From assembly GCF_000378945.1 (NCBI RefSeq), contig NZ_KB900539.1, positions 2,561,234 through 2,625,233 on the forward strand: a stretch of DNA of 64,000 bases. Direction: 5' to 3'. The stretch is from Methyloversatilis universalis EHg5 (lineage in GTDB: Bacteria > Pseudomonadota > Gammaproteobacteria > Burkholderiales > Rhodocyclaceae). Below the pieces are notes generated by a model, which made no database searches, had not been told where the DNA came from, and saw only the letters and a list, made by a program, of their open reading frames with translations. Numbering within the stretch: the first letter of the stretch is position 1; every line of letters begins with the position of its first letter. The translations under genes were made by a program, and so were the position numbers. Shown piece after piece: positions 1 to 64,000 of the stretch.

Positions 1-1
1 C

Positions 2-145
2 ATCGTCCTCCGCACGCACAGCGAGCACTGGCGCGGAAAGGCGGTCAGCGGCGATGGTGCGCTGACCGCCGGTTACCGCGGCCGTTTCGACGAAATCTGG
101 GAGGCCTGTTCGTGTTGCATCAGCACAACAAAACTGGGCCTGTAA
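2..145 (+). CDS. C-terminal end of an unidentified protein (partial)
   Basis: The window opens inside an open frame that ends at the TAA at 143-145 and gives 47 residues. The fragment has ordinary high-GC codon use and contains FDEIWE near its end. That motif resembles the end of a phospholipase D-type domain, but the piece is too short to assign. The last residues (CSCCISTTKLGL) look unlike the rest, so the natural stop may have been altered. No start is visible. Confidence 0.35.
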   Translation: MVLRTHSEHWRGKAVSGDGALTAGYRGRFDEIWEACSCCISTTKLGL

Positions 146-273
146 AACCTTGTTTCCAGACGTGCAACTTGATACCCATCGCTCGTGCTACTATTTTGGG
201 CTGATCGAGGTCGCTAGCTCGATCGGGTGATTTACCGAATTCACGTTGATTGCCAACAGCCAAGGAAACCAAA

Positions 274-516
274 ATGCAAAAGTCGCTCCTCCTCGCCGCC
301 ATTCTCGCCGCTGCCCTGGCCGCTTGCTCGAAGCCGCAAGAAGCCCCGGCCCCGGCCGCTGAACCCGCTCCGGCCGCTGCCCCGGCACCGGCTGCTGAAC
401 CGGCACCGGCTGCTGCCCCGGCTGCTCCGGCTGACGCTGCTGCTCCGGCCGCCCCGGCTGCTGACGCTGCTGCTCCGGCTGCTCCGGCTGCTGCCCCGGC
501 CGAAGAGAAGAAGTAA
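274..516 (+). CDS. Small Ala/Pro-rich lipoprotein
   Basis: An 80-residue protein. It has a short basic start, a hydrophobic stretch and a lipobox (LAAC, Cys at residue 18), so it should be exported by Sec, lipidated and anchored in the envelope. After SKPQE the mature part is almost only Ala and Pro in runs of PAPAAE and PAAPA, ending EEKK. Such tails act as flexible spacers and no catalytic residue is present. I chose the ATG at 274 because AAGGA lies 8 bases upstream; an in-frame ATG at 250 would push the signal peptide inward. A good terminator follows at once, so it is probably a single-gene transcript. A GATCGAG/CTCGATC hairpin lies upstream at 203-224. Function unknown. The cytochrome lipoprotein at 25663 has the same type of Ala/Pro linker. 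Confidence 0.8.
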   Translation: MQKSLLLAAILAAALAACSKPQEAPAPAAEPAPAAAPAPAAEPAPAAAPAAPADAAAPAAPAADAAAPAAPAAAPAEEKK

Positions 517-535
517 TTCTTCTGCCTCGTGCATG

Positions 536-566
536 AAAAAAGCCGGCGCAAGCCGGCTTTTTTTAT
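536..566 (+). terminator. Rho-independent terminator of the small lipoprotein gene
   Basis: AAAAAGCCGGC and GCCGGCTTTTTT form a strong stem with a short GCAA loop, followed by a T-run. It starts 20 bases after the lipoprotein stop codon. The A-tract before the stem means it may also work in the other direction. Confidence 0.9.
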
Positions 567-993
567 TGGTGCTTCAGAATGGGGGCTTCAAATTCTGCAG
601 CCCGGGTCATCGAAGCATCGACAGCGCTTCAGGAATCTCTGAAGCGTCTCCATGCGCACCAAGAACACTGCGTACCTGATCTCTTAGCTGCATCCTGACC
701 GGATTTCCGGCAGGGAATGGGCAATCGCTCTCAGCGCAGGCCTCATCGCGGCGAGGCGCCGCTTGTATGTTCATCTACGGCAAGCGTAGTAGTGGACGCT
801 TATCGGGCGGAGGGACGAGCGCCGCATCTGACGGCAAGCACGTACAGACAGTGGGAGAGATGTCCCGCCTTCACCCCCGAGCACCGATGAGGAATCCTTC
901 GGACCGCGTCCGTCACGGTACCGACCATATCCTGCAAGCCTGTGCCCAGGTGACCCCGACAAGCCCTTCAACCATAGTCCGGAGGTGCTCATC
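567..993 (+). other. Non-coding stretch upstream of the IS110 transposase; possible left end and bridge-RNA region
   Basis: About 425 bases without a supportable gene lie between the terminator and the IS110 transposase. In IS110 elements of the IS621 type, the long non-coding left end encodes the structured bridge RNA that pairs with target and donor DNA. This stretch is long enough for that role. I could not fix the left boundary, since no terminal inverted repeat or target duplication can be read from one copy. A GGAGGT ribosome-binding site at its end (981-986) serves the transposase. Confidence 0.4.
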
Positions 994-1959
994 GTGACAA
1001 GTCAGACCGAATCCCCCCGCTTTGGCATCGACGTCTCCAAGCGCTGGCTGGACATCGCCGAGTACGGCCGCTCGCCGGTGCTGCACATCGACAACACCGC
1101 CCAGGCCATCCGCGGCTGGCTGCGCACCTTGCCCCCGGGCGCCTGCCACATCGCCTGCGAATCCACCGGCACCTACCACCGCGCGCTGGTCAAGCTGCTC
1201 ATCGGCGCCGGTCATCGGGTGTATCTGATCGACGGCTACACGCTGTCCAGATACCGCGACACGCTGGGCCAGCGTGCCAAGACCGATCGGCACGACGCGG
1301 GGCTGATCGCCCGCTATCTCGCCCACGAAGGGGCGCGTCTGCGCCCGTTCTCGCTGCCGCCCCGTGCGGTGACCGACCTGCGCGCCCTGTTGCGCCGTCG
1401 CGCCACCCTGGTGCGTTGCCTGGGCCGCATGCGTCAGAGCATGGAGGAGCTGCCCGGCTTCACCCGCCAGGTGCGGGCCGTCACCGAGCGGATCCAGGCG
1501 CTGATCAAACGGCTGGAGCAGCGCATCGCCGCGCTGATCGGCACCAGCGGCTGGGGCGACCCGTACCGGCGCATCCTGAAGGTTGAAGGCATCGGCACAC
1601 TCACCGCCGCCGGTCTGTGCGCCACCTTCCACCGCGCCCCATTCGGCCGGGCCGATGCCTTCATCGCCTTCCTCGGCCTGGATGTGACCGTACGCCAATC
1701 GGGCACCCAGCGCGCACGCGGGGTGCTCAGCAAGAAGGGCGATGCCGAGATGCGCCGCCTGCTCTACAACGCCGCCATGGCGGCCAGCCGATCCAGTACC
1801 TGGCAGCCCTTCTACCAGCGCATGCTCCAGCGCGGATTCAGCCGCACGCAGGCGCTGGTCGCGCTGGCCAGAAAGCTCGCAAGGGTCGCCTTCTCGCTAA
1901 TGAAGAACGCCTCCGACTACGTCCCTCAACAACACGAAAACGCTTGCGCTCGAACATAG
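994..1959 (+). CDS. IS110-family transposase
   Basis: A 321-residue recombinase of the IS110 family, which uses a RuvC-like DEDD catalytic core with a C-terminal serine domain. The acidic residues are visible: Asp13 (FGIDVSK), Glu56 (CESTGTYH), then Asp98 and Asp101 (KTDRHDAG). The C-terminal Transposase_20 part has the usual VEGIGTLTA and FIAFLGLDV segments and the GVLSKKGDAEMRR motif. The GTG at 994 is preferred over the GTG at 985 because GGAGGT at 981-986 gives normal spacing. The frame looks intact and the length is normal, so the element may be active. It separates the lipoprotein gene from the ccm operon. The right end before 2150 is not defined. Confidence 0.9.
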   Translation: MTSQTESPRFGIDVSKRWLDIAEYGRSPVLHIDNTAQAIRGWLRTLPPGACHIACESTGTYHRALVKLLIGAGHRVYLIDGYTLSRYRDTLGQRAKTDRHDAGLIARYLAHEGARLRPFSLPPRAVTDLRALLRRRATLVRCLGRMRQSMEELPGFTRQVRAVTERIQALIKRLEQRIAALIGTSGWGDPYRRILKVEGIGTLTAAGLCATFHRAPFGRADAFIAFLGLDVTVRQSGTQRARGVLSKKGDAEMRRLLYNAAMAASRSSTWQPFYQRMLQRGFSRTQALVALARKLARVAFSLMKNASDYVPQQHENACART

Positions 1960-2153
1960 AATCTCCCACGCGCCCTCTCCCACATACCCTCTTCACTGTT
2001 TCACCGGTCGCCGGAATAGCTCCCGCCATCGCTCAGTGCAGAAATTCAGGCATATCCCTCACCGACGCCGCACCGACCCGTCGCGCACCTTTCCCTCCGT
2101 GTTACCGAAGCCGGCAGGCGTCGCGCCGGCACCCGCGACGGTGCGCGCTTGCG

Positions 2154-2999
2154 TCAGGGCTTCGGCGCAGACTCCAGGTCTTGCAGGCTTTCGCGTATCG
2201 GCGCGATCAGCGGCGAATCCGCCGGCAGCAGCTTGAGCAGACGGTCCCAGTGCAGGCGCGCACCGGCGGCGTCGCCCCGCTGCATCGCCGCGCTGCCGGC
2301 CAGCGCCAGCGCCTTCACGTTGTCCGGATCGATTTCCAGCGCCTTCTTCAGCAGCCGCTCAGGCTCACCCGCAAGCTGACGCCCCTGCTTCATCGCCACC
2401 GCGTCGGCGTAGTCGGTCCAGGCCTGCGCGTCGCGATCGACGATTTTCACCAGGCTGGCGTAGGCATTGGCGGCGTCTTCGAAGCGCCCCATGGCGAAGT
2501 AAGAGCGCGCCAGCATCTGCCAGCCTTCAGCGTTGTCCGGCTCAGCCTTCATGCGCTCGGCCAGCCGCGCCACCATGGCCTGTATCTGTTCCGGCGTCAC
2601 TTCGCCCTGCTCGGCCTGCGGCTCGCTGCGGCGCGGTGCCTCAACCGCCTGCGGGTGACCGAGCGCCAGGTACACCGGCAGCGCGATCACCGGCACCGCA
2701 GCGGCAGCGGCGAAAGCCAGCCAGCGGCCGGACGAGCGACCGCGAACCACCGCCGCAACACCGGCCTCGTCGAGCACGCGGCGTTCGAGTTCGGCGCAGG
2801 AAATGCGGTACTGGGTGTCGTCGATCAGGCCTGCCGCCAGATCGCGGTCCAGTTCGGCCAGTGCGTCGCGGTGGATGGCCAGCGTGAGCGCGCGTTGCGC
2901 ATCGGTGCCGTCAGCGCCGCGTGCGCGCAGCAGCGGCAGCACGACGAAAACCAGCGCGAGCAGCAGCATGGCTGCCGCGCCCATCATGAAGGTGTTCAA
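2154..2999 (-). CDS. ccmI: Cytochrome c biogenesis protein CcmI (CycH), TPR chaperone
   Basis: A 281-residue protein, last of nine ccm genes. CcmI binds unfolded apocytochrome c at the periplasmic face and hands it to the CcmFH haem ligase. The N-terminus is a membrane segment (residues 5-24) with a cytoplasmic loop rich in Arg/Leu (HRDALAELDRDLA, typical of CcmI). A second membrane segment lies near residues 108-126, then periplasmic TPR repeats (GWQMLARSYFAMGRFEDAANAY; DPDNVKALALAGSAAMQRGD). It is shorter than E. coli CcmH/CcmI, as is usual in betaproteobacteria. Its ATG overlaps the stop of ccmH by four bases, so the two are translationally coupled. Confidence 0.93.
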   Translation of the reverse strand: MNTFMMGAAAMLLLALVFVVLPLLRARGADGTDAQRALTLAIHRDALAELDRDLAAGLIDDTQYRISCAELERRVLDEAGVAAVVRGRSSGRWLAFAAAAAVPVIALPVYLALGHPQAVEAPRRSEPQAEQGEVTPEQIQAMVARLAERMKAEPDNAEGWQMLARSYFAMGRFEDAANAYASLVKIVDRDAQAWTDYADAVAMKQGRQLAGEPERLLKKALEIDPDNVKALALAGSAAMQRGDAAGARLHWDRLLKLLPADSPLIAPIRESLQDLESAPKP

Positions 3000-3484
3000 A
3001 CCTGCTTCTCCTCGCCATTCAGCAGCGCGCGTGCGCGCGCGTGTTCATCGGCGCTCAGTGTGTTGGCCGCCGCCGCACGTGCGGCGCGGGTGCGCAGCCG
3101 GCGCAGCAGCGCGAACGCCACCGCCCCCAGCAGCACGAAAGGACCGGCCCACAGCAGCACGGTGGTGGCTTTCAGCGGCGGGCGGTAGAGCACGAAGTCG
3201 CCGTAGCGCTCGACCATATAGCTCTTGATTTCGTCGTCGGTGCGGCCGGCAGCGATCTGTTCGCGCAGCTGCTTCTTCAGGTCGAGCGCGAGGTCGGCGT
3301 GCGAATCGGCGATGTTCTGGTTCTGGCAGACCAGGCAGCGCAGTTCCTCGCCCAGCTTCTGCACCCGAGCTTCCAGCACCGGGTCGGTCGCGACCGACGC
3401 CGCTTCGTCGGCGTGCAGAGCCCCCCAGGGCAGCAGCAGCGCGACCAGCGCCGGCATCAGCAGACGATGCAGCGGGCGGCTCAC
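2996..3484 (-). CDS. ccmH: Cytochrome c maturation protein CcmH (CycL), apocytochrome thiol reductase
   Basis: A 162-residue membrane-anchored periplasmic protein with the family signature LRCLVCQNQ, so the redox pair is Cys50 and Cys53. CcmH keeps the CxxCH thiols of apocytochrome c reduced or forms a mixed disulfide with them before CcmF attaches haem. A signal peptide (residues 1-25) leads to the short three-helix domain, then one membrane span (TTVLLWAGPFVLLGAVAFALL) and a charged tail. It overlaps ccmG and ccmI by four bases on each side. Confidence 0.95.
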   Translation of the reverse strand: MSRPLHRLLMPALVALLLPWGALHADEAASVATDPVLEARVQKLGEELRCLVCQNQNIADSHADLALDLKKQLREQIAAGRTDDEIKSYMVERYGDFVLYRPPLKATTVLLWAGPFVLLGAVAFALLRRLRTRAARAAAANTLSADEHARARALLNGEEKQV

Positions 3485-4011
3485 GTCGCGGCCTCGAGCT
3501 GCTTCACGCGCGGCAGGATGTCGTCGCGCAGCTTTTCCGGGGTCAGCGGGCCGGTGTGCTTGTAGCGAATGACGCCGGCCTTGTCGACGATGAAGGTTTC
3601 CGGCGTGCCATAGACGCCGAAGTCGATGGCCACCCGGCCATCGCGGTCATGTGCCGACAGCAGATACGGGTCACCGTGCTGCGCCAGCCACTTCAGTCCG
3701 GCATCCCGCTCGTCCTTGTAGTGCAGTCCGATCATCGGCACCACGCCCGACTTGCCCAGTTCGACCAGCAGCGGATGTTCCTGGCGACAGGACACGCACC
3801 AGGACGCCCACACATTTACCAGCCACACCTTGCCCTTCATGTCGGCCGGCGAAAAGGTCTTGCCCGGATCGGCCAGCTGCGGCGCGGAAAAGGCCGGCAC
3901 CGGCTTGCCGATCAGCGGACTGGGTACCTCGCGCGGGTTCAGGTAGAGGCCGGCAAAGAGAAAGCCTGCGAGCACCACGAAGATGCCCAGCGGCCAAAGA
4001 AAACGATTCAC
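3481..4011 (-). CDS. ccmG: Thiol:disulfide interchange protein CcmG (DsbE)
   Basis: A 176-residue periplasmic thioredoxin-like protein held by an N-terminal membrane anchor (residues 5-24). The active site is WCVSC (Cys72 and Cys75), and the cis-proline loop is YGTPETF. CcmG passes electrons from DsbD to CcmH or apocytochrome c. The sequence around the active site (NVWASWCVSCRQEHP) is typical of the DsbE group. It lies 43 bases after ccmF and overlaps ccmH. Confidence 0.95.
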   Translation of the reverse strand: MNRFLWPLGIFVVLAGFLFAGLYLNPREVPSPLIGKPVPAFSAPQLADPGKTFSPADMKGKVWLVNVWASWCVSCRQEHPLLVELGKSGVVPMIGLHYKDERDAGLKWLAQHGDPYLLSAHDRDGRVAIDFGVYGTPETFIVDKAGVIRYKHTGPLTPEKLRDDILPRVKQLEAAT

Positions 4012-4054
4012 GGCGGAAGTCTCCGTTCGATGTGTCGGGCGCGCCTGACCGGGG

Positions 4055-6064
4055 TCAGGCGTGCTGTTGCTGCGCAGGCGGCAGCGACTGTGCGGAGGCA
4101 GGCTCAGCCTTCTTCGCGTCGCGCTGCGCGAGCTTGCGGTAGCGCCGGTCCGCTGCGGCCATGACGCCGCCCAGCGCCATGATGAGCGCGCCGAACCAGA
4201 TCCAGTTCACGAAGGGCTTGTAGAAGATGCGCACGATCCAGGCCTCGCCGTCGGGCAGCGGTTCGCCCATCGACACGTACACGTCACGGGTGAAGCCGGA
4301 ATCGATGGCCGCTTCGGTCATCGGCATCTGCGACACGCGGTAAATGCGCTTTTCCGGGTTCATGATGGCCACCGGGCGGCCGTCGCGGGTTACCTCGATG
4401 CGGCCGCGCGCGGCGTCGTAGTTCGGACCGTCGTGCGGCACCGCACCGTGGAACTTGAAGGTGTAGCCGGCGAGTTCGGCGGTCTGGCCGGGCGACATCT
4501 TCATGTCGGCGTTCTGCTGGAACGCGCTCACCATCGTGATGCCGACCACCGTCACCGCCACACCGAGGTGGGCCAGCCACATGCCCCAAAAGCCACCGGG
4601 CAGCGCGCGCACGCGGTCCACCCAGCTGCCCTCGCCGTTGCGCACGCGCACCCGCTCGACGAAAAGCTGCAGGCTGGTGGCAACGATCCACACGGTGGCG
4701 AAGGCGCCCAGACCCAGCATGGGCTTGAAGTCACCGCCCAGCACCACCGCGAGCACGGTGGCGGCCACGCTGACCGCGAAGGCCCAGCGCAGGCGCACGG
4801 TCAGGCCCGGCACGTCGTCCTTCTTCCAGCGCACGAAGGGGCCGATCGCCATCAGGAACAGCACCGGCGTCATCAGCGGCACGAACACCGCATTGAAATA
4901 AGGCACGCCGACCGAAATCTTGCCCATGCCCAGCGCGTCGAGGAACAGCGGATACAGCGTGCCGAGCAGCACCGCCGAGGTGGCCACCGCCAGCAGCACG
5001 TTGTTCGCCAGCAGCGATGTTTCGCGCGACAGCAGCGCGAAGCCGCCCCCCAGACCGACCGACGGCGCGCGCAGCGCGAACAGCAGCAGCGAACCGCCGA
5101 TCACGAACACCAGCAGCGCGAGGATGAACACGCCGCGTTCCGGGTCGGTCGCGAAGGCATGCACCGACGTCAGCACGCCGGAGCGGACCAGGAAGGTGCC
5201 GAGCAGCGACAGCGAGAACGCGGCGATGGCGAGCAGCACGGTCCAGCTCTTGAAGGCGCCGCGCTTTTCGGTCACCGCCAGCGAGTGGATGAGCGCGGTG
5301 CCGACCAGCCAGGGCATGAAAGAGGCGTTTTCGACCGGATCCCAGAACCACCAGCCGCCCCAGCCCAGTTCGTAGTAGGCCCAGTAGCTGCCGAGCGCGA
5401 TGCCGAGCGTCAGGAACACCCAGGCCGCGGTGGTCCACGGACGCGACCAGCGCGCCCAGGCGGCGTCGAGCCGGCCACCGATCAGTGCCGCCAGCGCGAA
5501 GGCGAAGGCGACCGAGAAGCCGACGTAGCCCATGTACAGCATGGGCGGATGGAAAATCATGCCCGGATCCTGCAGCAGCGGATTCAGGTCGCGGCCGTCA
5601 ACCGCGGCCGGCAGCAGGCGGTCGAAGGGGTTGGAACTGGCCAGCATGAACGCGAGGAAGCCGACCGACACCCAGCCCAGCACCGCCAGCACGCGCGCCA
5701 CCATTTCGTCCGGCAGGCGGCGCGAGAACACGCTCACCGCCAGCGACCACACCGACAGCATGAACACCCACAGCAGCAGCGAACCTTCGTGGCTGCCCCA
5801 GGCGGCCGCGACGCGATATTCGAGCGGCAGCGTGGAATTGGAGTTGGTGGCGACGTTCAGCACCGAGAAGTCGTTCAGCACGAAGGACTGGATCTGGCAG
5901 AAGAAGGCGAACGCCACGAACACGAACACGCCCTGGGTGAGCGGCCGCGCGCTGGCCATCAGCCTTGCGTCACCGCGCTGCGCACCGACCAGCGGAATCA
6001 GCCCCAGCAATACCGACAGCGCCAGCGCGATGGCCAGCGAAAAATTGCCCAACTCGGGAAACAT
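4055..6064 (-). CDS. ccmF: Haem lyase CcmF
   Basis: A 669-residue polytopic inner-membrane protein that ligates haem from holo-CcmE to apocytochrome c. It has the family WWD motif (GWGGWWFWDPVENAS) facing the periplasm, flanked by conserved histidines, with about 15 membrane segments along the chain. A large periplasmic domain precedes the last span. Length is normal for CcmF. It follows ccmE by 64 bases. The long opposite-strand open frame over this gene is a GC-bias shadow. Confidence 0.96.
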   Translation of the reverse strand: MFPELGNFSLAIALALSVLLGLIPLVGAQRGDARLMASARPLTQGVFVFVAFAFFCQIQSFVLNDFSVLNVATNSNSTLPLEYRVAAAWGSHEGSLLLWVFMLSVWSLAVSVFSRRLPDEMVARVLAVLGWVSVGFLAFMLASSNPFDRLLPAAVDGRDLNPLLQDPGMIFHPPMLYMGYVGFSVAFAFALAALIGGRLDAAWARWSRPWTTAAWVFLTLGIALGSYWAYYELGWGGWWFWDPVENASFMPWLVGTALIHSLAVTEKRGAFKSWTVLLAIAAFSLSLLGTFLVRSGVLTSVHAFATDPERGVFILALLVFVIGGSLLLFALRAPSVGLGGGFALLSRETSLLANNVLLAVATSAVLLGTLYPLFLDALGMGKISVGVPYFNAVFVPLMTPVLFLMAIGPFVRWKKDDVPGLTVRLRWAFAVSVAATVLAVVLGGDFKPMLGLGAFATVWIVATSLQLFVERVRVRNGEGSWVDRVRALPGGFWGMWLAHLGVAVTVVGITMVSAFQQNADMKMSPGQTAELAGYTFKFHGAVPHDGPNYDAARGRIEVTRDGRPVAIMNPEKRIYRVSQMPMTEAAIDSGFTRDVYVSMGEPLPDGEAWIVRIFYKPFVNWIWFGALIMALGGVMAAADRRYRKLAQRDAKKAEPASAQSLPPAQQQHA

Positions 6065-6128
6065 GGTGGTTCCTGCCTCTGAAACGTCACACGCCGGCGA
6101 ACACCGCCGACGCGTCCGGTCTGGCCCC

Positions 6129-6575
6129 TTACTGGACGACCGTGGATTGCGCCTTCTTCGCCTGTTCCAGCGCGTGCGCCGCTTCCGGCGGCATGTAGTT
6201 CTCGTCGTGCTTGGCCAGCACTTCGCTGGCGGTAAACAGCCCGGCTTCGTCGAGCTTGCCCTGGGCGACCACGCCCTTACCTTCCTTGAACAGGTCCGGC
6301 AGCGCGCCCTTGTAGGCCACGGTGAGGGTATGGGCGGTATCGGTCACGACGAATTTCACCGAAGTGCCGTCGTCGCCGCGCTGCAGGCTGCCTTCCTGCA
6401 CCATGCCGCCGATGCGGAAAGTGCGGCCCTGCGGTGCTTCCTTCGCCGCGACCTGGGTCGGGCTGTAGAAGAACACCATGTTGTCATTGAAAGTGTTCAG
6501 CACCAGCGCGACCGCGCCGACCAGCAGCGCGATACCGGCGCCGATCAGCGCCATGCGTTTCTGACGCGGCTTCAT
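6129..6575 (-). CDS. ccmE: Haem chaperone CcmE
   Basis: A 148-residue haem chaperone with an N-terminal anchor (residues 9-26) and an OB-fold periplasmic domain. The haem-binding motif KHDENY is present with His123, the residue that bonds covalently to haem in E. coli CcmE. CcmE takes haem from the CcmABCD complex and delivers it to CcmF. Its start overlaps the stop of ccmD by four bases. Confidence 0.96.
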
Positions 6576-6769
6576 GCACCGCCCCGCTTTTCGGCTTCGA
6601 TGCGGTCCAGCGTCGCATCGCGCTTCACCTGCGCGCGCGCCCGCTTCATGCGGCGCGACAGCGCAATCAGTTCAAAGGCGATGACCGCACCGGTCACGCC
6701 GTAGGAGGCCCAGACGAAAAAGCCGTATCCGCCCATGGCCCAGAAGTGGCTGGCGCTTTCCCAGTTCAT
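6572..6769 (-). CDS. ccmD: CcmD, small subunit of the haem-loading complex
   Basis: A 65-residue protein with one membrane span ([21 protein letters not shown]) and a very basic cytoplasmic tail, the standard shape of CcmD. It releases holo-CcmE from the CcmABC complex. It begins at the ATG at 6769 within a longer open frame and overlaps both ccmC and ccmE by four bases. The N-terminal segment MGGYGFFVW is a good match to the family. Confidence 0.9.
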
Positions 6770-7566
6770 GCCTTGCTGTCTCCGTTGAAGTCGGCACCCG
6801 TGACGAGCTTGCGCACCCAGTCGGCGCTGCGCTCGCGTTCGATCATGATGGCGCGCACCCGCACGAGCGCGGCGCCTATCGTGTAGGCCCAGGCCGCCAG
6901 CGCCATCATCAGCATGCCTGTCAGCATGGTGGTGGCCATGGTCGGCGCAGCCGTCAGGCTTACAGACGCGCCCTGATGCAGCGTGTTCCACCACTTCACC
7001 GAAAAATAGATGATGGGCACGTTCACCGCGCCGACGATGGCGATCAGCGCGCCCGCGCGATCGGCCCGGCGCGGGTCGTCGATGGCGGCCTGCAGCGCCA
7101 TGTAGCCGCAGTACAGGAAGAACAGGATCAGTTCCGAGGTCAGCCGCGCGTCCCACACCCAGTAGGTGCCCCAGGTCGGCTTGCCCCACAGCGCACCGGT
7201 CCACAGCGCGACGAAGGCCCAGATGGCGCCGGTCGGCGCCAGCGCAGTGGCCATCATGAAACTCAGCCGGGTGTTGAACACCAGACCGACTGCACACCAG
7301 AAGGCCATCGCCAGATAGACCACCATGGACATCCAGGCGGCCGGCACGTGGATGAAGATGATGCGGTAGCTGTCGCCCTGGGTGGCGTCGGTCGGCGCAA
7401 CGAAGAAACCGATGTAGAGGCCGGCCAGCGTCAGCAGCGCGGCAGCGATCCAGCACGGCCACAGCAGCTTGCCGGCGAGCGGGAAGAAGGTCTGCGGGCT
7501 GGCGTAGTGGAAGAAGCTGAAGCCGGGCGACGGGGCACGGGCGACGGAAGACTGTGTTTCGGACAT
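6766..7566 (-). CDS. ccmC: Haem exporter/handling protein CcmC
   Basis: A six-span membrane protein that presents haem to CcmE through its tryptophan-rich WWD domain, here WGTYWVWDARLTSE. A conserved His lies in the IHVPAAW loop. I took the ATG at 7566 (266 residues); a GTG at 7614 would add 16 unlikely residues and neither has a clear Shine-Dalgarno. A gap of about 127 bases separates it from ccmB, so a second promoter could lie there, although the gene order is the standard one. Confidence 0.94.
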   Translation of the reverse strand: MSETQSSVARAPSPGFSFFHYASPQTFFPLAGKLLWPCWIAAALLTLAGLYIGFFVAPTDATQGDSYRIIFIHVPAAWMSMVVYLAMAFWCAVGLVFNTRLSFMMATALAPTGAIWAFVALWTGALWGKPTWGTYWVWDARLTSELILFFLYCGYMALQAAIDDPRRADRAGALIAIVGAVNVPIIYFSVKWWNTLHQGASVSLTAAPTMATTMLTGMLMMALAAWAYTIGAALVRVRAIMIERERSADWVRKLVTGADFNGDSKA

Positions 7567-7693
7567 CAACGAAGCGGGATCACCCGGTCTCGATTTGGTG
7601 AGGACGGCAGGCACTCAACGTGCGAGCCCGCATGCCGGCAGACGCCCACCGGCAAAAAACAGCAAGTTTAACCGAGCGCTGCGCGCCGCCCTA

Positions 7694-8362
7694 TCAATCC
7701 TGGGCAATGCGTAACGCCGCCGCGCTGGCCACCGGCGCCACCGCCAGCGCCACCAGCAGACAGGCCGCCAGCAGCGCCAGATTGGAGCCGACCTCCAGCC
7801 CGGCCCGCCACCGGTCTATCGCGCCAGCGCCGAAAATGAGCACCGGAATGTAGAGCGGCAGCACCAGCAGCGCGATCAGCGCACCGCCACCGCGCAGCCC
7901 CAGTGTCAGCGAAGCGCCGATGGCGCCAAGCAGCGACAGCGTGGGCGTGCCGATCAGCAATGACGCGCACACGATGAGCGTTTCGTCCGGCGTAAGGCTG
8001 AACTGCAGCGCGATCAGCGGTGCGATCAGCACTAGCGGCAGTCCGGTCAGCAGCCAGTAGGCGCACACCTTGGCGAGCACGATCACTGCCAGCGGCTCCA
8101 CGGACAGCAGCATCTGCTCAAGGGTTCCGTCCGCCTCGTCAGATTCGAACAGCCGGCTCACCGACAACAGGGTCGCGAGCAGCGCCGCCACCCACATGAC
8201 GCCGCCGGCAATCTGCGCCAGCTGGTCAGGTTCCGGCCCCACGCCCAACGGAAACAGGCTGGTCACCAGCAGGAAGAAGCCGAGTGCGGTCAGCACGTCG
8301 GAACGGCGGCGCCAAGCCAGCAGCAGGTCGCGCCGCAGCACGGCCATGAACACGCTCAGCAT
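7694..8362 (-). CDS. ccmB: Haem exporter membrane subunit CcmB
   Basis: A 222-residue inner-membrane ABC permease with six spans that works with CcmA and CcmC. It begins MLSVFMAVLRRDLLLAWRRRSD and has the family segment LFESDEADGTLEQMLLS. The start is the ATG at 8362, whose ATGCTGA overlaps the ccmA stop; the open frame extends upstream but only as a shadow of ccmA. Confidence 0.94.
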   Translation of the reverse strand: MLSVFMAVLRRDLLLAWRRRSDVLTALGFFLLVTSLFPLGVGPEPDQLAQIAGGVMWVAALLATLLSVSRLFESDEADGTLEQMLLSVEPLAVIVLAKVCAYWLLTGLPLVLIAPLIALQFSLTPDETLIVCASLLIGTPTLSLLGAIGASLTLGLRGGGALIALLVLPLYIPVLIFGAGAIDRWRAGLEVGSNLALLAACLLVALAVAPVASAAALRIAQD

Positions 8363-9006
8363 GCGTAGTCGTCCAGATTGAGCAGCGCGCGGCGCGACGC
8401 GTCGATCTCCACCGGCTGGTGGGTGGTGTAGATGACCGCGCCGCCACCGCGGATGTGATCCGCCATCGCACCGGCCAGCTGCGCGACCGCGCGCACGTCG
8501 AGCGCAGTGAAGGGTTCGTCCAGTATCCACAGGCGGGCGCGGGTGCCGCACAGCAGACGGGCCAGCGCGACACGGCGACGCTGACCCTGCGACAGATTGC
8601 GGGCCGGCACGTCCAGCCGGGCACCAAGGCCGATGTCGACCAGCGCACGCAGCGCGGTGTCTTCGCCCAGCGCCTCGCCGGCGATGGCGGCACTGGCGCG
8701 CAGGTTTTCCAGCGGCGTGAAATCGTCCTTCACCGCATTGCGGTGACCGAGATAGAGCAGCCCGGCGCGCCAGGCGTCTTTCGCCTTCTTCACCGGTTCG
8801 CCGCCCCAGCGCAGTTCGCCGGATTCAGCCTCCGACAGCCCGCACAGAATGCGCAGCAGGCTGGTCTTGCCGCTGCCATTCGCCCCGCCCACCTGCAGCA
8901 GCTCGCCCTCGCCCACCGCCAGTTCAAGGCCGGCGAACAGCCGCGCGGAGCCGCGGGTACAGGCGAGCGCATGAGCGGAAATGAGCGGAACGGTGGCCTC
9001 GGCCAT
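8356..9006 (-). CDS. ccmA: Haem exporter ATP-binding protein CcmA
   Basis: A 216-residue ABC ATPase, first gene of the ccm operon. Walker A is GANGSGKTS, the signature is LSQGQRRRVALARLL and Walker B is LWILDEPFTALD. ATP hydrolysis by CcmAB drives release of holo-CcmE. Its promoter should lie between 9007 and about 9150, where I see no strong sigma-70 match. Confidence 0.95.
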   Translation of the reverse strand: MAEATVPLISAHALACTRGSARLFAGLELAVGEGELLQVGGANGSGKTSLLRILCGLSEAESGELRWGGEPVKKAKDAWRAGLLYLGHRNAVKDDFTPLENLRASAAIAGEALGEDTALRALVDIGLGARLDVPARNLSQGQRRRVALARLLCGTRARLWILDEPFTALDVRAVAQLAGAMADHIRGGGAVIYTTHQPVEIDASRRALLNLDDYAC

Positions 9007-9496
9007 GAAGATGTGCGGCGGAAGAACGCGGCGGGGTCGGTGAAGGGTCGCGAATTATCCCCGAAATACGGCGCGCGCAGCGGCCGCACGTCGGGAAAGG
9101 CGCCCGTGGCGTGAGCGAGGGGAGCAGGCGCAGCCGAAGAGCCAAGAAAAAGCGGCCCGCGATTGCTCGCGAGCCGCAAAAAGAACCGGTGCTGTCCGCT
9201 AGGTCGCCCGGCCTCCCCATTGCCAGCCCCGCCGAGCGACGACCCGAGGAGCCTTCAAAATCGTCGCTACAGGGTTGGCACGCTTTTCTTAGCAGGCTGT
9301 GTGCCACCTTCGCACAAAAACGCAAGGCATTGAATTTCAAATGCTTTATTTACCCGCCCTTGACACCGCCCTGCCTGCGCGTTGCAACATGCAGCACGCT
9401 CATCTGCGTCCGGACATCCTCACAACAAAAACCTCGATGAAACCGGCTCTTGCGCGCCTGTGGTCCTTGTTGAAAATCGCAACGGCTCGTTGCAGC
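9007..9496. other. Divergent intergenic region between ccmA and the sensor kinase
   Basis: About 490 bases shared by the leftward ccm operon and the rightward kinase gene. It holds the terminator-like hairpin at 9147-9177 and an imperfect palindrome around GCATTGAATTTCAAATGC near 9328. I see no protein gene. Several possible kinase starts (9437, 9497, 9506) lie at its right end. Confidence 0.5.
9147..9177 (-). terminator. Orphan terminator-like hairpin upstream of ccmA
   Basis: GCGGC-c-CGCG and CGCG-a-GCCGC pair around a six-base loop (9152-9177). On the minus strand the stem is followed by TTTTTC. It would stop leftward transcripts just before ccmA, yet no minus-strand protein gene lies to its right. 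It may end a small RNA or protect ccmA from read-through. Confidence 0.5.
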
Positions 9497-10936
9497 ATGC
9501 AATTCATGAAACTGCTGCCCCGATCCCTGCACGGCAAGATCCTGCTCGGCTACATCGTGCTGGGCGGCCTGTTCGTGCTGCTGGTGTTCGCCGCGCTCGA
9601 CCAGGTGCGCCTGCTGCTGTCGCGCGTGGATGACGAACACCACGTCACCCGCATGCACGACGTGATCCGCGAAGCGCGCCGGCTGGAAAAGAACTATCTG
9701 CTGTTCCGCAAGCCGTCTGAACTGAAGGCGGCGGTGGGCAAGGCGGACGAGGCGCTGGCGCTGATCGCGCGCGACCGCGACCTGATGAAACGGGCCGCCC
9801 CCGGTTTCGCGCTGGACGAACTGACCGAGGTGCTGGCCGACTGGCGCGACCTGCTGGACGACCGTCTGCAGCGGCGCATCCGGCCGGGCGACCCGATCTC
9901 GCCGCTGGAAGAACGCATGGCGGAAGTGGGCAAGCAGGTGTTCGAAGAAAGCGAGCGGCTGTCCGACCAGGCGCGCGAGGCGATGCGCCGCGCGCTGTCC
10001 GGCCAGGAGTCGCAGCTCTACACCATCATGATTGCCGCGGTGGCGCTGGTGCTGGTGATCGGCCAGCTGGTCACGCGGCGCGTGGTGGCGCCGCTGCGCG
10101 AGGTGGAAAGCGATCTGGCGCGGGTGGGCACCGGCAATCAGGCACGGCTCACGCCGCGCGAGCGCGACGACGAAATCGCCGCCCTGGTGACCGCCTTCAA
10201 CCGCGCGCTCGGCGATCTGGAAGAACGCCAGCTCGCGGTGCTGCGCACTGCGCGGCTGGCCTCACTCGGCACCATGCTGTCCGGCGTCGCCCACGAGCTG
10301 AACAACCCGCTGTCCAATATTTCGCTGAACGCCCAGCTACTGCTGGAAGAGCGCGACGTGTGCGACCCGAAGCAGATCAACGGCTTCGTCGAACAGATCG
10401 ACGACCAGGTGCAGCGCGCCCAGCGCATCGTGCGCACCCTGCTCGACTTCGCCCGCGACAGCCACTTCGCGCTGGTGCGCCAGCCGCTGCGGCCGCTGGT
10501 GGAAGAAACCGTTTCGCTGCTGCGTGCCGAACGGCCGGACGCCGGCGACGCGGTGCACATCACCCTGCCGCCCGACCTGCAAGTGCTCGCAGACGGCCAG
10601 CGCATGCAGCAGGCACTGCTCAACCTGATCCGCAACGCGCTCGAAGCCTGTGCCGACGCCGGCATCGCGCCGCGCATCGAAGTGGCCGCGCGGCTGCGCG
10701 AAGGCGGTACAGAAATCACCGTAGGCGACAACGGACCGGGCGTGGACCCGCGCAATCTGGCGCGCGTGTTCGACCCCTTCTTCACCACGAAACCGGTCGG
10801 CAAGGGCTCCGGCCTCGGCCTGTTCGTGGTGCATGAGATCGCCGCAGAGCACGGCGGCAAGGCAGGCATCCACAACAGACCGGGCGGCGGCACCACGGTG
10901 TCGCTCTGGATTCCGGCGGAGGGGGACAAGGCATGA
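9497..10936 (+). CDS. Membrane sensor histidine kinase of an NtrB-like pair
   Basis: A 479-residue kinase. It has one membrane span (residues 16-35), a periplasmic helical sensor of about 140 residues, a second span (175-193), a HAMP linker (VAPLREVESDLARV), the phospho-acceptor box GVAHELNNPL with His266, and an ATPase domain with NLIRNALEA, VGDNGPG and GKGSGLGL. The HELNNPL box is typical of kinases that pair with sigma-54 activators. I used the ATG at 9497; those at 9437 and 9506 are also possible and none has a good ribosome-binding site. Its TGA overlaps the ATG of the regulator, so the two form an operon. The signal it senses is unknown. Confidence 0.9.
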   Translation: MQFMKLLPRSLHGKILLGYIVLGGLFVLLVFAALDQVRLLLSRVDDEHHVTRMHDVIREARRLEKNYLLFRKPSELKAAVGKADEALALIARDRDLMKRAAPGFALDELTEVLADWRDLLDDRLQRRIRPGDPISPLEERMAEVGKQVFEESERLSDQAREAMRRALSGQESQLYTIMIAAVALVLVIGQLVTRRVVAPLREVESDLARVGTGNQARLTPRERDDEIAALVTAFNRALGDLEERQLAVLRTARLASLGTMLSGVAHELNNPLSNISLNAQLLLEERDVCDPKQINGFVEQIDDQVQRAQRIVRTLLDFARDSHFALVRQPLRPLVEETVSLLRAERPDAGDAVHITLPPDLQVLADGQRMQQALLNLIRNALEACADAGIAPRIEVAARLREGGTEITVGDNGPGVDPRNLARVFDPFFTTKPVGKGSGLGLFVVHEIAAEHGGKAGIHNRPGGGTTVSLWIPAEGDKA

Positions 10937-12339
10937 GCAGCGCACACGTACTGCTGGTCGATGACGAAGCGGTGGCCCGGGAAGGACTGGCCACCGCGCT
11001 TCGCCGCGACGGACTCGAAGTGACCACCGCCGACAACGGCGAAGCCGCGCTCGCGCTGCTCAGACAGCACGATTACGAGGTGCTGCTGACCGACGTGAAG
11101 ATGCCGGGCATGGACGGCCTCGAACTGCTGCGCCGCGCGCGCGAGGCCTGGCCGGCCATGGAAGTGCTGGTGGTGACCGGCTTCGCCACCACCGAATCGG
11201 CGGTCGAGGCGATGCGGGCCGGCGCCTTCTATTACGTCTCCAAGCCCTTCCGGCTGGGCGAGGTGCGCAAGCTGGTGCGCGAGGCGGCGGACAAGGCGCA
11301 GCTGCGCGCCGAGAACCAGCGCCTGCGCCAACTGGTCGAGCACGCGGCGGACGAACGCATCATCACGCGCGACGAAGGCATGCGCGCCATCCTCGACATC
11401 GCGCGCGGCGTGGCACCCACCGACTGCAATGTGCTCATCGTCGGCGAAACCGGCACCGGCAAGGAACTGCTCGCCCGCCACGTGCATGCGCACAGCCGGC
11501 GCGCCAGCGGGCCCTTCGTCGCGGTGAACTGCGGCGCGCTGAACGAGGAGCTGCTGGCCAACGAACTGTTCGGCCACGAAAAGGGCGCCTACACCGGCGC
11601 TGCCCAGGCGCGCGGCGGTCTGGTCGAAGCGGCCCAGGGCGGCACGCTCTTCCTCGACGAAGTGACCGAAATGTCGGCCAGCATGCAGGTGAAGCTGCTG
11701 CGCCTGCTGCAGGAGCGCGAATATCTGCGCGTCGGCGGCACCGAACCGGTACGCGCCGACGTGCGCTTCCTCGCCGCCACCAACCGCGAACCGCGCGCGG
11801 CGGTCGAAGCCGGGCAGTTCAGGCAGGACATCTACTTCCGCCTCAACGTGGTGACGCTGCAGCTGCCGCCGCTGCGCGAGCGGCGCGACGACATTCCGCT
11901 GCTGGCGCAGCAGTTCGTGCGCCGCGCGGCGCAGGCCATGGGCAAGAACGTGACCGCAATCGCCCCGCCGGCGATGCAGAAGCTGTGCGGCTACGACTTC
12001 CCGGGCAATGTGCGCGAGCTGGAAAACATCATCGAGCGCGGTGTCGCGCTGGCCGGCGGCAGCATGCTGGGCGAAGAGGACCTGCCACCCGGCCTGGGCG
12101 CGCGCGGCAGCGCCGGCGCCCGTGGCGGCAATGGCGAGGTGCGTACGCTGGAGGCGGTCGAGCGCGGCCACATCCTCGACGTGCTGGCCGGCGTCGGCGG
12201 CAACCGCGCCCTGGCCGCCCGCCTGCTCGGCATCGACCGCGTGTCGCTGTGGCGCAAGCTGCGCCGCTATGAAGAACAGGGGCTGATCGAAGCGGACGAA
12301 ACCGACGGCGCACTGCGGGTGCGCGACGTGAGCGCCTGA
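10933..12339 (+). CDS. Sigma-54-dependent response regulator, NtrC family
   Basis: A 468-residue activator in three parts. The receiver domain has the acidic pair DD10-11, phospho-acceptor Asp54 (LLTDVKMPG) and KPF. The AAA+ domain has Walker A GETGTGKE, the sigma-54 contact loop GAYTGA and Walker B GGTLFLDEV. A Fis-type helix-turn-helix ends it (NRALAARLLGIDRVSLWRKLRRY). It should bind upstream enhancers and open RNA polymerase-sigma-54 promoters. A promoter of that kind lies 113 bases downstream of its stop and another fits the PKS operon. Confidence 0.93.
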   Translation: MSSAHVLLVDDEAVAREGLATALRRDGLEVTTADNGEAALALLRQHDYEVLLTDVKMPGMDGLELLRRAREAWPAMEVLVVTGFATTESAVEAMRAGAFYYVSKPFRLGEVRKLVREAADKAQLRAENQRLRQLVEHAADERIITRDEGMRAILDIARGVAPTDCNVLIVGETGTGKELLARHVHAHSRRASGPFVAVNCGALNEELLANELFGHEKGAYTGAAQARGGLVEAAQGGTLFLDEVTEMSASMQVKLLRLLQEREYLRVGGTEPVRADVRFLAATNREPRAAVEAGQFRQDIYFRLNVVTLQLPPLRERRDDIPLLAQQFVRRAAQAMGKNVTAIAPPAMQKLCGYDFPGNVRELENIIERGVALAGGSMLGEEDLPPGLGARGSAGARGGNGEVRTLEAVERGHILDVLAGVGGNRALAARLLGIDRVSLWRKLRRYEEQGLIEADETDGALRVRDVSA

Positions 12340-12451
12340 GCGCACCACGCGCGGGCGCCCGGTCTGCCCGGCGTCACCGGATGCGTGATCCGCGGCGCGC
12401 CAGCGTGCGCTTTAGCAGATGATTTCGTCGGCAATTGGGCGCAGGATGTGG

Positions 12452-12467
12452 TGGCACGCTTGATGCA
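12452..12467 (+). promoter_or_regulatory. Sigma-54 (-24/-12) promoter candidate for the HAD phosphatase gene
   Basis: TGGCACGCTTGATGCA: the invariant GG (12453-12454) and GC (12465-12466) are exactly ten bases apart and the -24 box is perfect (TGGCAC). The -12 box is ATGC rather than TTGC. Transcription would start near 12478, about 97 bases before the HAD gene. An inverted repeat CGGAT-N5-ATCCG at 12378-12392 could be an enhancer. It sits just after the gene for a sigma-54 activator. Confidence 0.65.
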
Positions 12468-12574
12468 AGCTGCGTACTGACCGTCGCCGGTGCGGCGGTC
12501 AGATTCCACGCCCCCGCCGTCGTCCGGCGTGGTGCCGGAGGCACGCCCGGGGGCCCGCGAGAAGGAGCCCCGCC

Positions 12575-13372
12575 ATGTCCCTGCCCCTGCCCTCTCACCC
12601 CCAGGCCCTGCTGATCGACCTTGCCGGCGTACTGCACGTGGGCGACCGCGTGCTGCCCGGCGCCGTACCCGCCCTCGCCGCGCTGCGCGCCGCCGGCCTC
12701 AAGCTGGTATTCATGACCAACACCACTCGCACGCCCCGGCGCACGCTGGTCGCGAAGATGCAGAAACTCGGCCTCGACGTGCGCGACCACGAACTGCTCA
12801 CCGCGCCCGGCGCCACGCAGAACCTGGTGCGCAGCCGTGGCCTGCATCCGCACTGGATCGTGCATCCGGACCTGCGCGACGAAGTCGGGCCGGACGCCGC
12901 CGAGCCGGACGCGCTGGTGCTCGGCGACGCCGGCCCATATTTCGACTACGCCACGCTGAACACCGCCTTCCGCCTCATCATGCGCGGCCTGCCCTTCATC
13001 GCGATGGCGCGCAACCGTCACTTCAAGGAAGAGGACGGCCTGTCGCTCGACATGGGCGCCTTCGTCGCCGGGCTGGAATACAGCACCGGCGCCCGCGCCG
13101 AAATCGCCGGCAAACCCGCCGCCCCCTTCTTCCAGGCCGCACTCGATCTGGCCGGCGTCACCGCCCACCAGGCCATCATGATCGGCGACGACCTGCGCGA
13201 CGACATCGGCGGCTCCCAGGCCGCCGGCATCGCCGGTGTTCTGGTGCGCACCGGAAAATACACCCCGGCGGACGAGCAGGATCCGGACATCCACCCCGCC
13301 GCCATCGCGAACGACTTCGCCGCCTTTGCGGACCAGTTGACTGGAAAACGGGCGAGCTGTCGGGCGGCGTGA
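12575..13372 (+). CDS. HAD-superfamily phosphatase, HDHD2/LHPP-like (subclass IIA)
   Basis: A 265-residue hydrolase. The nucleophile motif is LIDLAGVLH (Asp15). The usual second Asp is replaced by Ala, as in the HDHD2/LHPP branch, where DLSG or DISG is normal. Other motifs are FMTNTTR (motif II), Lys in AGKPAAPFF and the acidic motif MIGDDLRDDIGGS. A C2-type cap lies between. Bacterial members act on small phosphate esters; LHPP acts on phosphohistidine and pyrophosphate. The substrate here is unknown. AAGGAG at 12563-12568 supports the ATG. The upstream sigma-54-type promoter suggests control by the neighbouring two-component system. Confidence 0.85.
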   Translation: MSLPLPSHPQALLIDLAGVLHVGDRVLPGAVPALAALRAAGLKLVFMTNTTRTPRRTLVAKMQKLGLDVRDHELLTAPGATQNLVRSRGLHPHWIVHPDLRDEVGPDAAEPDALVLGDAGPYFDYATLNTAFRLIMRGLPFIAMARNRHFKEEDGLSLDMGAFVAGLEYSTGARAEIAGKPAAPFFQAALDLAGVTAHQAIMIGDDLRDDIGGSQAAGIAGVLVRTGKYTPADEQDPDIHPAAIANDFAAFADQLTGKRASCRAA

Positions 13373-13604
13373 GGCAGCTCCCACGCTATACAGCCCGAGC
13401 AGGAATCAGATGACCTTCGCCACGGGAAGTACCGAGGCCAATGTGATGTACGAGGCCGGAAAGGCGTCGCAGTCAAATCGTCAGCAGCCCGACCTGAAAG
13501 CCCTCAGCGGGGCTCATCGACCGATTAGGCTCGCAGCATGTCCGCCTCGCCCGGAGGTCTGAGCGTGTCCGCGCGCCCTCTCGTGTAACACCGCAGCCTT
13601 CATA

Positions 13605-13620
13605 CTGTGCGTAAACACAG
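13605..13620. promoter_or_regulatory. LexA (SOS) box
   Basis: CTGTGCGTAAACACAG is a perfect CTGT-N8-ACAG LexA operator, extended by TA before and TT after. Integron integrase promoters commonly carry such a box next to attI. Here the attI-like site lies 55 bases to the right, but the integrase gene that should be controlled is missing. Confidence 0.7.
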
Positions 13621-13674
13621 TTCAATAGGTAACACGATGATTTCAATACCAAACAAGTTGCACGGTCTGCTGGA

Positions 13675-13730
13675 ATATCACGCAGCGTTCTGATATATCA
13701 CGCAGATATGATGTATACATCACGTTAGGC
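13675..13730 (+). repeat. attI-like site: two direct repeats and a GTTAGGC core
   Basis: ATATCACGCAG occurs twice (13675-13685 and 13695-13705), 20 bases apart. A 14-bp perfect palindrome TGATGTATACATCA (13709-13722) follows, then the core GTTAGGC (13724-13730) that starts the first cassette. In attI sites, direct repeats upstream of the core bind extra integrase monomers. No integrase gene remains to confirm it. Confidence 0.55.
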
Positions 13731-13736
13731 GACAAC

Positions 13737-14201
13737 ATGAACACGCTTCGATCCAGGGTTCGGGAGTTTGCGTGGGTTGCACCAGGGGCAATTCTGTTCG
13801 CAGTCGCAGCCGTCCTTTGGGGCTCACGAGACACTTGCGATAGTGGCGGCTGCGCAGTTGGCGTTGTGATTGCCATGGTCGTGCTTGCCATAGCGTGGCC
13901 GATCGCTGCGGTAGTGTGTTCGAAGGTCGCGGCCTGGCTCTCCGAGAGGCGTAGGCTCAACTTGTTCACGTTCGTTGTAGCGGTGGGGGCGGTTGGGGCC
14001 GCCCTCTGTGTCCCGATGGTCGCCGTTTCCATCTGGAGCCAGTTTCTCCTTTTCGAATCGTTCGTGCTCTTGGCCTTCGCGTTAGCCACAGGCTTTGCGA
14101 TCGCAATAAGTTGGTGGGCGATTCGAATCGGGTTTGCGCTGAGCCCCGGTGTCATCGCACTGTCGCCTAACACCTCGCTCGAGCGGACGCTTGAGGGATA
14201 A
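13737..14201 (+). CDS. Small multi-span membrane protein on a gene cassette
   Basis: A 154-residue hydrophobic protein with about four membrane spans (roughly residues 14-30, 38-62, 76-98 and 108-135) and one CDSGGC pair of cysteines. I recognise no family. It starts 13 bases after the cassette core GTTAGGC and has no Shine-Dalgarno, as is common for cassette genes. The frame runs into the attC site, so the last residues (SPNTSLERTLEG) are encoded by attC DNA. Its lower GC and AT-richer flank differ from the neighbouring genes and fit acquisition. Confidence 0.7.
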   Translation: MNTLRSRVREFAWVAPGAILFAVAAVLWGSRDTCDSGGCAVGVVIAMVVLAIAWPIAAVVCSKVAAWLSERRRLNLFTFVVAVGAVGAALCVPMVAVSIWSQFLLFESFVLLAFALATGFAIAISWWAIRIGFALSPGVIALSPNTSLERTLEG

Positions 14202-14251
14202 AGTGCCAAGCTCGTACGTCAGCGCGCGCGCCGCTCAGCTCAACCGTTGAG
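14165..14251 (+). repeat. attC recombination site of cassette 1
   Basis: R'' is GCCTAAC (14165-14171). Together with the four bases before it, it is an 11-base exact reverse complement of the cassette's own 5' end at 13724-13734, as expected of a cassette that was once a circle. L'' (CTCGAGCGG, 14178-14186) pairs with L' (CCGCTCAG, 14231-14238) if one C stays extrahelical, the standard attC geometry. The 3' core reads GTTGAG and is cut by the IS. Confidence 0.7.
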
Positions 14252-16040
14252 GCTGTAGAAAAACCCCTCCCCACCTTCGTTCGTTTACATGCCGTCGTTA
14301 TGATTGCGCATCGCCTCCCCGGAGCCCTGCGATGCCGCGATTCAAGACGCCCGACTACGACCTGAAGCTCATCCCGGTCGATTTCGCGCAGCAGGTGCTG
14401 CCCGGCACCTTCGAGTTCGCGCTCTGCCACCTGGTCGACAACGAACTCGATCTCTCCACGCTCCGCACCCGCTACGCCAACGATGCCGGGGGTGCCCCGG
14501 CCTTCGATCCGGCCGTGCTGCTCAAGATCGTGCTGCTCGGGTACTCGCGCGGGCTGATCAGTTCGCGTTCCATCGCCACCGCCTGCCGCACCAACGTGCT
14601 GTTCATGGCCGTCTCCGGCGACAGCGCACCGCACTTCACCACCGTCGCCCACTTCGTCAGCCGTCTGGGCGATGAGGCTCGCGCGCTCTTCACCCAGGTA
14701 CTGCTCGTGTGCGACCGCCAGGGGCTGATCGGGCGCGAACTCTTCGCCATCGACGGCGTCAAGCTGCCGTCGAATGCATCCAAGGCCAAGAGCGGCACGC
14801 GTGCCGACTTCGAGCGCGAAGCCGCAAAGATGGAAGCGGCCGTGCAGCGCATGATCGGTGAGCAGAAGGCGCGCGATGCGCAAGCGAGCAATGACGACGC
14901 AGCCCGTGCACAGCGCACCCGAGAGCGCTTGAGCCACGAAGCAGCAAAGATCCGCGACTGGCTCGCGCGCAACCCACGTGACAGGCAAGGCGCCAAGGGC
15001 GCGCTGCGCCTGTCCAACCGCACCGACAACGACTCGGCCAAGATGGCCACCGCCAAGGGCGTGGTCCAGGGCTATACCGGCGTGGCCACGGTCGATGCGG
15101 CCCACCAGATCGTGGTCGATGCCCAGGCACACGGCACCGGATCGGAACAGGAACTGCTGTTGCCAGTGATCGATGCAAGCAGCGCACAGCGCAAAGAGCA
15201 CACCGCGATCTGCGCTGACGCCGGCTATCACTCCGAGAAGAACCTCGCCGGGCTGGAGAGCCGGAACGTCCCCGCCTGGGTGTGTGACAACGGTTACCGG
15301 CAGCGCGACCCGAGATACGCCGATCAGGCCAGACACAAAGCAAAGCCTGACGCGCTGTGGGACAAGAGCGAGAAGGCGAAGCTGGCACGCACGGCCAGCA
15401 AGAACACGCGCTACGCCAACACCGACTTCACCGAAGCGGAAGACCGCAGCCACTGCCTCTGCCCGGCGGGCAAGCGCCTCTATCGCAACGGCGCCGAATG
15501 CACGATCAACGGCTACGCCGCCACCAAGTACACCGGTGCCGAGCGCGACTGCGTGCCGTGCGAGCAGCGCAGCCGCTGCCTGCGCACGCCAGAGAAGACC
15601 AAGGTGCGACAGGTCGCTTTCTTCCGCGGCAAACGCGACGGCGTCGAATCACACACCGAGCGGATGAAGCGGCGCATCGATTCCAGCGAGGGCAAGCGGA
15701 TGATCGCCGCGCGGTTTGCCACCGTAGAGCCGGTGTTCGGCAACCTGCGGCACAACAAGCGGCTCGCCCGCTTCACGCTGCGCGGGCGCACAAAAGTGGA
15801 TGGGCAGTGGAAGCTGTACTGCCTGGTGCACAACATCGAAAAGCTCGGGCACCACGGATACGCAAATTAGGTAAGCTCGCGGGCAGGCCACGACTACGGC
15901 ATCGCGCCGGTCAAGGGCCACGGCTGACGTCAGGGGACGACGATGAAACGAAGATCGAGATACTGAAATGAGGATGAACCACTTCGGACCGGCCAAGGCC
16001 GGAAGCAATCGCTTGCCCCGCAATGGGGTTTTTCTACAGC
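14252..16040. mobile_element. IS1182-type insertion sequence, 1789 bp, complete
   Basis: The ends are perfect 16-bp inverted repeats: GCTGTAGAAAAACCCC at 14252-14267 and its complement at 16025-16040. One transposase gene fills most of it. No exact target duplication is seen: the left flank reads CGTTGAG and the right GTCGTTAGAC. Both flanks are integron core-like, so the element sits exactly at a cassette junction and an intervening cassette may have been lost. Confidence 0.9.
14332..15870 (+). CDS. IS1182-family DDE transposase
   Basis: A 512-residue transposase. An InsH/DUF772-type N-terminal domain (residues 1-150, with LKIVLLGYSRGLISSR) is followed by a charged coiled-coil insertion (about 160-215). 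The DDE core has Asp in FAIDGVKLPSNAS, Asp in ICADAGYHSE and Glu in VEPVFGNLRHNKRL. Between the last two lies a CxC...CxxC zinc-ribbon-like segment (HCLCPAGK, DCVPCEQRSRC), usual in this family. The frame is intact. The 155 bases between its stop and the right repeat hold no gene. Confidence 0.92.
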   Translation: MPRFKTPDYDLKLIPVDFAQQVLPGTFEFALCHLVDNELDLSTLRTRYANDAGGAPAFDPAVLLKIVLLGYSRGLISSRSIATACRTNVLFMAVSGDSAPHFTTVAHFVSRLGDEARALFTQVLLVCDRQGLIGRELFAIDGVKLPSNASKAKSGTRADFEREAAKMEAAVQRMIGEQKARDAQASNDDAARAQRTRERLSHEAAKIRDWLARNPRDRQGAKGALRLSNRTDNDSAKMATAKGVVQGYTGVATVDAAHQIVVDAQAHGTGSEQELLLPVIDASSAQRKEHTAICADAGYHSEKNLAGLESRNVPAWVCDNGYRQRDPRYADQARHKAKPDALWDKSEKAKLARTASKNTRYANTDFTEAEDRSHCLCPAGKRLYRNGAECTINGYAATKYTGAERDCVPCEQRSRCLRTPEKTKVRQVAFFRGKRDGVESHTERMKRRIDSSEGKRMIAARFATVEPVFGNLRHNKRLARFTLRGRTKVDGQWKLYCLVHNIEKLGHHGYAN

Positions 16041-16043
16041 GTC

Positions 16044-16053
16044 GTTAGACGCC
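16044..16053 (+). repeat. 5' core of cassette 2 (attC R' half)
   Basis: GTTAGACGCC directly right of the IS fits the GTTRRRY core. It is the exact reverse complement of GGCGTCTAAC at 16744-16753 at the far end of the same cassette, 10 of 10 bases. Confidence 0.65.
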
Positions 16054-16057
16054 TTCC

Positions 16058-16789
16058 ATGTCTTCGAAGAAGCTACCGTCGTACAAGGGAAAATTGAGTG
16101 CAAAGCAGATCGCCGACGGAATGAACGCAGCGAACGCAAATGCAAGACGCCTGCTTGAAGACGCTCAGGCCCTGGTGCAGATTGGCCGCTTTCCAACCGC
16201 GGCCTCTCTCGCTGCCTTATCGATAGAGGAATCCGGCAAAGTCTCGATACTTCGGAGCCTTTCAACATCCAAGTCTCAAGAAGAAGCTGCTGCCGCGTGG
16301 AAGGACTACAGGTCGCACACCCGAAAGAACGTCCAGTGGCTCCTTCCCGACATGGCGCTAAAGGGCGCGCAAAAGCTGGAGGACTTCCGCCCTCTTTTTG
16401 ACGTTAACGCAGAGCATCCGCACTTACTTGACCAAGTCAAACAGCTCGGGTTCTACACAGATTGCCTTGGCAAGGGTAACTGGTCGGTTCCCTCCGAAGT
16501 TGTCGATGAGCAGCTAGCAAAGAGCCTGATTCAGGTAGCCGCAGTCTCTGTTGGCAAGAAGGAGATCTCAGTGAAAGAAGTCGAGCTATGGATTCAGCAT
16601 GTCGGGTCCGCCCCCAAAGGCGACTTAGCTGCCGGAAAGAAAGCTCTGGTTTCTTGGTACGCAGCCATGCAGGAAGCCGGCTTGTGTCCCAGCGGAGAAA
16701 ACCTGATGGAGCGGTTCATTCATCTGGGCATTCCGATGCCACAGGCGTCTAACCCCTCCTATATGGACTCCCCCCAAAATCAAGACTGA
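16058..16789 (+). CDS. AbiV-family (HEPN) abortive-infection protein on a gene cassette
   Basis: A 243-residue protein whose first half matches the HEPN_AbiV fold: NANARRLLEDAQALVQIGRFPTA and then LAALSIEESGKVSI, where the EE-x-GK helix is the family hallmark. Lactococcal AbiV blocks phage late translation through the phage SaV protein, so a role in phage defence is likely by family. The ATG lies 7 bases after the cassette core GTTAGAC. The C-terminal residues after PMPQA are encoded by the truncated attC and foreign DNA beyond it, so the natural end may differ. The opposite-strand frames are shadows. Confidence 0.75.
   Translation: MSSKKLPSYKGKLSAKQIADGMNAANANARRLLEDAQALVQIGRFPTAASLAALSIEESGKVSILRSLSTSKSQEEAAAAWKDYRSHTRKNVQWLLPDMALKGAQKLEDFRPLFDVNAEHPHLLDQVKQLGFYTDCLGKGNWSVPSEVVDEQLAKSLIQVAAVSVGKKEISVKEVELWIQHVGSAPKGDLAAGKKALVSWYAAMQEAGLCPSGENLMERFIHLGIPMPQASNPSYMDSPQNQD
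16744..16753 (+). repeat. R'' of the cassette 2 attC, site truncated
   Basis: GGCGTCTAAC matches R'' (GTCTAAC, 16747-16753) and complements the cassette's 5' core. The sequence after CCCCTCC shows no L''/L' pairing, so the attC site has been cut by an insertion or deletion at about 16760. Confidence 0.6.
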
Positions 16790-17324
16790 CCGATAGTCTG
16801 GTTTTCCCGGGTAGATCACTTGCAGTCGTATATCTGGCATCCGTAGTGGGTTTAGAGTGACCCGTGCCGACATGGAATCTGCGCGGCGAGCGGCAACCGG
16901 GTGGCGCCGCGACCGCTGAAAGACCGCCTGCGGACGGCCGGGTTCTGGACGGCCTTGGTGGCACAGGCCTACGCCGGGGAAGTTTCAGGGTCGGGCCACG
17001 TTTTCCCCGCGTACCGCTCGCCGAGACGGCTGGCCCGACATGCGCTTTCCGCCGCCGCCCCGATACGTGGATCTTTACCGAAGACACTGAGTAGGCACGC
17101 CGTCTGAGGCGAAGGCTTCGTCCGGCAACACCTGAAACCGATGACCCTTCCGACTGCGCTTTGCGCGAGGTCGATCGGCGGGCGGCGTCTGTGCAGGTTC
17201 GATCCAGTGACCCAGCACTCAGTAGCTCAAAGCAATAATCTAATCTGCAGGTGCTAAACTCCGCGCCCGTTCTGATCGATCCATACGGCATTTTATGGTT
17301 TTCCCCCGTGCTACCGGAAACGGC
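16790..17324. other. Gene-free junction DNA after the cassette region
   Basis: About 535 bases without a supportable gene. The left part (about 16760-16850) has a C-rich start (GACTCCCCCC) that looks like an IS end, but no transposase follows. Around 16961-16980 the motif CAGGCCTACGCCGGGG recurs in related form at 18535-18550. The rest has mixed composition and shadow frames only. Confidence 0.4.
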
Positions 17325-17708
17325 ATGCGCATGCATGGCTGTTTAGCCATTTCGCTTATCACGCTCGCGGCGTGCGCATCTGAAGTACCCCGCCAGCCCG
17401 CCCGATTCCAACCCGCAATCGAGGTTGCGTCGGTGCGCAGCGTCGACCGCGAAATCGAAGTTCGTCTGGGCACCGGCTACACGCGAGTACTTGCCTCCGG
17501 TTCGCGCTGGCGACAGGTCGGCGCCGTTTCTGAGGGGAGCGTATATGCGTCGAGCGGAAGCACATTTTCCGTAGAAGGTGCGCATGTCCACGAAGCCTAC
17601 CTCGTCGTGAAATCAGGACGACTCGTCGGATTCTATCTGCCCGTGGAACGCGCGTTTTCGCCGATATCCTCCGATCAAAGCCCAACTCTCTGGAAGGAGT
17701 ACGAGTAA
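17325..17708 (+). CDS. Small lipoprotein of unknown function
   Basis: About 127 residues. The signal peptide ends in LITLAAC, a good lipobox, so the mature protein is membrane-anchored. The mature part has a beta-rich pattern (VDREIEVRLGTGYTRVLASGSRWRQVG; LVVKSGRLVGFYLPVERAF) like small outer-membrane assembly or stress lipoproteins. I do not recognise the family. ATGs at 17295 and 17331 are alternatives. It overlaps the next lipoprotein by one base (TAATG), so the two are coupled and may act together. Confidence 0.7.
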   Translation: MRMHGCLAISLITLAACASEVPRQPARFQPAIEVASVRSVDREIEVRLGTGYTRVLASGSRWRQVGAVSEGSVYASSGSTFSVEGAHVHEAYLVVKSGRLVGFYLPVERAFSPISSDQSPTLWKEYE

Positions 17709-18148
17709 TGCGCAGTACGCTTCAAATGATTGCCGTTGCCACCGCAGTGCTGGCAGGTTGCGCGTCCGGTCCGCGCTACACGGAGGTCAGGCCCTCCATG
17801 CCCGCACTAGGAGACGGCAAGGGGCGCATCCTGTTCTATCGGACGGCGAATGTATTCGGCTCTGGCATACAGCCAGATGTGAAACTCAACGGAAAGGTTG
17901 TCGGTAGCGCACAGCCGGGCGGGTTCTTCTATATGGACGTGCCGGCCGACAACTATGAGGTCGTGCTGTCGACCGAGGTCGACAAAAAGCTGACGTTCGC
18001 ACTCGGCGCGAACGAAGAGAAGTGCGTGCGACTGTCGGTTGGACTTGGCGTAGTGGTGTATCGCGTCTATCCCGAGATGGCGACACCCGAAACCTGCGAG
18101 AAGGAAATCCCTGACACCAGTTTCATCGGACAGGCGAAAGGGAAGTAG
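17708..18148 (+). CDS. DUF2846-domain lipoprotein
   Basis: A 146-residue protein with a lipobox (LAGC, Cys at residue 18) and the DUF2846 pattern GRILFYRTANVFGSG...VKLNGKVVGSAQPGGFFYMDVPAD. This domain is found in small envelope proteins, has a beta-sandwich character and no known enzyme activity. The final part carries a cysteine pair (KCVRL, ETCEKE) that could form a disulfide. It follows the previous lipoprotein by overlap. Confidence 0.8.
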   Translation: MRSTLQMIAVATAVLAGCASGPRYTEVRPSMPALGDGKGRILFYRTANVFGSGIQPDVKLNGKVVGSAQPGGFFYMDVPADNYEVVLSTEVDKKLTFALGANEEKCVRLSVGLGVVVYRVYPEMATPETCEKEIPDTSFIGQAKGK

Positions 18149-18331
18149 GTCCTCGCGAGCTGGAGCGCCCATGGCCCGGCACCAGGGAGGACTGTCCACG
18201 CCATAACTGTCCTAACGGGCTGGAGAGAAACCCGGCGCCCTGCTCTGGGCGCGGGTTTTGAGGCAGACGCCTGCCCCGAAACGTCTTCCTACTTTTCCCG
18301 ATTTCCCACGCGCGGCCAAGAGAATCCCCAG

Positions 18332-18442
18332 GCGTCGACATTCAGCTACATGAGCCTGGAGCAACGCGTGCCGAAGGACCACCCGCTGCGCTGGAGTTGC
18401 CCCCGTCCGATGGACAGTTTGTGGCTTGAGAATCAAGCCATG
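18332..18442 (+). pseudogene. Remnant of an IS transposase N-terminus
   Basis: The plus frame reads STFSYMSLEQRVPKDHPLR, the conserved opening of many IS1182/IS5-type transposases, then breaks off after about 20 residues at a C-rich junction (TTGCCCCCGTCCG). No catalytic domain follows. A perfect hairpin GGCTTGA-GAA-TCAAGCC lies at 18423-18439. The rest of the 450-base gap (18149-18598) holds no gene. Confidence 0.6.
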
Positions 18443-18527
18443 TGATCGTACTCGATAGCAGGGTTATCCACGGGGCTGCCGCCGACCACATCCGGGCCGG
18501 GGCGCGCGGCCGGGTTCGCGGCGCCCT

Positions 18528-18549
18528 GCCGGCGCAGGCCTACGCCGGC
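18528..18549. repeat. REP-like palindrome
   Basis: GCCGGCG and CGCCGGC pair around the loop CAGGCCTA. The core CAGGCCTACGCCGG is also found at 16964-16977. It may be a dispersed repetitive extragenic palindrome; two related copies in one window are weak support. Confidence 0.35.
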
Positions 18550-18598
18550 CGACATGTTCGCGCGGTAAGCTCACCCGGTTCCGTTCCGACTGCCTGCC

Positions 18599-19204
18599 AT
18601 GAAGCGTCGTCTTTACCGGTATTTCTTCCGCGGCCTGATCACCTTTCTGCCGGTGTTCCTGACCCTGTACGTGCTGGTGATGTTCGTCACCTGGACCGAA
18701 AGCGTGGCGATGAAGCTGGTCCATCCGCTGACCGGCGATTTCTATCTGCCGGGCCTGGGCATCGGCCTCGGCGCGCTGCTCATTATCGGCCTCGGTGCGC
18801 TCGTGTCACGCCCGGAAACCGCGCGCTGGCTGTCCATGCTCGAACTACCGTTCAACAATCTGCCTGTGGTGAAGAGCATCTATTCGTCGCTGAAGAACTT
18901 TGCCGACTATTTCGCGCCGCACGCGAAGTCGCCGCAGCAGGTGGTGCTGCTGCGCATGCCGGGCAACGAGATGGGCATCGTCGGGCTGATCACGCGGCAG
19001 TCGATGGCCGGCCTGCCCGCCGAGCTGTCGGAGCTGGAGGATCAGGTCGCGGTATACCTGCCGATGGGTTACATGATCGGCGGCTACACGGTGTTCGTGC
19101 CACGTGCCTGGGTGACGCCGGTGAACATGTCGGTCGAAGAGGCGATGCGCATGGCGCTGATCGCCTTCATGTCGTCGAACCGGACAGGCGGCACCGGAAA
19201 CTGA
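18599..19204 (+). CDS. DUF502 family membrane protein
   Basis: A 201-residue inner-membrane protein. Two spans (residues 11-32 and 56-77) are followed by a soluble domain with the family core LPVVKSIYSSLKNFADYF and VYLPMGYMIGGYTVFVPR. DUF502 proteins are widespread in Gram-negative bacteria and plants (COV-like) with no settled function. The ATG gives normal family length. It stands alone between IS debris and a PEP-CTERM gene. Confidence 0.88.
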   Translation: MKRRLYRYFFRGLITFLPVFLTLYVLVMFVTWTESVAMKLVHPLTGDFYLPGLGIGLGALLIIGLGALVSRPETARWLSMLELPFNNLPVVKSIYSSLKNFADYFAPHAKSPQQVVLLRMPGNEMGIVGLITRQSMAGLPAELSELEDQVAVYLPMGYMIGGYTVFVPRAWVTPVNMSVEEAMRMALIAFMSSNRTGGTGN

Positions 19205-19433
19205 GGCGGCGGCGCGGGCGCCCTGAGCACCGCCCGCCCTTGCCTCATGCGGCGGTAAGGACCACCCGGCTTCACTACGCGCATATGCGTATTGAGTCAT
19301 GCGCCGCGTCCGACCAGAATGCGTCCGCACCGTCGGCGCGCGCACCTGTCATGCAGGTGACCGGGCCGGACGGGTCAGCCAGTCGCGCCCGCGACCGGTG
19401 ACCGTGGATGAACCGGACACAGGATGCACCGCC

Positions 19434-20147
19434 ATGAAACCCCACCCGCTCATTGCCTCTCTCGTTATCGGCCTGTCGGCGCTGTCGCACGCAGGCAGCG
19501 CGGCAGCAGCCCCCATCGTGCTCAGCACCCTGCCGTCGTGGGACGGCAACGAAAGCATCGGCGATTTCGGTGCGGCGGGCTTTTCCGCCTGGGGGCAGTT
19601 CTTCCGCGCACCGACTGGCGTCAATCGCATGCTCGACTTCACCTTCGTGCTGAGCGATGCGCTGCAGGGCAGCGGCACCACGCCGGTGCCGGTCACCTTG
19701 CAGGCCTATCTGGTGCCGTACGACATCGCGGCCCGCCGCATCACCGGCCCGGCGCTCTACACCAGCGCGCCGGTCACCGTACCGCTGACCGACGGCCTGC
19801 AGTTCGTGCCCTATACCTTCGACATGGATGTCGAGGTGGCGGCGGCGAGCGGCTACTTGATGTTCATGTTCGCCAACAACTACGACGTGCAGATTCCGCT
19901 GGATTCCCGGCTGCGTGTGGCAACAGCGGGCGAATCCCTCCAGGTCGGCGCCTACAACACCGTGCGCGATGCCGACGCCAGTCTGGATACGGTGCTCGCG
20001 GCCCAGTGGTTCTCGCTGGCCGGGCCGGATCTGGCTTTTTCCGCAACCTTCGACAACCGCCCGACCGACGTGCCGGAGCCGGGCACGCTGGCGCTGCTGG
20101 CCGGCGCCGGCCTCGCCGGCGGGTGGATGCGCAGACGGCGAGCCTGA
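19434..20147 (+). CDS. PEP-CTERM protein 1
   Basis: A 237-residue exported protein with a signal peptide (residues 1-26) and a C-terminal sorting tail VPEPGTLALLAGAGLAGGWMRRRRA: PEP motif, hydrophobic helix, Arg cluster. Exosortase removes such tails in the periplasm, and the proteins go to the surface or exopolysaccharide matrix. The body is beta-rich with no enzyme motif. An inverted repeat TACGC-N6-GCGTA at 19276-19291 and a CACCTG/CAGGTG hairpin at 19343-19359 lie upstream. No exosortase gene is in this window. Confidence 0.85.
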   Translation: MKPHPLIASLVIGLSALSHAGSAAAAPIVLSTLPSWDGNESIGDFGAAGFSAWGQFFRAPTGVNRMLDFTFVLSDALQGSGTTPVPVTLQAYLVPYDIAARRITGPALYTSAPVTVPLTDGLQFVPYTFDMDVEVAAASGYLMFMFANNYDVQIPLDSRLRVATAGESLQVGAYNTVRDADASLDTVLAAQWFSLAGPDLAFSATFDNRPTDVPEPGTLALLAGAGLAGGWMRRRRA

Positions 20148-20220
20148 GCACAGGCCCCTTTGCCGGACGCCGGTGGCTGGGCGTACGCTGCGGTGATCCG
20201 CAGCTTCCGTCGCCGGCGCC

Positions 20221-20661
20221 ATGACAGCTCCCGCCCCTGCCCTGCTCGACCGCTTCCTGCCCGCCCAGGACCGCGACTACGCGGTTGCACTGCAGGAACT
20301 GAAGGACGGCCACAAGCGCAGCCACTGGATCTGGTACGTGCTGCCCCAGCTGCGCGCACTGGGCCGCAGCCCGCGCGCGCGGGAATACGGCATCGCCGAC
20401 CGGGCGGAGGCGGTGGCCTACCTCGCGCACCCGGTGCTCGGGCCGCGGCTGGTCGAATGCGTGCAGGCGGTGCTCACCCATCCGGACCGCAGCGTGGTCG
20501 ACATGCTGGGCGAGATCGACGCGCTGAAGTTCCGCTCCTGCCTCACGCTGTTCGCCGAGGTGGCGCCGGACGAACCCTGCTTCCGCCGCGCACTCGCCGT
20601 GTTCTACGACGGCGAGCCGGACCGCGAAACGCTGCGCCTGATGGCATCACCCGCGCGCTGA
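20221..20661 (+). CDS. DUF1810 family protein
   Basis: A 146-residue soluble protein with the full family pattern: LLDRFLPAQDRDYAVALQELKDG, then KRSHWIWYVLPQLRALGRS and EYGIADRAEAVAYL. DUF1810 is an all-alpha family distantly linked to calpastatin naming but of unknown role. Length is normal. It lies 73 bases after the PEP-CTERM gene and converges on the next one. Confidence 0.88.
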   Translation: MTAPAPALLDRFLPAQDRDYAVALQELKDGHKRSHWIWYVLPQLRALGRSPRAREYGIADRAEAVAYLAHPVLGPRLVECVQAVLTHPDRSVVDMLGEIDALKFRSCLTLFAEVAPDEPCFRRALAVFYDGEPDRETLRLMASPAR

Positions 20662-20701
20662 ACGGAGCACCGCGCAGCGCAGCCGTCTCCGCGGTGGCTG
20701 G

Positions 20702-21409
20702 TCAGCGTACGCGACGCTGACCGGCGATACCGCCCAGCAGACCCAGGCCGGCCAGCATCAGCGCGGCCGACGCGGGTTCGGGCACGGCCGGCGTCAGCGC
20801 GCGCACGCTCACGTTGTCGAACATCACCGCCGCTGAGCTGAACGACATGTCCATGCCGCCGGAGCTCAGGTAAAGCGTGTGCGTGCCGGCGCTCAGCGTG
20901 AGGTTCACGCTCTGGCCCAGGTGCCACACGTTGGGCGTGAGCCCGCTACGCAGGATGGCCTGATACTCGTCGCTGTAGGTGCGCGAGAACACGGTGTTGG
21001 GCACCACCACAGGCGTGACGCCCGGCGCCGATCCGTACATGTTGTCGAGGTAGATCTTCGCGCCGTTGTAGCCGGTGCCGGACGACACATTGCGCAGCAG
21101 GTAGTCGAAGGTCAGCAGGTAGCTGCCGGCAGTCGGCGCGACGAAGGACTGGTAGATGTAGAAGCGGTCGTAGTTCGGATTGCGCGGCCCGCTGGTCGCG
21201 AACAGCATGGCACCGTTATAGACGGTGGCATTGTCGATCTGGCCGGTGATGCCGACCCAGCTGTCCGGAATGCCGAAGTTGGTCTTGCCGCCCTGCGAGG
21301 CGGTGTGGAAGGACGAGAAGTCACCGTTGGTCAGCAGATCGGGCGCAACCGCGCCGGCTTCGAAGCTAAGGGCGGACAGGACGAGCGTTGCAGCAAGCAG
21401 TTTTTTCAT
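20702..21409 (-). CDS. PEP-CTERM protein 2
   Basis: A 235-residue exported protein with signal peptide (MKKLLAATLVLSALSFEAGA) and tail VPEPASAALMLAGLGLLGG...QRRVR. The body (LLTNGDFSSF...FDNVSV) is a beta-sandwich like carbohydrate-binding modules (DUF642/CBM type), which suggests attachment to polysaccharide. I took the ATG at 21409; the open frame runs further upstream without signal features. Confidence 0.85.
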   Translation of the reverse strand: MKKLLAATLVLSALSFEAGAVAPDLLTNGDFSSFHTASQGGKTNFGIPDSWVGITGQIDNATVYNGAMLFATSGPRNPNYDRFYIYQSFVAPTAGSYLLTFDYLLRNVSSGTGYNGAKIYLDNMYGSAPGVTPVVVPNTVFSRTYSDEYQAILRSGLTPNVWHLGQSVNLTLSAGTHTLYLSSGGMDMSFSSAAVMFDNVSVRALTPAVPEPASAALMLAGLGLLGGIAGQRRVR

Positions 21410-21681
21410 CGGTAAGGGCTGGATCAAGGGTGAAGGCAGACGGACTTTCGCCACCTCACACCGTTGTCGCGGCACGCAGTGGCGCCAATGCAAGGTCCGA
21501 TGACTTCGCCATGACGGCGCACCGACACCTGATCGACGGGCTGGATGCTGAAGCCCCGAGCTTAGGTCCACATTAAGTCTGCGGCCCGAACAGACCGCCA
21601 CTGCGCAGTTCTTCACGCGGCCCGCTGCAGCAGTCTGCGGCCGCGCTAACATCGACGCGCCTCCGCCACCCGCGTCCGCCC

Positions 21682-23361
21682 ATGACCACGATCACCGCCC
21701 GCACCTTCCGGCTCGCCGCTCCGTTCTGGCGTGATCCGGCGACCCGTCGTAGCGCCTGGCTGCTCGGGGGCGTGCTGCTCGCGCTGACCGCGCTGGTGAC
21801 CGGCCTGAACTACGCGCTCACGGTGACCCAGAAAACCTTCTTCGACGCGCTGGAAGCCCGCGACGCGCCCGGCTTCGTGCACGGCGCGACGCTGTTCTTC
21901 GCCGCGGTGGCCGCCTGGATACTGGCCGCCACGCTGAAGAACTACATGGAACAGGCGCTCGAAATCCGCTGGCGCCAGCGCCTGACCGCCACCACGCTGG
22001 CGCGCTGGCTGGACGGCCACACCTTCTACCGCATCGAGCGCGACCGCAGCTGCGACAACCCGGACCAGCGGGTGAGCGAAGACATCACCGAGTACGTGCG
22101 ACTGATGATCCTGCTCGGCCTCGGCTTCGTCGCCAACCTCGGCACGCTGGGTTCGATGGGCTGGCTGCTGTGGTCGTCCGCCGGGCCGATGGATTTAACT
22201 GTCAGCGGCCACAGTTTCACCGTGCCCGGCTATCTGTTCTGGGTGGCCATCGGCTGGGGCGTGCTGCAGACCGTGGTCACCCACATCGCCGGCCACCGGC
22301 TGGCCGCGGTGACCGTGGCGCAGCAGACGGTGGAAGCGGATTTCCGCTTCGCGCTGGCCAAGGTGCGGGACTCGGCGGAACAGATCGCGCTCTACCGGGG
22401 GAACGGCGTCGAGCAGCGACGGCTGGGCAGGCTGTTCGACGCGATACGCGGCAACTGGCAGGTGCTCATGCGGCAGAACGTGTGGCTGAATCTGGCCAGC
22501 GGCGGCTTTTCCGGCGTGGCACTCGCGGTGCCGGTGCTGGCGGTGGCACCGAAGGTGCTGGCCGGCGACATGACGCTGGGCACGCTGATGCAGGACGTGG
22601 GCGCCTTCACCGAAACGTCGGCCGCCATCGCCTGGTTCGCGCTCTCTTACCGCGAACTGTTCCAGCTGTCGGCGCGGGTGCAGCGCCTGAGCGCGCTGGA
22701 GGCGGCGATGGCGCAGCCGGAGCCGGACGGCATCACGCTGCGGCGCGACCCGGCCCAGCCCGCGGTGCAGGGCGCGGACATCGTCCTCGCGCTGCCGGAC
22801 GGCCGGGCGCTCAGCGCGGTCGGCGCACTGCGTTTCGCGCCGGGCGAGCGCTGGCTGGTGCGCGGCCCCTCCGGCTGCGGCAAGAGCACCCTGCTGCGCG
22901 CGCTGGCCGGGCTGTGGCCTTTCGGGCGCGGGCAGATCACGCTGCCCGGCGAGGCGCGGCTCATGTTCCTGCCACAGCGCAACTACCTGCCGGACGGCCC
23001 GCTGAAAGACGCGCTGGCCTACCCGGCCGACGCCGCCGGCCACGACGACGCCACGCTGGCGCAGACGCTGGCCGACTGCCGGCTGCCGCATCTCGCGACC
23101 CGGCTGGACGAGCACGCCGACTGGGCGCACACGCTGTCGCCCGGCGAGCAGCAGCGCCTGGCCTTCGCCCGCGCACTGCTGTACCGGCCGGACGTGCTGT
23201 TCATGGACGAAGCCACCAGCGCGCTCGACCCGGACACCGAAGCCCACCTGATGGGCCTGCTGCTGGCGCGCCTGCCCGGCTGCACGCTGGTGAGCGTGGC
23301 CCACCGCAGCACGCTGGACGCCTTTCACGACCGGCAGCTGGATCTGGCCGCGCGCGCGTAA
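21682..23361 (+). CDS. ABC transporter, fused permease and ATPase (YddA/SbmA-like)
   Basis: A 559-residue half-transporter. The ABC_membrane_2 domain (residues 1-330) has RWRQRLTATTLARWLDGHTFYR and the loop NPDQRVSEDI, which mark the YddA/SbmA/peroxisomal ABCD group. The ATPase has Walker A GPSGCGKST, signature LSPGEQQRLAFARALL and Walker B VLFMDEATSALD. Members move long-chain acyl compounds, peptides or vitamins; the substrate here is unknown. It is not next to the polyketide operon. Confidence 0.88.
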   Translation: MTTITARTFRLAAPFWRDPATRRSAWLLGGVLLALTALVTGLNYALTVTQKTFFDALEARDAPGFVHGATLFFAAVAAWILAATLKNYMEQALEIRWRQRLTATTLARWLDGHTFYRIERDRSCDNPDQRVSEDITEYVRLMILLGLGFVANLGTLGSMGWLLWSSAGPMDLTVSGHSFTVPGYLFWVAIGWGVLQTVVTHIAGHRLAAVTVAQQTVEADFRFALAKVRDSAEQIALYRGNGVEQRRLGRLFDAIRGNWQVLMRQNVWLNLASGGFSGVALAVPVLAVAPKVLAGDMTLGTLMQDVGAFTETSAAIAWFALSYRELFQLSARVQRLSALEAAMAQPEPDGITLRRDPAQPAVQGADIVLALPDGRALSAVGALRFAPGERWLVRGPSGCGKSTLLRALAGLWPFGRGQITLPGEARLMFLPQRNYLPDGPLKDALAYPADAAGHDDATLAQTLADCRLPHLATRLDEHADWAHTLSPGEQQRLAFARALLYRPDVLFMDEATSALDPDTEAHLMGLLLARLPGCTLVSVAHRSTLDAFHDRQLDLAARA

Positions 23362-23562
23362 AGGCGCCGGCCGATCGCCATGCAGACAGTCCGGCAGCGA
23401 CAAGCGGATGAGTTGATTGCCGGCATCTTTCGCCGGCCGTGGCACGCACGTCCGGTCGCAGCGCACCGATTCAGGGGGTATTCCCCGCTGTTTTCGCAGC
23501 GCAACACCGGGGCCGGAAGGGGCATGATCACCGTTCTGCCCCGACAGCACCCGGACACATCC

Positions 23563-24807
23563 ATGGATTTCATCTCGCGCAGCATCCGCAACAAGCTTCT
23601 GGTCATCTGCGGCGGCGGCACAGCCGCGCTGCTGGTGGCGGCCGTGGTCGGCCTCGGGGTCGAGTGGTCGGCCATCGACACGCTGGCCGGCGACGTCACA
23701 CGCGCCCAGGCGCAGGCGATACGCGCCTCGACGCTGCACACGCTGATGCTGATCGGCGGCGCTTTCGCCGGCGTGGTGGCGGTCGCCTTCGGTCTTTTCC
23801 TGTGGGCGCTTCAGCGGACCATCATCGGCCCGGCGCGGCAGCTGTCGGCTGACCTCGAACGGCTGGCCGGCGGCGACTTCCATGCGCGGGTGGCGTGCAG
23901 CACGCGCGACGAACTGGGCGACATCGCGCGCAGCGCCGAACGCATCCGTCACGACCTCGGCGCGCTGGTGTCCCAGCTCACCGAGTCGGCGCATTCGCTG
24001 TTCGACGCATCGCGCACCGTGAGCGGCGAATCCGGGCGGGTGGCGGAAGCATCGAGCGCGCAGACGGAGGCCGCCAGTTCGACCGCCGCCGCGGTGGACG
24101 ACGTGACCGCCGGCATCCGTCAGGTGGCGGTCAATGCCGGCAACGCGGCGCAGCAGGCCGACGCTTCGCTGGCCCAGTCGGCCCGGGCGCAGGATCACCT
24201 GGGCGAACTGCGCGGCGCGGTGGTGCGCGCAGCCGGTGTGATGAACGAAGTGTCGGGTGCGGCCGAAGCCTTCATCGACAATGCGCAGGAAATCACCCGG
24301 ATGACCCGCGAGGTGCGGGAAATCGCCGATCAGACCAATCTGCTGGCGCTGAATGCGGCCATTGAGGCAGCGCGTGCCGGTGAAGCCGGTCGCGGTTTTG
24401 CGGTGGTGGCCGACGAGGTGCGCAAGCTGGCTGAAAAGTCCGGCGCATCGGCCGACGCGATCGACACCATCACCCGCTCGCTGTCCGAGCGTGCCGCCAG
24501 CCTGTCGGAAGCGCTGGCGCACGGCCGCGACGCGGTGGGTGAAGCGGAATCGTCGAGCGACTCGGCGCAGCAGGTGATCGGCGCCGCCCATCAGGCGGTG
24601 TCGGTCGCGGCGCACGAGGTGCAGGGTATCAACCAGGCGCTGGAACAGCAGAGCCGCGCCGCCGGCGACATCGCACGCAATGTCGAACAGATCGCCGGCA
24701 TGTCGGAACAGAACCGTTCGGCGGTGACCACGCTGTCGGCGTCGGTCACCCACCTGCAGTCGCTGGCCGGCCGGCTGAGCGACCTGACCGGCCGCTTCCG
24801 GCTGTAA
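23563..24807 (+). CDS. Methyl-accepting chemotaxis protein
   Basis: A 414-residue chemoreceptor. One span (residues 13-34), only about 25 periplasmic residues, a second span (about 60-82), HAMP, then the signalling domain with the hairpin tip [41 protein letters not shown]. The tiny periplasmic loop means it does not sense through a large ligand domain. No CheW-binding pentapeptide is present for CheR. A CCGGC/GCCGG hairpin precedes it. Confidence 0.9.
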
Positions 24808-24843
24808 GGGCGGAGGGTAGGGGCGGAGGATAAGGGCGGAGGT
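24805..24843. repeat. Three 13-bp tandem repeats filling a convergent gene junction
   Basis: TAAGGGCGGAGGG, TAGGGGCGGAGGA and TAAGGGCGGAGGT lie head to tail. The first contains the chemoreceptor stop codon and the last abuts the stop of the minus-strand PNPOx-like gene. The repeats fill the whole gap. Confidence 0.85.
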
Positions 24844-25503
24844 TCAGGCCTCCGGGTGACCGGTCACCACCTTTTCCATCCACTCCTCGATGGCGATGGT
24901 GCCGGCCGCCTGCGCACGGGCGGCATCAGCCGGCGGCAGCACGTCCTGCACCAGATCGATGCGCTTCCATTCGGCCAGCGGCGTTTCGCATTCGGCACGC
25001 GGCACGTAGCGCGAACGGTCGCCGCGCTGGAAGCGGTGGATGTAGCGCGGGCAGTTCTGCCACAGCTCCGACAGCTCGACCCGCACGATGAAATCCGCCT
25101 CGGTGTAGGCAGCCATCATCGGGTCGTCGCGCGACACCGTGGCACGGCCCTGTACCCGCACGCGGTGCGGCTTCTCGAAGGAAATGAACAGCAGCCCCAC
25201 CTCAGCGCTCTGCGCGATGTTGCCCATCGAATAGAACATGCCGTTGCCGTCGTAGCTCGGGAACACCAGGGTGGTGCTATCGACCACGCGCACGAAACCC
25301 GGGTCGCCGCCCTTGTACGACACGGTGGGCCGGCCACGCGCATCGACCGTGGACAGGAAGAACATGTCCATCGATTCGATGAAGCCCTTGGCCATGTCGT
25401 CGAACTCGGTCTTGCAGGCCAGTTCCTCGACGCGGTCGGCCATTGCGCGGGTGCCGAATTCATCCTGGAAGGCGCGGTGCTGCGGATCGTACAGTCTGCT
25501 CAA
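24844..25503 (-). CDS. Pyridoxamine 5'-phosphate oxidase-like FMN-binding protein
   Basis: A 219-residue split-barrel flavin protein. The core FFLSTVDARGRPTVSYKGGDPGFVRVVD and LLFISFEKPHRVRVQGRATV is typical of the PNPOx-like family that binds FMN or F420 and reduces small molecules. It lacks the PLP-site residues of true PdxH, so it is not a vitamin B6 enzyme. It converges on the chemoreceptor gene. Confidence 0.8.
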   Translation of the reverse strand: MSRLYDPQHRAFQDEFGTRAMADRVEELACKTEFDDMAKGFIESMDMFFLSTVDARGRPTVSYKGGDPGFVRVVDSTTLVFPSYDGNGMFYSMGNIAQSAEVGLLFISFEKPHRVRVQGRATVSRDDPMMAAYTEADFIVRVELSELWQNCPRYIHRFQRGDRSRYVPRAECETPLAEWKRIDLVQDVLPPADAARAQAAGTIAIEEWMEKVVTGHPEA

Positions 25504-25662
25504 GGCAGAATCTCCTCATTCACGGACAGTGGCGCCGGACGCTCCGGCCCGGTCGCGGAACGCAGCATGCCACGCCCGCCGCGCGCTGCCACTCCGCAGT
25601 GCAGCAAGCCTGCAGCGCGGCCAGCGGCTACTCTGCATCTGTCGTCACGGAGGAGAACCGAC

Positions 25663-26160
25663 ATGCCTGCACGCACCCTGATGAGCGCCTGTGTCGCCAC
25701 CCTGCTGCTCGCCGCCTGCGGCAAGCCGGCGGAGCCGCCCGCTGCACCCGCTGCAGCCGTAGCGCCACCGGCCGCCGCCGTGGCGCCGCCGCCCGCCCCT
25801 GCTCCGGCTCCGGCAGCGCCTGCTGCAACGGCCGTGGAAACGGCCTCGCCACCGGCAGCGCCCGCTGCGCAGGTTGCGGCTGCAGCCGGTGCCGACGTGG
25901 TGAAGGGCTGGAAGACCTGGCGCTCGGCCGCCTGCGAGCGCTGCCATGGCGCTGCGCAGGAAGGCATGGTCGGCCCCTCGCTGATCGAGTCGCTGAAGCG
26001 GCTGAGCAAGGACGAGGTGAAAAAGACGGTGCTGGAAGGCCGGCTGGAGCGCGGCATGCCGAGCCATCCGTATCTGGCGGACAAGTTCGACGACCTGTAC
26101 GCCTATCTGAAAGGGCGCTCCGACGGCAGCATCGCCAAGGTGAGGCCAGACGGCGCCTGA
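25663..26160 (+). CDS. Membrane-anchored c-type cytochrome (lipoprotein)
   Basis: A 165-residue lipoprotein. The lipobox is LLAAC (Cys19), then about 55 residues of Ala/Pro linker, then a small class I cytochrome c domain. Haem attaches at CERCH (residues 91-95), and Met132 (RGMPSHP) is the likely sixth ligand. It would be matured by the ccm system in this window. GGAGGAGAA upstream supports the start. Being next to a b-type cytochrome gene (convergent) suggests a shared electron path, but this is inference. Confidence 0.88.
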   Translation: MPARTLMSACVATLLLAACGKPAEPPAAPAAAVAPPAAAVAPPPAPAPAPAAPAATAVETASPPAAPAAQVAAAAGADVVKGWKTWRSAACERCHGAAQEGMVGPSLIESLKRLSKDEVKKTVLEGRLERGMPSHPYLADKFDDLYAYLKGRSDGSIAKVRPDGA

Positions 26161-26206
26161 GCGCCGGTCCGTGCTGCCGGCGGCGGAGTGCGCCGCCGGC
26201 GCCGCT

Positions 26207-26911
26207 TCAGTCGCGGAAGGAGCGCCAGCCGCTGATCATGGTCGAAATGATGCTCTGGCGGCTCATGATGTCTTCGCGCAGCGCGGCATACACATGCACG
26301 AAGATGAAGCTGAGCAGCACCCACAGGCCCAGCCGGTGCAGGCTGTGCACGGTCTGGCTGTCGCCGAGGGCGACCAGCACCCAGCCGAACAGCAGATCGC
26401 TCCAGTGACCGTGGCCGGCCCCTTCGCTGTACAGCGCGAAGCCGGTGGCGATCATGAACAGGCTGCCCAGCACGAACAGGAAGAACATCATGACCGCGGC
26501 CAGCGGGTTGTGGCCGGTGTATTTCTTCGGCCGGTCTTCGAGGAAGAAGTACCAGCGCAGTTCGAACATGACTTCGCTCCACCAGGCGCCGTTGAACAGC
26601 GGCGGCAGGAAGATCTGCCGCGCATGCTCGTTGCCGACGAAGGCCCAGTAGATGCGGCCGGCGAAAGCCACCGCCAGCACATAGCCGGCGGCGAAGTGGG
26701 CGAAGCGCACATAGCCCATCAGATACATGTCCGGATCGTTGCCCGGCAGCATCAGGAAGGGCTTGCCGATGAAGTAGCCGGTGGCCATCAGCACCGTCAT
26801 CGCCAGCACGGTCACCCAGTGCCACAGGCGCACCGGCGCCTGATAGACATAGACCGAATGCAAAGTGCGACCCTGCTGCGCGACGTGATGCATCTGTTCG
26901 TGTGAAAGCAT
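26207..26911 (-). CDS. HupC/HyaC-like b-type cytochrome
   Basis: A 234-residue inner-membrane cytochrome b with four spans. It starts like Ni/Fe-hydrogenase b subunits (VYVYQAPVRLWHWVTVLAM), and haem-ligand histidines lie in RLWHW, VRFAHFAAGY, HSLHRLGLW and FIFVHVYAAL. It matches the HupC/HyaC family, but no hydrogenase subunits are nearby. It may serve another periplasmic dehydrogenase or the c-type lipoprotein next door. It shares direction with the downstream chemoreceptor-like gene 40 bases away. Confidence 0.85.
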   Translation of the reverse strand: MLSHEQMHHVAQQGRTLHSVYVYQAPVRLWHWVTVLAMTVLMATGYFIGKPFLMLPGNDPDMYLMGYVRFAHFAAGYVLAVAFAGRIYWAFVGNEHARQIFLPPLFNGAWWSEVMFELRWYFFLEDRPKKYTGHNPLAAVMMFFLFVLGSLFMIATGFALYSEGAGHGHWSDLLFGWVLVALGDSQTVHSLHRLGLWVLLSFIFVHVYAALREDIMSRQSIISTMISGWRSFRD

Positions 26912-26951
26912 GTTCTCCCCCTTCCCGTGGATTCTCTGCCGGTCGGCCGGC

Positions 26952-28628
26952 TCAGGCGGCCAGCATCATGTCGGCCGGCACGCCGGCACGCAGCGTGCCC
27001 CAGTTGCGTCCGCCACGACGCATCGGCAGCGCGATGTCGAAGTACAGCGTGCCGTCGTCGGCGGCGAAGGGCTGCATCAGCAGCGCACGGTCGCTGCCGG
27101 CGGCACGCTGCGCGATGTCGGCCGGCGCCGGGCACGCACCGCTGTGGCCCAGCACCTGACCGGACGGCGTGGTGACCAGCGCGTAGCGCAGCACGCTCAC
27201 CTCGCCGCGCAGCGCGCCGACCGCCCGCGTCACTTCAGGCAGCGGCACCGCGCGCGCGGCGCTGGCCGCCATTTCCTGGCCGTCGTCATCGACCGCCAGC
27301 GTCGGCGCACCGGCCACCGCGGCGCTGCACTGGTCGCGGTAGCGGCCGAGCACGCTTACGATGGATTCGAGCTGATCAGAGCCGACGCGGAAGGAGGCCG
27401 CCAGATCCTGGATGCGCTCGGTCGAGCGGCTCACCTTGCCCAGATTGCGCTCGCCGTCGAGCATGAGCCGCGCCACCCGGTCGCAGCCATCGTGGATGTC
27501 GCTCACCAGCGCGTGGATGCGCTCATTGCTGTCGCCCAGGCTGCGTATCGCATCGCCGGTGCGGGCGATGCGTTCGCCCATTACTTCGTACTCGCCCACC
27601 ATGTCGCCGAAGCGGCCGGACACCACGCGCACCGCCTGACCGGTGGCCATGATGTGGTCGCGGATGTCGTCGGTTTCGGCGCGGGTGCCGGCCACCAGCC
27701 TGTTCATGCGGTCGATGTTCTGGCCCACGTTTTCGGTCGCCACCTTCACCTGCTCGGCCAGCGAACGCACCTCGTCAGCCACCACCGCGAAGCTGCGGCC
27801 ATTCTCGCCAGCGCGCGACGCCTCGATCGAGGCGTTCAGCGCCAGCAGATTGGTCTGATCTGAAATGGTGCTGATGATCTGCACCACCTGACCGATTTCA
27901 GCCGACTGGTCGTGCAGCTGCTGCACCGTGCGTTCGAAGGCGGCGACCCGGGTTTCGAACTGGTCGACCCGGCGGGCGGCGGCCTGCAGTTCTTCCAGCG
28001 ACAGCCGTGCGGCATCGATGTGGCGCCGGGTGGCCTGGTCGAGGTCGGCCGCGTGCTGACGCGCGCTGCCGACCGCGTCGCGCGTGGTGGTGCCGGCCAC
28101 GAACACCTGTTCGGCCAGTGCGCGCTGCGATTGCGCCAGCTCGGCGGTATCGCGCAGCGAGCGCGTCAGGTGGGCGGTGTGGCAGGCCGCGCCCAGCGTA
28201 CCGCGACGCACCCGGAACACCATGTCGCGCACCCGGCCGTCGCGTTCGGCGATGAGCTTGCTGATCGCCTTGACCGGCGAACTTTCGGGCAGCACGAACT
28301 GGCTGGACAGATCATTCACGTCGCGCCCGGTGTCGGCCAGCGCTTCGGCCATCTGCGCGATGGTGCGGTCCATCTGCCGGATGTAGAGCGCATCAGCGAA
28401 GGCGATCATCGCACCGGCGGCACAGGCCAGCAGCGCTGCGGCGCGCGGATTCACCCAGTCGAAGGCGGCGGCAACACCGAACAGCGCGAAGAACAGCGCA
28501 CAGAAGGCGAAACTGCCCATGCGCAGCGGCGTGGACCGGGTGAGGTCGACCGTACGCGCCGGCGGCGGTGCCTGGTCGGCCAGCCCGTCGTCGAGCGAAC
28601 CGGCTTCCTGCTTGGAGTGCTTTGTCAT
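26952..28628 (-). CDS. Methyl-accepting chemotaxis-like protein with a C-terminal extension
   Basis: A 558-residue protein with two close spans (about residues 37-75), no real periplasmic domain, a helical linker and the signalling tip [40 protein letters not shown]. After the coiled coil it carries an unusual C-terminal domain of about 130 residues (from [16 protein letters not shown]) ending in [24 protein letters not shown], similar to a small sensory fold. Cytosolic sensing is likely. The ATG at 28628 is preceded by GGAGATAG. Confidence 0.82.
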
Positions 28629-28761
28629 CGGTCTATCTCCAGCGAGTTGTACGCGACACCGGCGTGCGATGTCGCAGCGGAATGTCGCCTGCGGACTGCG
28701 TCCCGGGTCAGGCAACGATCGACTTTACGGCGTCGCCGGATATCGCTTGAGCTGGAAAACC

Positions 28762-28780
28762 TGTCACCGAAATCGTGACA
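28762..28780. promoter_or_regulatory. Perfect inverted repeat, operator-like
   Basis: TGTCAC-N7-GTGACA, 134 bases upstream of the chemoreceptor-like gene (minus) and about 200 bases upstream of the SGNH gene (plus). Its symmetry suits a dimeric regulator such as a GntR or CRP-type protein. The rest of the 350-base region (28629-28979) shows no gene. Confidence 0.5.
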
Positions 28781-28979
28781 TATGGCGCACAGATGCGGCT
28801 TTCAGCGCATTCCAAAAACGCGCCGGAAGGATGACGAAAGGATGAATCGAACGGCCACACAAGGCGTCGGCAAGCGCTGGCGGAGTGCAGCCTTCATGCC
28901 GCGGGTATTTGCGCAACGCAGCACGCAGGCCGTGCCACACTGTCCGCCGCACTCATTTAATTTTTTGATGGAGCGCGCG

Positions 28980-29627
28980 ATGCAGCAAATACTGGTCTAC
29001 GCCGACTCGCTGTCCTGGGGCATCGTGCCCACCACCCGCCGCCGGCTGGACTTCGACCAGCGCTGGCCCGGTGTGCTGGAAAACGCGCTGAACGACGGCA
29101 CGCGCCGGGTGCGCGTGATCGAAGATTGTCTGAACGGCCGCCGCACCGTGTGGGACGACCCGTTCAAGCCGGGCCGCAACGGCCTGCAGGGCCTGGCGCA
29201 GCGCATCGAAATCCATTCGCCGCTGGCGCTGGTGGTGCTGATGCTGGGCACCAATGACTTCCAGTCCATGCATGCTCACAACGCCTGGCATTCGGCCCAG
29301 GGTACGGCGGCGCTGGTGCGGGCGATCCGCGAGGCGCCGATCGAGCCGGGCATGCCGGTACCGCCGGTGCTGGTGGTGGCGCCACCGCCGATCACCGCAC
29401 CGCGCGGGCCGATCGCGCCGAAGTTCGAAGGCGGCGAGCACAAGTGCGCCGGTCTGGCCGAGGCGCTGCGCGCGGTATGCGGCGAACTGGGCTGCGCCTT
29501 TTTCGATGCCGGCAGCGTCATCCACGCCAGCCCGCAGGACGGCGTACATGTCGATGCCGCCCAGCACGCCGAACTCGGGGCGGCGCTGGCGGCGCCGGTG
29601 GCGGCCCTGATCGCACAGGACCGCTGA
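28980..29627 (+). CDS. SGNH-family hydrolase (arylesterase-like)
   Basis: A 215-residue cytosolic esterase of the SGNH superfamily. Block I is YADSLSWG with the nucleophile Ser, block III is MLGTNDF with the oxyanion Asn, and block V is DGVHVD with the catalytic Asp and His. The family hydrolyses small esters and thioesters. The ATG at 28980 follows GGAG by 7 bases; the ATG at 28968 is also possible. No signal peptide. Confidence 0.88.
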   Translation: MQQILVYADSLSWGIVPTTRRRLDFDQRWPGVLENALNDGTRRVRVIEDCLNGRRTVWDDPFKPGRNGLQGLAQRIEIHSPLALVVLMLGTNDFQSMHAHNAWHSAQGTAALVRAIREAPIEPGMPVPPVLVVAPPPITAPRGPIAPKFEGGEHKCAGLAEALRAVCGELGCAFFDAGSVIHASPQDGVHVDAAQHAELGAALAAPVAALIAQDR

Positions 29628-29633
29628 CGCAGA

Positions 29634-30260
29634 TCAGCCCTCGCGCCGCACGCGGAAGCGGGCACCGGCGGCGATCAGGCCAAGCCCCGCAAGAAACAGC
29701 GCGCCGGTGGCGGGCTCCGGCACCGCCGGCAGCGCGGCCAGCGGCGTGGCACGGTAGGTGAAGTTGTCGAACGCCAGATGGTCCCAGTCGTCGCCGCCCT
29801 GACGGAAGGTGATCGCCATGTAGTCGATCGGGCCGCTGTAGCCGGTGCTCATGAAGGTGTGGGTGGCGGTGAAGCGCATGCGGTTCTGCGAATCCGCGCG
29901 GCCGTCGAACACCACCTGCCCGTCGTTCGACAGCACGAAGTAGAACGAGCCGTTGGCGTCCGCGCCGCGGCGGCTCCAGAAATCCGCGCCGTCGAACCAG
30001 AAATCAGCGCCATCGACACGACGTAGCGAGATCGCCGTACCGGCGAAGGCCACGAAGGCGTCGGACGGCGCCGAAGCAAGCGTCATCGCATAAACGCTGC
30101 TGCCCCACTGGAAGCCGCCGTAACCCTGGGGCATCTGGATGCCGCCGCTGATCGGCGCCAGGTCGTTGAAATCAAGCGTGCCGGCGAGCGGCGCGGCCTG
30201 TACGGCCTGCGCAGCACACAGCACGGCGGCAAGGGTGAGGCAATGACGGGCATGCATCAT
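29634..30260 (-). CDS. PEP-CTERM protein 3
   Basis: A 208-residue exported protein with signal peptide and tail VPEPATGALFLAGLGLIAAGARF...RREG. The body starts FNDLAPISGGIQMPQGYGGFQWG, a pattern seen in PEP-CTERM proteins with a concanavalin-like beta-sandwich, and has VYAMTLASAPSDAFVAFAG. No catalytic motif. It converges on the SGNH hydrolase gene with 6 bases between. Confidence 0.85.
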   Translation of the reverse strand: MMHARHCLTLAAVLCAAQAVQAAPLAGTLDFNDLAPISGGIQMPQGYGGFQWGSSVYAMTLASAPSDAFVAFAGTAISLRRVDGADFWFDGADFWSRRGADANGSFYFVLSNDGQVVFDGRADSQNRMRFTATHTFMSTGYSGPIDYMAITFRQGGDDWDHLAFDNFTYRATPLAALPAVPEPATGALFLAGLGLIAAGARFRVRREG

Positions 30261-30290
30261 CGGATCCGGTGTGTGAAATGAAATGGGCTA

Positions 30291-30311
30291 CCCGGGCGCC
30301 GGGCGCCCGGG
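30291..30311. terminator. Strong GC hairpin between two PEP-CTERM genes
   Basis: CCCGGGCGC and GCGCCCGGG pair around CGG, a 9-bp perfect stem. It lies 20 bases past the stop of the upstream minus-strand gene. No T-run follows, so it may act with Rho or as an mRNA end-protecting structure. Confidence 0.5.
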
Positions 30312-30330
30312 ACGGGAATGCGCCTGCGCT

Positions 30331-31404
30331 TCAGGGCAGACGGCGGCGGCCGATCAGGCCGAGCAGACCGAGCAGACCGAGGCCGGCCAGCATGCTCATC
30401 CAGGTGGAGGCCTCGGGCACCGGTGCGGCTGCGGCAAGATTGGCCGCCGCCATCTGGGAGCCGACGTAGCGGCCGATCTCCCACTCTTCCGGCGTATCGC
30501 AATCGACTGCGCACAGCGCCTCGTGGTTTTCGGCGTCGTACTGGCCGAGATACTCGTAGAACTCGTAGCGGCGGATGATGGATTTCCTGTCGCCGAATTC
30601 GGCCAGGGGCTGTTCCAGCACCAGTTCATCGCCTTCGCCGCCATTCTTGTCGGCCGGCAGGGCCTGGAAGATGCGCCATTCGATCTCGGTTTCGGACTGT
30701 TCGCGCGGCACCACATTGTTGTCGCTGAGCAGTTCGCCCAGTTCGACCTCACGCTCGATTTCGGTGGTGAACACCTTCACCCACTGGGCTTCGCCGTACT
30801 GGTCACGGTTCCGCGCCTGCTCCGGCACGATGACCGCCTGCACCACCGGCGGCGCCACCGGGTCAGCGGCAGGCACCACATTCCAGACCGGTGCGGCGAT
30901 CGGGACATTGCCGCCAACCGCCGACAGCAGGCCGGTCGACACGTCACCGCGCAGCCAGCGGTAGTAGGTCTGGGTGGCGTTCTGGTTCAGCCCGAGGCCG
31001 AAATGCTCGCAACCGCTGTTCGCGTAACCCGCACCACCGGTCACACAGGAGTGGCCGTCGGTCGGCGACATGAGCGTGGGCACCGGGGTGGCCGACAGGA
31101 AGCGGCTGGCTACGCTGTCGAAACTGCTGCGGTAGCGCACGAACACGCCGCCGGCGAAATCCTCCATCACCGGCGTGCCGTAACGGTGCCAGTCGCCGCC
31201 GAAGGTGTACGAAATGTCGGCACTCGATATGCCGTGCAGTTCGATCTCGAAACCGTGAGTTTCCGCGCCGGTGTCGTTATAGACATCGAAATTGCTGAGG
31301 CTGCCATACATCACCGGCGTTGCCTGGGCCGCACCGATGCCTGCCGCGCACAACGCCAGGCACAGGCTGGTGCGGATGAAGGTCTGCCCGCTTACGTATT
31401 TCAT
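30331..31404 (-). CDS. PEP-CTERM-like protein 4 with variant sorting motif
   Basis: A 357-residue exported protein. The signal peptide runs to about residue 29 (GIGAAQATP). The tail is VPEASTWMSMLAGLGLLGLLGLIGRRRLP, so the signature is VPEA rather than VPEP while the helix and Arg cluster are intact. The body holds an acidic central region (EIEREVELGELLSDNN; KNGGEGDELVLEQ) and Cys pairs. AGGGAG 8 bases before the ATG fixes the start. I do not recognise the body. Confidence 0.8.
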   Translation of the reverse strand: MKYVSGQTFIRTSLCLALCAAGIGAAQATPVMYGSLSNFDVYNDTGAETHGFEIELHGISSADISYTFGGDWHRYGTPVMEDFAGGVFVRYRSSFDSVASRFLSATPVPTLMSPTDGHSCVTGGAGYANSGCEHFGLGLNQNATQTYYRWLRGDVSTGLLSAVGGNVPIAAPVWNVVPAADPVAPPVVQAVIVPEQARNRDQYGEAQWVKVFTTEIEREVELGELLSDNNVVPREQSETEIEWRIFQALPADKNGGEGDELVLEQPLAEFGDRKSIIRRYEFYEYLGQYDAENHEALCAVDCDTPEEWEIGRYVGSQMAAANLAAAAPVPEASTWMSMLAGLGLLGLLGLIGRRRLP

Positions 31405-31485
31405 TGTTCGCTCCCTAGTCTTGTCGTGTGACCGGCACCGGCGGCGCCCGCAAAGCACGGTAAATCCGCGGCATCACAATTGAGG

Positions 31486-31531
31486 GAAATAATCCCACAA
31501 ACAGAGACTACATCAGACGTGGGATTTTTTC
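31486..31531. promoter_or_regulatory. Inverted pair of the GTGGGAT-N2-TTTC motif
   Basis: GAAATAATCCCAC (31486-31498) and GTGGGATTTTTTC (31519-31531) face each other across 20 bases, upstream of PEP-CTERM gene 4. The same 13-base motif occurs upstream of both DUF6502 genes. It looks like a binding site for a common regulator. Confidence 0.5.
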
Positions 31532-31581
31532 CACCTCGCCTGACGAAACAGGAGGATCGAACGACGCCGCCGACCGGAAGG

Positions 31582-32355
31582 TCAGAACATGCGCCCGACA
31601 ATGAGGCCCGAGCCCCAGTCAGGGCTGGCGTCGGAGAAGCCGGTGATGGCGTAGATCTGCGCCTTCCACTGGTCGCTGAAGCGGTGCGAGGCGAACAGCG
31701 TGATTTCGCTGATTTCGTCGGAGCTGGGTCGCAGACGCTGACGCCAGTCATAGCTCAGCCCCACCGTGGTGGTCGCGCCCACCTTGTGGGCCAGACCGAT
31801 GGACGCGAACACCGGATTGCGGAAATCGATGCCGTCAGGATCGCCCATGCGCTTGTAGCCCACGGTGCCGAACAGCGATGCCGGCCCGATGCTGCGATAG
31901 ACGTCGGCCTGCACGGTGAAGTCAGCCTTGCCGGTGCCCAGACCGTGCGATTCGCTGCCGGTCTGCAGTTTCACCTTGCCGCCGAGGTCGAGCACCCAGC
32001 CGCCGGATTCGAACACCGTGTAGCTCGCACCGGCGACGATGTCGCCCAGACCGGATTCGGTGCTGCGACGATTGCCCGCCGGATTGCCCACGGTCACCCG
32101 GTCACTGCCCGAGCCGACCACGCCACCTGGCCCGCGTATGCTTACCCAGGGCACGGTGAGCCTGAAGGTCCAGTCACCGGTTTCGTACTTGCCGATCACC
32201 GGCACGTAGACCGTGTCGGTCTTCTGTGTGCCACCGTACTTGCCGCTGCTGAAATCCAGCCCGCTGCTCAGCGTGAAACTGCCTTCGGCATGTGCCGCGG
32301 TCGCCACCAGCAGCAGCCCGGCGACCGCGGTCGCCCCTGTCTTCACGTACTTCAT
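31582..32355 (-). CDS. Outer-membrane beta-barrel protein (transporter-like)
   Basis: A 257-residue protein with a signal peptide (AHAEGSF) and alternating beta strands ending in F (LIVGRMF), the mark of an outer-membrane barrel. The segments SGLDFSSGKYGG and IPVIGKYETGDWTFRLTVPWVSIRG-like pattern resemble the Phenol_MetA_deg/transporter family. It starts 37 bases after the DUF5666 gene stop, with GGGGAGAG upstream, so it is probably in that operon. Confidence 0.75.
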   Translation of the reverse strand: MKYVKTGATAVAGLLLVATAAHAEGSFTLSSGLDFSSGKYGGTQKTDTVYVPVIGKYETGDWTFRLTVPWVSIRGPGGVVGSGSDRVTVGNPAGNRRSTESGLGDIVAGASYTVFESGGWVLDLGGKVKLQTGSESHGLGTGKADFTVQADVYRSIGPASLFGTVGYKRMGDPDGIDFRNPVFASIGLAHKVGATTTVGLSYDWRQRLRPSSDEISEITLFASHRFSDQWKAQIYAITGFSDASPDWGSGLIVGRMF

Positions 32356-32392
32356 GCGCTCTCCCCGTCCGGACCCTGCTGTCCGGCGTACT

Positions 32393-34153
32393 TCAACGTT
32401 CGATCTTCTCGACTTTCTCAAGCTTCTCGATCTTTTCTGGCTTCTCGACCTTCTCGGGTTTTTCGATCCTTTCCACCCGCTCGATCTTCTCTATCTTTTC
32501 TACCTTCTCCACCTTCTCGACCTTTTCTACTTTCTCGACCTTCTCCACTTTTTCGATCTTCTCGATCTTCTCCACTTTCTCAGCCTTCTCTACCTTCTCA
32601 GGCTTCTCGATCCTCTCGGCTTTCTCCACCTTCTCGACCGCTTCGATCTTTTCCGGACGTTCGGTCCTTTCCGTCTTGTCCGTCACCTCGACACGGTCAA
32701 TCTTTACCGCCTGTTCCTTCCCGCGTTCAGACAGCGTGTCCTCCGGTTTTTCCCCCTGTCTGTCGTCCTGCCTCTGCACGCGCCCGGCGGCTTCGCCGCT
32801 CTTTTCCGCCTCGCGACGGCCGGTGGCATTCGATGTCGTGCGCAGGCGCTCACTGCGGGACGACAGGGTGTCCAGCCCCTGCGGCACGTCGGCGTCCACC
32901 TTGTCGGCGCGCAGCACGCCCTGCTCGATGCGCCCGGTGATGCGCACGCGCTGATTGTCCAGCCGCGCGCCAGGCACCGTCCCCTCCGGTGCCACACCTG
33001 CGGCGGCCCTGACCGGCAGCGCGCCCGCCTTCAGGGTGCCGTCGGCGAGCGATCCGCTGGCCAGCGCCTCGATCACCACTTTCTGCGCACGATCGGCGAA
33101 ACGCAGCGTGGGGTCGGCCGCCACTGCACGCACCACCAACGCCTGCCCGTTCCACTGGCCCTTCACCAGCGCCGCGCCCTGCTCGCCAGGCACACCAGTC
33201 GAGCCGTTTGCCAGCGCATTCGCACCACGCACCGCCATGCCATTCATTCGGGTGGTCGCGCCGGCACCCGACTGCAGCACACCGATGGCGGACGCTTCGG
33301 TCAGACCGGGCGCGGCGTCGATGCGCGAGGCCTGGATGCCGCCTGCGGCGTTGCGCAAACCGCTCACCTTCACCATCTGGCCCGGTGCCAGCGCCTGGCC
33401 GCCGCCAATCCGCGCACCCGGCATCAGGCCGACCGGCTGGCCCATCACCGAATAACCGCCGCCCTGCGTGCGACCGAGCGGGCCTTCGAGCACATGGACG
33501 ATGGCAACATCGCGCGCCCGGAATCCGCCGCCCGGCGCAGGTACGGCCTCGATCGACACGATCTGGCCGACGGCCAGCTTGCCGGCATCGGCCGAGCGAC
33601 CGTTCTCGCTGACCGGTGTCGCGGCGTCGTACTCGACGTGCACGCCATTGACGCAGACCGACGCGAAACCGGTGATGACGCCGACGATGCCGACCGTCTG
33701 GTCGCCGGCGAGCCCGATGCCGGTGCCGCCTATGCCGCCGCTCCCACCCTCACCGCCGTCGCCCGGCGAGCGTCCGGTACCGCCGACGCCACCGGTCGCA
33801 TCGGCACGCTGTCCGGTCCCGCCCATGCCGCCCGGTGACTGAACGGTGGAACCGGTTCCACCCATGCCACCGGGGCCGGCCGCCTGCGCACCGGTTCCGC
33901 CCAGTCCGCCCTGTCCCTGCGCCTGCACGCCGGTGCCTCCGGTTCCACCGGTCGGCGCCGCACCGCTCACGCCGGTACCGCCGATGCCGCCTTCTCCGCC
34001 CTCGCCTGGCGCGCGACCGGTTCCGCTCACGCCACCCCCAGCCGCCGGAATGCGCGGATCGCGGCCATCGAGCTCGGGGTCGAGGCAGGCCGGCGCAGCC
34101 AGCGCCAGTCCGGCCTGCATGAAGATGAGGAAGGTCAGCAGGCGGGACAGCAT
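32393..34153 (-). CDS. DUF5666 protein with Gly-rich head and long VEK-repeat tail
   Basis: A 586-residue exported protein. After the signal peptide come about 130 residues of GGTG repeats, then DUF5666 repeats (GVITGFASVCVNGVHVEYDA...LAVGQIVSIEA; PGQMVKVSGLRN; DNQRVRITGRIE), a small beta-barrel fold. The last 150 residues are highly charged and end in 87 residues of tandem VEK, IEK and PEK triplets. The tail may be a single alpha helix or a coiled coil. Function unknown. It lies two bases after a DUF6502 gene and is a paralogue of the gene at 35117, which has no repeat tail. Confidence 0.8.
   Translation of the reverse strand: MLSRLLTFLIFMQAGLALAAPACLDPELDGRDPRIPAAGGGVSGTGRAPGEGGEGGIGGTGVSGAAPTGGTGGTGVQAQGQGGLGGTGAQAAGPGGMGGTGSTVQSPGGMGGTGQRADATGGVGGTGRSPGDGGEGGSGGIGGTGIGLAGDQTVGIVGVITGFASVCVNGVHVEYDAATPVSENGRSADAGKLAVGQIVSIEAVPAPGGGFRARDVAIVHVLEGPLGRTQGGGYSVMGQPVGLMPGARIGGGQALAPGQMVKVSGLRNAAGGIQASRIDAAPGLTEASAIGVLQSGAGATTRMNGMAVRGANALANGSTGVPGEQGAALVKGQWNGQALVVRAVAADPTLRFADRAQKVVIEALASGSLADGTLKAGALPVRAAAGVAPEGTVPGARLDNQRVRITGRIEQGVLRADKVDADVPQGLDTLSSRSERLRTTSNATGRREAEKSGEAAGRVQRQDDRQGEKPEDTLSERGKEQAVKIDRVEVTDKTERTERPEKIEAVEKVEKAERIEKPEKVEKAEKVEKIEKIEKVEKVEKVEKVEKVEKVEKIEKIERVERIEKPEKVEKPEKIEKLEKVEKIER
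32396..32656 (-). repeat. Triplet-peptide repeat region (VEK/IEK/PEK)
   Basis: A 261-base stretch encoding about 29 tandem three-residue units of the form (V/I/P/A)-E-K. The DNA repeats a 9-base unit with wobble differences (GAC/GAT, CTT/TTT), so the codons have diverged while the peptide stayed. It is prone to slippage and length change. Confidence 0.85.
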
Positions 34154-34155
34154 GG

Positions 34156-34980
34156 TCAGTCTCGCTCCTGGCCGTCGGCCACAGAGGCGTGGAAATAGAT
34201 GCCGAAAGTGAAGCGGCGGGCATCGCCCTCGTCCGGCCCCGGCGCCGCTGCGTGCGCCGCCTCGGCATTGAGCGCCTGCAGCGCCTGCATGCCCAGCGCG
34301 GACGCGCGCACGCGCAGCGCAGCCACCGCCTCCGGCGACAGCCGCCGGTAATGCACGCTGCGTTCGAACCAGGGGTCAGGCCGGCCCAGCGTGTTGTCCA
34401 CTGCAGCCATCGCGTGGTCGCCGACATGCAGCGCGAGATAGCTCAATTTTTCGTCGAAACCGCTCTGCGGCACGAAAGCGGCGGTGTTGAGCACCACCTC
34501 GTCGGCTTCGTTCAGATGCACCACACCCAGACGCAGCCATTCGTCCAGCACCGGGCGGGCACGGATGTCACGGGACACCGAAGCCACCAGCGCGTCGAAC
34601 GAACAGTCGCCCCCGGCACTGGCCAGCCGCGGCAGCGCGCGCGGGCGACCCTGTGCATCCAGCCAGCGCCCGGCGGTGGTCCACAGGCTCACCAGCTGCG
34701 CGCCCAGCGACACCGTGCGCGGCAGCGCCGCACCGGCGTCCGGCAACGCGCGCAGCCGCTTCACGTCCTTGCGATGTACCCCGGTCAGCAGGCTCACCCG
34801 GCTGTCGGTCGATGCGCCGCCCGGCCCGCTGTCTTCCAGCGCGACCTGAACATAGACGCGCTTGAGCAGTTCGATCGCCAGCGGCAGCGTGACGCCGCGC
34901 GACAGCATGAGCCGGACGAGCGGGCGCAGCACGGTACGTACCGCGGAAGTCAGCAGATCCGGAATACCGGCGTCGGTCAT
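34156..34980 (-). CDS. DUF6502 family protein, copy A
   Basis: A 274-residue soluble protein. The core RTVLRPLVRLMLSRGVTLPLAIELLKRVYVQVAL is followed by DSRVSLLTGVHRKDVKRLRA, which reads like a helix-turn-helix, so a DNA-binding role is possible. Later parts (LSYLALHVGDHAMAAVDNTLG) are helical. This matches proteins listed as DUF6502. It precedes DUF5666 copy A by two bases. The ATG at 34980 was chosen over an upstream frame start. The family function is unknown. Confidence 0.75.
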   Translation of the reverse strand: MTDAGIPDLLTSAVRTVLRPLVRLMLSRGVTLPLAIELLKRVYVQVALEDSGPGGASTDSRVSLLTGVHRKDVKRLRALPDAGAALPRTVSLGAQLVSLWTTAGRWLDAQGRPRALPRLASAGGDCSFDALVASVSRDIRARPVLDEWLRLGVVHLNEADEVVLNTAAFVPQSGFDEKLSYLALHVGDHAMAAVDNTLGRPDPWFERSVHYRRLSPEAVAALRVRASALGMQALQALNAEAAHAAAPGPDEGDARRFTFGIYFHASVADGQERD

Positions 34981-35011
34981 GAAACGCTCTGGATGGGCCA
35001 CAAAAGTGAGT

Positions 35012-35024
35012 GAAATTATCCCAC
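35012..35024 (-). promoter_or_regulatory. GTGGGATAATTTC motif upstream of DUF6502 copy A
   Basis: Reads GTGGGATAATTTC on the minus strand, 31 bases before the ATG. GATAAT could also be a -10 box. The same motif precedes copy B at a similar distance and occurs twice at 31486-31531. Confidence 0.55.
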
Positions 35025-35116
35025 GTTTTGAGACCACCGAACGCTTCGCCGCGAAGCGGGCCACCTTTCACTGGAAAAGCAGGCTGCCAATGAAGCAACG
35101 AGGCAACGAGGCGCGA

Positions 35117-36166
35117 TCAGCGTACCGGCATGGGCTGTCCGCCCGGCAGCGCGTCCACTTCGTCAGCGACGAAGCGCCCGTCCGGTGCGATGCGCCCGGT
35201 CATGCGTACGCGGCGCACCTCCAGCGCCTCGCTGGCGACAATGCCGCGCAGACGGGCGGACGGACTGCCCACCACCTGCAGCCCGCAGCCATTGAGCGAA
35301 CCGTCATCCAGTCGCCCGCTGACCAGCGCTTCCAGCACCACGTTGCCCACCCGGTCGGCAAAGCGCAGCGAGGGATCCATGCGGGTTTCCCGGATGCGCA
35401 GCACCCGGCCGTCCCAGTGGCCGCGCGCCAGCAGCTGCCGTGTCGGCGACTCGGCCGATTCATCCAGCGTGCCCTGAACCGGCAGCCCGTCGATGCCCAG
35501 CACGTCGTGGTCGTGGCTGACGTCGCCGATCACGCTGGCAAGATCCAGCGCCGGCGCGCGTTCGATGCGCGAGGCGTGCACCCTGCCGCCGGGCGCACGC
35601 ATGCCGCTCACCTTGACCATATCGCCCGGCTGCAGCGGACGACCGCCGTCATCCACCCGCGCATCCGGCAGCAGCAGCACCGGCTGGCCCATCACCTCGA
35701 ACCCGCCGTCTTCACGGCGCGCACTCAGCGGACCTTCGAGCAGTTGCACGATGCCGATGTCGCGCGCGATCAGTGCGTCGCCCACCCGTTCGGCCTCGAT
35801 CGAAACGAACTGCCCGACCGCCAGCGCCGCCGTGCCGGCCGGCCGGCCGTTCTCGCTGACCGTCGCTGAGCGGTCGTACTGCAGGCGCAGGCCATTGACG
35901 CAGATGGAACCGAAACCGGTCACCACACCCACCACGCCGACACGAGCGGCGGGCGCGCGACGGGCACCGGTACCGCCAATGCCATCGGCCAGCGGGGCAC
36001 CGGTTCCACCGATGCCCCCCGCGTCTCCGGGGCCGTGCCCGGTGCCGCCGACGCCCCCCGCTTCGGCATGCCGGTCCGGCACGCCCTGGCCCGGGTCGAT
36101 GCACACGGGCGCGGCCTGTGCCGCCATGGCGGCACACAGGCAAAACAGGGCAGCAATCAGACGCAC
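35117..36166 (-). CDS. DUF5666 protein, copy B (short form)
   Basis: A 349-residue exported protein paralogous to 32393-34153. It has a signal peptide, a short GGTG-repeat stretch (residues 38-68) and the DUF5666 repeats (GVVTGFGSICVNGLRLQYD; LAVGQFVSIEA; PGDMVKVSGMR; EVRRVRMTGRI). It lacks the long charged tail of copy A. It begins directly at the stop of DUF6502 copy B, so the two are coupled. Confidence 0.78.
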   Translation of the reverse strand: MRLIAALFCLCAAMAAQAAPVCIDPGQGVPDRHAEAGGVGGTGHGPGDAGGIGGTGAPLADGIGGTGARRAPAARVGVVGVVTGFGSICVNGLRLQYDRSATVSENGRPAGTAALAVGQFVSIEAERVGDALIARDIGIVQLLEGPLSARREDGGFEVMGQPVLLLPDARVDDGGRPLQPGDMVKVSGMRAPGGRVHASRIERAPALDLASVIGDVSHDHDVLGIDGLPVQGTLDESAESPTRQLLARGHWDGRVLRIRETRMDPSLRFADRVGNVVLEALVSGRLDDGSLNGCGLQVVGSPSARLRGIVASEALEVRRVRMTGRIAPDGRFVADEVDALPGGQPMPVR

Positions 36167-36991
36167 TTACCGGGACTCCTCTGACCTTTCATCATCGGCG
36201 TAGAAATAGACGCCGAAGGTGAAGCGCCTGTTAACGGCATCACCATCGGCTGCGGGCGTATCGTCCTTCACTTCGCCATTGAGGGCCTGCAGCGCGCTCA
36301 TGCCCAGATCCGAAGCGCGCGCGCGCAGCGCGTCGACCTCGGAGACCGACAGGCCGCGGTAGTGCACGCTGCGCTCGAACCACGGATCGCTGCGGCCCAG
36401 CGTGTTCTCCACCGCCGCCATCGCATGGTCACCGACATGCAGCGCGAGATAGCTCAGTTTTTCCTCGAACCCTTCCTGCGGCACGAAAGCAGCCGCATTC
36501 AGCACCACCTCGTCCCGCTCGGTGAGCCGGGCCACGCCCAGGCGCAGCCACTCGTCGAGTACCGGGCGTGCCCGGATGTCCTTGCTCACCGTGGCCACCA
36601 GTGCGTCGAAGGACAGATCGCCGCCAGCGCTGGCCAGCCGGGGCAGCGGGCGCGGCTGGCCGTGCTCGTCCACCCACGGCGCACGGCGGGTCCACAGGCT
36701 CACCAGCTGGGCGCCCAGCGATACGGTGCGTGGCAGGCCGGCGTGCGCGCTGGGCAGGTTGCGCAGGCGTTTCACGTCCTTGCGGTGAACGCCGGTCAGC
36801 AGACTTACGCGACTGTCGGTCACCGGCTTGCCGGCGTCACTTTCTTCAAGCGCGACCTGCACGAACACGCGCTTCAGCAGTTCAACGGCCAGCGGCAACG
36901 TGACGCCGCGGGCCAGCATCAGTCTCACCACCGGACGCAGCACGGTGCGCAGAGTCCGGGTCAGGGCATCGGGAATGGAAGGATCAGTCAT
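36167..36991 (-). CDS. DUF6502 family protein, copy B
   Basis: A 274-residue paralogue of the 34156 gene, same length and near-identical in the core (RPVVRLMLARGVTLPLAVELLKRVFVQVALEE; DSRVSLLTGVHRKDVKRLRN; RPVLDEWLRLGVA). The helix-turn-helix-like segment is conserved. It starts at the ATG at 36991 and abuts DUF5666 copy B. The pair B and pair A lie in tandem, so the module was duplicated as a unit. Confidence 0.75.
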   Translation of the reverse strand: MTDPSIPDALTRTLRTVLRPVVRLMLARGVTLPLAVELLKRVFVQVALEESDAGKPVTDSRVSLLTGVHRKDVKRLRNLPSAHAGLPRTVSLGAQLVSLWTRRAPWVDEHGQPRPLPRLASAGGDLSFDALVATVSKDIRARPVLDEWLRLGVARLTERDEVVLNAAAFVPQEGFEEKLSYLALHVGDHAMAAVENTLGRSDPWFERSVHYRGLSVSEVDALRARASDLGMSALQALNGEVKDDTPAADGDAVNRRFTFGVYFYADDERSEESR

Positions 36992-37014
36992 GGGCAGCGC
37001 AGAAACGAATCCGA

Positions 37015-37027
37015 GAAAGTATCCCAC
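37015..37027 (-). promoter_or_regulatory. GTGGGATACTTTC motif upstream of DUF6502 copy B
   Basis: Same 13-base motif as before copy A, 23 bases before the ATG, with GATACT in the -10 position. Sequence around it differs, so the motif is conserved against a diverged background. Confidence 0.55.
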
Positions 37028-37096
37028 ACCGGGCGCATTACGGAGTGCGAATCATTCTTATCGGCAAACCGGGGAATAAACCGTTCCGCACGTCGG

Positions 37097-37116
37097 GCAC
37101 CGGCAACGGCCGGTGC
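37097..37116. terminator. Hairpin at the 3' end of the polyketide operon
   Basis: GCACCGGC and GCCGGTGC pair around four bases, 24 bases past the stop of the last operon gene. There is no T-run, so it may need Rho, or it may protect the long mRNA. Confidence 0.5.
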
Positions 37117-37139
37117 CGCGTGATGGCGGGCGACAGGGT

Positions 37140-37853
37140 TCAGCAGATGGACACGGTGCGTGTCCTGACCCCGGCGATGTCGCACACCGCATGCTCTATA
37201 TGGCAGGGCGGAACCGTATCGCCCAGGGTACACACCGCCAGCACATGCTGCGGGAAGGCCTGGCAGCGCAATACGTGCTCGACCACGCCGGCACCGTCGA
37301 GCTGCAGCGGAAAGGCAGACGACGCCAGCGACAGCGCGTCGAAACTGTGCGACAGCCCCTCGCCGGTGGCTTTCACATAGGCTTCCTTGGCCGTCCAGTG
37401 GATCAGGAAGGACAGCACGGGATTGCGTTCGGCCAGCACCCGGCTGCATTCCTCTCCGGTCAACGCCACATTCATGACGCGCCAGACATCCGCGCGGGGC
37501 GGACGCGACTCGATATCCACCCCGACCGGCGCCTGGTCGTATACGGCCAGCGCCGCAAAGCCGGAACAATGGCTCAGATTCACGTGCAGCGAGCCGTCTG
37601 TCAGTTCCGGCTTGCCGTTCGGTCCGGTCCGGAAGGCCGGGGCATGGCCGAGCAGTTCGCGCAGCACGAGGCGCTGCAGGGCGTGGGCGAGCACGAAGGC
37701 GTCGCGCCCCGGCGGGTGCAGCATGCGACGGGCGCGGCGTCGCTCTTCGGGCAGCAGCACCGCCTGTTCGAGCTGCCGCAGCCGTTCGGCACCGTGCTCC
37801 TCCACCGACGCGACGAACACCCGGACCCGGCCTGCGGCGCCCGCGGCCGTCAC
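37140..37853 (-). CDS. 4'-phosphopantetheinyl transferase (Sfp/EntD-like)
   Basis: A 237-residue enzyme, last of the operon. It loads phosphopantetheine onto the carrier domains. The magnesium and CoA motifs are VGVDIES and WTAKEAYVKATGEG; the N-terminal half has the NLSHCSG segment. I took the GTG at 37853, one base after the thioesterase stop; an in-frame ATG at 37973 would overlap that gene by 119 bases. It should activate all four carrier sites of this cluster. Confidence 0.88.
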   Translation of the reverse strand: MTAAGAAGRVRVFVASVEEHGAERLRQLEQAVLLPEERRRARRMLHPPGRDAFVLAHALQRLVLRELLGHAPAFRTGPNGKPELTDGSLHVNLSHCSGFAALAVYDQAPVGVDIESRPPRADVWRVMNVALTGEECSRVLAERNPVLSFLIHWTAKEAYVKATGEGLSHSFDALSLASSAFPLQLDGAGVVEHVLRCQAFPQHVLAVCTLGDTVPPCHIEHAVCDIAGVRTRTVSIC

Positions 37854-37854
37854 T

Positions 37855-38622
37855 TCAGGCAGCCTCGCTGCGCCGGGCACGCCCGGCCAGTGTGCACAGA
37901 AGTTCAACGATGGCCGGCCGGTCCTCTTCGACGAAGAAATGACCGCCAGGGAACATGTGCAGCGAAAATTCACCGGAAAACTCCGGCTGCCAGGCGAGCA
38001 GACCTTCCATCGGCACGCGTCCGTCGTCGAAACCGCCGGCCACCGTCACGTCGATGTCCAGCGGCGCGGCCGGCCGGTGCGTGTGTGACGCGATCAGTTC
38101 CAGATCGCCTTGCAGCACCGGCAGCATCATGTCGATCACGGCGTCGTTGTGCAGCACGCTGTCCGGTGTCCCGCCCAGATCGCGCAGATAGTCGATCAGG
38201 TCACCGCGGCTGAAGCGCGGCAGGCCGAAAGCGCTGGGCCGCGACGGCGCGATGCGGCCGGTCAGCAGCGCGGTGGCCGGCTGAGCGCGCCCGTGGGCGC
38301 GCAGCGCACGCAGCAGTTCGAATGAAATCAGTGCGCCCAGACTGTGACCGAACACCAGATCGGGCTGCACGCCCTGTGCGTGCAGCGTATGGGCCAGGCC
38401 CTGCGCCAGCGCCACCAGCGACGGCGGCAAGGGCTGACCGAAACAGCGGCCACGACCGGGCAGCTCGAGCGCCCACAGCGAAATCCGACCCTCCAGCAGC
38501 GGCTTCCAGGCAAAGAAGGACTGCGCGCTGCCGCCGGCATAGGGCACCGCCAGCACCGACGGCGCGCGCGGGCCGCCGTCGCAGATGCGGACGACGCTGC
38601 CGCAGCCCGGCTCAGACTGCAT
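37855..38622 (-). CDS. Type II thioesterase (GrsT-like)
   Basis: A 255-residue alpha/beta hydrolase with the motif FGHSLGA (Ser94) and the late His in FPGGHFF. Editing thioesterases of this kind clear wrong acyl groups from carrier proteins, and they can also release products. Opening PYAGGSAQSFFAWKPLL is characteristic. It overlaps the FAAL gene by 11 bases. Confidence 0.9.
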   Translation of the reverse strand: MQSEPGCGSVVRICDGGPRAPSVLAVPYAGGSAQSFFAWKPLLEGRISLWALELPGRGRCFGQPLPPSLVALAQGLAHTLHAQGVQPDLVFGHSLGALISFELLRALRAHGRAQPATALLTGRIAPSRPSAFGLPRFSRGDLIDYLRDLGGTPDSVLHNDAVIDMMLPVLQGDLELIASHTHRPAAPLDIDVTVAGGFDDGRVPMEGLLAWQPEFSGEFSLHMFPGGHFFVEEDRPAIVELLCTLAGRARRSEAA

Positions 38623-40396
38623 CGGACACCGCCAGCGGCTGCAGCAGATCCAGCCCGTCCTGCTGGTAGAGCTGCTTCATCAGGCTGCGCTGCACCTTGC
38701 CGCTGGTGGTCTTGCGCAGCGTGGCCGGCGCGATGAACACGATGTCCGCGATCGCGACACCATGCTCTTCCGACACCGCGCGGCGCACCTGCATGCGCAG
38801 CGCCTTCTCGATGTCGGGCAGTGCCCGCTTCAGTTCGCGGTCGGCTTCGACCACCGCCACCAGCCGGCGCTGCTCGCCCCGCTCGTCCTCGAACACCGCG
38901 CAGCTCTGCGGCTTGATCAGCGGATGCGACTCGACGATGGTGTATTCGACATCTTCCGGATGCAGGTTGCGGCCATCGACGATGAGCAGATCCTTCATCC
39001 GCCCGCATATATATATGTGGCCATCATTGGCACCGATGAAGCCGATGTCGCCGGTACGCATGTAGCGGCAGCCGGGTTCGTCGGCTATCTCGGCGGCGAA
39101 GGTGGCCGCGCTCTGTTCCGGCAGTTGCCAGTAGCCCAGCGCATTGGTGGCACCGGACACCCAGATCTCGCCCAGGCTGTCGGCCTCCAGCCGCTCGCCG
39201 CTGGCCGGATCGACGATGGCGATATCGATTTCCTGCGACGGCAGGCCGCAGCCGACCACGATGCGGCCGGTGCCGCCGAGATCGTCCCTCACCCGCCGTT
39301 CCGACTCGGCCGCCCGGGCATCGATGCTGCGCAGGCGCGGCAGTTCGGACACCGGACCGCCGGACACGAACAGCGTGGCTTCGGCCAGGCCGTAGCAGGG
39401 CAGCATGGTGGCCGGCCGGTAGCCGAGCGGCCCGAAGGTGGCGGCGAAGCGCTCCAGCGTGCTCGCGCGCACCACGTCGGCGCCGTTCAGCGCGATGCGC
39501 CAGCTCGACAGGTCGCAGCCTTCCAGCCGGCCCGGCTGCCAGCGCTGTGCCGCCAGTTCGTAGGCGAAGTTCGGTCCGCCGGCCAGCACCGCGCGGTAGC
39601 GGGAAACCGCATCCAGCCAGATCAGCGGCTGGCGCACGAAGGTGTTCGGCCCCATCAGCACCGTTTCGTTGCCCAGCATGATGGGCAGCAACTGGCCCAG
39701 GATGAGCCCCATGTCGTGGTGATGCGGCTGCCAGAACACGGTGTTGGACGTGTGATCCAGCTCCCAGGCGTTGCGCATCATGCGCAGATTGGTGGTGATG
39801 TTGCGCTGGCTCACCATGACGCCCTTCGGATGCGAGGTCGAGCCGGAGGTGTACTGCAGGAAGGCGATGCGGTCATCGGCCGGCGGCGGCAGGACGGCCG
39901 CGACTTCAGCTTCGTCGCGCAGCGTGTCGGTGGCCAGCCAGGCCAGCGGCAGGTCGGCATCGACCGCCAGGATGTCGCGCAGCCCCTCTTCCAGTGCGGC
40001 CACCGTCAGCACCTGCCGGCAGCCGCAGTCGCGCAGGATGCGCAGGCAGCGGTCCACCCGCCGCCGGCTCGGCAGATTGAGCGGCACCGCGATGCGGCCG
40101 GCCAGCAGGCAGCCGAGGAAAGCCACGATGAAATCCAGACCGGCCGGATAGAACAGCGCGATGCGGTCACCGGTCTCGCCCTGCCCGGCCAGCTCCGCCG
40201 CGATCACGCTGCTGCGTCGCCAGGCGTCGCCATAGGTGAGTACGTCCTCCTCCCGCCCCTGTTCGTCGAGGAAGCGGAACAGCACGCGCTCGGGATGCTG
40301 GCGGGCGCGGCGGAGCAGAATGTCGGCAACCGACAGCGCGGACACCTCGTCATACAGCGCAGCGGCCAGGGCATCGGTATCGATGCGGGCGTACAT
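38612..40396 (-). CDS. Fatty acyl-AMP ligase (FAAL)
   Basis: A 594-residue adenylate-forming enzyme. P-loop-like motif LQYTSGSTSHPKGVMVS, then WQPHHHDMGLILGQLLP and MLPCYGLAEATLF, which mark FAALs rather than CoA ligases. It should activate a fatty acid as acyl-AMP and pass it to an ACP, giving the starter of the polyketide. The C-terminal domain has YMRTGDIGF and the lysine segment TTSGKVQRS. It lies two bases after the ACP gene, its likely partner. Confidence 0.92.
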   Translation of the reverse strand: MYARIDTDALAAALYDEVSALSVADILLRRARQHPERVLFRFLDEQGREEDVLTYGDAWRRSSVIAAELAGQGETGDRIALFYPAGLDFIVAFLGCLLAGRIAVPLNLPSRRRVDRCLRILRDCGCRQVLTVAALEEGLRDILAVDADLPLAWLATDTLRDEAEVAAVLPPPADDRIAFLQYTSGSTSHPKGVMVSQRNITTNLRMMRNAWELDHTSNTVFWQPHHHDMGLILGQLLPIMLGNETVLMGPNTFVRQPLIWLDAVSRYRAVLAGGPNFAYELAAQRWQPGRLEGCDLSSWRIALNGADVVRASTLERFAATFGPLGYRPATMLPCYGLAEATLFVSGGPVSELPRLRSIDARAAESERRVRDDLGGTGRIVVGCGLPSQEIDIAIVDPASGERLEADSLGEIWVSGATNALGYWQLPEQSAATFAAEIADEPGCRYMRTGDIGFIGANDGHIYICGRMKDLLIVDGRNLHPEDVEYTIVESHPLIKPQSCAVFEDERGEQRRLVAVVEADRELKRALPDIEKALRMQVRRAVSEEHGVAIADIVFIAPATLRKTTSGKVQRSLMKQLYQQDGLDLLQPLAVSDAV

Positions 40397-40398
40397 GG

Positions 40399-40653
40399 TC
40401 AGACTCCGGCGGTGGCTGCGCGCTGCGCAACCGCCACCGACAGTTCGCCCACGGTCGGGTACTGGAACACCAGCGCCGGCGGCAGCGTCACGCCGTAGCG
40501 GTCTTCCAGCGAGCCGACCAGATCCACCGCCTGCATCGACCCCAGGCCATAGCTGCCCAGGTTCTCGTCGGGCTCGATGTCGTGCGCCGGCACGCCGGTA
40601 CGGTCGGCGATGAAGGCGGTGATGAAGTCGGCGATGTCGTGTTCGATGCTCAT
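40399..40653 (-). CDS. Acyl carrier protein
   Basis: An 84-residue discrete ACP with GLGSMQAVDL, so phosphopantetheine goes on Ser39. Acidic N-terminal helix and LPPALVFQYPTVGELS helix III are typical of PKS carrier proteins. Placed between acyltransferase and FAAL, it probably receives the fatty-acid starter. It overlaps the acyltransferase gene by four bases. Confidence 0.93.
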   Translation of the reverse strand: MSIEHDIADFITAFIADRTGVPAHDIEPDENLGSYGLGSMQAVDLVGSLEDRYGVTLPPALVFQYPTVGELSVAVAQRAATAGV

Positions 40654-41792
40654 GGGTGTCGTCCGTGCAGGTGTGAAGACGGGTCGGCGTGCTGCGCGGA
40701 CGCGGCAGCCGGAATCAGGGTTTCGAGTGCCTGGCGTATCTGCCGGCGCAGCGCACGCGGCGTGGCGGCCGGTTCGAGCGGCGGCCAGCCGGCGATGCCC
40801 GCCCCGCGCGACCACAGCGCCGCCCAGTCGGCCACGCCCGGGGCGGGCTGCCGGTAAAGCGCGTACAGCGTCGCAGCCAGCGTCGCGTGGGGGCCGCTCA
40901 GCGGCGGCGGTGCGAACTCGGGCCAGTGCGTGATGGCAACCGGCGCCGCCGACGGCCGCCAGCCGGCGCGGATCTCTTCGATCATCGGCGCGAGCACCGG
41001 CGCCGGGCCGATCTCGACGAATTCGGTCACGCCGGCGTCGAGCATGGCGTGCACCGACTGCATCCAGCGCACCGGGCTGTACAGGTGGGCGGCCATCACG
41101 TCGGCGATCTGCGCGTCGTGCGGCCGCGCGGTCACGTTGGCCACCACCGGGATGCGCGGCGGCTGGAAAGGGGTTTCGCGCAGCGCCTGCGCGAACTCGG
41201 CCGCTGCCGGCCGCATGTGCCGCGAATGGAAGGCGCCGCTGACGCGCAGGCGCACCGCCCGCGTACCCGCCTCGCGGCAGCGCTCGACGAAGGCGTCGAT
41301 CTCGGCCGAAAGGCCGGCGACGATGGTCTGGGTCGGGCTGTTTTCGTTGGCGATCTCCAGCCCCGCGATGCCGATGCGCGCGATCAGCGCCTCGACCTGA
41401 TCGCGGTCCGGCCCGATCACGGCGGCCATCGCACCGTCGCGGATGGCGGCCATGATGCGGGCACGGCGGTCGACCAGGCGCAGCGCGTCGATGAAGTCGA
41501 GCGCACCGGCCGCCGCCAGCGCAACGAATTCGCCGATGCTGTGCCCCGCCAGCATGGCCGGTGCGCCGTGCCGGTGCTCATGATCGAGATAGCCGAGATA
41601 GCCGGTCACGAACAGCGCCGGCTGCGTGTAGCGGGTGTCGATCAGGCGGTCGGCGCCGTCGGTGCACAGATCGAGCAGGCTGTAGCCGAGCATCGCATCG
41701 GCCTGTTCGACCAGCCGCGGATAGCGCTCGAACAGTTCGACACCCATGCCCTTGCGCTGCGCACCCTGGCCCGGGAAGACGACGGCCTTCAT
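40650..41792 (-). CDS. Stand-alone malonyl-CoA acyltransferase (trans-AT)
   Basis: A 380-residue acyltransferase. GQGAQRKGMG opens it, the nucleophile is Ser85 in GHSIGE and His190 lies in GAFHSRHM. Since no KS-containing protein here has its own AT, this enzyme should load malonyl units in trans. About 80 extra C-terminal residues (from around 300) are Ala/Arg-rich and unassigned. It overlaps both neighbours by four bases. Confidence 0.92.
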   Translation of the reverse strand: MKAVVFPGQGAQRKGMGVELFERYPRLVEQADAMLGYSLLDLCTDGADRLIDTRYTQPALFVTGYLGYLDHEHRHGAPAMLAGHSIGEFVALAAAGALDFIDALRLVDRRARIMAAIRDGAMAAVIGPDRDQVEALIARIGIAGLEIANENSPTQTIVAGLSAEIDAFVERCREAGTRAVRLRVSGAFHSRHMRPAAAEFAQALRETPFQPPRIPVVANVTARPHDAQIADVMAAHLYSPVRWMQSVHAMLDAGVTEFVEIGPAPVLAPMIEEIRAGWRPSAAPVAITHWPEFAPPPLSGPHATLAATLYALYRQPAPGVADWAALWSRGAGIAGWPPLEPAATPRALRRQIRQALETLIPAAASAQHADPSSHLHGRHP

Positions 41793-44503
41793 GACTGCAG
41801 CTCCGCAGCGGCGACCGCAGGCGCAGACAGCCAGCGCGCCTCGCGCAGTTCGAGGCCGTCGATCCGGAGCAGCGTGCGACCGCCCGCCTCGCCGAACAGG
41901 CTGATCCGTCCGCTGTCGCTGTCCACCGTCACCCGCAGTCGCTGCGGGCCGCCAGCCGGCAGCGCCGCCCAGCTCACCCGCGCGGCGCGGTAAGGCAGCA
42001 GCGGCGCGCGGGCCTGATCGCGGAACGGCGCCTGGAGTGCGCGCACGACCGCTATGGTCCAGTGCATCCAGAGGCCGGCCGGGTCGAGCGGCGGCGGGTC
42101 GACATCGAGATCGAAGCTGCGTGCATCGCCGGCGACGGGGGCGTCAGCCGCGCCCTTCAGCGCGTCGGCGCCCGCCTCGATGCGCGCCACACGCAGCAGC
42201 GTGCGCGCGCCCGCTTCCGCGACGGTGCGGTAGCGAAGTCCATGACCATCGAATCCTGCTGCTAGCCGCCGGTCTTCGGCCGATGCCGCGGCCCAGGCGA
42301 CATCGACAAAACTGACCGCATGCGCGGCCGCATGGGCCGGCCAGGGCAGCAGCGTGGGCAGGCAGCGCGGCGGCGCTCCGAACAGGGCGGCCCACGGCGC
42401 GCGCAGCGCAGCGATGTCGTACGGCGTGTCCGCCGGCCCGGCTGCCGTCGCTGGCGCAGCGCTGCGGAACCACACGCGATCGCGCCGGAACGGCAGCGTG
42501 GGCAGCGGCACGCGCGGTGCGCGGTCGGCCGCACGACGCAGCGACAGCGCTTCGCTCAGCGCGGGCAGCGCCAGCTGCGCCCGCAGCCAGCCGGTCACCT
42601 GGGCCGCGTCCTGCCAGTCCGGCGCCGGCACTTGTGCGCCCGGTTCGCGCGCACTCTGCGCTGCGACCACCTGCGTCGCCTGCCCGTCGCACAGCCAGGC
42701 CACCAGCTGCAGCGCCAGTTCGCTCATGTCAGCCGCAACCACGGCCAGCCGGTACGACTGCAGGTCGCGCCCGGAGAACAGCGAATCGGCCAGCGCACGC
42801 AGCGTGGGCGCCAGCACATGCCGCGGCAGCGTGGCGCGGGCCTGCAGACGGTCTGGCGACGCCGGCGCCGGCAGCGCCTCGCTCAGCGCAGCGGCGACTT
42901 CGCCCCAGCTCATGCAGTCGCGCAGATCGAGCCCCACGCGGTCGATGCCCAGACCCTGCGCCGCCGCATGCGCGGCGCGCGCCATCGTGTCCGCAGAGAC
43001 GCCAAGCGCCGGCCACGGTGCGTCGAAGTCGAGCGCGCCGCTGGCCTGCTGCAGTGCGCGCAGTACCTGCGGCGACACGCCCGGATGCAGGTAGTCGAAC
43101 AGCTGCGCCGCACGCGCACGCAGCGTGTCGGCGTCTCTCGCCGACAGCAGCACGATGTCGACCTCGCCCGGTCGAGCCGGCCATGCAGGGGCCGGCTGTG
43201 CCTGCAGCACGATGTGCGCATTGACGCCGCCAAAGCCGAAGGAACTGACGCCGGCCACGCGCGGCCCATCGCCCCAGGCCTGCGGAGCGGCGGCGATGCG
43301 CAGCGGCGAGCCGCTCAGTTCGAGCTGCGGATTGGCCTGCGCGAAGGCCGGATGACCCGGAATCAGCCCGTGCCGCAGCGCGAGCACGGTCTTGATCAGA
43401 CCGGCGATGCCGGCCGCCGCTTCGAGGTGGCCGATGCGCGCCTTCAGCGCACCCAGCCGGATGTCGCCCTCGGGCACGCAGCCCGGATCGGCCGCGCGGC
43501 ACTGGCGCAGCGCCTCGTTCAGCCCGGCAATCTCTATCGGGTCGCCGAGCGGCGTACCGGTGCCGTGGGTTTCGACATGGGACAGATGGCGCACCGCCGG
43601 CCCGGCGGCCTGCCAGGCCGCCGCGACCACCTCGGCCTGCCCCTTGAAGCTGGGCGCGGTCAGGCTGTGCGCGCGACCGCCGTGATTTTCGGCCGAGGCG
43701 AGGATGCAGGCGTGGATGAAGTCGCCGTCGCGCAGCGCGTCGTCCAGGCGTTTGAGCACCACCACGCCGACGCCCTCGCCGCGCACATAGCCATCGGCTT
43801 CGGCGTCGAAGGGCCGGCAGCGACCGGAGGTGCTGAGCATGCCCGCCTGGCTGAAAGCCACATGCAGTTCAGGGCTCAGCATCAGGCTTACGCCGCCGGC
43901 CAGCGCCAGTTCGCACTGGCCGAGGCGCAGCTGTTCGATGGCGCGATGCACCGCCACCAGCGAACCCGAGCAGGCGGTATCCACCACCTGGCTGGGACCG
44001 CGCAGGTTCAGCACATAGGACAGCCGGTTGGCGACCAGCGTGAGCGCCATGCCGGTCGCCCGGTAGGCGTCGTTGTCGCAGTGCGCGGCGCGCATCAGCG
44101 TGGTGTACTCGGCATTGCCGACGCCGGCGAAAACGCCGACGCGCCGGCCCGACAGACTGCGTGGCGCGATGCCGGCGTCTTCCAGCGCGGTCCACGCCGA
44201 CTGCAGGAACAGCCTCTGCATCGGGTCCATCGCCTCGGCTTCGCGCGGCGCGATGCCGAAGTGGCGCAGGTCGAAGGCGTCCACGTCGTCGATGAAGCCA
44301 CCCACGTTGGAGTAGGCGGTGTTCGCCGCAGCGCCCGGTGCAGCGTGGCAGGCGCGCCAGTCCCAGCGCGACGCCGGCACTTCGGCAATCGCCGGCCGGT
44401 CAGCGAGCAGGCTGTCCCAGAAGCCGGCCGCGTCCGCTGCGCCGGGCAGACGCGCGGCCAGACCGACGATGGCGATCGCGCCCGGGGGCGGCAGCGGCTG
44501 CAT
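41789..44503 (-). CDS. PKS protein: ketosynthase with partial dehydratase-like tail
   Basis: A 904-residue protein. The KS (residues 8-450) has the full triad: Cys178 (VDTACSGSL), His in ETHGTGT and His in ARIGHLEAAAG. A post-KS linker reaches LPTLPFRRDRVWF (about 690). The last 200 residues resemble only the second half of a PKS dehydratase (DPAGLWMHWTIAVVRALQ; LLPYRAARVSW) and the HxxxGxxxxP motif is missing, so that part is likely non-catalytic. It has no ACP of its own. It starts with ATG overlapping the previous stop. Confidence 0.85.
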   Translation of the reverse strand: MQPLPPPGAIAIVGLAARLPGAADAAGFWDSLLADRPAIAEVPASRWDWRACHAAPGAAANTAYSNVGGFIDDVDAFDLRHFGIAPREAEAMDPMQRLFLQSAWTALEDAGIAPRSLSGRRVGVFAGVGNAEYTTLMRAAHCDNDAYRATGMALTLVANRLSYVLNLRGPSQVVDTACSGSLVAVHRAIEQLRLGQCELALAGGVSLMLSPELHVAFSQAGMLSTSGRCRPFDAEADGYVRGEGVGVVVLKRLDDALRDGDFIHACILASAENHGGRAHSLTAPSFKGQAEVVAAAWQAAGPAVRHLSHVETHGTGTPLGDPIEIAGLNEALRQCRAADPGCVPEGDIRLGALKARIGHLEAAAGIAGLIKTVLALRHGLIPGHPAFAQANPQLELSGSPLRIAAAPQAWGDGPRVAGVSSFGFGGVNAHIVLQAQPAPAWPARPGEVDIVLLSARDADTLRARAAQLFDYLHPGVSPQVLRALQQASGALDFDAPWPALGVSADTMARAAHAAAQGLGIDRVGLDLRDCMSWGEVAAALSEALPAPASPDRLQARATLPRHVLAPTLRALADSLFSGRDLQSYRLAVVAADMSELALQLVAWLCDGQATQVVAAQSAREPGAQVPAPDWQDAAQVTGWLRAQLALPALSEALSLRRAADRAPRVPLPTLPFRRDRVWFRSAAPATAAGPADTPYDIAALRAPWAALFGAPPRCLPTLLPWPAHAAAHAVSFVDVAWAAASAEDRRLAAGFDGHGLRYRTVAEAGARTLLRVARIEAGADALKGAADAPVAGDARSFDLDVDPPPLDPAGLWMHWTIAVVRALQAPFRDQARAPLLPYRAARVSWAALPAGGPQRLRVTVDSDSGRISLFGEAGGRTLLRIDGLELREARWLSAPAVAAAELQS

Positions 44504-47500
44504 CAGGCGGCCGCCCCGGCCAGCGCCGGCACGGCCTGCAGGTCGGCGTCCCCGGTCACCGGCACACCGCTGGCCGGGCACGGCATCGGCAGCCCGGCCT
44601 TGCGCGCACGGCTGCGACCGCGCGCGTGCTCCTTCGCCAGCTCGTGCATATAGGTGGGGCCGTGCATTTCGTAGTTGTTGCGCAGCGTCGCCAGGTACTC
44701 GCGGCGGATCACCTTCTGCTCACGCTCGATGTCGCGTTTCTGCGCGGCGACCTCCGGCAGGCTGTAAAAGCCGGCGTAGTGCTCGGCCACCACCCTGGCC
44801 TGCGCTTCCATCATGTCGAGGAAGCCCCAGGTCACCGCCTGGAACAGGCCGATGAAGGCGAGGTTGTCCACGCCCGGCACGAAGATGCGCTTGTACATCG
44901 GCACCCTGTTGTCGTCGGCGTTCAGGAACTGCTTGTCGAGGAAGGGGAAGGTGGTCTTGAAGCCGGTCGAATAGACGATGGCGTCGAACTCGCGCGCGCT
45001 GCCGTCGGCAAAGAACACCTTGCGGCCCTTGATGTACTTCACTTCGGGCACGATCTTGAGCTTGCCGTCGCCGATGCGGTTGGCGAAGTTCTCCGACAGC
45101 GTGGGCAGGCTGGACATCATCAGGTGGTCCGGCTTGGGCATGCCCATGCTGGAGTGACGCTGGATCAGCGCCTTGTACAGCCCGGTGTGCACCAGGTTGA
45201 ACAGCGGATAGGGCAGGATCTTCTTGAACCACCAGTCGTTCAGGAAGGCCATCGCGCGGTCCATGCGCAGGCCCAGCAGGTAGTGCGGCAGCACATAGAC
45301 GCCGCGGCGCAGCGAAATGCAGGTCGATTTCGCCGCGTGGCTGATGTCCACCGCCACCTGCGAACCGCTGTTGCCCACGCCCACCACCAGCACGTCCTTG
45401 TCACGGTAGTCCTCGCGGTAGCGGTAGTGCTGCGAATGGATGGCCTCGCCGTCGAACACGTCGCGGTAGTGGTAATCCGGGAAATTCGGCTCGTTGTGGT
45501 GACCGTTGGCGACGATGAGCGCGTCGTAGTGGCGCACCTCGCCGCTGTCCAGCGTCACCCGCCAGCCCTTGTCGCCGATGCGCTCCGCACGCTTGACCTG
45601 GGTGTTCAGCTGTATGCGGTCGCGGAAACCGAAGTGGTCGACATAGCTTTCCAGATAGGCATGCACCTGCTGGTGCGACGGGAAATCCGGGTAATCGTCC
45701 GGCATCGGGAAGTCGGTGTACTCGTACAGGCCGCGCGGCGTGTTCTGGTTCATCGCCTGCCACACCGAGGTGAACTTCCTGTCCGGATCGAAGGCCCAGA
45801 TGCCGCCGATGCGGTCGCGGCCGTCGAAGCAGTCGAACGGAATGCCGTACTCGGTCAGCGCCTTGCCCATCGAAATGCCGCCAACGCCGGCGCCGACCAC
45901 GCACACCCGCGGCAGCTGGCGCGGCGAGCGGCCCTTGCCGCGCAGGCGTTCGAGCATGCGTGCGCCGCCCGGGATGCGGTCGACGAAGGCGCGGGTGAAG
46001 TCGCGGGCGACCGGCGGTGCGGACAGTGGACGGGGAGCACTCATGCGACGGACCTCCTTGTTTTCGGTGGGGACGAGGGACTTCAGGAATGCGGCGGTGC
46101 GCGCTTCGCCGATGCGCGCCGAATGCGCCGCGCAGTCGAGCACCACCGGCGCGATGCCGCCTGACAGATGACGGCGCAGGCTATCGACGATGAGGTCGAC
46201 CTCGGCGTCGGCGATGTCCAGCGGCGGCAGGAAACGCAGGCTGTTGTTGTGGATCGGGCAGACCGCGACCGCCACGCCCTGCACCGGGTCGCGCAGCATG
46301 GCGCCCCACAGCAGGTAGCCGAAGCTGCGCTGCAGGAAGGGGTCGGCCCCGGCGAGGTCGAGATCGATGGTGAGCAGCAGGCCTTCGCCGCGCACCGAGG
46401 TGATCATCGGCACTTCGCGCTGCAGCGCGCTCAGCTTCGCCCTGAACGCTGCACCGGTCGTCAGCGCCCGGGCGTCCAGCCCCTGCTCGAACACGCTGCG
46501 CAGCGCGTGCAGCGATATGTGTGCGGACAGCGGGCAGCGCTGGCGGCCGGCCAGTTCCTGCAGGCGCGCCGGCGAGCGCTGCTGCGCGCGCTGCCGTACC
46601 GCGTCGCTGCACAGCACGACGCCGGTCGGCACCAGCGAATCGCACAGCGCGGTGCCCAGTGCGACCAGATCCGGCGACGGCACCTGCGGCGCGCTGTGCA
46701 GCAGGCGGCCGGTCATCAGATTGGTCTGTGTTTCGTCCACGCCGACCAGATAGCCGCCGGCTTCGCGGTGGCGGACGATCAGTTCGACCAGCTGCGGCGG
46801 CAGCGGACGGGTGGCGTTGGCGTCCACCTGTATGGTTTCGAACCACACCAGACCGATGTCGCCGGACAGCAGTTCGGCTTCGAGTTTCTGCGCCGCATCG
46901 GGTGCGTGCGCGTCGATGAACACGCTGTGCCGGTACAGCGGCTCGAACGGTTTGCGGAAAATGTCGAACACCGCGTCGTGCGACGCCACCGCGCTCAGCA
47001 TCGAGAAGCCGAGTCCGCCGGAGAAGAACAGCATGCGGCGCTTCTGCGGCACGGCGAGTGCGGCCAGCGTCAGCGCGGATTCCACCGCCGTGACATTGCT
47101 CGACGCCGGGAAGGCGTGCGGCAGACCGGTGCGCTCGCTCAACAGCGCGGCCAGTTCGCTCCAGTAGTCGGTGTTCGCGTCGTGCGCACGGGCGACACCG
47201 GCGATCACGTCCAGCGGGTTCAGGCCGCGCGGGCTGGTGCCCACGTTCACGAAGCAGTCGAGCACGGTGCGCGCATGGCCGTCGCGGTCGCGCAGCAGTG
47301 ACTTCATGCCGCGTGCCGCTTCGAAGCGGGCGTCGAAACCGTGCAGCCGCGCCACCCGGGCGTAGCCGGAATTGCCCCAGCGCAGGTGGGCGTCGAAGCA
47401 GGCGTCGACGTCGGCGTCGATGCGCCGCATCAGGCGGTGGGTGTCGCCGTCGATCACGTCGCCAAAACGCGCAAGCAGCGCTTCGCGCGCCACCGCCAGC

Positions 47501-49725
47501 GGAAAACCGAAACTGGTCATGACGTTGCGCACATAGCTTTCGCTGGGCGTCATGCTCCAGGTGTGGTGCACCGGCGCGCGCACCATGCAGGCGGCCACCG
47601 GCACCTGGCTGCCGGCGATCGATTCGCCGAGCACGATCATGTCGGCGCGCTCGCGGCAGGCCGGCGCGATCCATCCGGCAGCGCCGGTGTCGGCGTCGTT
47701 GTTGTCGACCAGCACGCTCACCCGGTCGTGCCGCGCGCAGGCGGCGATCAGGCGGTCGGCGTCATCGACCGGCGTGAAGGCATCGCACACCAGCACCACG
47801 GCCACCGGCGAAGCGCCGCCTTCCAGCCGTTCGAGCGCTTCCAGCGCGGTGGACACGAAAGTGACGCCAGGTACCAGCGCGTCGTCCGGGCCGGCATCCA
47901 GCGGATCGAAATAGCGGCGCCAGCCCTCGCCGGCATCGACCAGCAGCAGTTCGCCGCTGCTGTCGGCGTCGCGGTTGCGGGCGCGGTGCCGGGCCAGACG
48001 CAGCGCGGCGTCGAGCGCTTCGTGCTGCGAAGTCAGGAACAGGCAGCGGTAGTCCTCGTCACCGGTCTTGTTCTGCGACTGTATGCGGTTGAGCAGCAGC
48101 GCAAGCTGGGCCGACTGCGGCGAGAGGATGGCGCAGTGACCCTGGTCGCCGCGGCGCACGTAGTCTTCCAGCACCTGAAGCGTGTCGGCATCCGGCCGGA
48201 TGAAAGCGCTGGCGGGCGAAAGCGCCGGCAGGCCCGCAGCTTCGCTGCGCGCGGGCGCCACTTCATCGAGAAAACGCAGCAGCAGCCGGTTGTAGGCCTC
48301 GAAGTGAGTGAAACCCAGCAGATGACCGGCACCCGGAAAGCACACATAGCGCGCGCCGGGCAGCGCATCGGCCAGTGCACGGCCGTAGGCCGGCTGCATG
48401 TAGCGGTCGTCGCGCCCGCTGATCACCAGCGCCGGGCAGCGCAGCGCCGACAGGTCGGCGCGGTGGTCGAAGGCGCCGACCACCGCCTGATAGGCCGGCA
48501 GCGACGGAATGTTCCAGCCGCGGTTCAGTTCCATGAAGCGCTCGCTCATCTGCAGCTCGCGCATCAGCGTGGCGAAGTCGTTGGCGCCCTGCGCGAACGG
48601 CGAGGTGACCGTGGCCACCAGCGCCGATACGCGCTGCGGGTGGTCGAGGCAGAAGCGCTGTGCCAGCACGCCGCCGAAGGAATAGCCGATCACCGGCAGT
48701 GCATCGGCGATACCGAGTCCGTCCAGCAGTTCGGCCACGTCGGCCGCCATCGACGACAGCGTCAGCGGGCTGTAGAAGTCGGTGCGGCCGCAGCCGGGCA
48801 TGTGGTAGGCGATTACCCGGTAGCGCTCGCCCAGTTCGCGCAGCTGCAGCCGCCACATGACCGAGGTGTGCATCACGAGGCCGCCGAGCAGCAGCACCGG
48901 CCGGCCCTGGCCATACACCGCCGCCTCGATGATGCGGCCGGAGCGGCCTTGCACGCTGACCGAGCGCGCCTGATCGACGACCGCCTGCTGCGCATCCAGA
49001 TGTGCGCGCGACGGCTGGCGGACACCGCTGTCCGGGGCGACCAGATCCGGCTGCCTGGCAACTGGCGCGGGCATGCTCGCCGGCGCTGAAACAGCGACAG
49101 GCGCCGGCGCAGCGGCGCCCCCCTGCTCTGCCCACAGTGCTTCGATGGACAACGGCGCACCCGCGGCCGTGGTCGCCGCTTGCATGACCGGCGCAGCGGC
49201 GACAGGTAGAGCGGCGACGGGCGACGGGCGAGGCGCCTGAACCGCAACCGGCTGCCGCGGCGCCGGCACGACGGGTGCAGCGGCTGGCAGCGCCGCGGGC
49301 GCGACGGCCACCGTGCCTTCAAGGTCACCGAGCACCCGTTTCACGTCGGCCGCGTGATTCTTCAGCAGGTAGCGGGTGAGCCCGCGCAGATCCTGGAACT
49401 CGAAGAACACGGTGGGCGGAATGACGATGCCGAAGCGCGCGGTGAAGCGGTTGCCGATCTCGGTGGACGAGATCGAATCCATGCCGTAGTCCATCAGCGA
49501 GCGGGTCGGCGAGAAATCGGCCGCGTCCAGCTGGAGCACCGCCCTCACCAGCGCGCCCAGATCCTGTTCCAGCGCCACTTCGAGCGCCGGTCGCGCAGCC
49601 GGTACGGCCGATGTACGCGCCACCGGCGCGACCGCGGGCGCGGGCGGTGCGGCGTCCATCTCCAGTCCTTCGATCAGCGCCAGCGCCTCTTCCGGCGACA
49701 GTTCGTCGGCGATGCTCATGTCCAT
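44503..49725 (-). CDS. Large hybrid protein: ACP, alpha/beta hydrolase, two aminotransferase-like domains, flavin monooxygenase
   Basis: 1740 residues. ACP (50-128, Ser84 in GMDSISS). Long Ala/Pro linker. Alpha/beta hydrolase (260-485, Ser349 in GYSFGG, late His in GAGHLLG). Class III aminotransferase-like fold 1 (515-760): SQHEALDAALRLAR, Asp674, and GES at 700-702 where GK is expected, so the PLP lysine is Glu701. Fold 2 (825-1190): ETQT after Asp997, then LGTAL with Thr1025 in place of the lysine, and VRGEGLLL. The FMO (from 1228) has GAGVGG, FDGEAIHSQHY and GVGNSGSQ. A perfect ribosome-binding site lies inside, before Met1228, so the oxygenase may also be made alone. I infer hydrolysis or release and oxygenation steps; what the dead PLP folds do is unknown. 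Confidence 0.85.
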   Translation of the reverse strand: MDMSIADELSPEEALALIEGLEMDAAPPAPAVAPVARTSAVPAARPALEVALEQDLGALVRAVLQLDAADFSPTRSLMDYGMDSISSTEIGNRFTARFGIVIPPTVFFEFQDLRGLTRYLLKNHAADVKRVLGDLEGTVAVAPAALPAAAPVVPAPRQPVAVQAPRPSPVAALPVAAAPVMQAATTAAGAPLSIEALWAEQGGAAAPAPVAVSAPASMPAPVARQPDLVAPDSGVRQPSRAHLDAQQAVVDQARSVSVQGRSGRIIEAAVYGQGRPVLLLGGLVMHTSVMWRLQLRELGERYRVIAYHMPGCGRTDFYSPLTLSSMAADVAELLDGLGIADALPVIGYSFGGVLAQRFCLDHPQRVSALVATVTSPFAQGANDFATLMRELQMSERFMELNRGWNIPSLPAYQAVVGAFDHRADLSALRCPALVISGRDDRYMQPAYGRALADALPGARYVCFPGAGHLLGFTHFEAYNRLLLRFLDEVAPARSEAAGLPALSPASAFIRPDADTLQVLEDYVRRGDQGHCAILSPQSAQLALLLNRIQSQNKTGDEDYRCLFLTSQHEALDAALRLARHRARNRDADSSGELLLVDAGEGWRRYFDPLDAGPDDALVPGVTFVSTALEALERLEGGASPVAVVLVCDAFTPVDDADRLIAACARHDRVSVLVDNNDADTGAAGWIAPACRERADMIVLGESIAGSQVPVAACMVRAPVHHTWSMTPSESYVRNVMTSFGFPLAVAREALLARFGDVIDGDTHRLMRRIDADVDACFDAHLRWGNSGYARVARLHGFDARFEAARGMKSLLRDRDGHARTVLDCFVNVGTSPRGLNPLDVIAGVARAHDANTDYWSELAALLSERTGLPHAFPASSNVTAVESALTLAALAVPQKRRMLFFSGGLGFSMLSAVASHDAVFDIFRKPFEPLYRHSVFIDAHAPDAAQKLEAELLSGDIGLVWFETIQVDANATRPLPPQLVELIVRHREAGGYLVGVDETQTNLMTGRLLHSAPQVPSPDLVALGTALCDSLVPTGVVLCSDAVRQRAQQRSPARLQELAGRQRCPLSAHISLHALRSVFEQGLDARALTTGAAFRAKLSALQREVPMITSVRGEGLLLTIDLDLAGADPFLQRSFGYLLWGAMLRDPVQGVAVAVCPIHNNSLRFLPPLDIADAEVDLIVDSLRRHLSGGIAPVVLDCAAHSARIGEARTAAFLKSLVPTENKEVRRMSAPRPLSAPPVARDFTRAFVDRIPGGARMLERLRGKGRSPRQLPRVCVVGAGVGGISMGKALTEYGIPFDCFDGRDRIGGIWAFDPDRKFTSVWQAMNQNTPRGLYEYTDFPMPDDYPDFPSHQQVHAYLESYVDHFGFRDRIQLNTQVKRAERIGDKGWRVTLDSGEVRHYDALIVANGHHNEPNFPDYHYRDVFDGEAIHSQHYRYREDYRDKDVLVVGVGNSGSQVAVDISHAAKSTCISLRRGVYVLPHYLLGLRMDRAMAFLNDWWFKKILPYPLFNLVHTGLYKALIQRHSSMGMPKPDHLMMSSLPTLSENFANRIGDGKLKIVPEVKYIKGRKVFFADGSAREFDAIVYSTGFKTTFPFLDKQFLNADDNRVPMYKRIFVPGVDNLAFIGLFQAVTWGFLDMMEAQARVVAEHYAGFYSLPEVAAQKRDIEREQKVIRREYLATLRNNYEMHGPTYMHELAKEHARGRSRARKAGLPMPCPASGVPVTGDADLQAVPALAGAAA
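46042..46059 (-). promoter_or_regulatory. Internal ribosome-binding site and ATG for the flavin monooxygenase domain
   Basis: AAGGAGGT (46059-46052, minus) stands 7 bases before an in-frame ATG (46044). It is the strongest Shine-Dalgarno seen in this operon, although it lies inside an open frame. Initiation there gives a 513-residue free monooxygenase. It suggests an in-frame gene fusion that kept its old start, or two products from one frame. Confidence 0.7.
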
Positions 49726-49759
49726 GCGGAATCCCCGGTATGCGTGATGAAATCGGTGC

Positions 49760-51097
49760 TCATGCGGTCAGCGCATCGGCCGGCGCGCGCTGGGCGACGC
49801 CGTCGAGCAGCTTTCCGGTGACGAAATTGACCGCGCGGATGTACTTCCACAGGTCGACCTCGTAGCGGTGGCGGTCGGTGTCCATGAAGCGGCCCTGTCC
49901 GAGGTCCAGCCGCTCCGGCTGCTGCTTCATCTGCTGCAGCCGGCGGAAACTGTCGCTGTCGGCCATCCGTGCCTGCAGGCAGGCGGCGACGAAGCGTGCA
50001 GTGATGTTCAGTACGTTGCCGAGGCCGGACGGCGTATTCAGATAGCCGACGAACAGCAGGTTGTCGTGGCGCTGCGGCACCATGCGCAGGAACAGCCGGT
50101 CGAGGTCGGCGCGCGCGTCGAAATCGGCCGGGTCGAAGAAGGACAGGTCGGTGCGGAAGCCGGTGGCCCACAGGATGAGGTCGATCTGCTCGCGGCTGCC
50201 ATCGGTGAATTCGACGGTGCGGCCGTCGATGCGGCGGATGTCCGGCCGGGCGGCCAGATCACCGTGGCCGATGTGATAGAGCACCTGCGAATTCATGATC
50301 GGGTGTGCGGCGTCGATCCGGTGGTCCGGCGCCGGCAGGCCGAAGTCGGTGCCGTCGAAACCGGCCAGCTTGAACACCGCGCCGACGTGGTCCCAGTAGG
50401 CCTGGGCATCGGTGAACTTCGGCGCGATGTCCATCAGCCATTCCTGGGTCGGCTTGCCATCGACGAACTTCGGCATGTAGTGGTAGCCGCGCCGGGTCGA
50501 GTGGAAAGCCGCGTCGGCATTGAGTGCCGCGTCCACCGCGATGTCGCAGCCCGAATTGCCGCCGCCCACCACCAGCACGCGCTTGCCGCGGAACTGGTCG
50601 GCCGACCGGTAATCGCCCGAGTGCACGCTTTCGCCGTCGAAATGCCCGTCGAACTTCGGCACCAGCGGAATGCGCAGCAGGCCGTTGGCCACCACCAGAT
50701 GGGCGTAGCGGCGCACGCTGCCGTCGGCCAGTTCGCAGCGCCAGCCCCCGCCATCCGGGCGCGCACGCAGTACGCGGGTGTCGAAACGGGTGTGGGCGGC
50801 GACCGCGTAGCGCTCGGCCACCGACATCAGGTAGGCATACATCTGGCTGTGCCGCGGGTAGTGCGGATAGCCCTCCGGCATCGGCAGGTCGGAAAACTGG
50901 GTGTTGCGGCGCGAACTGATCAGATGCACCGAGCCGTACATCTTCGAAGCCGGCCCGTTCGGCTGCCAGTTGCCGCCCAGGCCGCTGCTGGCTTCCAGCA
51001 CCTCGAAATCAAGGCCGGCTTCGCTCAGCGCCTTGGCAACGCCGATGCCGGAGGCGCCGCCGCCGATGATGCCCACCGTGTGATCGAAATTCGTCAT
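49760..51097 (-). CDS. Flavin-containing monooxygenase
   Basis: A 445-residue FAD/NADPH monooxygenase. FAD motif IIGGGASGIG, FMO signature FDGESVHSGDY, NADPH motif VVGGGNSGCD and ATGFRTD. In trans-AT clusters such enzymes carry out N-hydroxylation or Baeyer-Villiger oxygen insertion, possibly on carrier-bound intermediates. It is related to but distinct from the oxygenase domain of the following gene. It lies 20 bases after the PKS gene and 34 before the next. Confidence 0.9.
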   Translation of the reverse strand: MTNFDHTVGIIGGGASGIGVAKALSEAGLDFEVLEASSGLGGNWQPNGPASKMYGSVHLISSRRNTQFSDLPMPEGYPHYPRHSQMYAYLMSVAERYAVAAHTRFDTRVLRARPDGGGWRCELADGSVRRYAHLVVANGLLRIPLVPKFDGHFDGESVHSGDYRSADQFRGKRVLVVGGGNSGCDIAVDAALNADAAFHSTRRGYHYMPKFVDGKPTQEWLMDIAPKFTDAQAYWDHVGAVFKLAGFDGTDFGLPAPDHRIDAAHPIMNSQVLYHIGHGDLAARPDIRRIDGRTVEFTDGSREQIDLILWATGFRTDLSFFDPADFDARADLDRLFLRMVPQRHDNLLFVGYLNTPSGLGNVLNITARFVAACLQARMADSDSFRRLQQMKQQPERLDLGQGRFMDTDRHRYEVDLWKYIRAVNFVTGKLLDGVAQRAPADALTA

Positions 51098-51117
51098 GTC
51101 TGTCCTTGGGTTTGCGC

Positions 51118-54100
51118 TTACTGGTCTGCGGTGGCGCGCATGCCGGCGAGCAGACGCTTGGCTTCGTCCGGCGTCATGCGGCCGGTTTTCACGCGTTCGA
51201 GGATGTCGCGCGGAGACAGCACCGGTGCGACGTGCGCCGGCACCTCGCGCGGCGGCGTCGGTGCAGCGGCATAGGCCGCCACCGGCTGTTCGATCTTCAT
51301 TACCGGTGAAGCGACGACCGGCTGCGCCCAGAAGCGCCGGCGCTGGAAGGCGGTGCCCGGCAGCGGTACGCGGCGACGCAACTGCGGCACCGCTTGCGCG
51401 TTCCAGTCGTCGAAGGCGCCGCTGACCCAGGCACGCGCCAGCGTGTCGGGTGCGCCGCCGACCGGTGCGGGCGCGCTTTCGGCATCGGCCACGCCCTTGA
51501 ACACACCCGGCGGCAGCACCGAGGCGTCGAGCTGCCAGAACTCGCCGGCCAGGCTGGCGCGCAGCCGCGCGACCAGCGACGGCAGGTCGTCGGCGATCAG
51601 CGCCAGCCGGTTGGGCTGGGCGACCCGCGCCACCCGCAGCGTGGCTGCCAGATCGGCCAGCGACAGCGTTTCGCCACGCTGCACTGCGCGCTCGACATGG
51701 ACGGCCAGCGACTGCGCCATCGTGCGCAGCGTGTCCGGCGTGCGCGCCGACAGCACGACGATGTGCGGCCCGGGCAGATCCGGCAGCGTCACCGCGGGCC
51801 ATTCTTCGACCACGATGTGCGCGTTCGAGCCCCCCGCACCGAACGAACTGACCGCCGCCAGCCGCGGCAAGGGCCGGCCTGCCGGATCGCGCGGCGCCGG
51901 CCAGTCGGCGGCAGCGGCCTGCACGCGGAAGGGCAGCTTCGAGAAATCGATGTTCGGGTTCGCCGGCTCGCTGTGTATCGACGGCGCCAGCCGGCCGTGT
52001 CGCATCTGCAGCAGCACCTTGGTCAGCGCAGCGATGCCGGCAGCGGATTCGAGATGGCCGATCTGCGACTTGACCGAGCCGATGGGCACCACCTGCCCCT
52101 CCAGCGCGCCTTCGAGCGCCATCGCCAGGCCGCGCAGTTCGATCGGGTCGCCGAGACCGGTGCCGGTGCCGTGCGCCTCGATATAGCCCAGCCGCGATGC
52201 CGGCACGCCGGCGCCGGCGAAGGCGTCAGCGATCACTTCGCTCTGCCCGACCGGCGTCGGCACAGTGAAGCCCGAAGTGCGCCCGCCGTGACCGAGCGCC
52301 GAACCGCGGATGACGCCGTGAATGTGGTCGCCGTCGCGCAGTGCGTCGGCCAGCCGCTTGAGCACCACCACGCCGACGCCCTCGCCCGGCACATAGCCGT
52401 CGCCACCGGCGCCGAAGCTGCGGCAGCGGCCGTCGCTGGCAGCGAACTGCAGCTCGCTCAGCATGCGGTAGCGATAGGGATGACTGGACAGATTGACGCC
52501 GCCCGCCAGCACCGCGTCGCACTCGCCGGCGCGCAGCAGCAGGCAGGCGGTGTGCAGTGCGGTCAGCGAGGACGAGCACATGCTGTCCAGCGCGAACGAG
52601 GCGCCGCTGAAACCCAGCGTGTAGGACACGCGGTTGGCAATGGCGGCGTAGGACGAATTGGTCAGCGTGGCCGAACCGCCGGCGCCGTAATACTGGTACT
52701 CGCCGTACATGACGCCGGCCAGCACGCCGACGCGTGCCCGCGCACCCGCGCGCGATTGCGGCGACTGCAAGGTCTGCGGCGTGTAGCCGGCATTCTCGAT
52801 GGCCAGCCAGGACGTTTCGAGGAACAGTCGCTCCTGCGGGTCCATGCGCTCGGCGTCGCGCGGCGCGATGCCGAAGAACAGCGGATCGAAACAGTCGTGC
52901 TGGTCGATCAGCGCGGCCCAGCGCGCGTAGGCGCCGGTCTTCGCCGCCTCACCCTCGCGCCGGGCGAAGGCAGGGTCGTCCGGCCAGCGCTGCGAAAGCT
53001 CGCCAACGCAGTCCATGCCCTGCAGCAGGTTGTCCCAGAAGGCGTCGGTGTCGGCGGCGCGAGGATAGCGACCGGCCATGCCGACGATGGCGATCGCCAG
53101 GCCATGCGCGTCATCGGGGGGCGTGGTCGCCGGCTCGGGCTTCGATTGTGCAGACAACGGCGATGACGGCACCGGCGACGGCATGATCATGGCCGGTGCG
53201 GCCGCGGGAGTCGGTGCGTCTGCACCGGCGAAACGTGCTGCAGCCTGTGGCTCGGACGCGATGATGCGCGAGGCGAGATCCTGCACCGTGTCGGCTTCGT
53301 ACAGCAGCGTTTTGGGCAGCGATGCGAAATGGGTGTCGAGTTCGCCGTTCAGGTCCATCACCATGATGGAATCCAGCCCCAGGGACTGCAGCGGCGTACC
53401 CGGCGTGATGCGCGCGCGGGCGATGCCGCAGGCGCGCGCCAGCATGTCGCCAAGACGACCGCACAGCGCCGGCACGACATCGCCCGCGGGCAGCTCGACC
53501 GGCACTGAGGCGGCAGCAGGTGGGGTATCGCCGGATGTCCCGTCGTCCACATTCATCAGCCGGGCCACGCCCTCGCGCCGGCCGCTGCACACCACAACGT
53601 CGGCCACGGTGCTCGCCATCGCGGCGCGCAGCGCCTGTATGCCCTGTTCGGCGTCCAGCAGTTCGAGCCCGCGCTCGGCCATCCACTGCATGACCGGCGG
53701 CGGCGCCTGCATGCCGTCCTCGCTGCGCCACAGCGGCCAGGCCAGCGCCAGCGTACGACCGCTGCGTCGGCCTGCAGCGACCGCCTGCGCACGCAGACCG
53801 GCGTAGTCGTCCAGCCAGGCATTGGCATAGGCATAGACGCTCTGGCCGACATTGCCGTGCGCGCCGGCCAGCGACGAGAACAGCACGAAAGCTTCCAGCG
53901 GGTCGTCTCGCGTCGCCTCGTCGAGCAGGCGTGCGGCGGTGATCTTGGGTGCCAGCACCGCCTGCCAGTCGTCGTCGCCGTGCTTGACGAAGAAGGCGTC
54001 GCGCAGCACGCCGGCGGCGTGGATGACGCCTCTGACCGGGCCCAGCGTCGCCCTGACCTGCTGCAGCGCGCCGGCAAGCGACACGGCGTCGGTGGCGTCG

Positions 54101-57100
54101 CCCTGCACGTAAATGACCGAAGTGCCGTCGCCGCCGAGCGCAGCCACGATACGGGCGCCCTCTTCGTCGAGCGGACTGCGGCCGAGCAGCGCGACATGCA
54201 CGCCGCAACCAGCCAGCCAGCGCGCGAAGGTGCGACCCAGCGCCCCCATGCCGCCCGTGATGAGATAGGTAGCACCGCGGGTGGGCTGCCAGCCGTCGGC
54301 CGGCGCGTGCAGCCAGGCGAAGCGGGCTTCTTCAAGCCGGCCGTCCTGCACGCGCAGGCGCGGCGCGTGACCGGGCGACGCCGGGTGGGCGAGCGCCGCC
54401 GCGATCGCGTCGGCGCGCCGCACCGGGTCGTCGAGGGTGGCCGCATCCAGTTCGAGCAGCACGGCCGACACACGTGGCGCCTCAAGATGCAGGCTTTTCA
54501 GCAAGCCGCCCATCGCCGCGTGAAAGCAGCGCGCATCGTCTGCCGACGGCGTACCGACATAGACCAGACGCAGCGCGCGGGCGCCCAGCGCACCGACCAG
54601 CAGTTGCGCCAGCGCGACGAAGCGTCGCACATCGGCTTCGACCATGTCGCGCGCGCTGCCCGCCAGCCACACCACGGTGTCCGGGAAGGCGTCGCGGTGC
54701 TGCAGCAGTTCGAGCAGCGCTCGCCGATGTGCCGGGTCGGTCGCATCCATGTCCACGCGCGAGTCGTCATGAAAGCGGAAGCGCGGCGCGGTATCGACCC
54801 GCCACAGCGTCTGCACCGGATGCAGCCGGCGCAGTCTGGATTCAAGGCCGTCGAGACGGACGCCTGCGCCGGCGGCGAGCAGCAGCGGCCCGGTCGGCAA
54901 GGCAACCGGACGGAGCGCTTCGCACGCAGTCCAGCTGCGCTGCAGCAGGTGCAGCGGCGCGCTGCGCGCGCCGTCCCAGGCGCGGAAGCAGAAGCCTTCA
55001 ATGTCCGCGAGCACGGTGCCGCCGTCGTCGCACGCCCGGAAATCGAACGCATGCAGACCCGGCGCCGGCGTGCCGCGGTAATCGATGCGCACACGCACAC
55101 GCCCGGGCAGCGGTGCATGCAGCGTGAAGCGGCGCATCGAGAATGGTACGAAGGCCCGCCCGGACGACAGCACCGATTCCGGCGCCAGCGCCACCGCGCA
55201 CTGGAACACGCCGTCAAGCAGGGCCGGGTCGAAGCGGCCGACGCCGTCGCGCTGGCTCACCGACAGTTCGGCAAGCGCGTGGTCGGCCTCTCGCACGAGC
55301 GATTGCACCGGTCTGAAATCAGGCCCGTAGGCCAGACCCATGCGCTCGAAGCGGGCATAGAAGGCGTCGCGGTCGAACGGAGCGGAAGGCCGCCCGATGG
55401 CCATCGTGGATGCAGCATCGCACGCGGTGGCCGCGTGCAGCGTGCCGCGCAGGTGTGCGGAGGCGCCATCGCCGGGCGCGCCATGCACCGCGCAACGTCC
55501 GTCCGCCTGCCGCTCCAGCCGCAGCGTGGCCGGTGCATCGAGCACCAGCGGTCGCCCCCACATCAGGTCGCGGAACTCGAGCGCGCCGCTGCCGGGCAAG
55601 GTCGCCGCCAGCAACTGCAGGAAACCGGCTGCGGGAAATACCGCGTGACCGTCGACCACGTGATTGCGGGCCCGCCAGTCGTCGGGCTCGATGCGCAGCG
55701 CATCCGGGGCCGGATCGGGCGTGACAGCACTGTCGAAGCGCACCGCCGCAGCAGCCTGCCCGCCACCGATCCAGTGCCGGGTGCGGCGGAAGGGGTAGCC
55801 GGGAAGATCGACCGGACGCGGCTGGACCGGCCATCCGGTCGCCCACCTGACCGGCGCACCGGCCAGCCAGCGTGCGGCGATCACGAGCGGATCGGCGGTG
55901 TCGGCGTCGGGTTGTGCTGCCGCATTCCCTGCCACACTCGCGGCGCCACGCTGCATGTCGTCGCCCGTAAGCTTCCGCAGCAGTTCGGCCAGTGTGGCGG
56001 CGGTAACCAGCGCACGCGCGCGCTGCGGCGTGCGGCCCAGCTGCAGCGTCGCCGCGATGCGGGCGCGGCCGGCCGGGTTGTCGAGATCGCGCATCCGCGG
56101 CGCAAGCCAGTCGCGGAAGCGGGCGATCACCGCGTCGAGCTGTTCGTCATCGCTGGCGGAAAAGGGAAACAGATGAGCAAGCGGTCCGCCGGCCACGTCC
56201 GTCGGGGTACCGGCCCATTCTTCGACCAGCACATGCGCGTTGGCGCCGCCAGCGCCGAAAGAGCTGAGGGCGGCGCAGCGCGGCCGCTCACCGTCGGGCC
56301 AGGGTTCGCCCCGTTGCGGAATGTGGAAAGGCGTGCGCGCCAGATCGACGGCCGGATTGATGCGCGCGGAGTGCAGCGACGGAAACAGCGTTCGCGCACG
56401 AAACTGCAGCAGCAGCTTGGTCAGCCCGGCAACGCCGGCCGCCGACTCAAGGTGACCGATATTGGTCTTGACCGAACCCAGCCCGCAGCGCTGCGGACGC
56501 GCCGTACCCCACGCTTCCAGCAGGCCCTCGACCTCGACCGGGTCGCCCAGCCGGGTGCCGGTTCCATGCGCCTCGACATAGCCGATGCGCGTGCCATCGA
56601 GCCCGGCCCGCTCCAGCGTGTCGCGGATCAGCGCGGCCTGGCTGCGCGAACTGGGCACCGTGTAGCCGGTGGTGCGACCGCCATGGGCGATGCCGGTGGC
56701 GCGGATGACGCCAAGGATGCGGTCACCCGCCGCGCGCGCATCGGCCAGCCGACGCAGCACGACAACGCCCACGCCCTCACCCGGCACGAAACCGTCAGCC
56801 GCATCGCCAAAGGCGTGGCAGCGACCGGTGGGTGACAGCATGCGCTGCTGGCTCAGCTGCACGTACTTGGACGGGTGCAGATAGAGGTTCACGCCACCGG
56901 CCAGCGCGACCGCACATTCATCACGACGCAGGCTTTCGCAGGCCAGGTGCAGCGCGGTCAGCGACGACGAGCAGGCGGTGTCGAGCGCAACGCTGGGCCC
57001 GTCGAAATCGAGCAGCCAGGACAGACGGTTGGCCACCGACCAGGGCATGGCAGTCGGCACCTGGCCACCGCCGCTGCGCCAGTGCGCCTCGCCCAGCAGG

Positions 57101-57870
57101 GGATAGGACAGCGTGGTGATGCCGGCAAAAACGCCGACGCGCGCCGCGCCACCCGGCTGCGTGCGCGGCAGGCGTTCCGGACCGAGGCCGGCGTGTTCCA
57201 GTGCATGCCAGGCGCACTCGATGAACAGGCGCTCCTGCGGATCCATCACGTCGGCATCGACCGCAGACACGCCGAAAAAGGCCGAATCGAAGGCGTCGAC
57301 GTCGCGCAGGAAACCGCCCCACTTCGACATGCTGGCCCACTGCGCACGCGCCACCGGATCGCGGCTGAACAGCCCGTCGGCGGACCAGCGCTCGGCCGGC
57401 ACCTCGGTGATGGCATCGCGTCCGGCCTCAAGGGCCTCCGCGAAGGACTCCAGGTTTTCGGCGCCCGGATAGCGGCCAGCGACACCGACGATGGCGATCG
57501 TCAGATCAGTAACCCCTGTCGCCGCGCAGCCCTCGTCATCAAGCGTGACCCACTCGTCGCTGAAGCGCGGCAGGGCCGCTGCGGCGCCGGCCGCAGGCCG
57601 CAGCGAAGCGGACAGCCGCGCCGCCTCGTCCGGAAAGCGCGACAGCAGATAGTCGGGCACGTCACCCACCGTCCTGCAGTCGTACAGGAAGGTCTTCGAC
57701 AGCAGCGGAAAGTGCGCTTCGAGCACCCGCCCCATCGCGACCACCGACATCGATTCGAGGCCGAGCTCCTCCAGCGCGCTGTACGCGTGAATGCGTGACG
57801 CATCGTGGCCCAGCACTTCGGCCAGCCTTTCGATGATCCACGCCAACAGACCTTCCTTCTGCGGATCCAC
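51118..57870 (-). CDS. Modular trans-AT polyketide synthase: ACP-KS-DH-KR-ACP-KS
   Basis: About 2250 residues. ACP1 with Ser40 (LGLESMS). KS1 with Cys300 (DTACSSS), HGTGT and KTNIGHLESAAG. DH with His737 in HVVDGHAVFP and Asp886/Gln890 (LLDGVFQ). KR with GGMGALG and YAYAN (Tyr1346). ACP2 with Ser1502 (LGLDSIM). KS2 with Cys1766 (DSMCSSS) and the same His motifs. No AT, MT or ER domain. The last 30 residues (SPRDILERVKTGRMTPDEAKRLL) look like a docking segment, and a similar SPEEALALIEGLE starts the next carrier protein. One full module makes a reduced alkene unit; KS2 passes it on. The start is uncertain: GTG at 57870 lies downstream of the predicted promoter; ATG at 57939 is the alternative. 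Confidence 0.9.
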   Translation of the reverse strand: MDPQKEGLLAWIIERLAEVLGHDASRIHAYSALEELGLESMSVVAMGRVLEAHFPLLSKTFLYDCRTVGDVPDYLLSRFPDEAARLSASLRPAAGAAAALPRFSDEWVTLDDEGCAATGVTDLTIAIVGVAGRYPGAENLESFAEALEAGRDAITEVPAERWSADGLFSRDPVARAQWASMSKWGGFLRDVDAFDSAFFGVSAVDADVMDPQERLFIECAWHALEHAGLGPERLPRTQPGGAARVGVFAGITTLSYPLLGEAHWRSGGGQVPTAMPWSVANRLSWLLDFDGPSVALDTACSSSLTALHLACESLRRDECAVALAGGVNLYLHPSKYVQLSQQRMLSPTGRCHAFGDAADGFVPGEGVGVVVLRRLADARAAGDRILGVIRATGIAHGGRTTGYTVPSSRSQAALIRDTLERAGLDGTRIGYVEAHGTGTRLGDPVEVEGLLEAWGTARPQRCGLGSVKTNIGHLESAAGVAGLTKLLLQFRARTLFPSLHSARINPAVDLARTPFHIPQRGEPWPDGERPRCAALSSFGAGGANAHVLVEEWAGTPTDVAGGPLAHLFPFSASDDEQLDAVIARFRDWLAPRMRDLDNPAGRARIAATLQLGRTPQRARALVTAATLAELLRKLTGDDMQRGAASVAGNAAAQPDADTADPLVIAARWLAGAPVRWATGWPVQPRPVDLPGYPFRRTRHWIGGGQAAAAVRFDSAVTPDPAPDALRIEPDDWRARNHVVDGHAVFPAAGFLQLLAATLPGSGALEFRDLMWGRPLVLDAPATLRLERQADGRCAVHGAPGDGASAHLRGTLHAATACDAASTMAIGRPSAPFDRDAFYARFERMGLAYGPDFRPVQSLVREADHALAELSVSQRDGVGRFDPALLDGVFQCAVALAPESVLSSGRAFVPFSMRRFTLHAPLPGRVRVRIDYRGTPAPGLHAFDFRACDDGGTVLADIEGFCFRAWDGARSAPLHLLQRSWTACEALRPVALPTGPLLLAAGAGVRLDGLESRLRRLHPVQTLWRVDTAPRFRFHDDSRVDMDATDPAHRRALLELLQHRDAFPDTVVWLAGSARDMVEADVRRFVALAQLLVGALGARALRLVYVGTPSADDARCFHAAMGGLLKSLHLEAPRVSAVLLELDAATLDDPVRRADAIAAALAHPASPGHAPRLRVQDGRLEEARFAWLHAPADGWQPTRGATYLITGGMGALGRTFARWLAGCGVHVALLGRSPLDEEGARIVAALGGDGTSVIYVQGDATDAVSLAGALQQVRATLGPVRGVIHAAGVLRDAFFVKHGDDDWQAVLAPKITAARLLDEATRDDPLEAFVLFSSLAGAHGNVGQSVYAYANAWLDDYAGLRAQAVAAGRRSGRTLALAWPLWRSEDGMQAPPPVMQWMAERGLELLDAEQGIQALRAAMASTVADVVVCSGRREGVARLMNVDDGTSGDTPPAAASVPVELPAGDVVPALCGRLGDMLARACGIARARITPGTPLQSLGLDSIMVMDLNGELDTHFASLPKTLLYEADTVQDLASRIIASEPQAAARFAGADAPTPAAAPAMIMPSPVPSSPLSAQSKPEPATTPPDDAHGLAIAIVGMAGRYPRAADTDAFWDNLLQGMDCVGELSQRWPDDPAFARREGEAAKTGAYARWAALIDQHDCFDPLFFGIAPRDAERMDPQERLFLETSWLAIENAGYTPQTLQSPQSRAGARARVGVLAGVMYGEYQYYGAGGSATLTNSSYAAIANRVSYTLGFSGASFALDSMCSSSLTALHTACLLLRAGECDAVLAGGVNLSSHPYRYRMLSELQFAASDGRCRSFGAGGDGYVPGEGVGVVVLKRLADALRDGDHIHGVIRGSALGHGGRTSGFTVPTPVGQSEVIADAFAGAGVPASRLGYIEAHGTGTGLGDPIELRGLAMALEGALEGQVVPIGSVKSQIGHLESAAGIAALTKVLLQMRHGRLAPSIHSEPANPNIDFSKLPFRVQAAAADWPAPRDPAGRPLPRLAAVSSFGAGGSNAHIVVEEWPAVTLPDLPGPHIVVLSARTPDTLRTMAQSLAVHVERAVQRGETLSLADLAATLRVARVAQPNRLALIADDLPSLVARLRASLAGEFWQLDASVLPPGVFKGVADAESAPAPVGGAPDTLARAWVSGAFDDWNAQAVPQLRRRVPLPGTAFQRRRFWAQPVVASPVMKIEQPVAAYAAAPTPPREVPAHVAPVLSPRDILERVKTGRMTPDEAKRLLAGMRATADQ

Positions 57871-57934
57871 GCTGATGTTCGCCCCGTTCGTAAGTCTTCT
57901 CCGTGCTGAGCGCACGGCACCGAGGCGCTGCGTA

Positions 57935-57949
57935 GCCATAACCGTGCCA
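57935..57949 (-). promoter_or_regulatory. Sigma-54 (-24/-12) promoter candidate of the polyketide operon
   Basis: On the minus strand TGGCACGGTTATGGC: perfect TGGCAC, with GG and GC ten bases apart. The -12 box is TGGC instead of TTGC. Transcription would start near 57923, about 53 bases before the GTG. A palindrome 205 bases upstream (58145-58161) is well placed as an enhancer. Confidence 0.6.
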
Positions 57950-58041
57950 GGGCATGCCCGGTAGCACCGGAACATCCGGAAAGGCGGGATCCGGAGATGA
58001 CTTTTCGATATGCAGAGGACACAAAGCAACTCCCCCGACAC

Positions 58042-58552
58042 ATTGATCCGGCATGGAACACAGGCACCCGGAGAGGGCGATTCCGGCAGCGATCAGGCAC
58101 TGAAAACGGAAGCACGCTATCGATCAGCACACCTTTTTAACCGTTGGACACAATCTGTCCAGCATTGAGACACCTGTATCGACGCACGTCGAAAATGAAT
58201 GCCCATTACGTATTCATGACGCATTCCAGCGTCTGAACCGATATCCACACCTCATCCATCAGGCATCCGCGACCTGATGGCAAAGGCGTTGATAGCGTTT
58301 TCAGGCAAGCGAAACAGGCCATTCTCCCGCCGGCTGCACGCCTCATTGCAAGGCCCTCTGATGCACCGCCGAAAATCCCTTCCATGGTCTATCGAGGTGG
58401 CCTGGCCGCCATCCGCCGATGCACCGGGCATGGGTATTGCTCAGGGCGAAGCCGCGATTTCAGCCTGAAGTCATCGTGACCCATCGACACCCGGACATGA
58501 CAGGCGGAATCGAAAACCAACACAAATACCGATTTGACGAGGGGAGTTAGGA
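58042..58552. other. Divergent control region between the polyketide operon and the esterase gene
   Basis: About 510 bases, AT-richer than its surroundings, rich in palindromes: TGGACA-N5-TGTCCA (58145-58161), TCGACG-N2-CGTCGA (58179-58192) and ATGAAT...ATTCAT (around 58196-58218). I see no convincing gene; the 63-codon plus frame at 58277 has no ribosome-binding site. It should hold promoters and operators for both directions. Confidence 0.55.
58145..58161. promoter_or_regulatory. Perfect 17-bp inverted repeat TGGACA-N5-TGTCCA
   Basis: Operator-like dyad 205 bases upstream of the -24 box of the polyketide operon. That distance fits an enhancer for a sigma-54 activator. A LuxR-type box is another possible reading. 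Confidence 0.5.
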
Positions 58553-59632
58553 ATGAGCACTTTCATGCGCCGACTGGCGATTGTCATGACCTTGTCAGGC
58601 ATCAGCCAGCCTGGCTGGGCGGCCGGCTATTCGGCCATGTACTCGTTCGGCGACAGCTTCTCCGACACCGGCAATCTTGTGGGCGCGCTGGCAGCACAAC
58701 CCATCGAGAAAGTGCTGGCCTGGTGGCCGCCCTTCGCCATTCCGGGCTACGCGGACGGTTTTTATCAGGGACGACCGACCAATGGCCCGTCGGCGGTCGA
58801 GTACCTGGCCGGCTCGCTCGGCGTCGGCCTGACCAACTACGCCTGGACCGGCGCGCTGAGCGGACACGGCAACGTGCTGCCCTTCGTGAATACCGACATC
58901 GGCCAGACCGGCCTGAGTGACCAGATCGGTACGCACCTCTCCGCCACCGGCGTGGCGGACGCCAACGCACTCTATTTCGTCTGGGGCGGACACAACGACT
59001 TCTGGGGGCTGGGCCAGGCGCTGCCAAACTCGATCGACGACGCCAGCCGGCGTGACGCACTGACCCGGGCCGGCATGCAGGCGGCCGACGACATCGCGGC
59101 CAACGTCAGCACGCTGATCGGCGCCGGCGCCCGCAACATCATCGTGCTGGACAGCATTTCGCTGGAGTACGAACCCTTCTGGGCCCCCTTCTACGCCAGC
59201 GATCCGGCACTGCGCGGCCTGCTGCACGACGGCGTGAATGCGATGAACGACCGGCTGGGCGGTCTGCTCGGCGCGATCGACGGCAGCAACGCGGGCCTGA
59301 ACCTGATGCATTTCGACACCCAGAAATGGTACGAGGACACGATCGCCGGCGTACTGGCCGGTGCGCGGCCGGGCGGTCTGACCAATGCGCAGGATCCGTG
59401 CTTCGCCTATGACGGGGCCGCCTTTGCGGCCTGTGGTGCGCCCGGCGAATACTTTTTCTGGGATTCGATCCATCTGAGCACGCAGGCCTATTCCATGCTC
59501 GCAGGCGAACTGGCCAGCGCGGTCGCCGCGCCGGTGCCGGAGCCGTCCGCCGCGCTGCTGTTCCCGCTCGGTCTGGGCGCACTGCTGCTGCGCCGTCGCC
59601 TGCACCGTCCGGCGCTGTTCGCCGTCGCCTGA
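58553..59632 (+). CDS. GDSL esterase/lipase with PEP-CTERM tail (PEP-CTERM protein 5)
   Basis: A 359-residue exported SGNH/GDSL hydrolase. Signal peptide to about residue 23. Block I is SFGDSFSDTGN, block III VWGGHNDF, block V FWDSIHLS with Asp and His. The tail VPEPSAALLFPLGLGALLLRRRL is a PEP-CTERM signal, so the enzyme is sorted to the cell surface. It may act on an ester of the polyketide/lipid product or on polysaccharide esters. GGGAG 7 bases before the ATG fits. It is divergent from the polyketide operon. Confidence 0.88.
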   Translation: MSTFMRRLAIVMTLSGISQPGWAAGYSAMYSFGDSFSDTGNLVGALAAQPIEKVLAWWPPFAIPGYADGFYQGRPTNGPSAVEYLAGSLGVGLTNYAWTGALSGHGNVLPFVNTDIGQTGLSDQIGTHLSATGVADANALYFVWGGHNDFWGLGQALPNSIDDASRRDALTRAGMQAADDIAANVSTLIGAGARNIIVLDSISLEYEPFWAPFYASDPALRGLLHDGVNAMNDRLGGLLGAIDGSNAGLNLMHFDTQKWYEDTIAGVLAGARPGGLTNAQDPCFAYDGAAFAACGAPGEYFFWDSIHLSTQAYSMLAGELASAVAAPVPEPSAALLFPLGLGALLLRRRLHRPALFAVA

Positions 59633-59670
59633 CCTTTGTCCGGGCCGGCCCGGACTCATCACCTGATCAT

Positions 59671-59740
59671 CGGAACACGGCGCATCAACCGCCGCGTTCC
59701 GATGGAAAAACGCCCCGGACCTTATCTACCTGCCGGGGCG
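59671..59740. terminator. Paired hairpins between esterase and P450 genes
   Basis: A 12-bp stem with one mismatch (59671-59701, CGGAACaCGGCG against CGCCgCGTTCCG) and an 8-bp stem CGCCCCGG/CCGGGGCG (59711-59740). No T-run. They may end the esterase mRNA or stabilise the P450 leader. A GC palindrome TCCGGGCCGGCCCGGA lies just before. Confidence 0.45.
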
Positions 59741-59827
59741 AAACGTTCGCTGCATTGCAGCCTGTCGTCACCCAAAAGGAATGACGGCAGCCCCATTCTT
59801 TCGCCACGACACAGGGAGTACCCGCCC

Positions 59828-61042
59828 ATGTTCGACCAGCAATTCATCGCAGACCCCTACCCGACCTACCGGATGCTGCGTGCATCCGGCCGCGCCCACT
59901 GGGCGGGTGACTTCCTGGGGGGTGCCTGGCTGCTGCCGCACCATGCCGACATCGGCCCGGTGCTGCGCGATGCCCGCCTCAGCGCGCAGCGCAGCCACTG
60001 CTACAGCGCGCTGCTGCCGGAGGCCGAACGCCCGGCCTTCGACGAATTCAACCGGCTGTTCGGCATGTGGCTGCTGTTCCAGGACGCGCCGGCGCACACC
60101 CTGCTGCGCAAGCTGATGAACAAGGGCTTCGCACCGCAGGTGATCGAGGCCTGGCGCGGCGCCATCACGCGTACCGCGCACGGCCTGATCGACCGCCTGC
60201 CGGCCGAAGGCCCGGTCGATTACATGGGGCGCTTCGCCCATCCCTTCCCGGCGCTGGTGATCTGCGAACTGATGGGCGTGGATGCAGGCGACCAGGACAC
60301 CTTCATCGAGTGGTCGGACCACATCGCCCGCTTCTTCGGCAATCCGGCCAGTTCCATCGAGGTGGCGCACCGCGGACGCGACAGCCTGATCGGGATGACC
60401 CGCTATTTCGAGCGTGTGGTCGAACAGCGCCGGCGCGAACCGGGCGAGGACCTGATCAGCCTGCTGATACGCATCGAGGAGAACGAAGAAGCGCTGACCG
60501 CCGAAGAGGTGGCGTCGCAGTGCGCCATGCTCATGTTCGGCGGCCACGAAACCACGCGCAACCTGCTCGGTAACGGCATGCTGGCGCTGCTGCGCCACCC
60601 GGCACAGATGCAGGCGCTGCAGGACGACCCGGCGCTGATTCCGAACGCGGTGCGCGAAATGCTGCGCTACGACAGCCCGGTGCAGTACCTGGTGCGGCTG
60701 GCCACCGAGGACTTCGAGTACGCCGGCGCCACGATACGGCGCGGCCAGATGGTGGTGCCCATCATCGCCTCCGGCAACCGCGACGAAGCCCGCTACCCGG
60801 ACGCAGACCGCTTCGACATCCGGCGCGAAGACACCACGCATTTCGCCTTCGGTCACGGCGCCCATGTCTGCATCGGTACCCGCCTCGCACTGCTGGAGGC
60901 CGAAATCGCCTTCACCGTGCTGCTGGCGCGCTGCCCGCACATTACCGCCCCGACCGACCACCCGGAGTGGCTGCCCAACTTCGGCTTCCGCGGCATGCGC
61001 GCGCTGCCGCTGCACATGAGCGCCCAGCCGGTCGCCGCCTGA
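59828..61042 (+). CDS. Cytochrome P450
   Basis: A 404-residue soluble P450. The oxygen-activating I-helix is FGGHETTRN, the ExxR pair is in REMLR and the haem thiolate Cys is in FAFGHGAHVCIGTRLALLE. Sequence style is like the bacterial CYP107/CYP152-neighbour groups that oxidise polyketides and fatty acyl chains. AGGGAG 10 bases upstream supports the ATG. It probably forms an operon with the desaturase (28 bases apart). Closeness to the PKS operon suggests a tailoring role; direct proof is lacking. Confidence 0.92.
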   Translation: MFDQQFIADPYPTYRMLRASGRAHWAGDFLGGAWLLPHHADIGPVLRDARLSAQRSHCYSALLPEAERPAFDEFNRLFGMWLLFQDAPAHTLLRKLMNKGFAPQVIEAWRGAITRTAHGLIDRLPAEGPVDYMGRFAHPFPALVICELMGVDAGDQDTFIEWSDHIARFFGNPASSIEVAHRGRDSLIGMTRYFERVVEQRRREPGEDLISLLIRIEENEEALTAEEVASQCAMLMFGGHETTRNLLGNGMLALLRHPAQMQALQDDPALIPNAVREMLRYDSPVQYLVRLATEDFEYAGATIRRGQMVVPIIASGNRDEARYPDADRFDIRREDTTHFAFGHGAHVCIGTRLALLEAEIAFTVLLARCPHITAPTDHPEWLPNFGFRGMRALPLHMSAQPVAA

Positions 61043-61070
61043 TCCACGCCCTTCATCCAGGAGTACAGCC

Positions 61071-62102
61071 GTGACCCAACGCTGCCCCACGCCACTCGAC
61101 GTGCGCTCGACGCTGCCCGACATCGCCTACGCCTACAGCCTGCCGCTCGGCAGCCTGCTTTTCCTGACCGTGACCAGCCTGTTCGCCGGGCTGTGGACGC
61201 TGTCGCTGTCGATGGACAATCTGGCCCTCAAGGCGCTGTTCGGCGTCATGAGCGGCCAGGCCATCGGCATCATGTTCGTGATCGGCCACGACGCCGCGCA
61301 CGGCTCGCTGACCAACCGGCCGTTCTTCGACCGGCTGTACGCGACGCTGGCCTTCATGCCTTCGCTGCATCCGGTGTGCTCGTGGAAGATCGAGCACAAC
61401 AAGATGCATCACGGCTGGACCAATCTGAAAGGCATGGATCCGGTCTATCCGCCGATGTCGCCGGACGAGTTCGCCGCACTGTCACCCTGGCAGAAGCGCG
61501 TGCACCGCTTCTACCGCAGCATCTGGGGCTTCGGCTGCTACTACCTGTTCGACATCTGGTGGAAGGTGCTCATTCTGCGCCGCTCGGAAAACGGCAAGGA
61601 GGTGCCAGCCATGGTGGTGCTGGCCGACTTCGTCGCGGTTTTCGGCTTCCTTGGCTTCCAGGTGTTCATGGCCTACCTGTTTGCCGCCGACGGCGCGCAG
61701 TTCGCGTGGAACCTCGTGCTGAGCGTCGGCCTGCCCTTCCTGGTGTGGAACTACGTGATGACCTTCGTCACCATCCAGAACCACACCTACCCGACCATAC
61801 GCTGGTACGACAACCGCGACGAGTGGAACTACTTCCGTGCCCAGGTGGAAGGCTCGATCCACACCGAAGTACCGGCCTGGCTGGATTTTTCCTTCGCCCG
61901 CGTGTTCCAGCACACCGCCCACCACGTGGACAAGAAGATTCCGCTGTACCGGCTGGTGAAAACCCAGGCGTCGCTGGAAACGACTTTCAGCGGCCACGTA
62001 AAGACGGTGAAACTGACACTGAAGGAATTCCTGACGGTGCTGAACGACTGCCAGATGTACGACTACCGCCAGCACGTCTGGATGCCCTTCCCTCGCGGCT
62101 GA
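61071..62102 (+). CDS. Fatty-acid desaturase, membrane-bound di-iron
   Basis: A 343-residue membrane desaturase with three histidine boxes: GHDAAHGS, HNKMHHGW and HTAHHVD, and about four spans. It introduces double bonds, or further unsaturation, into acyl chains. GTG start with AGGAG 8 bases upstream. Together with the FAAL and P450 it recalls clusters in which a fatty acid is desaturated before or after chain extension. The gene ends exactly where the ClC gene ends on the other strand (TGATCA junction). Confidence 0.9.
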   Translation: MTQRCPTPLDVRSTLPDIAYAYSLPLGSLLFLTVTSLFAGLWTLSLSMDNLALKALFGVMSGQAIGIMFVIGHDAAHGSLTNRPFFDRLYATLAFMPSLHPVCSWKIEHNKMHHGWTNLKGMDPVYPPMSPDEFAALSPWQKRVHRFYRSIWGFGCYYLFDIWWKVLILRRSENGKEVPAMVVLADFVAVFGFLGFQVFMAYLFAADGAQFAWNLVLSVGLPFLVWNYVMTFVTIQNHTYPTIRWYDNRDEWNYFRAQVEGSIHTEVPAWLDFSFARVFQHTAHHVDKKIPLYRLVKTQASLETTFSGHVKTVKLTLKEFLTVLNDCQMYDYRQHVWMPFPRG

Positions 62103-63461
62103 TCAGGAGGGCGGCGGCGTGTTCCGCGCCAGGAAGTGTCTGGCCACCGTGTGGTACAGCGGCTGGCTGAACAGACGGGACACGCCGGCCGACAGCAGCG
62201 ACACCGCCATCAGGCCGATGATGACCGAGTAGCCGTCGACCATTTCCATCACGATGATGAAGGCGGTGATCGGTGCCTGGGTGACCGCGGCCAGAAAGCC
62301 GGCCATGCACAGCACCAGCAGCATGCCCGGATGCGCCTGCTGGCCCAGCAGCGGCGCCAGATCGTGGCCGATGCCGGCACCGATGGCGAGACTGGGCGCA
62401 AAGATGCCGCCGGGCAGCCCGCTCAGGTAGGCAATGAGCGTGGCGATGAATCTGAGCGGTGCGTAATGCCAGTCGAGCTGCGCCTCGCCCTGCAGCAGAT
62501 GGCGGGTTTCGGTATAGCCGCTGCCGAAGCTCAGCCCGCCGCTGACCACGCCCAGCGCCGCCACCAGCAGGCCGCACAGCGCGGCGAACAGCACCGGACG
62601 GCGGCGGCGGAAATCGGCCAGCGGTCCGCGCCACGAGGTGGACGCAATGATGAGCATGCGCGAAAACAGGCCGCCCGCCACCCCGCACACCAGTGCGGTC
62701 ACCGCCACGGCCAGTGCCATGTCACGGTCGCTGCCGGCGATGGCGATCTGACCGAAATAGCTGGCCTTGCCCAGCATGGCCTGCGACACGATGCCGGCCA
62801 GCACGATGGCGGTGATGATGAGGCCGCTCATGCGCGCCTCGACGCTGCGTGTCAGTTCTTCGATGGCAAAGGCAATGCCGGCCAGCGGCGTATTGAAGGC
62901 GGCCGCGATGCCGGCCGCCCCGCCGGCCACCAGCATGTGGGTGCGCGGAATGTGCAGCGCGCCGGGCAGCCAGCGGTGCAGCGCGTTCATCAGCGAGGCG
63001 CCGACCTGCACGGTCGGACCTTCCCGCCCGAGAGAGAAACCGCTGCCGACCGCGGCTGCGCCGACCAGCACCTTGCCGAAAACGATGCGCAATGAGAGCA
63101 AGGGCCGCCAGCCGGGCGACGCCGGCCGTGACATTTCAGCGATGGTCTGCGGAATGCCGCTGCCCTCGGCACCGGCGAACCAGCGGCGCGTGATCCAGAC
63201 ACAGAAGGCGCCACCGAGCGGCGTGACGACGAAAGGCAGCCACCACCAGACCATCGCACCGTCGCGGAAGTAATGGACCGCGTGATCCGACAGGCGGGCA
63301 AAGCCGACCGCCAGCAGACCGACGCTCACCGCGCCGCCCCACAGCACCAGCCGTCCGACCCACACCTTCAAGTAGGCGTAATGACGACGGCGCAGGATGA
63401 ACTGCCCGATGCGCAGACGGAAAGCGCGCAGGCGCTGTATCAGGGAAGGAAGGTCGTACAT
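62103..63461 (-). CDS. ClC-family chloride channel/antiporter
   Basis: A 452-residue membrane protein with the ClC selectivity motifs GAEGSGIPQ, GREGPTVQ and LPGGIFAPSLAIG. Many spans. The third filter region is present, with no C-terminal CBS domains. The gating Glu in GREGP is kept, so it could be a Cl-/H+ antiporter or channel. ATG at 63461 chosen; GTG at 63491 is an alternative. Confidence 0.9.
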   Translation of the reverse strand: MYDLPSLIQRLRAFRLRIGQFILRRRHYAYLKVWVGRLVLWGGAVSVGLLAVGFARLSDHAVHYFRDGAMVWWWLPFVVTPLGGAFCVWITRRWFAGAEGSGIPQTIAEMSRPASPGWRPLLSLRIVFGKVLVGAAAVGSGFSLGREGPTVQVGASLMNALHRWLPGALHIPRTHMLVAGGAAGIAAAFNTPLAGIAFAIEELTRSVEARMSGLIITAIVLAGIVSQAMLGKASYFGQIAIAGSDRDMALAVAVTALVCGVAGGLFSRMLIIASTSWRGPLADFRRRRPVLFAALCGLLVAALGVVSGGLSFGSGYTETRHLLQGEAQLDWHYAPLRFIATLIAYLSGLPGGIFAPSLAIGAGIGHDLAPLLGQQAHPGMLLVLCMAGFLAAVTQAPITAFIIVMEMVDGYSVIIGLMAVSLLSAGVSRLFSQPLYHTVARHFLARNTPPPS

Positions 63462-63666
63462 CGATCGGAGCAGGAATGAACAGGGTGGCACTCACGCTTG
63501 GCAAGATGCATGCCGAAGCCTCATGCGCTCATAAGGGCGCGCAGCGGGGGAATCACCCGCACGCATGCCCGCATCGTGCGCATCGCGCCAGACTGATGCA
63601 CCATAGCGGCACAGGGCATCTGGGGCAATCGCGCCGGACCTGCCGACGACCCCACCGGAGCAGACC

Positions 63667-64000
63667 ATGACCGCATCTGCAGGCGGCATCGCCGTTGCCC
63701 CCCATCATCTGGCCGCCGAATCCGCGCGCGACGTGATGCGCGAAGGCGGCAACGCGATCGAAGCCATGATTGCCGCGGCCGCCACCATTGCCGTGGTGTA
63801 CCCGCACATGAACGCGCTCGGCGGAGACGGCTTCTGGCTGATCGCCGAACCGGGCCAAGCACCGCGCGCCATCGATGCCTGCGGCGCGGCCGCCGCGCTG
63901 GCCAGCCGGCACTGGTACATGGATCAGGACATCGAGGACCGCATCCCCAGTCGCGGCCCGCTGGCCGCGCTGACCGTGGCGGGCACCGTGTCCGGCTGGC
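63667..64000 (+). CDS. Gamma-glutamyltransferase family protein (N-terminal part)
   Basis: The first 111 residues of a gene running off the window. The pattern AGGIAVAPHHLAAESARDVMREGGNAIEAMIAAAATIAVVYPHMNALGGDGFWLI is the usual N-terminus of gamma-glutamyltransferases, which cleave glutathione and related compounds after self-processing. The catalytic Thr of the small subunit lies beyond the window. GGAG 6 bases before the ATG. No signal peptide is evident. Confidence 0.85.
   Translation, partial: MTASAGGIAVAPHHLAAESARDVMREGGNAIEAMIAAAATIAVVYPHMNALGGDGFWLIAEPGQAPRAIDACGAAAALASRHWYMDQDIEDRIPSRGPLAALTVAGTVSGW

What the first reader, a model, noticed from the sequence alone, without database searches (positions are those of the whole stretch)
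37140..57949. Orphan trans-AT polyketide operon on a fatty-acid starter with odd domain order
Nine genes, all overlapping or closely spaced, encode FAAL, ACP, trans-AT, two KS proteins, two flavin monooxygenase units, thioesterase and PPTase. I do not recognise the combination with tandem aminotransferase-like folds and a hydrolase in one chain. The product could be an oxygenated, partly unsaturated lipid-polyketide.
Basis: partly seen in the sequence, partly recalled or inferred. Interest (0 to 1): 0.82.

Follow-up and report, generated by a model that had tools for sequence, protein, structure and literature searches.

The report
Toblerol-type lipid-polyketide cluster in Methyloversatilis
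A methanol-using bacterium carries a gene cluster for a small oxygenated fatty polyketide, built on the same plan as a Methylorubrum cluster that very probably makes the cyclopropanol-bearing toblerols, so it is a relative of a known pathway rather than an orphan.

Summary
The operon is real: nine minus-strand genes, about 57870-37140, encode ACP-KS-DH-KR-ACP-KS, a flavin monooxygenase (FMO), ACP-hydrolase-two aminotransferase-like units-FMO, KS, free AT, ACP, FAAL, TE and PPTase. The host genus is Methyloversatilis. It is not an orphan: eight of the nine genes stand in the same order on the Methylorubrum extorquens AM1 megaplasmid (37-60% identity). I infer that locus to be the toblerol cluster; no paper I could open gives its coordinates. 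Eleven of 13 further loci keep the order; two are cut by contig ends. The odd protein, with Lys to Thr at the Schiff-base position, was printed in 2013 (PMC3870968). New here: a truncated first aminotransferase-like unit, also lysine-free; neither position holds lysine in 16 of 16 sequences; and a divergent P450-desaturase pair found in exactly the 5 of 13 congeneric genomes with the cluster. The AT lacks the ER-like half seen in AM1. Most likely product: a toblerol-like oxygenated lipid-polyketide lactone with different tailoring. A speculative target is PQQ alcohol dehydrogenase.

The parts
51118..57870 (-). PKS1: ACP-KS-DH-KR-ACP-KS (start uncertain, ORF open to 58041)
   Evidence: motif alignment; 41% identity to the AM1 homologue
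49760..51097 (-). FMO1, stand-alone flavin monooxygenase
   Evidence: PF00743; 60% identity to AM1
44503..49725 (-). AmtP: ACP, alpha/beta hydrolase, two aminotransferase-class-III-like units without Schiff-base lysine, FMO
   Evidence: 46% identity over nearly full length to AM1
47440..48225 (-). first, truncated aminotransferase-like unit of AmtP
   Evidence: profile (weak), Pfam (below cut-off), model, fold
46171..47445 (-). second aminotransferase-like unit of AmtP
   Evidence: model of the whole region pLDDT 80.8, pTM 0.86; PDB matches PigE and putrescine aminotransferase
41789..44503 (-). KS3 with a C-terminal region of unknown function
   Evidence: PF00109/PF02801; Cys-His-His motifs
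40650..41792 (-). free-standing (trans) acyltransferase; lacks the PfaD-like ER half of the AM1 homologue
40399..40653 (-). free acyl carrier protein
   Evidence: PF00550; start codon
38612..40396 (-). fatty acyl-AMP ligase (FAAL)
   Evidence: 49% identity to AM1
37855..38622 (-). thioesterase
   Evidence: PF00975
37140..37973 (-). phosphopantetheinyl transferase (ORF limits; true start probably near 37853)
   Evidence: PF01648
59636..61042 (+). cytochrome P450, divergent, co-occurs with the cluster
   Evidence: PF00067; present in exactly the 5 of 13 genus genomes with the cluster
61071..62102 (+). fatty acid desaturase beside the P450, same co-occurrence
   Evidence: PF00487
58553..59632 (+). 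GDSL lipase-like protein, neighbour in the three other Methyloversatilis loci whose flank was fetched; membership uncertain
36167..37027 (-). DUF6502 protein, downstream neighbour in the same three loci; membership uncertain

Best explanation
A toblerol-type trans-AT PKS cluster. Inferred route: the PPTase primes the carrier proteins; FAAL adenylates a fatty acid and loads it on the first ACP; the free AT supplies malonyl units; KS1, KS2 and KS3 each extend once, paired with ACP2, the ACP of AmtP and the free ACP (three KS and four ACPs fit one loading and three extensions). KR and DH of PKS1 make one double bond. The two FMOs oxygenate the ACP-bound chain. The aminotransferase-like pair does not transaminate by the usual Schiff-base route; it binds or reshapes the chain (about 0.6 that it is still catalytic rather than structural). 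TE releases the chain, probably as a lactone; the divergent P450 and desaturase add oxygen and unsaturation in place of the Rieske-P450/SDR set of AM1. Shown: genes, domains, motifs, synteny, co-occurrence. Inferred: every chemical step, the starter and the product.
For: Domains. All eight core genes in the same order in AM1 and in 11 of 13 loci; the other 2 are cut by contig ends. In the window proteins the KS, DH, KR, ACP, AT, FAAL and TE motifs are intact. AM1 makes toblerols, e.g. the furan lactone toblerol E (PMC6857680, passages and one section); [quoted passage not shown] 11 tob genes respond together (PMC8969499, passages), and the AM1 locus has 11 neighbouring same-strand genes from SDR to Rieske-P450 among the ORFs I chose. 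Lysine is absent at both positions in 16 of 16 sequences and no lysine is invariant in the region. P450 and desaturase track the cluster, 5 of 5 against 0 of 8 (Fisher p 8e-4, not corrected for kinship).
Against: No source I could open states that this AM1 locus is tob; the toblerol paper is not held. The count of 11 is weak: another same-strand ORF, 4878-5534, lies 2 kb upstream. Tailoring genes differ: no separate AM1-type SDR or DUF3047 gene at the window locus, and the P450s share 23% identity over 209 columns. The window AT lacks the ER-like half. The DH motif departs in four copies (AM1, R2-1, Methylopila, Methylosinus), so reductive steps may differ between members. Chain length and starter are unknown.
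Confidence: 0.8

Rival explanations
1. A sister pathway (not exclusive of the best explanation) that shares the assembly core with AM1 but makes a product without cyclopropanol; the ring in toblerol would come from AM1-specific genes (SDR, DUF3047, Rieske-P450, ER).
For: SDR and DUF3047 have no counterpart at the window locus; in the loci they turned up only in L029, L030 and L032, though the flanks held beyond the core are mostly about 1 kb or less. The window AT lacks ER.
Against: Core genes, including both FMOs and AmtP, keep their order; no ring-forming enzyme of toblerol is known to me, so the core remains a simple source.
Confidence: 0.35
2. The AM1 locus is not tob but another PKS of AM1, and the whole family is uncharacterised.
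For: No coordinates seen in print; the close relative R2-1 has further type I KS loci outside this cluster.
Against: Unusual trans-AT architecture, strain and gene number fit.
Confidence: 0.1
3. AmtP is a working PLP aminotransferase that installs nitrogen.
For: Class III fold and the pyridine-binding Asp conserved in 16 of 16.
Against: Thr or Ser at the Schiff-base position in 16 of 16; Glu or Gly in the first unit; no invariant lysine.
Confidence: 0.05

Closest known systems
Toblerol (tob) cluster of Methylorubrum extorquens AM1 (identity of the AM1 locus inferred)
   Same: PKS1, FMO1, AmtP, KS3, AT, ACP, FAAL, TE in the same order, 37-60% identity; Lys to Thr in AmtP
   Different: No separate SDR or DUF3047 and no Rieske-P450; AT without ER; adds PPTase and a divergent P450-desaturase pair
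CP-ABHy-PLP1-FMO proteins F5RC11 (Methyloversatilis universalis) and C5B3B9 (M. extorquens) in Milano et al. 2013, PMC3870968
   Same: Same domain layout and Lys to Thr, as printed there (passages)
   Different: Listed with product unknown; the passages and section I read do not link them to toblerol, and the word tandem does not occur in the text
Pseudomonas and Pseudochelatococcus relatives (L024, L025, L026, L028, L033, L034)
   Same: Same core order
   Different: Ser instead of Thr in all six; in the five Pseudomonas loci AmtP and its FMO are separate genes
PigE of prodigiosin biosynthesis
   Same: First-ranked solved fold for the double region
   Different: PigE is annotated as a transaminase; here the lysine is gone

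Membership tests
toblerol-type cluster | core gene order PKS1-FMO-AmtP-KS-AT-ACP-FAAL-TE as at the AM1 locus | tested here: met
toblerol-type cluster | same tailoring genes as AM1 (SDR, DUF3047, Rieske-P450) | tested here: not met
   not found at the window locus; another P450 and a desaturase instead
toblerol-type cluster | AM1 locus is the published tob locus | tested here: inconclusive
   paper not held; strain and gene number fit
toblerol-type cluster | product is a cyclopropanol polyketide | not testable with these tools
   needs metabolite isolation
trans-AT PKS | no AT domain in the PKS proteins, AT as a separate protein | tested here: met
trans-AT PKS | KS clades of trans-AT type | not tested
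   no transATor run
class III aminotransferase (PLP enzyme) | fold | tested here: met
   (predicted models)
class III aminotransferase (PLP enzyme) | Schiff-base lysine | tested here: not met
   0 of 16 sequences at either position
FAAL | fatty acyl-AMP ligase sequence class | tested here: met
   the best single-enzyme NCBIfam models are fatty-acid--AMP ligases (e.g. 9.8e-127), all below their own cut-offs
malleicyprol (bur) cluster | ketol-acid reductoisomerase-like ring former (recalled; PMC9359912 seen as listing and one reference passage) | tested here: not met
   no such hit among the nine operon proteins and the neighbours scanned

The most novel reading that the evidence does not exclude
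The family makes cyclopropanol lipids whose target is PQQ-dependent alcohol dehydrogenase. Cyclopropanol is used as an inhibitor of methanol dehydrogenase (PMC6028718, PMC9893580, passages). The compound would be a chemical weapon or self-brake on alcohol oxidation, made by an assembly line whose signature part is a lysine-less aminotransferase pair.
Probability: 0.1. Interest if true: 0.85.

Novelty: new variant of a known kind. Interest (0 to 1): 0.45.

Why it matters
It turns a seemingly unique operon into one member of a sparse family shared by methylotrophs and pseudomonads, shows which genes are core and which are swapped, and so narrows the search for the enzymes that build the cyclopropanol and lactone. 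The lysine-free double aminotransferase fold is a well-conserved domain whose chemistry is unknown. The link to PQQ alcohol dehydrogenases is directly testable.

Tried and rejected
Active aminotransferase: rejected, because no lysine stands at either position and none is invariant. Wholly new cluster: rejected by AM1. Malleicyprol-like: no ring-forming reductoisomerase among the proteins scanned.

PQQ alcohol dehydrogenase as evidence is weak. Presence: 5 of 5 Pseudomonas carriers (two of them outside the sample) against 73 of 146 sampled non-carriers gives p 0.06. Copy number: 3 of 3 against 2 of 146 gives p 2e-5, but the threshold was chosen after seeing the data, at most nine candidates were scored per genome, and two of the three carriers (G317, G321) are close kin. 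One carrier, Pseudochelatococcus, gave no PQQ alcohol dehydrogenase. The sampled family, order and class backgrounds were not measured.

The KS3 C-terminal region gave no NCBIfam family and in AM1 only a sub-threshold PS-DH match. The relatives scan used two peptide patterns, so 13 loci is a lower bound. The regexes missed sites: the KS3 cysteine was found in 7 of 13 loci and the free-ACP serine in 6 of 13, and those misses were not aligned; PKS1 was aligned in 12 loci. L031 was dropped from the 16-row alignment for its frame break; its one-frame translation reads Glu and Thr at the two positions.

Paper searches that gave no printed link: toblerol: 7 papers; AM1, META2, polyketide: 1 paper, not read; cyclopropanol, natural product, methanol dehydrogenase: none. 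One search was on oxygen-inserting PKS parts; its papers were seen as a listing only.
Full report
OBSERVATION. Between about 57870 and 37140 on the minus strand lie nine genes, overlapping or up to 34 bases apart. Pfam and NCBIfam scans give: PKS1 ACP-KS-DH-KR-ACP-KS; a stand-alone FMO; a 1740-residue protein (AmtP) with ACP, alpha/beta hydrolase, aminotransferase-like region and FMO; a KS protein; a free AT; an ACP; a FAAL; a thioesterase; and a PPTase. The start at 57949 is out of frame.

ORGANISM AND SPREAD. The window lies in a 4.09 Mb genome of the genus Methyloversatilis: genome G003 of the same genus has a contig of the same length as the M. discipulorum record behind L022, and G007 one of the same length as the record behind L023. 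The aminotransferase-like region is present in 5 of 13 genomes of the genus; in 4 of 199 genomes drawn from the family, all four in this genus; in 1 of 111 genomes of the genus of Methylobacterium sp. R2-1, that one being R2-1 itself; and in 3 of 149 genomes sampled from the genus of G317 (Pseudomonas), all already known carriers. In the plasmid collection only AM1 matches the region at 1e-40. A genome-wide scan with two peptide patterns found 13 loci: Methyloversatilis (L022), a MAG of the same genus (L023), five Pseudomonas, Pseudochelatococcus, a Beijerinckiaceae MAG, Methylopila, Methylosinus, Methyloligella and Methylobacterium.

SYNTENY. The M. extorquens AM1 megaplasmid NC_012811 carries all eight core genes in the same order; identities run from 37% (ACP) to 60% (FMO1). 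Eleven of the 13 loci hold the eight genes in that order; L023 and L027 are cut by contig ends. In the five Pseudomonas loci AmtP and its FMO are separate genes. AM1 adds SDR, DUF3047 and a Rieske-P450, and its AT carries a PfaD-like ER half, as do L029, L030 and L032, which the window AT lacks. A tree of 16 aminotransferase-like regions puts the five Methyloversatilis rows together (100/100) and the alphaproteobacterium Pseudochelatococcus with Pseudomonas (100/99), against host taxonomy, which fits horizontal transfer (midpoint root; the place of the Methyloversatilis group among the other non-AM1 copies is open).

LINK TO TOBLEROL. AM1 produces toblerols (PMC6857680, passages and one section; PMC8969499, passages); the line is described as unusual trans-AT PKS-like (PMC12338139, one section). 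Eleven tob genes are named as co-induced; the AM1 locus has eleven neighbouring same-strand genes among the ORFs I chose, with one more same-strand ORF 2 kb upstream. That the two are the same locus is my inference, about 0.9; the original paper is not held.

THE AMINOTRANSFERASE-LIKE PAIR. The 736-residue region models well (pLDDT 80.8, pTM 0.86) and matches PigE and putrescine aminotransferase. The first 262 residues are weak by sequence: a 12-row profile finds 34 PDB sequences with E up to 10, one of them at E <= 0.001, the named molecules being transaminases or relatives, while Pfam gives only sub-threshold matches. By fold they match aminotransferases. At the Schiff-base position the second unit has Thr in 10 and Ser in 6 of 16 sequences, the first unit Glu in 15 and Gly in 1. 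The pyridine-binding Asp is kept in 16 of 16. Milano et al. 2013 (PMC3870968; outline, passages and one section) had already reported the layout and the Lys to Thr change for M. extorquens and M. universalis. The degenerate first unit is not in what I read of it. I read the pair as a single-chain pseudo-dimer; this is inference.

ASSEMBLY LOGIC. In the window all three KS keep Cys-His-His, and DH, KR, ACP, AT, FAAL and TE motifs are present; in the relatives PKS1 was aligned in 12 loci, AT, FAAL and TE motifs were found in 13 of 13, and some KS3 and free-ACP motifs were missed by the regex and not followed. That these motifs mark activity is established knowledge recalled, not tested. One loading and three extensions would use all four carrier proteins. 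The toblerol E side chain is oxygenated, and an epoxide precursor is suggested by the analogue paper; the P450 and desaturase of the window could serve a like compound.

CLUSTER EDGE. P450 and desaturase (59636-62102) occur in exactly the five genomes with the cluster and in none of the other eight at E <= 1e-60. In G007 they lie on another contig than AmtP, whose contig ends inside the cluster, so adjacency there is untested.

PQQ IDEA. PQQ alcohol dehydrogenases pass the family cut-off in 15 of 16 carrier genomes, against 76 of 149 sampled Pseudomonas genomes, 3 of them carriers. This is suggestive only; see Tried and rejected.

Noticed in passing
32393-37027: Two DUF6502 genes alternate with two DUF5666 genes on the minus strand, downstream of the PPTase; the first DUF6502 gene is kept beside the cluster in three other Methyloversatilis loci.
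   Followed up: partly
14332-16789: A DDE transposase next to an AbiV-type HEPN gene, in and beside the lowest G+C stretch of the window, 0.582 at 16-18 kb.
   Followed up: no
58553-59632: A GDSL lipase-like gene beside the P450, whose C-terminus looks to me like a PEP-CTERM tail (no Pfam hit for it); a second GDSL gene at 28782-29627 and PEP-CTERM proteins at 20702-21652 and 29634-30260.
   Followed up: no
L031:78-16429: The Methyloligella copy matches in broken pieces in PKS1, AmtP and KS3, with a frame break seen in AmtP; sequencing error or decay.
   Followed up: no
L014:24734-26749: AM1 and three relatives carry an AT followed by a weak PfaD-like ER match.
   Followed up: partly
21682-23361: SbmA/BacA-like ABC transporter gene.
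   Followed up: no
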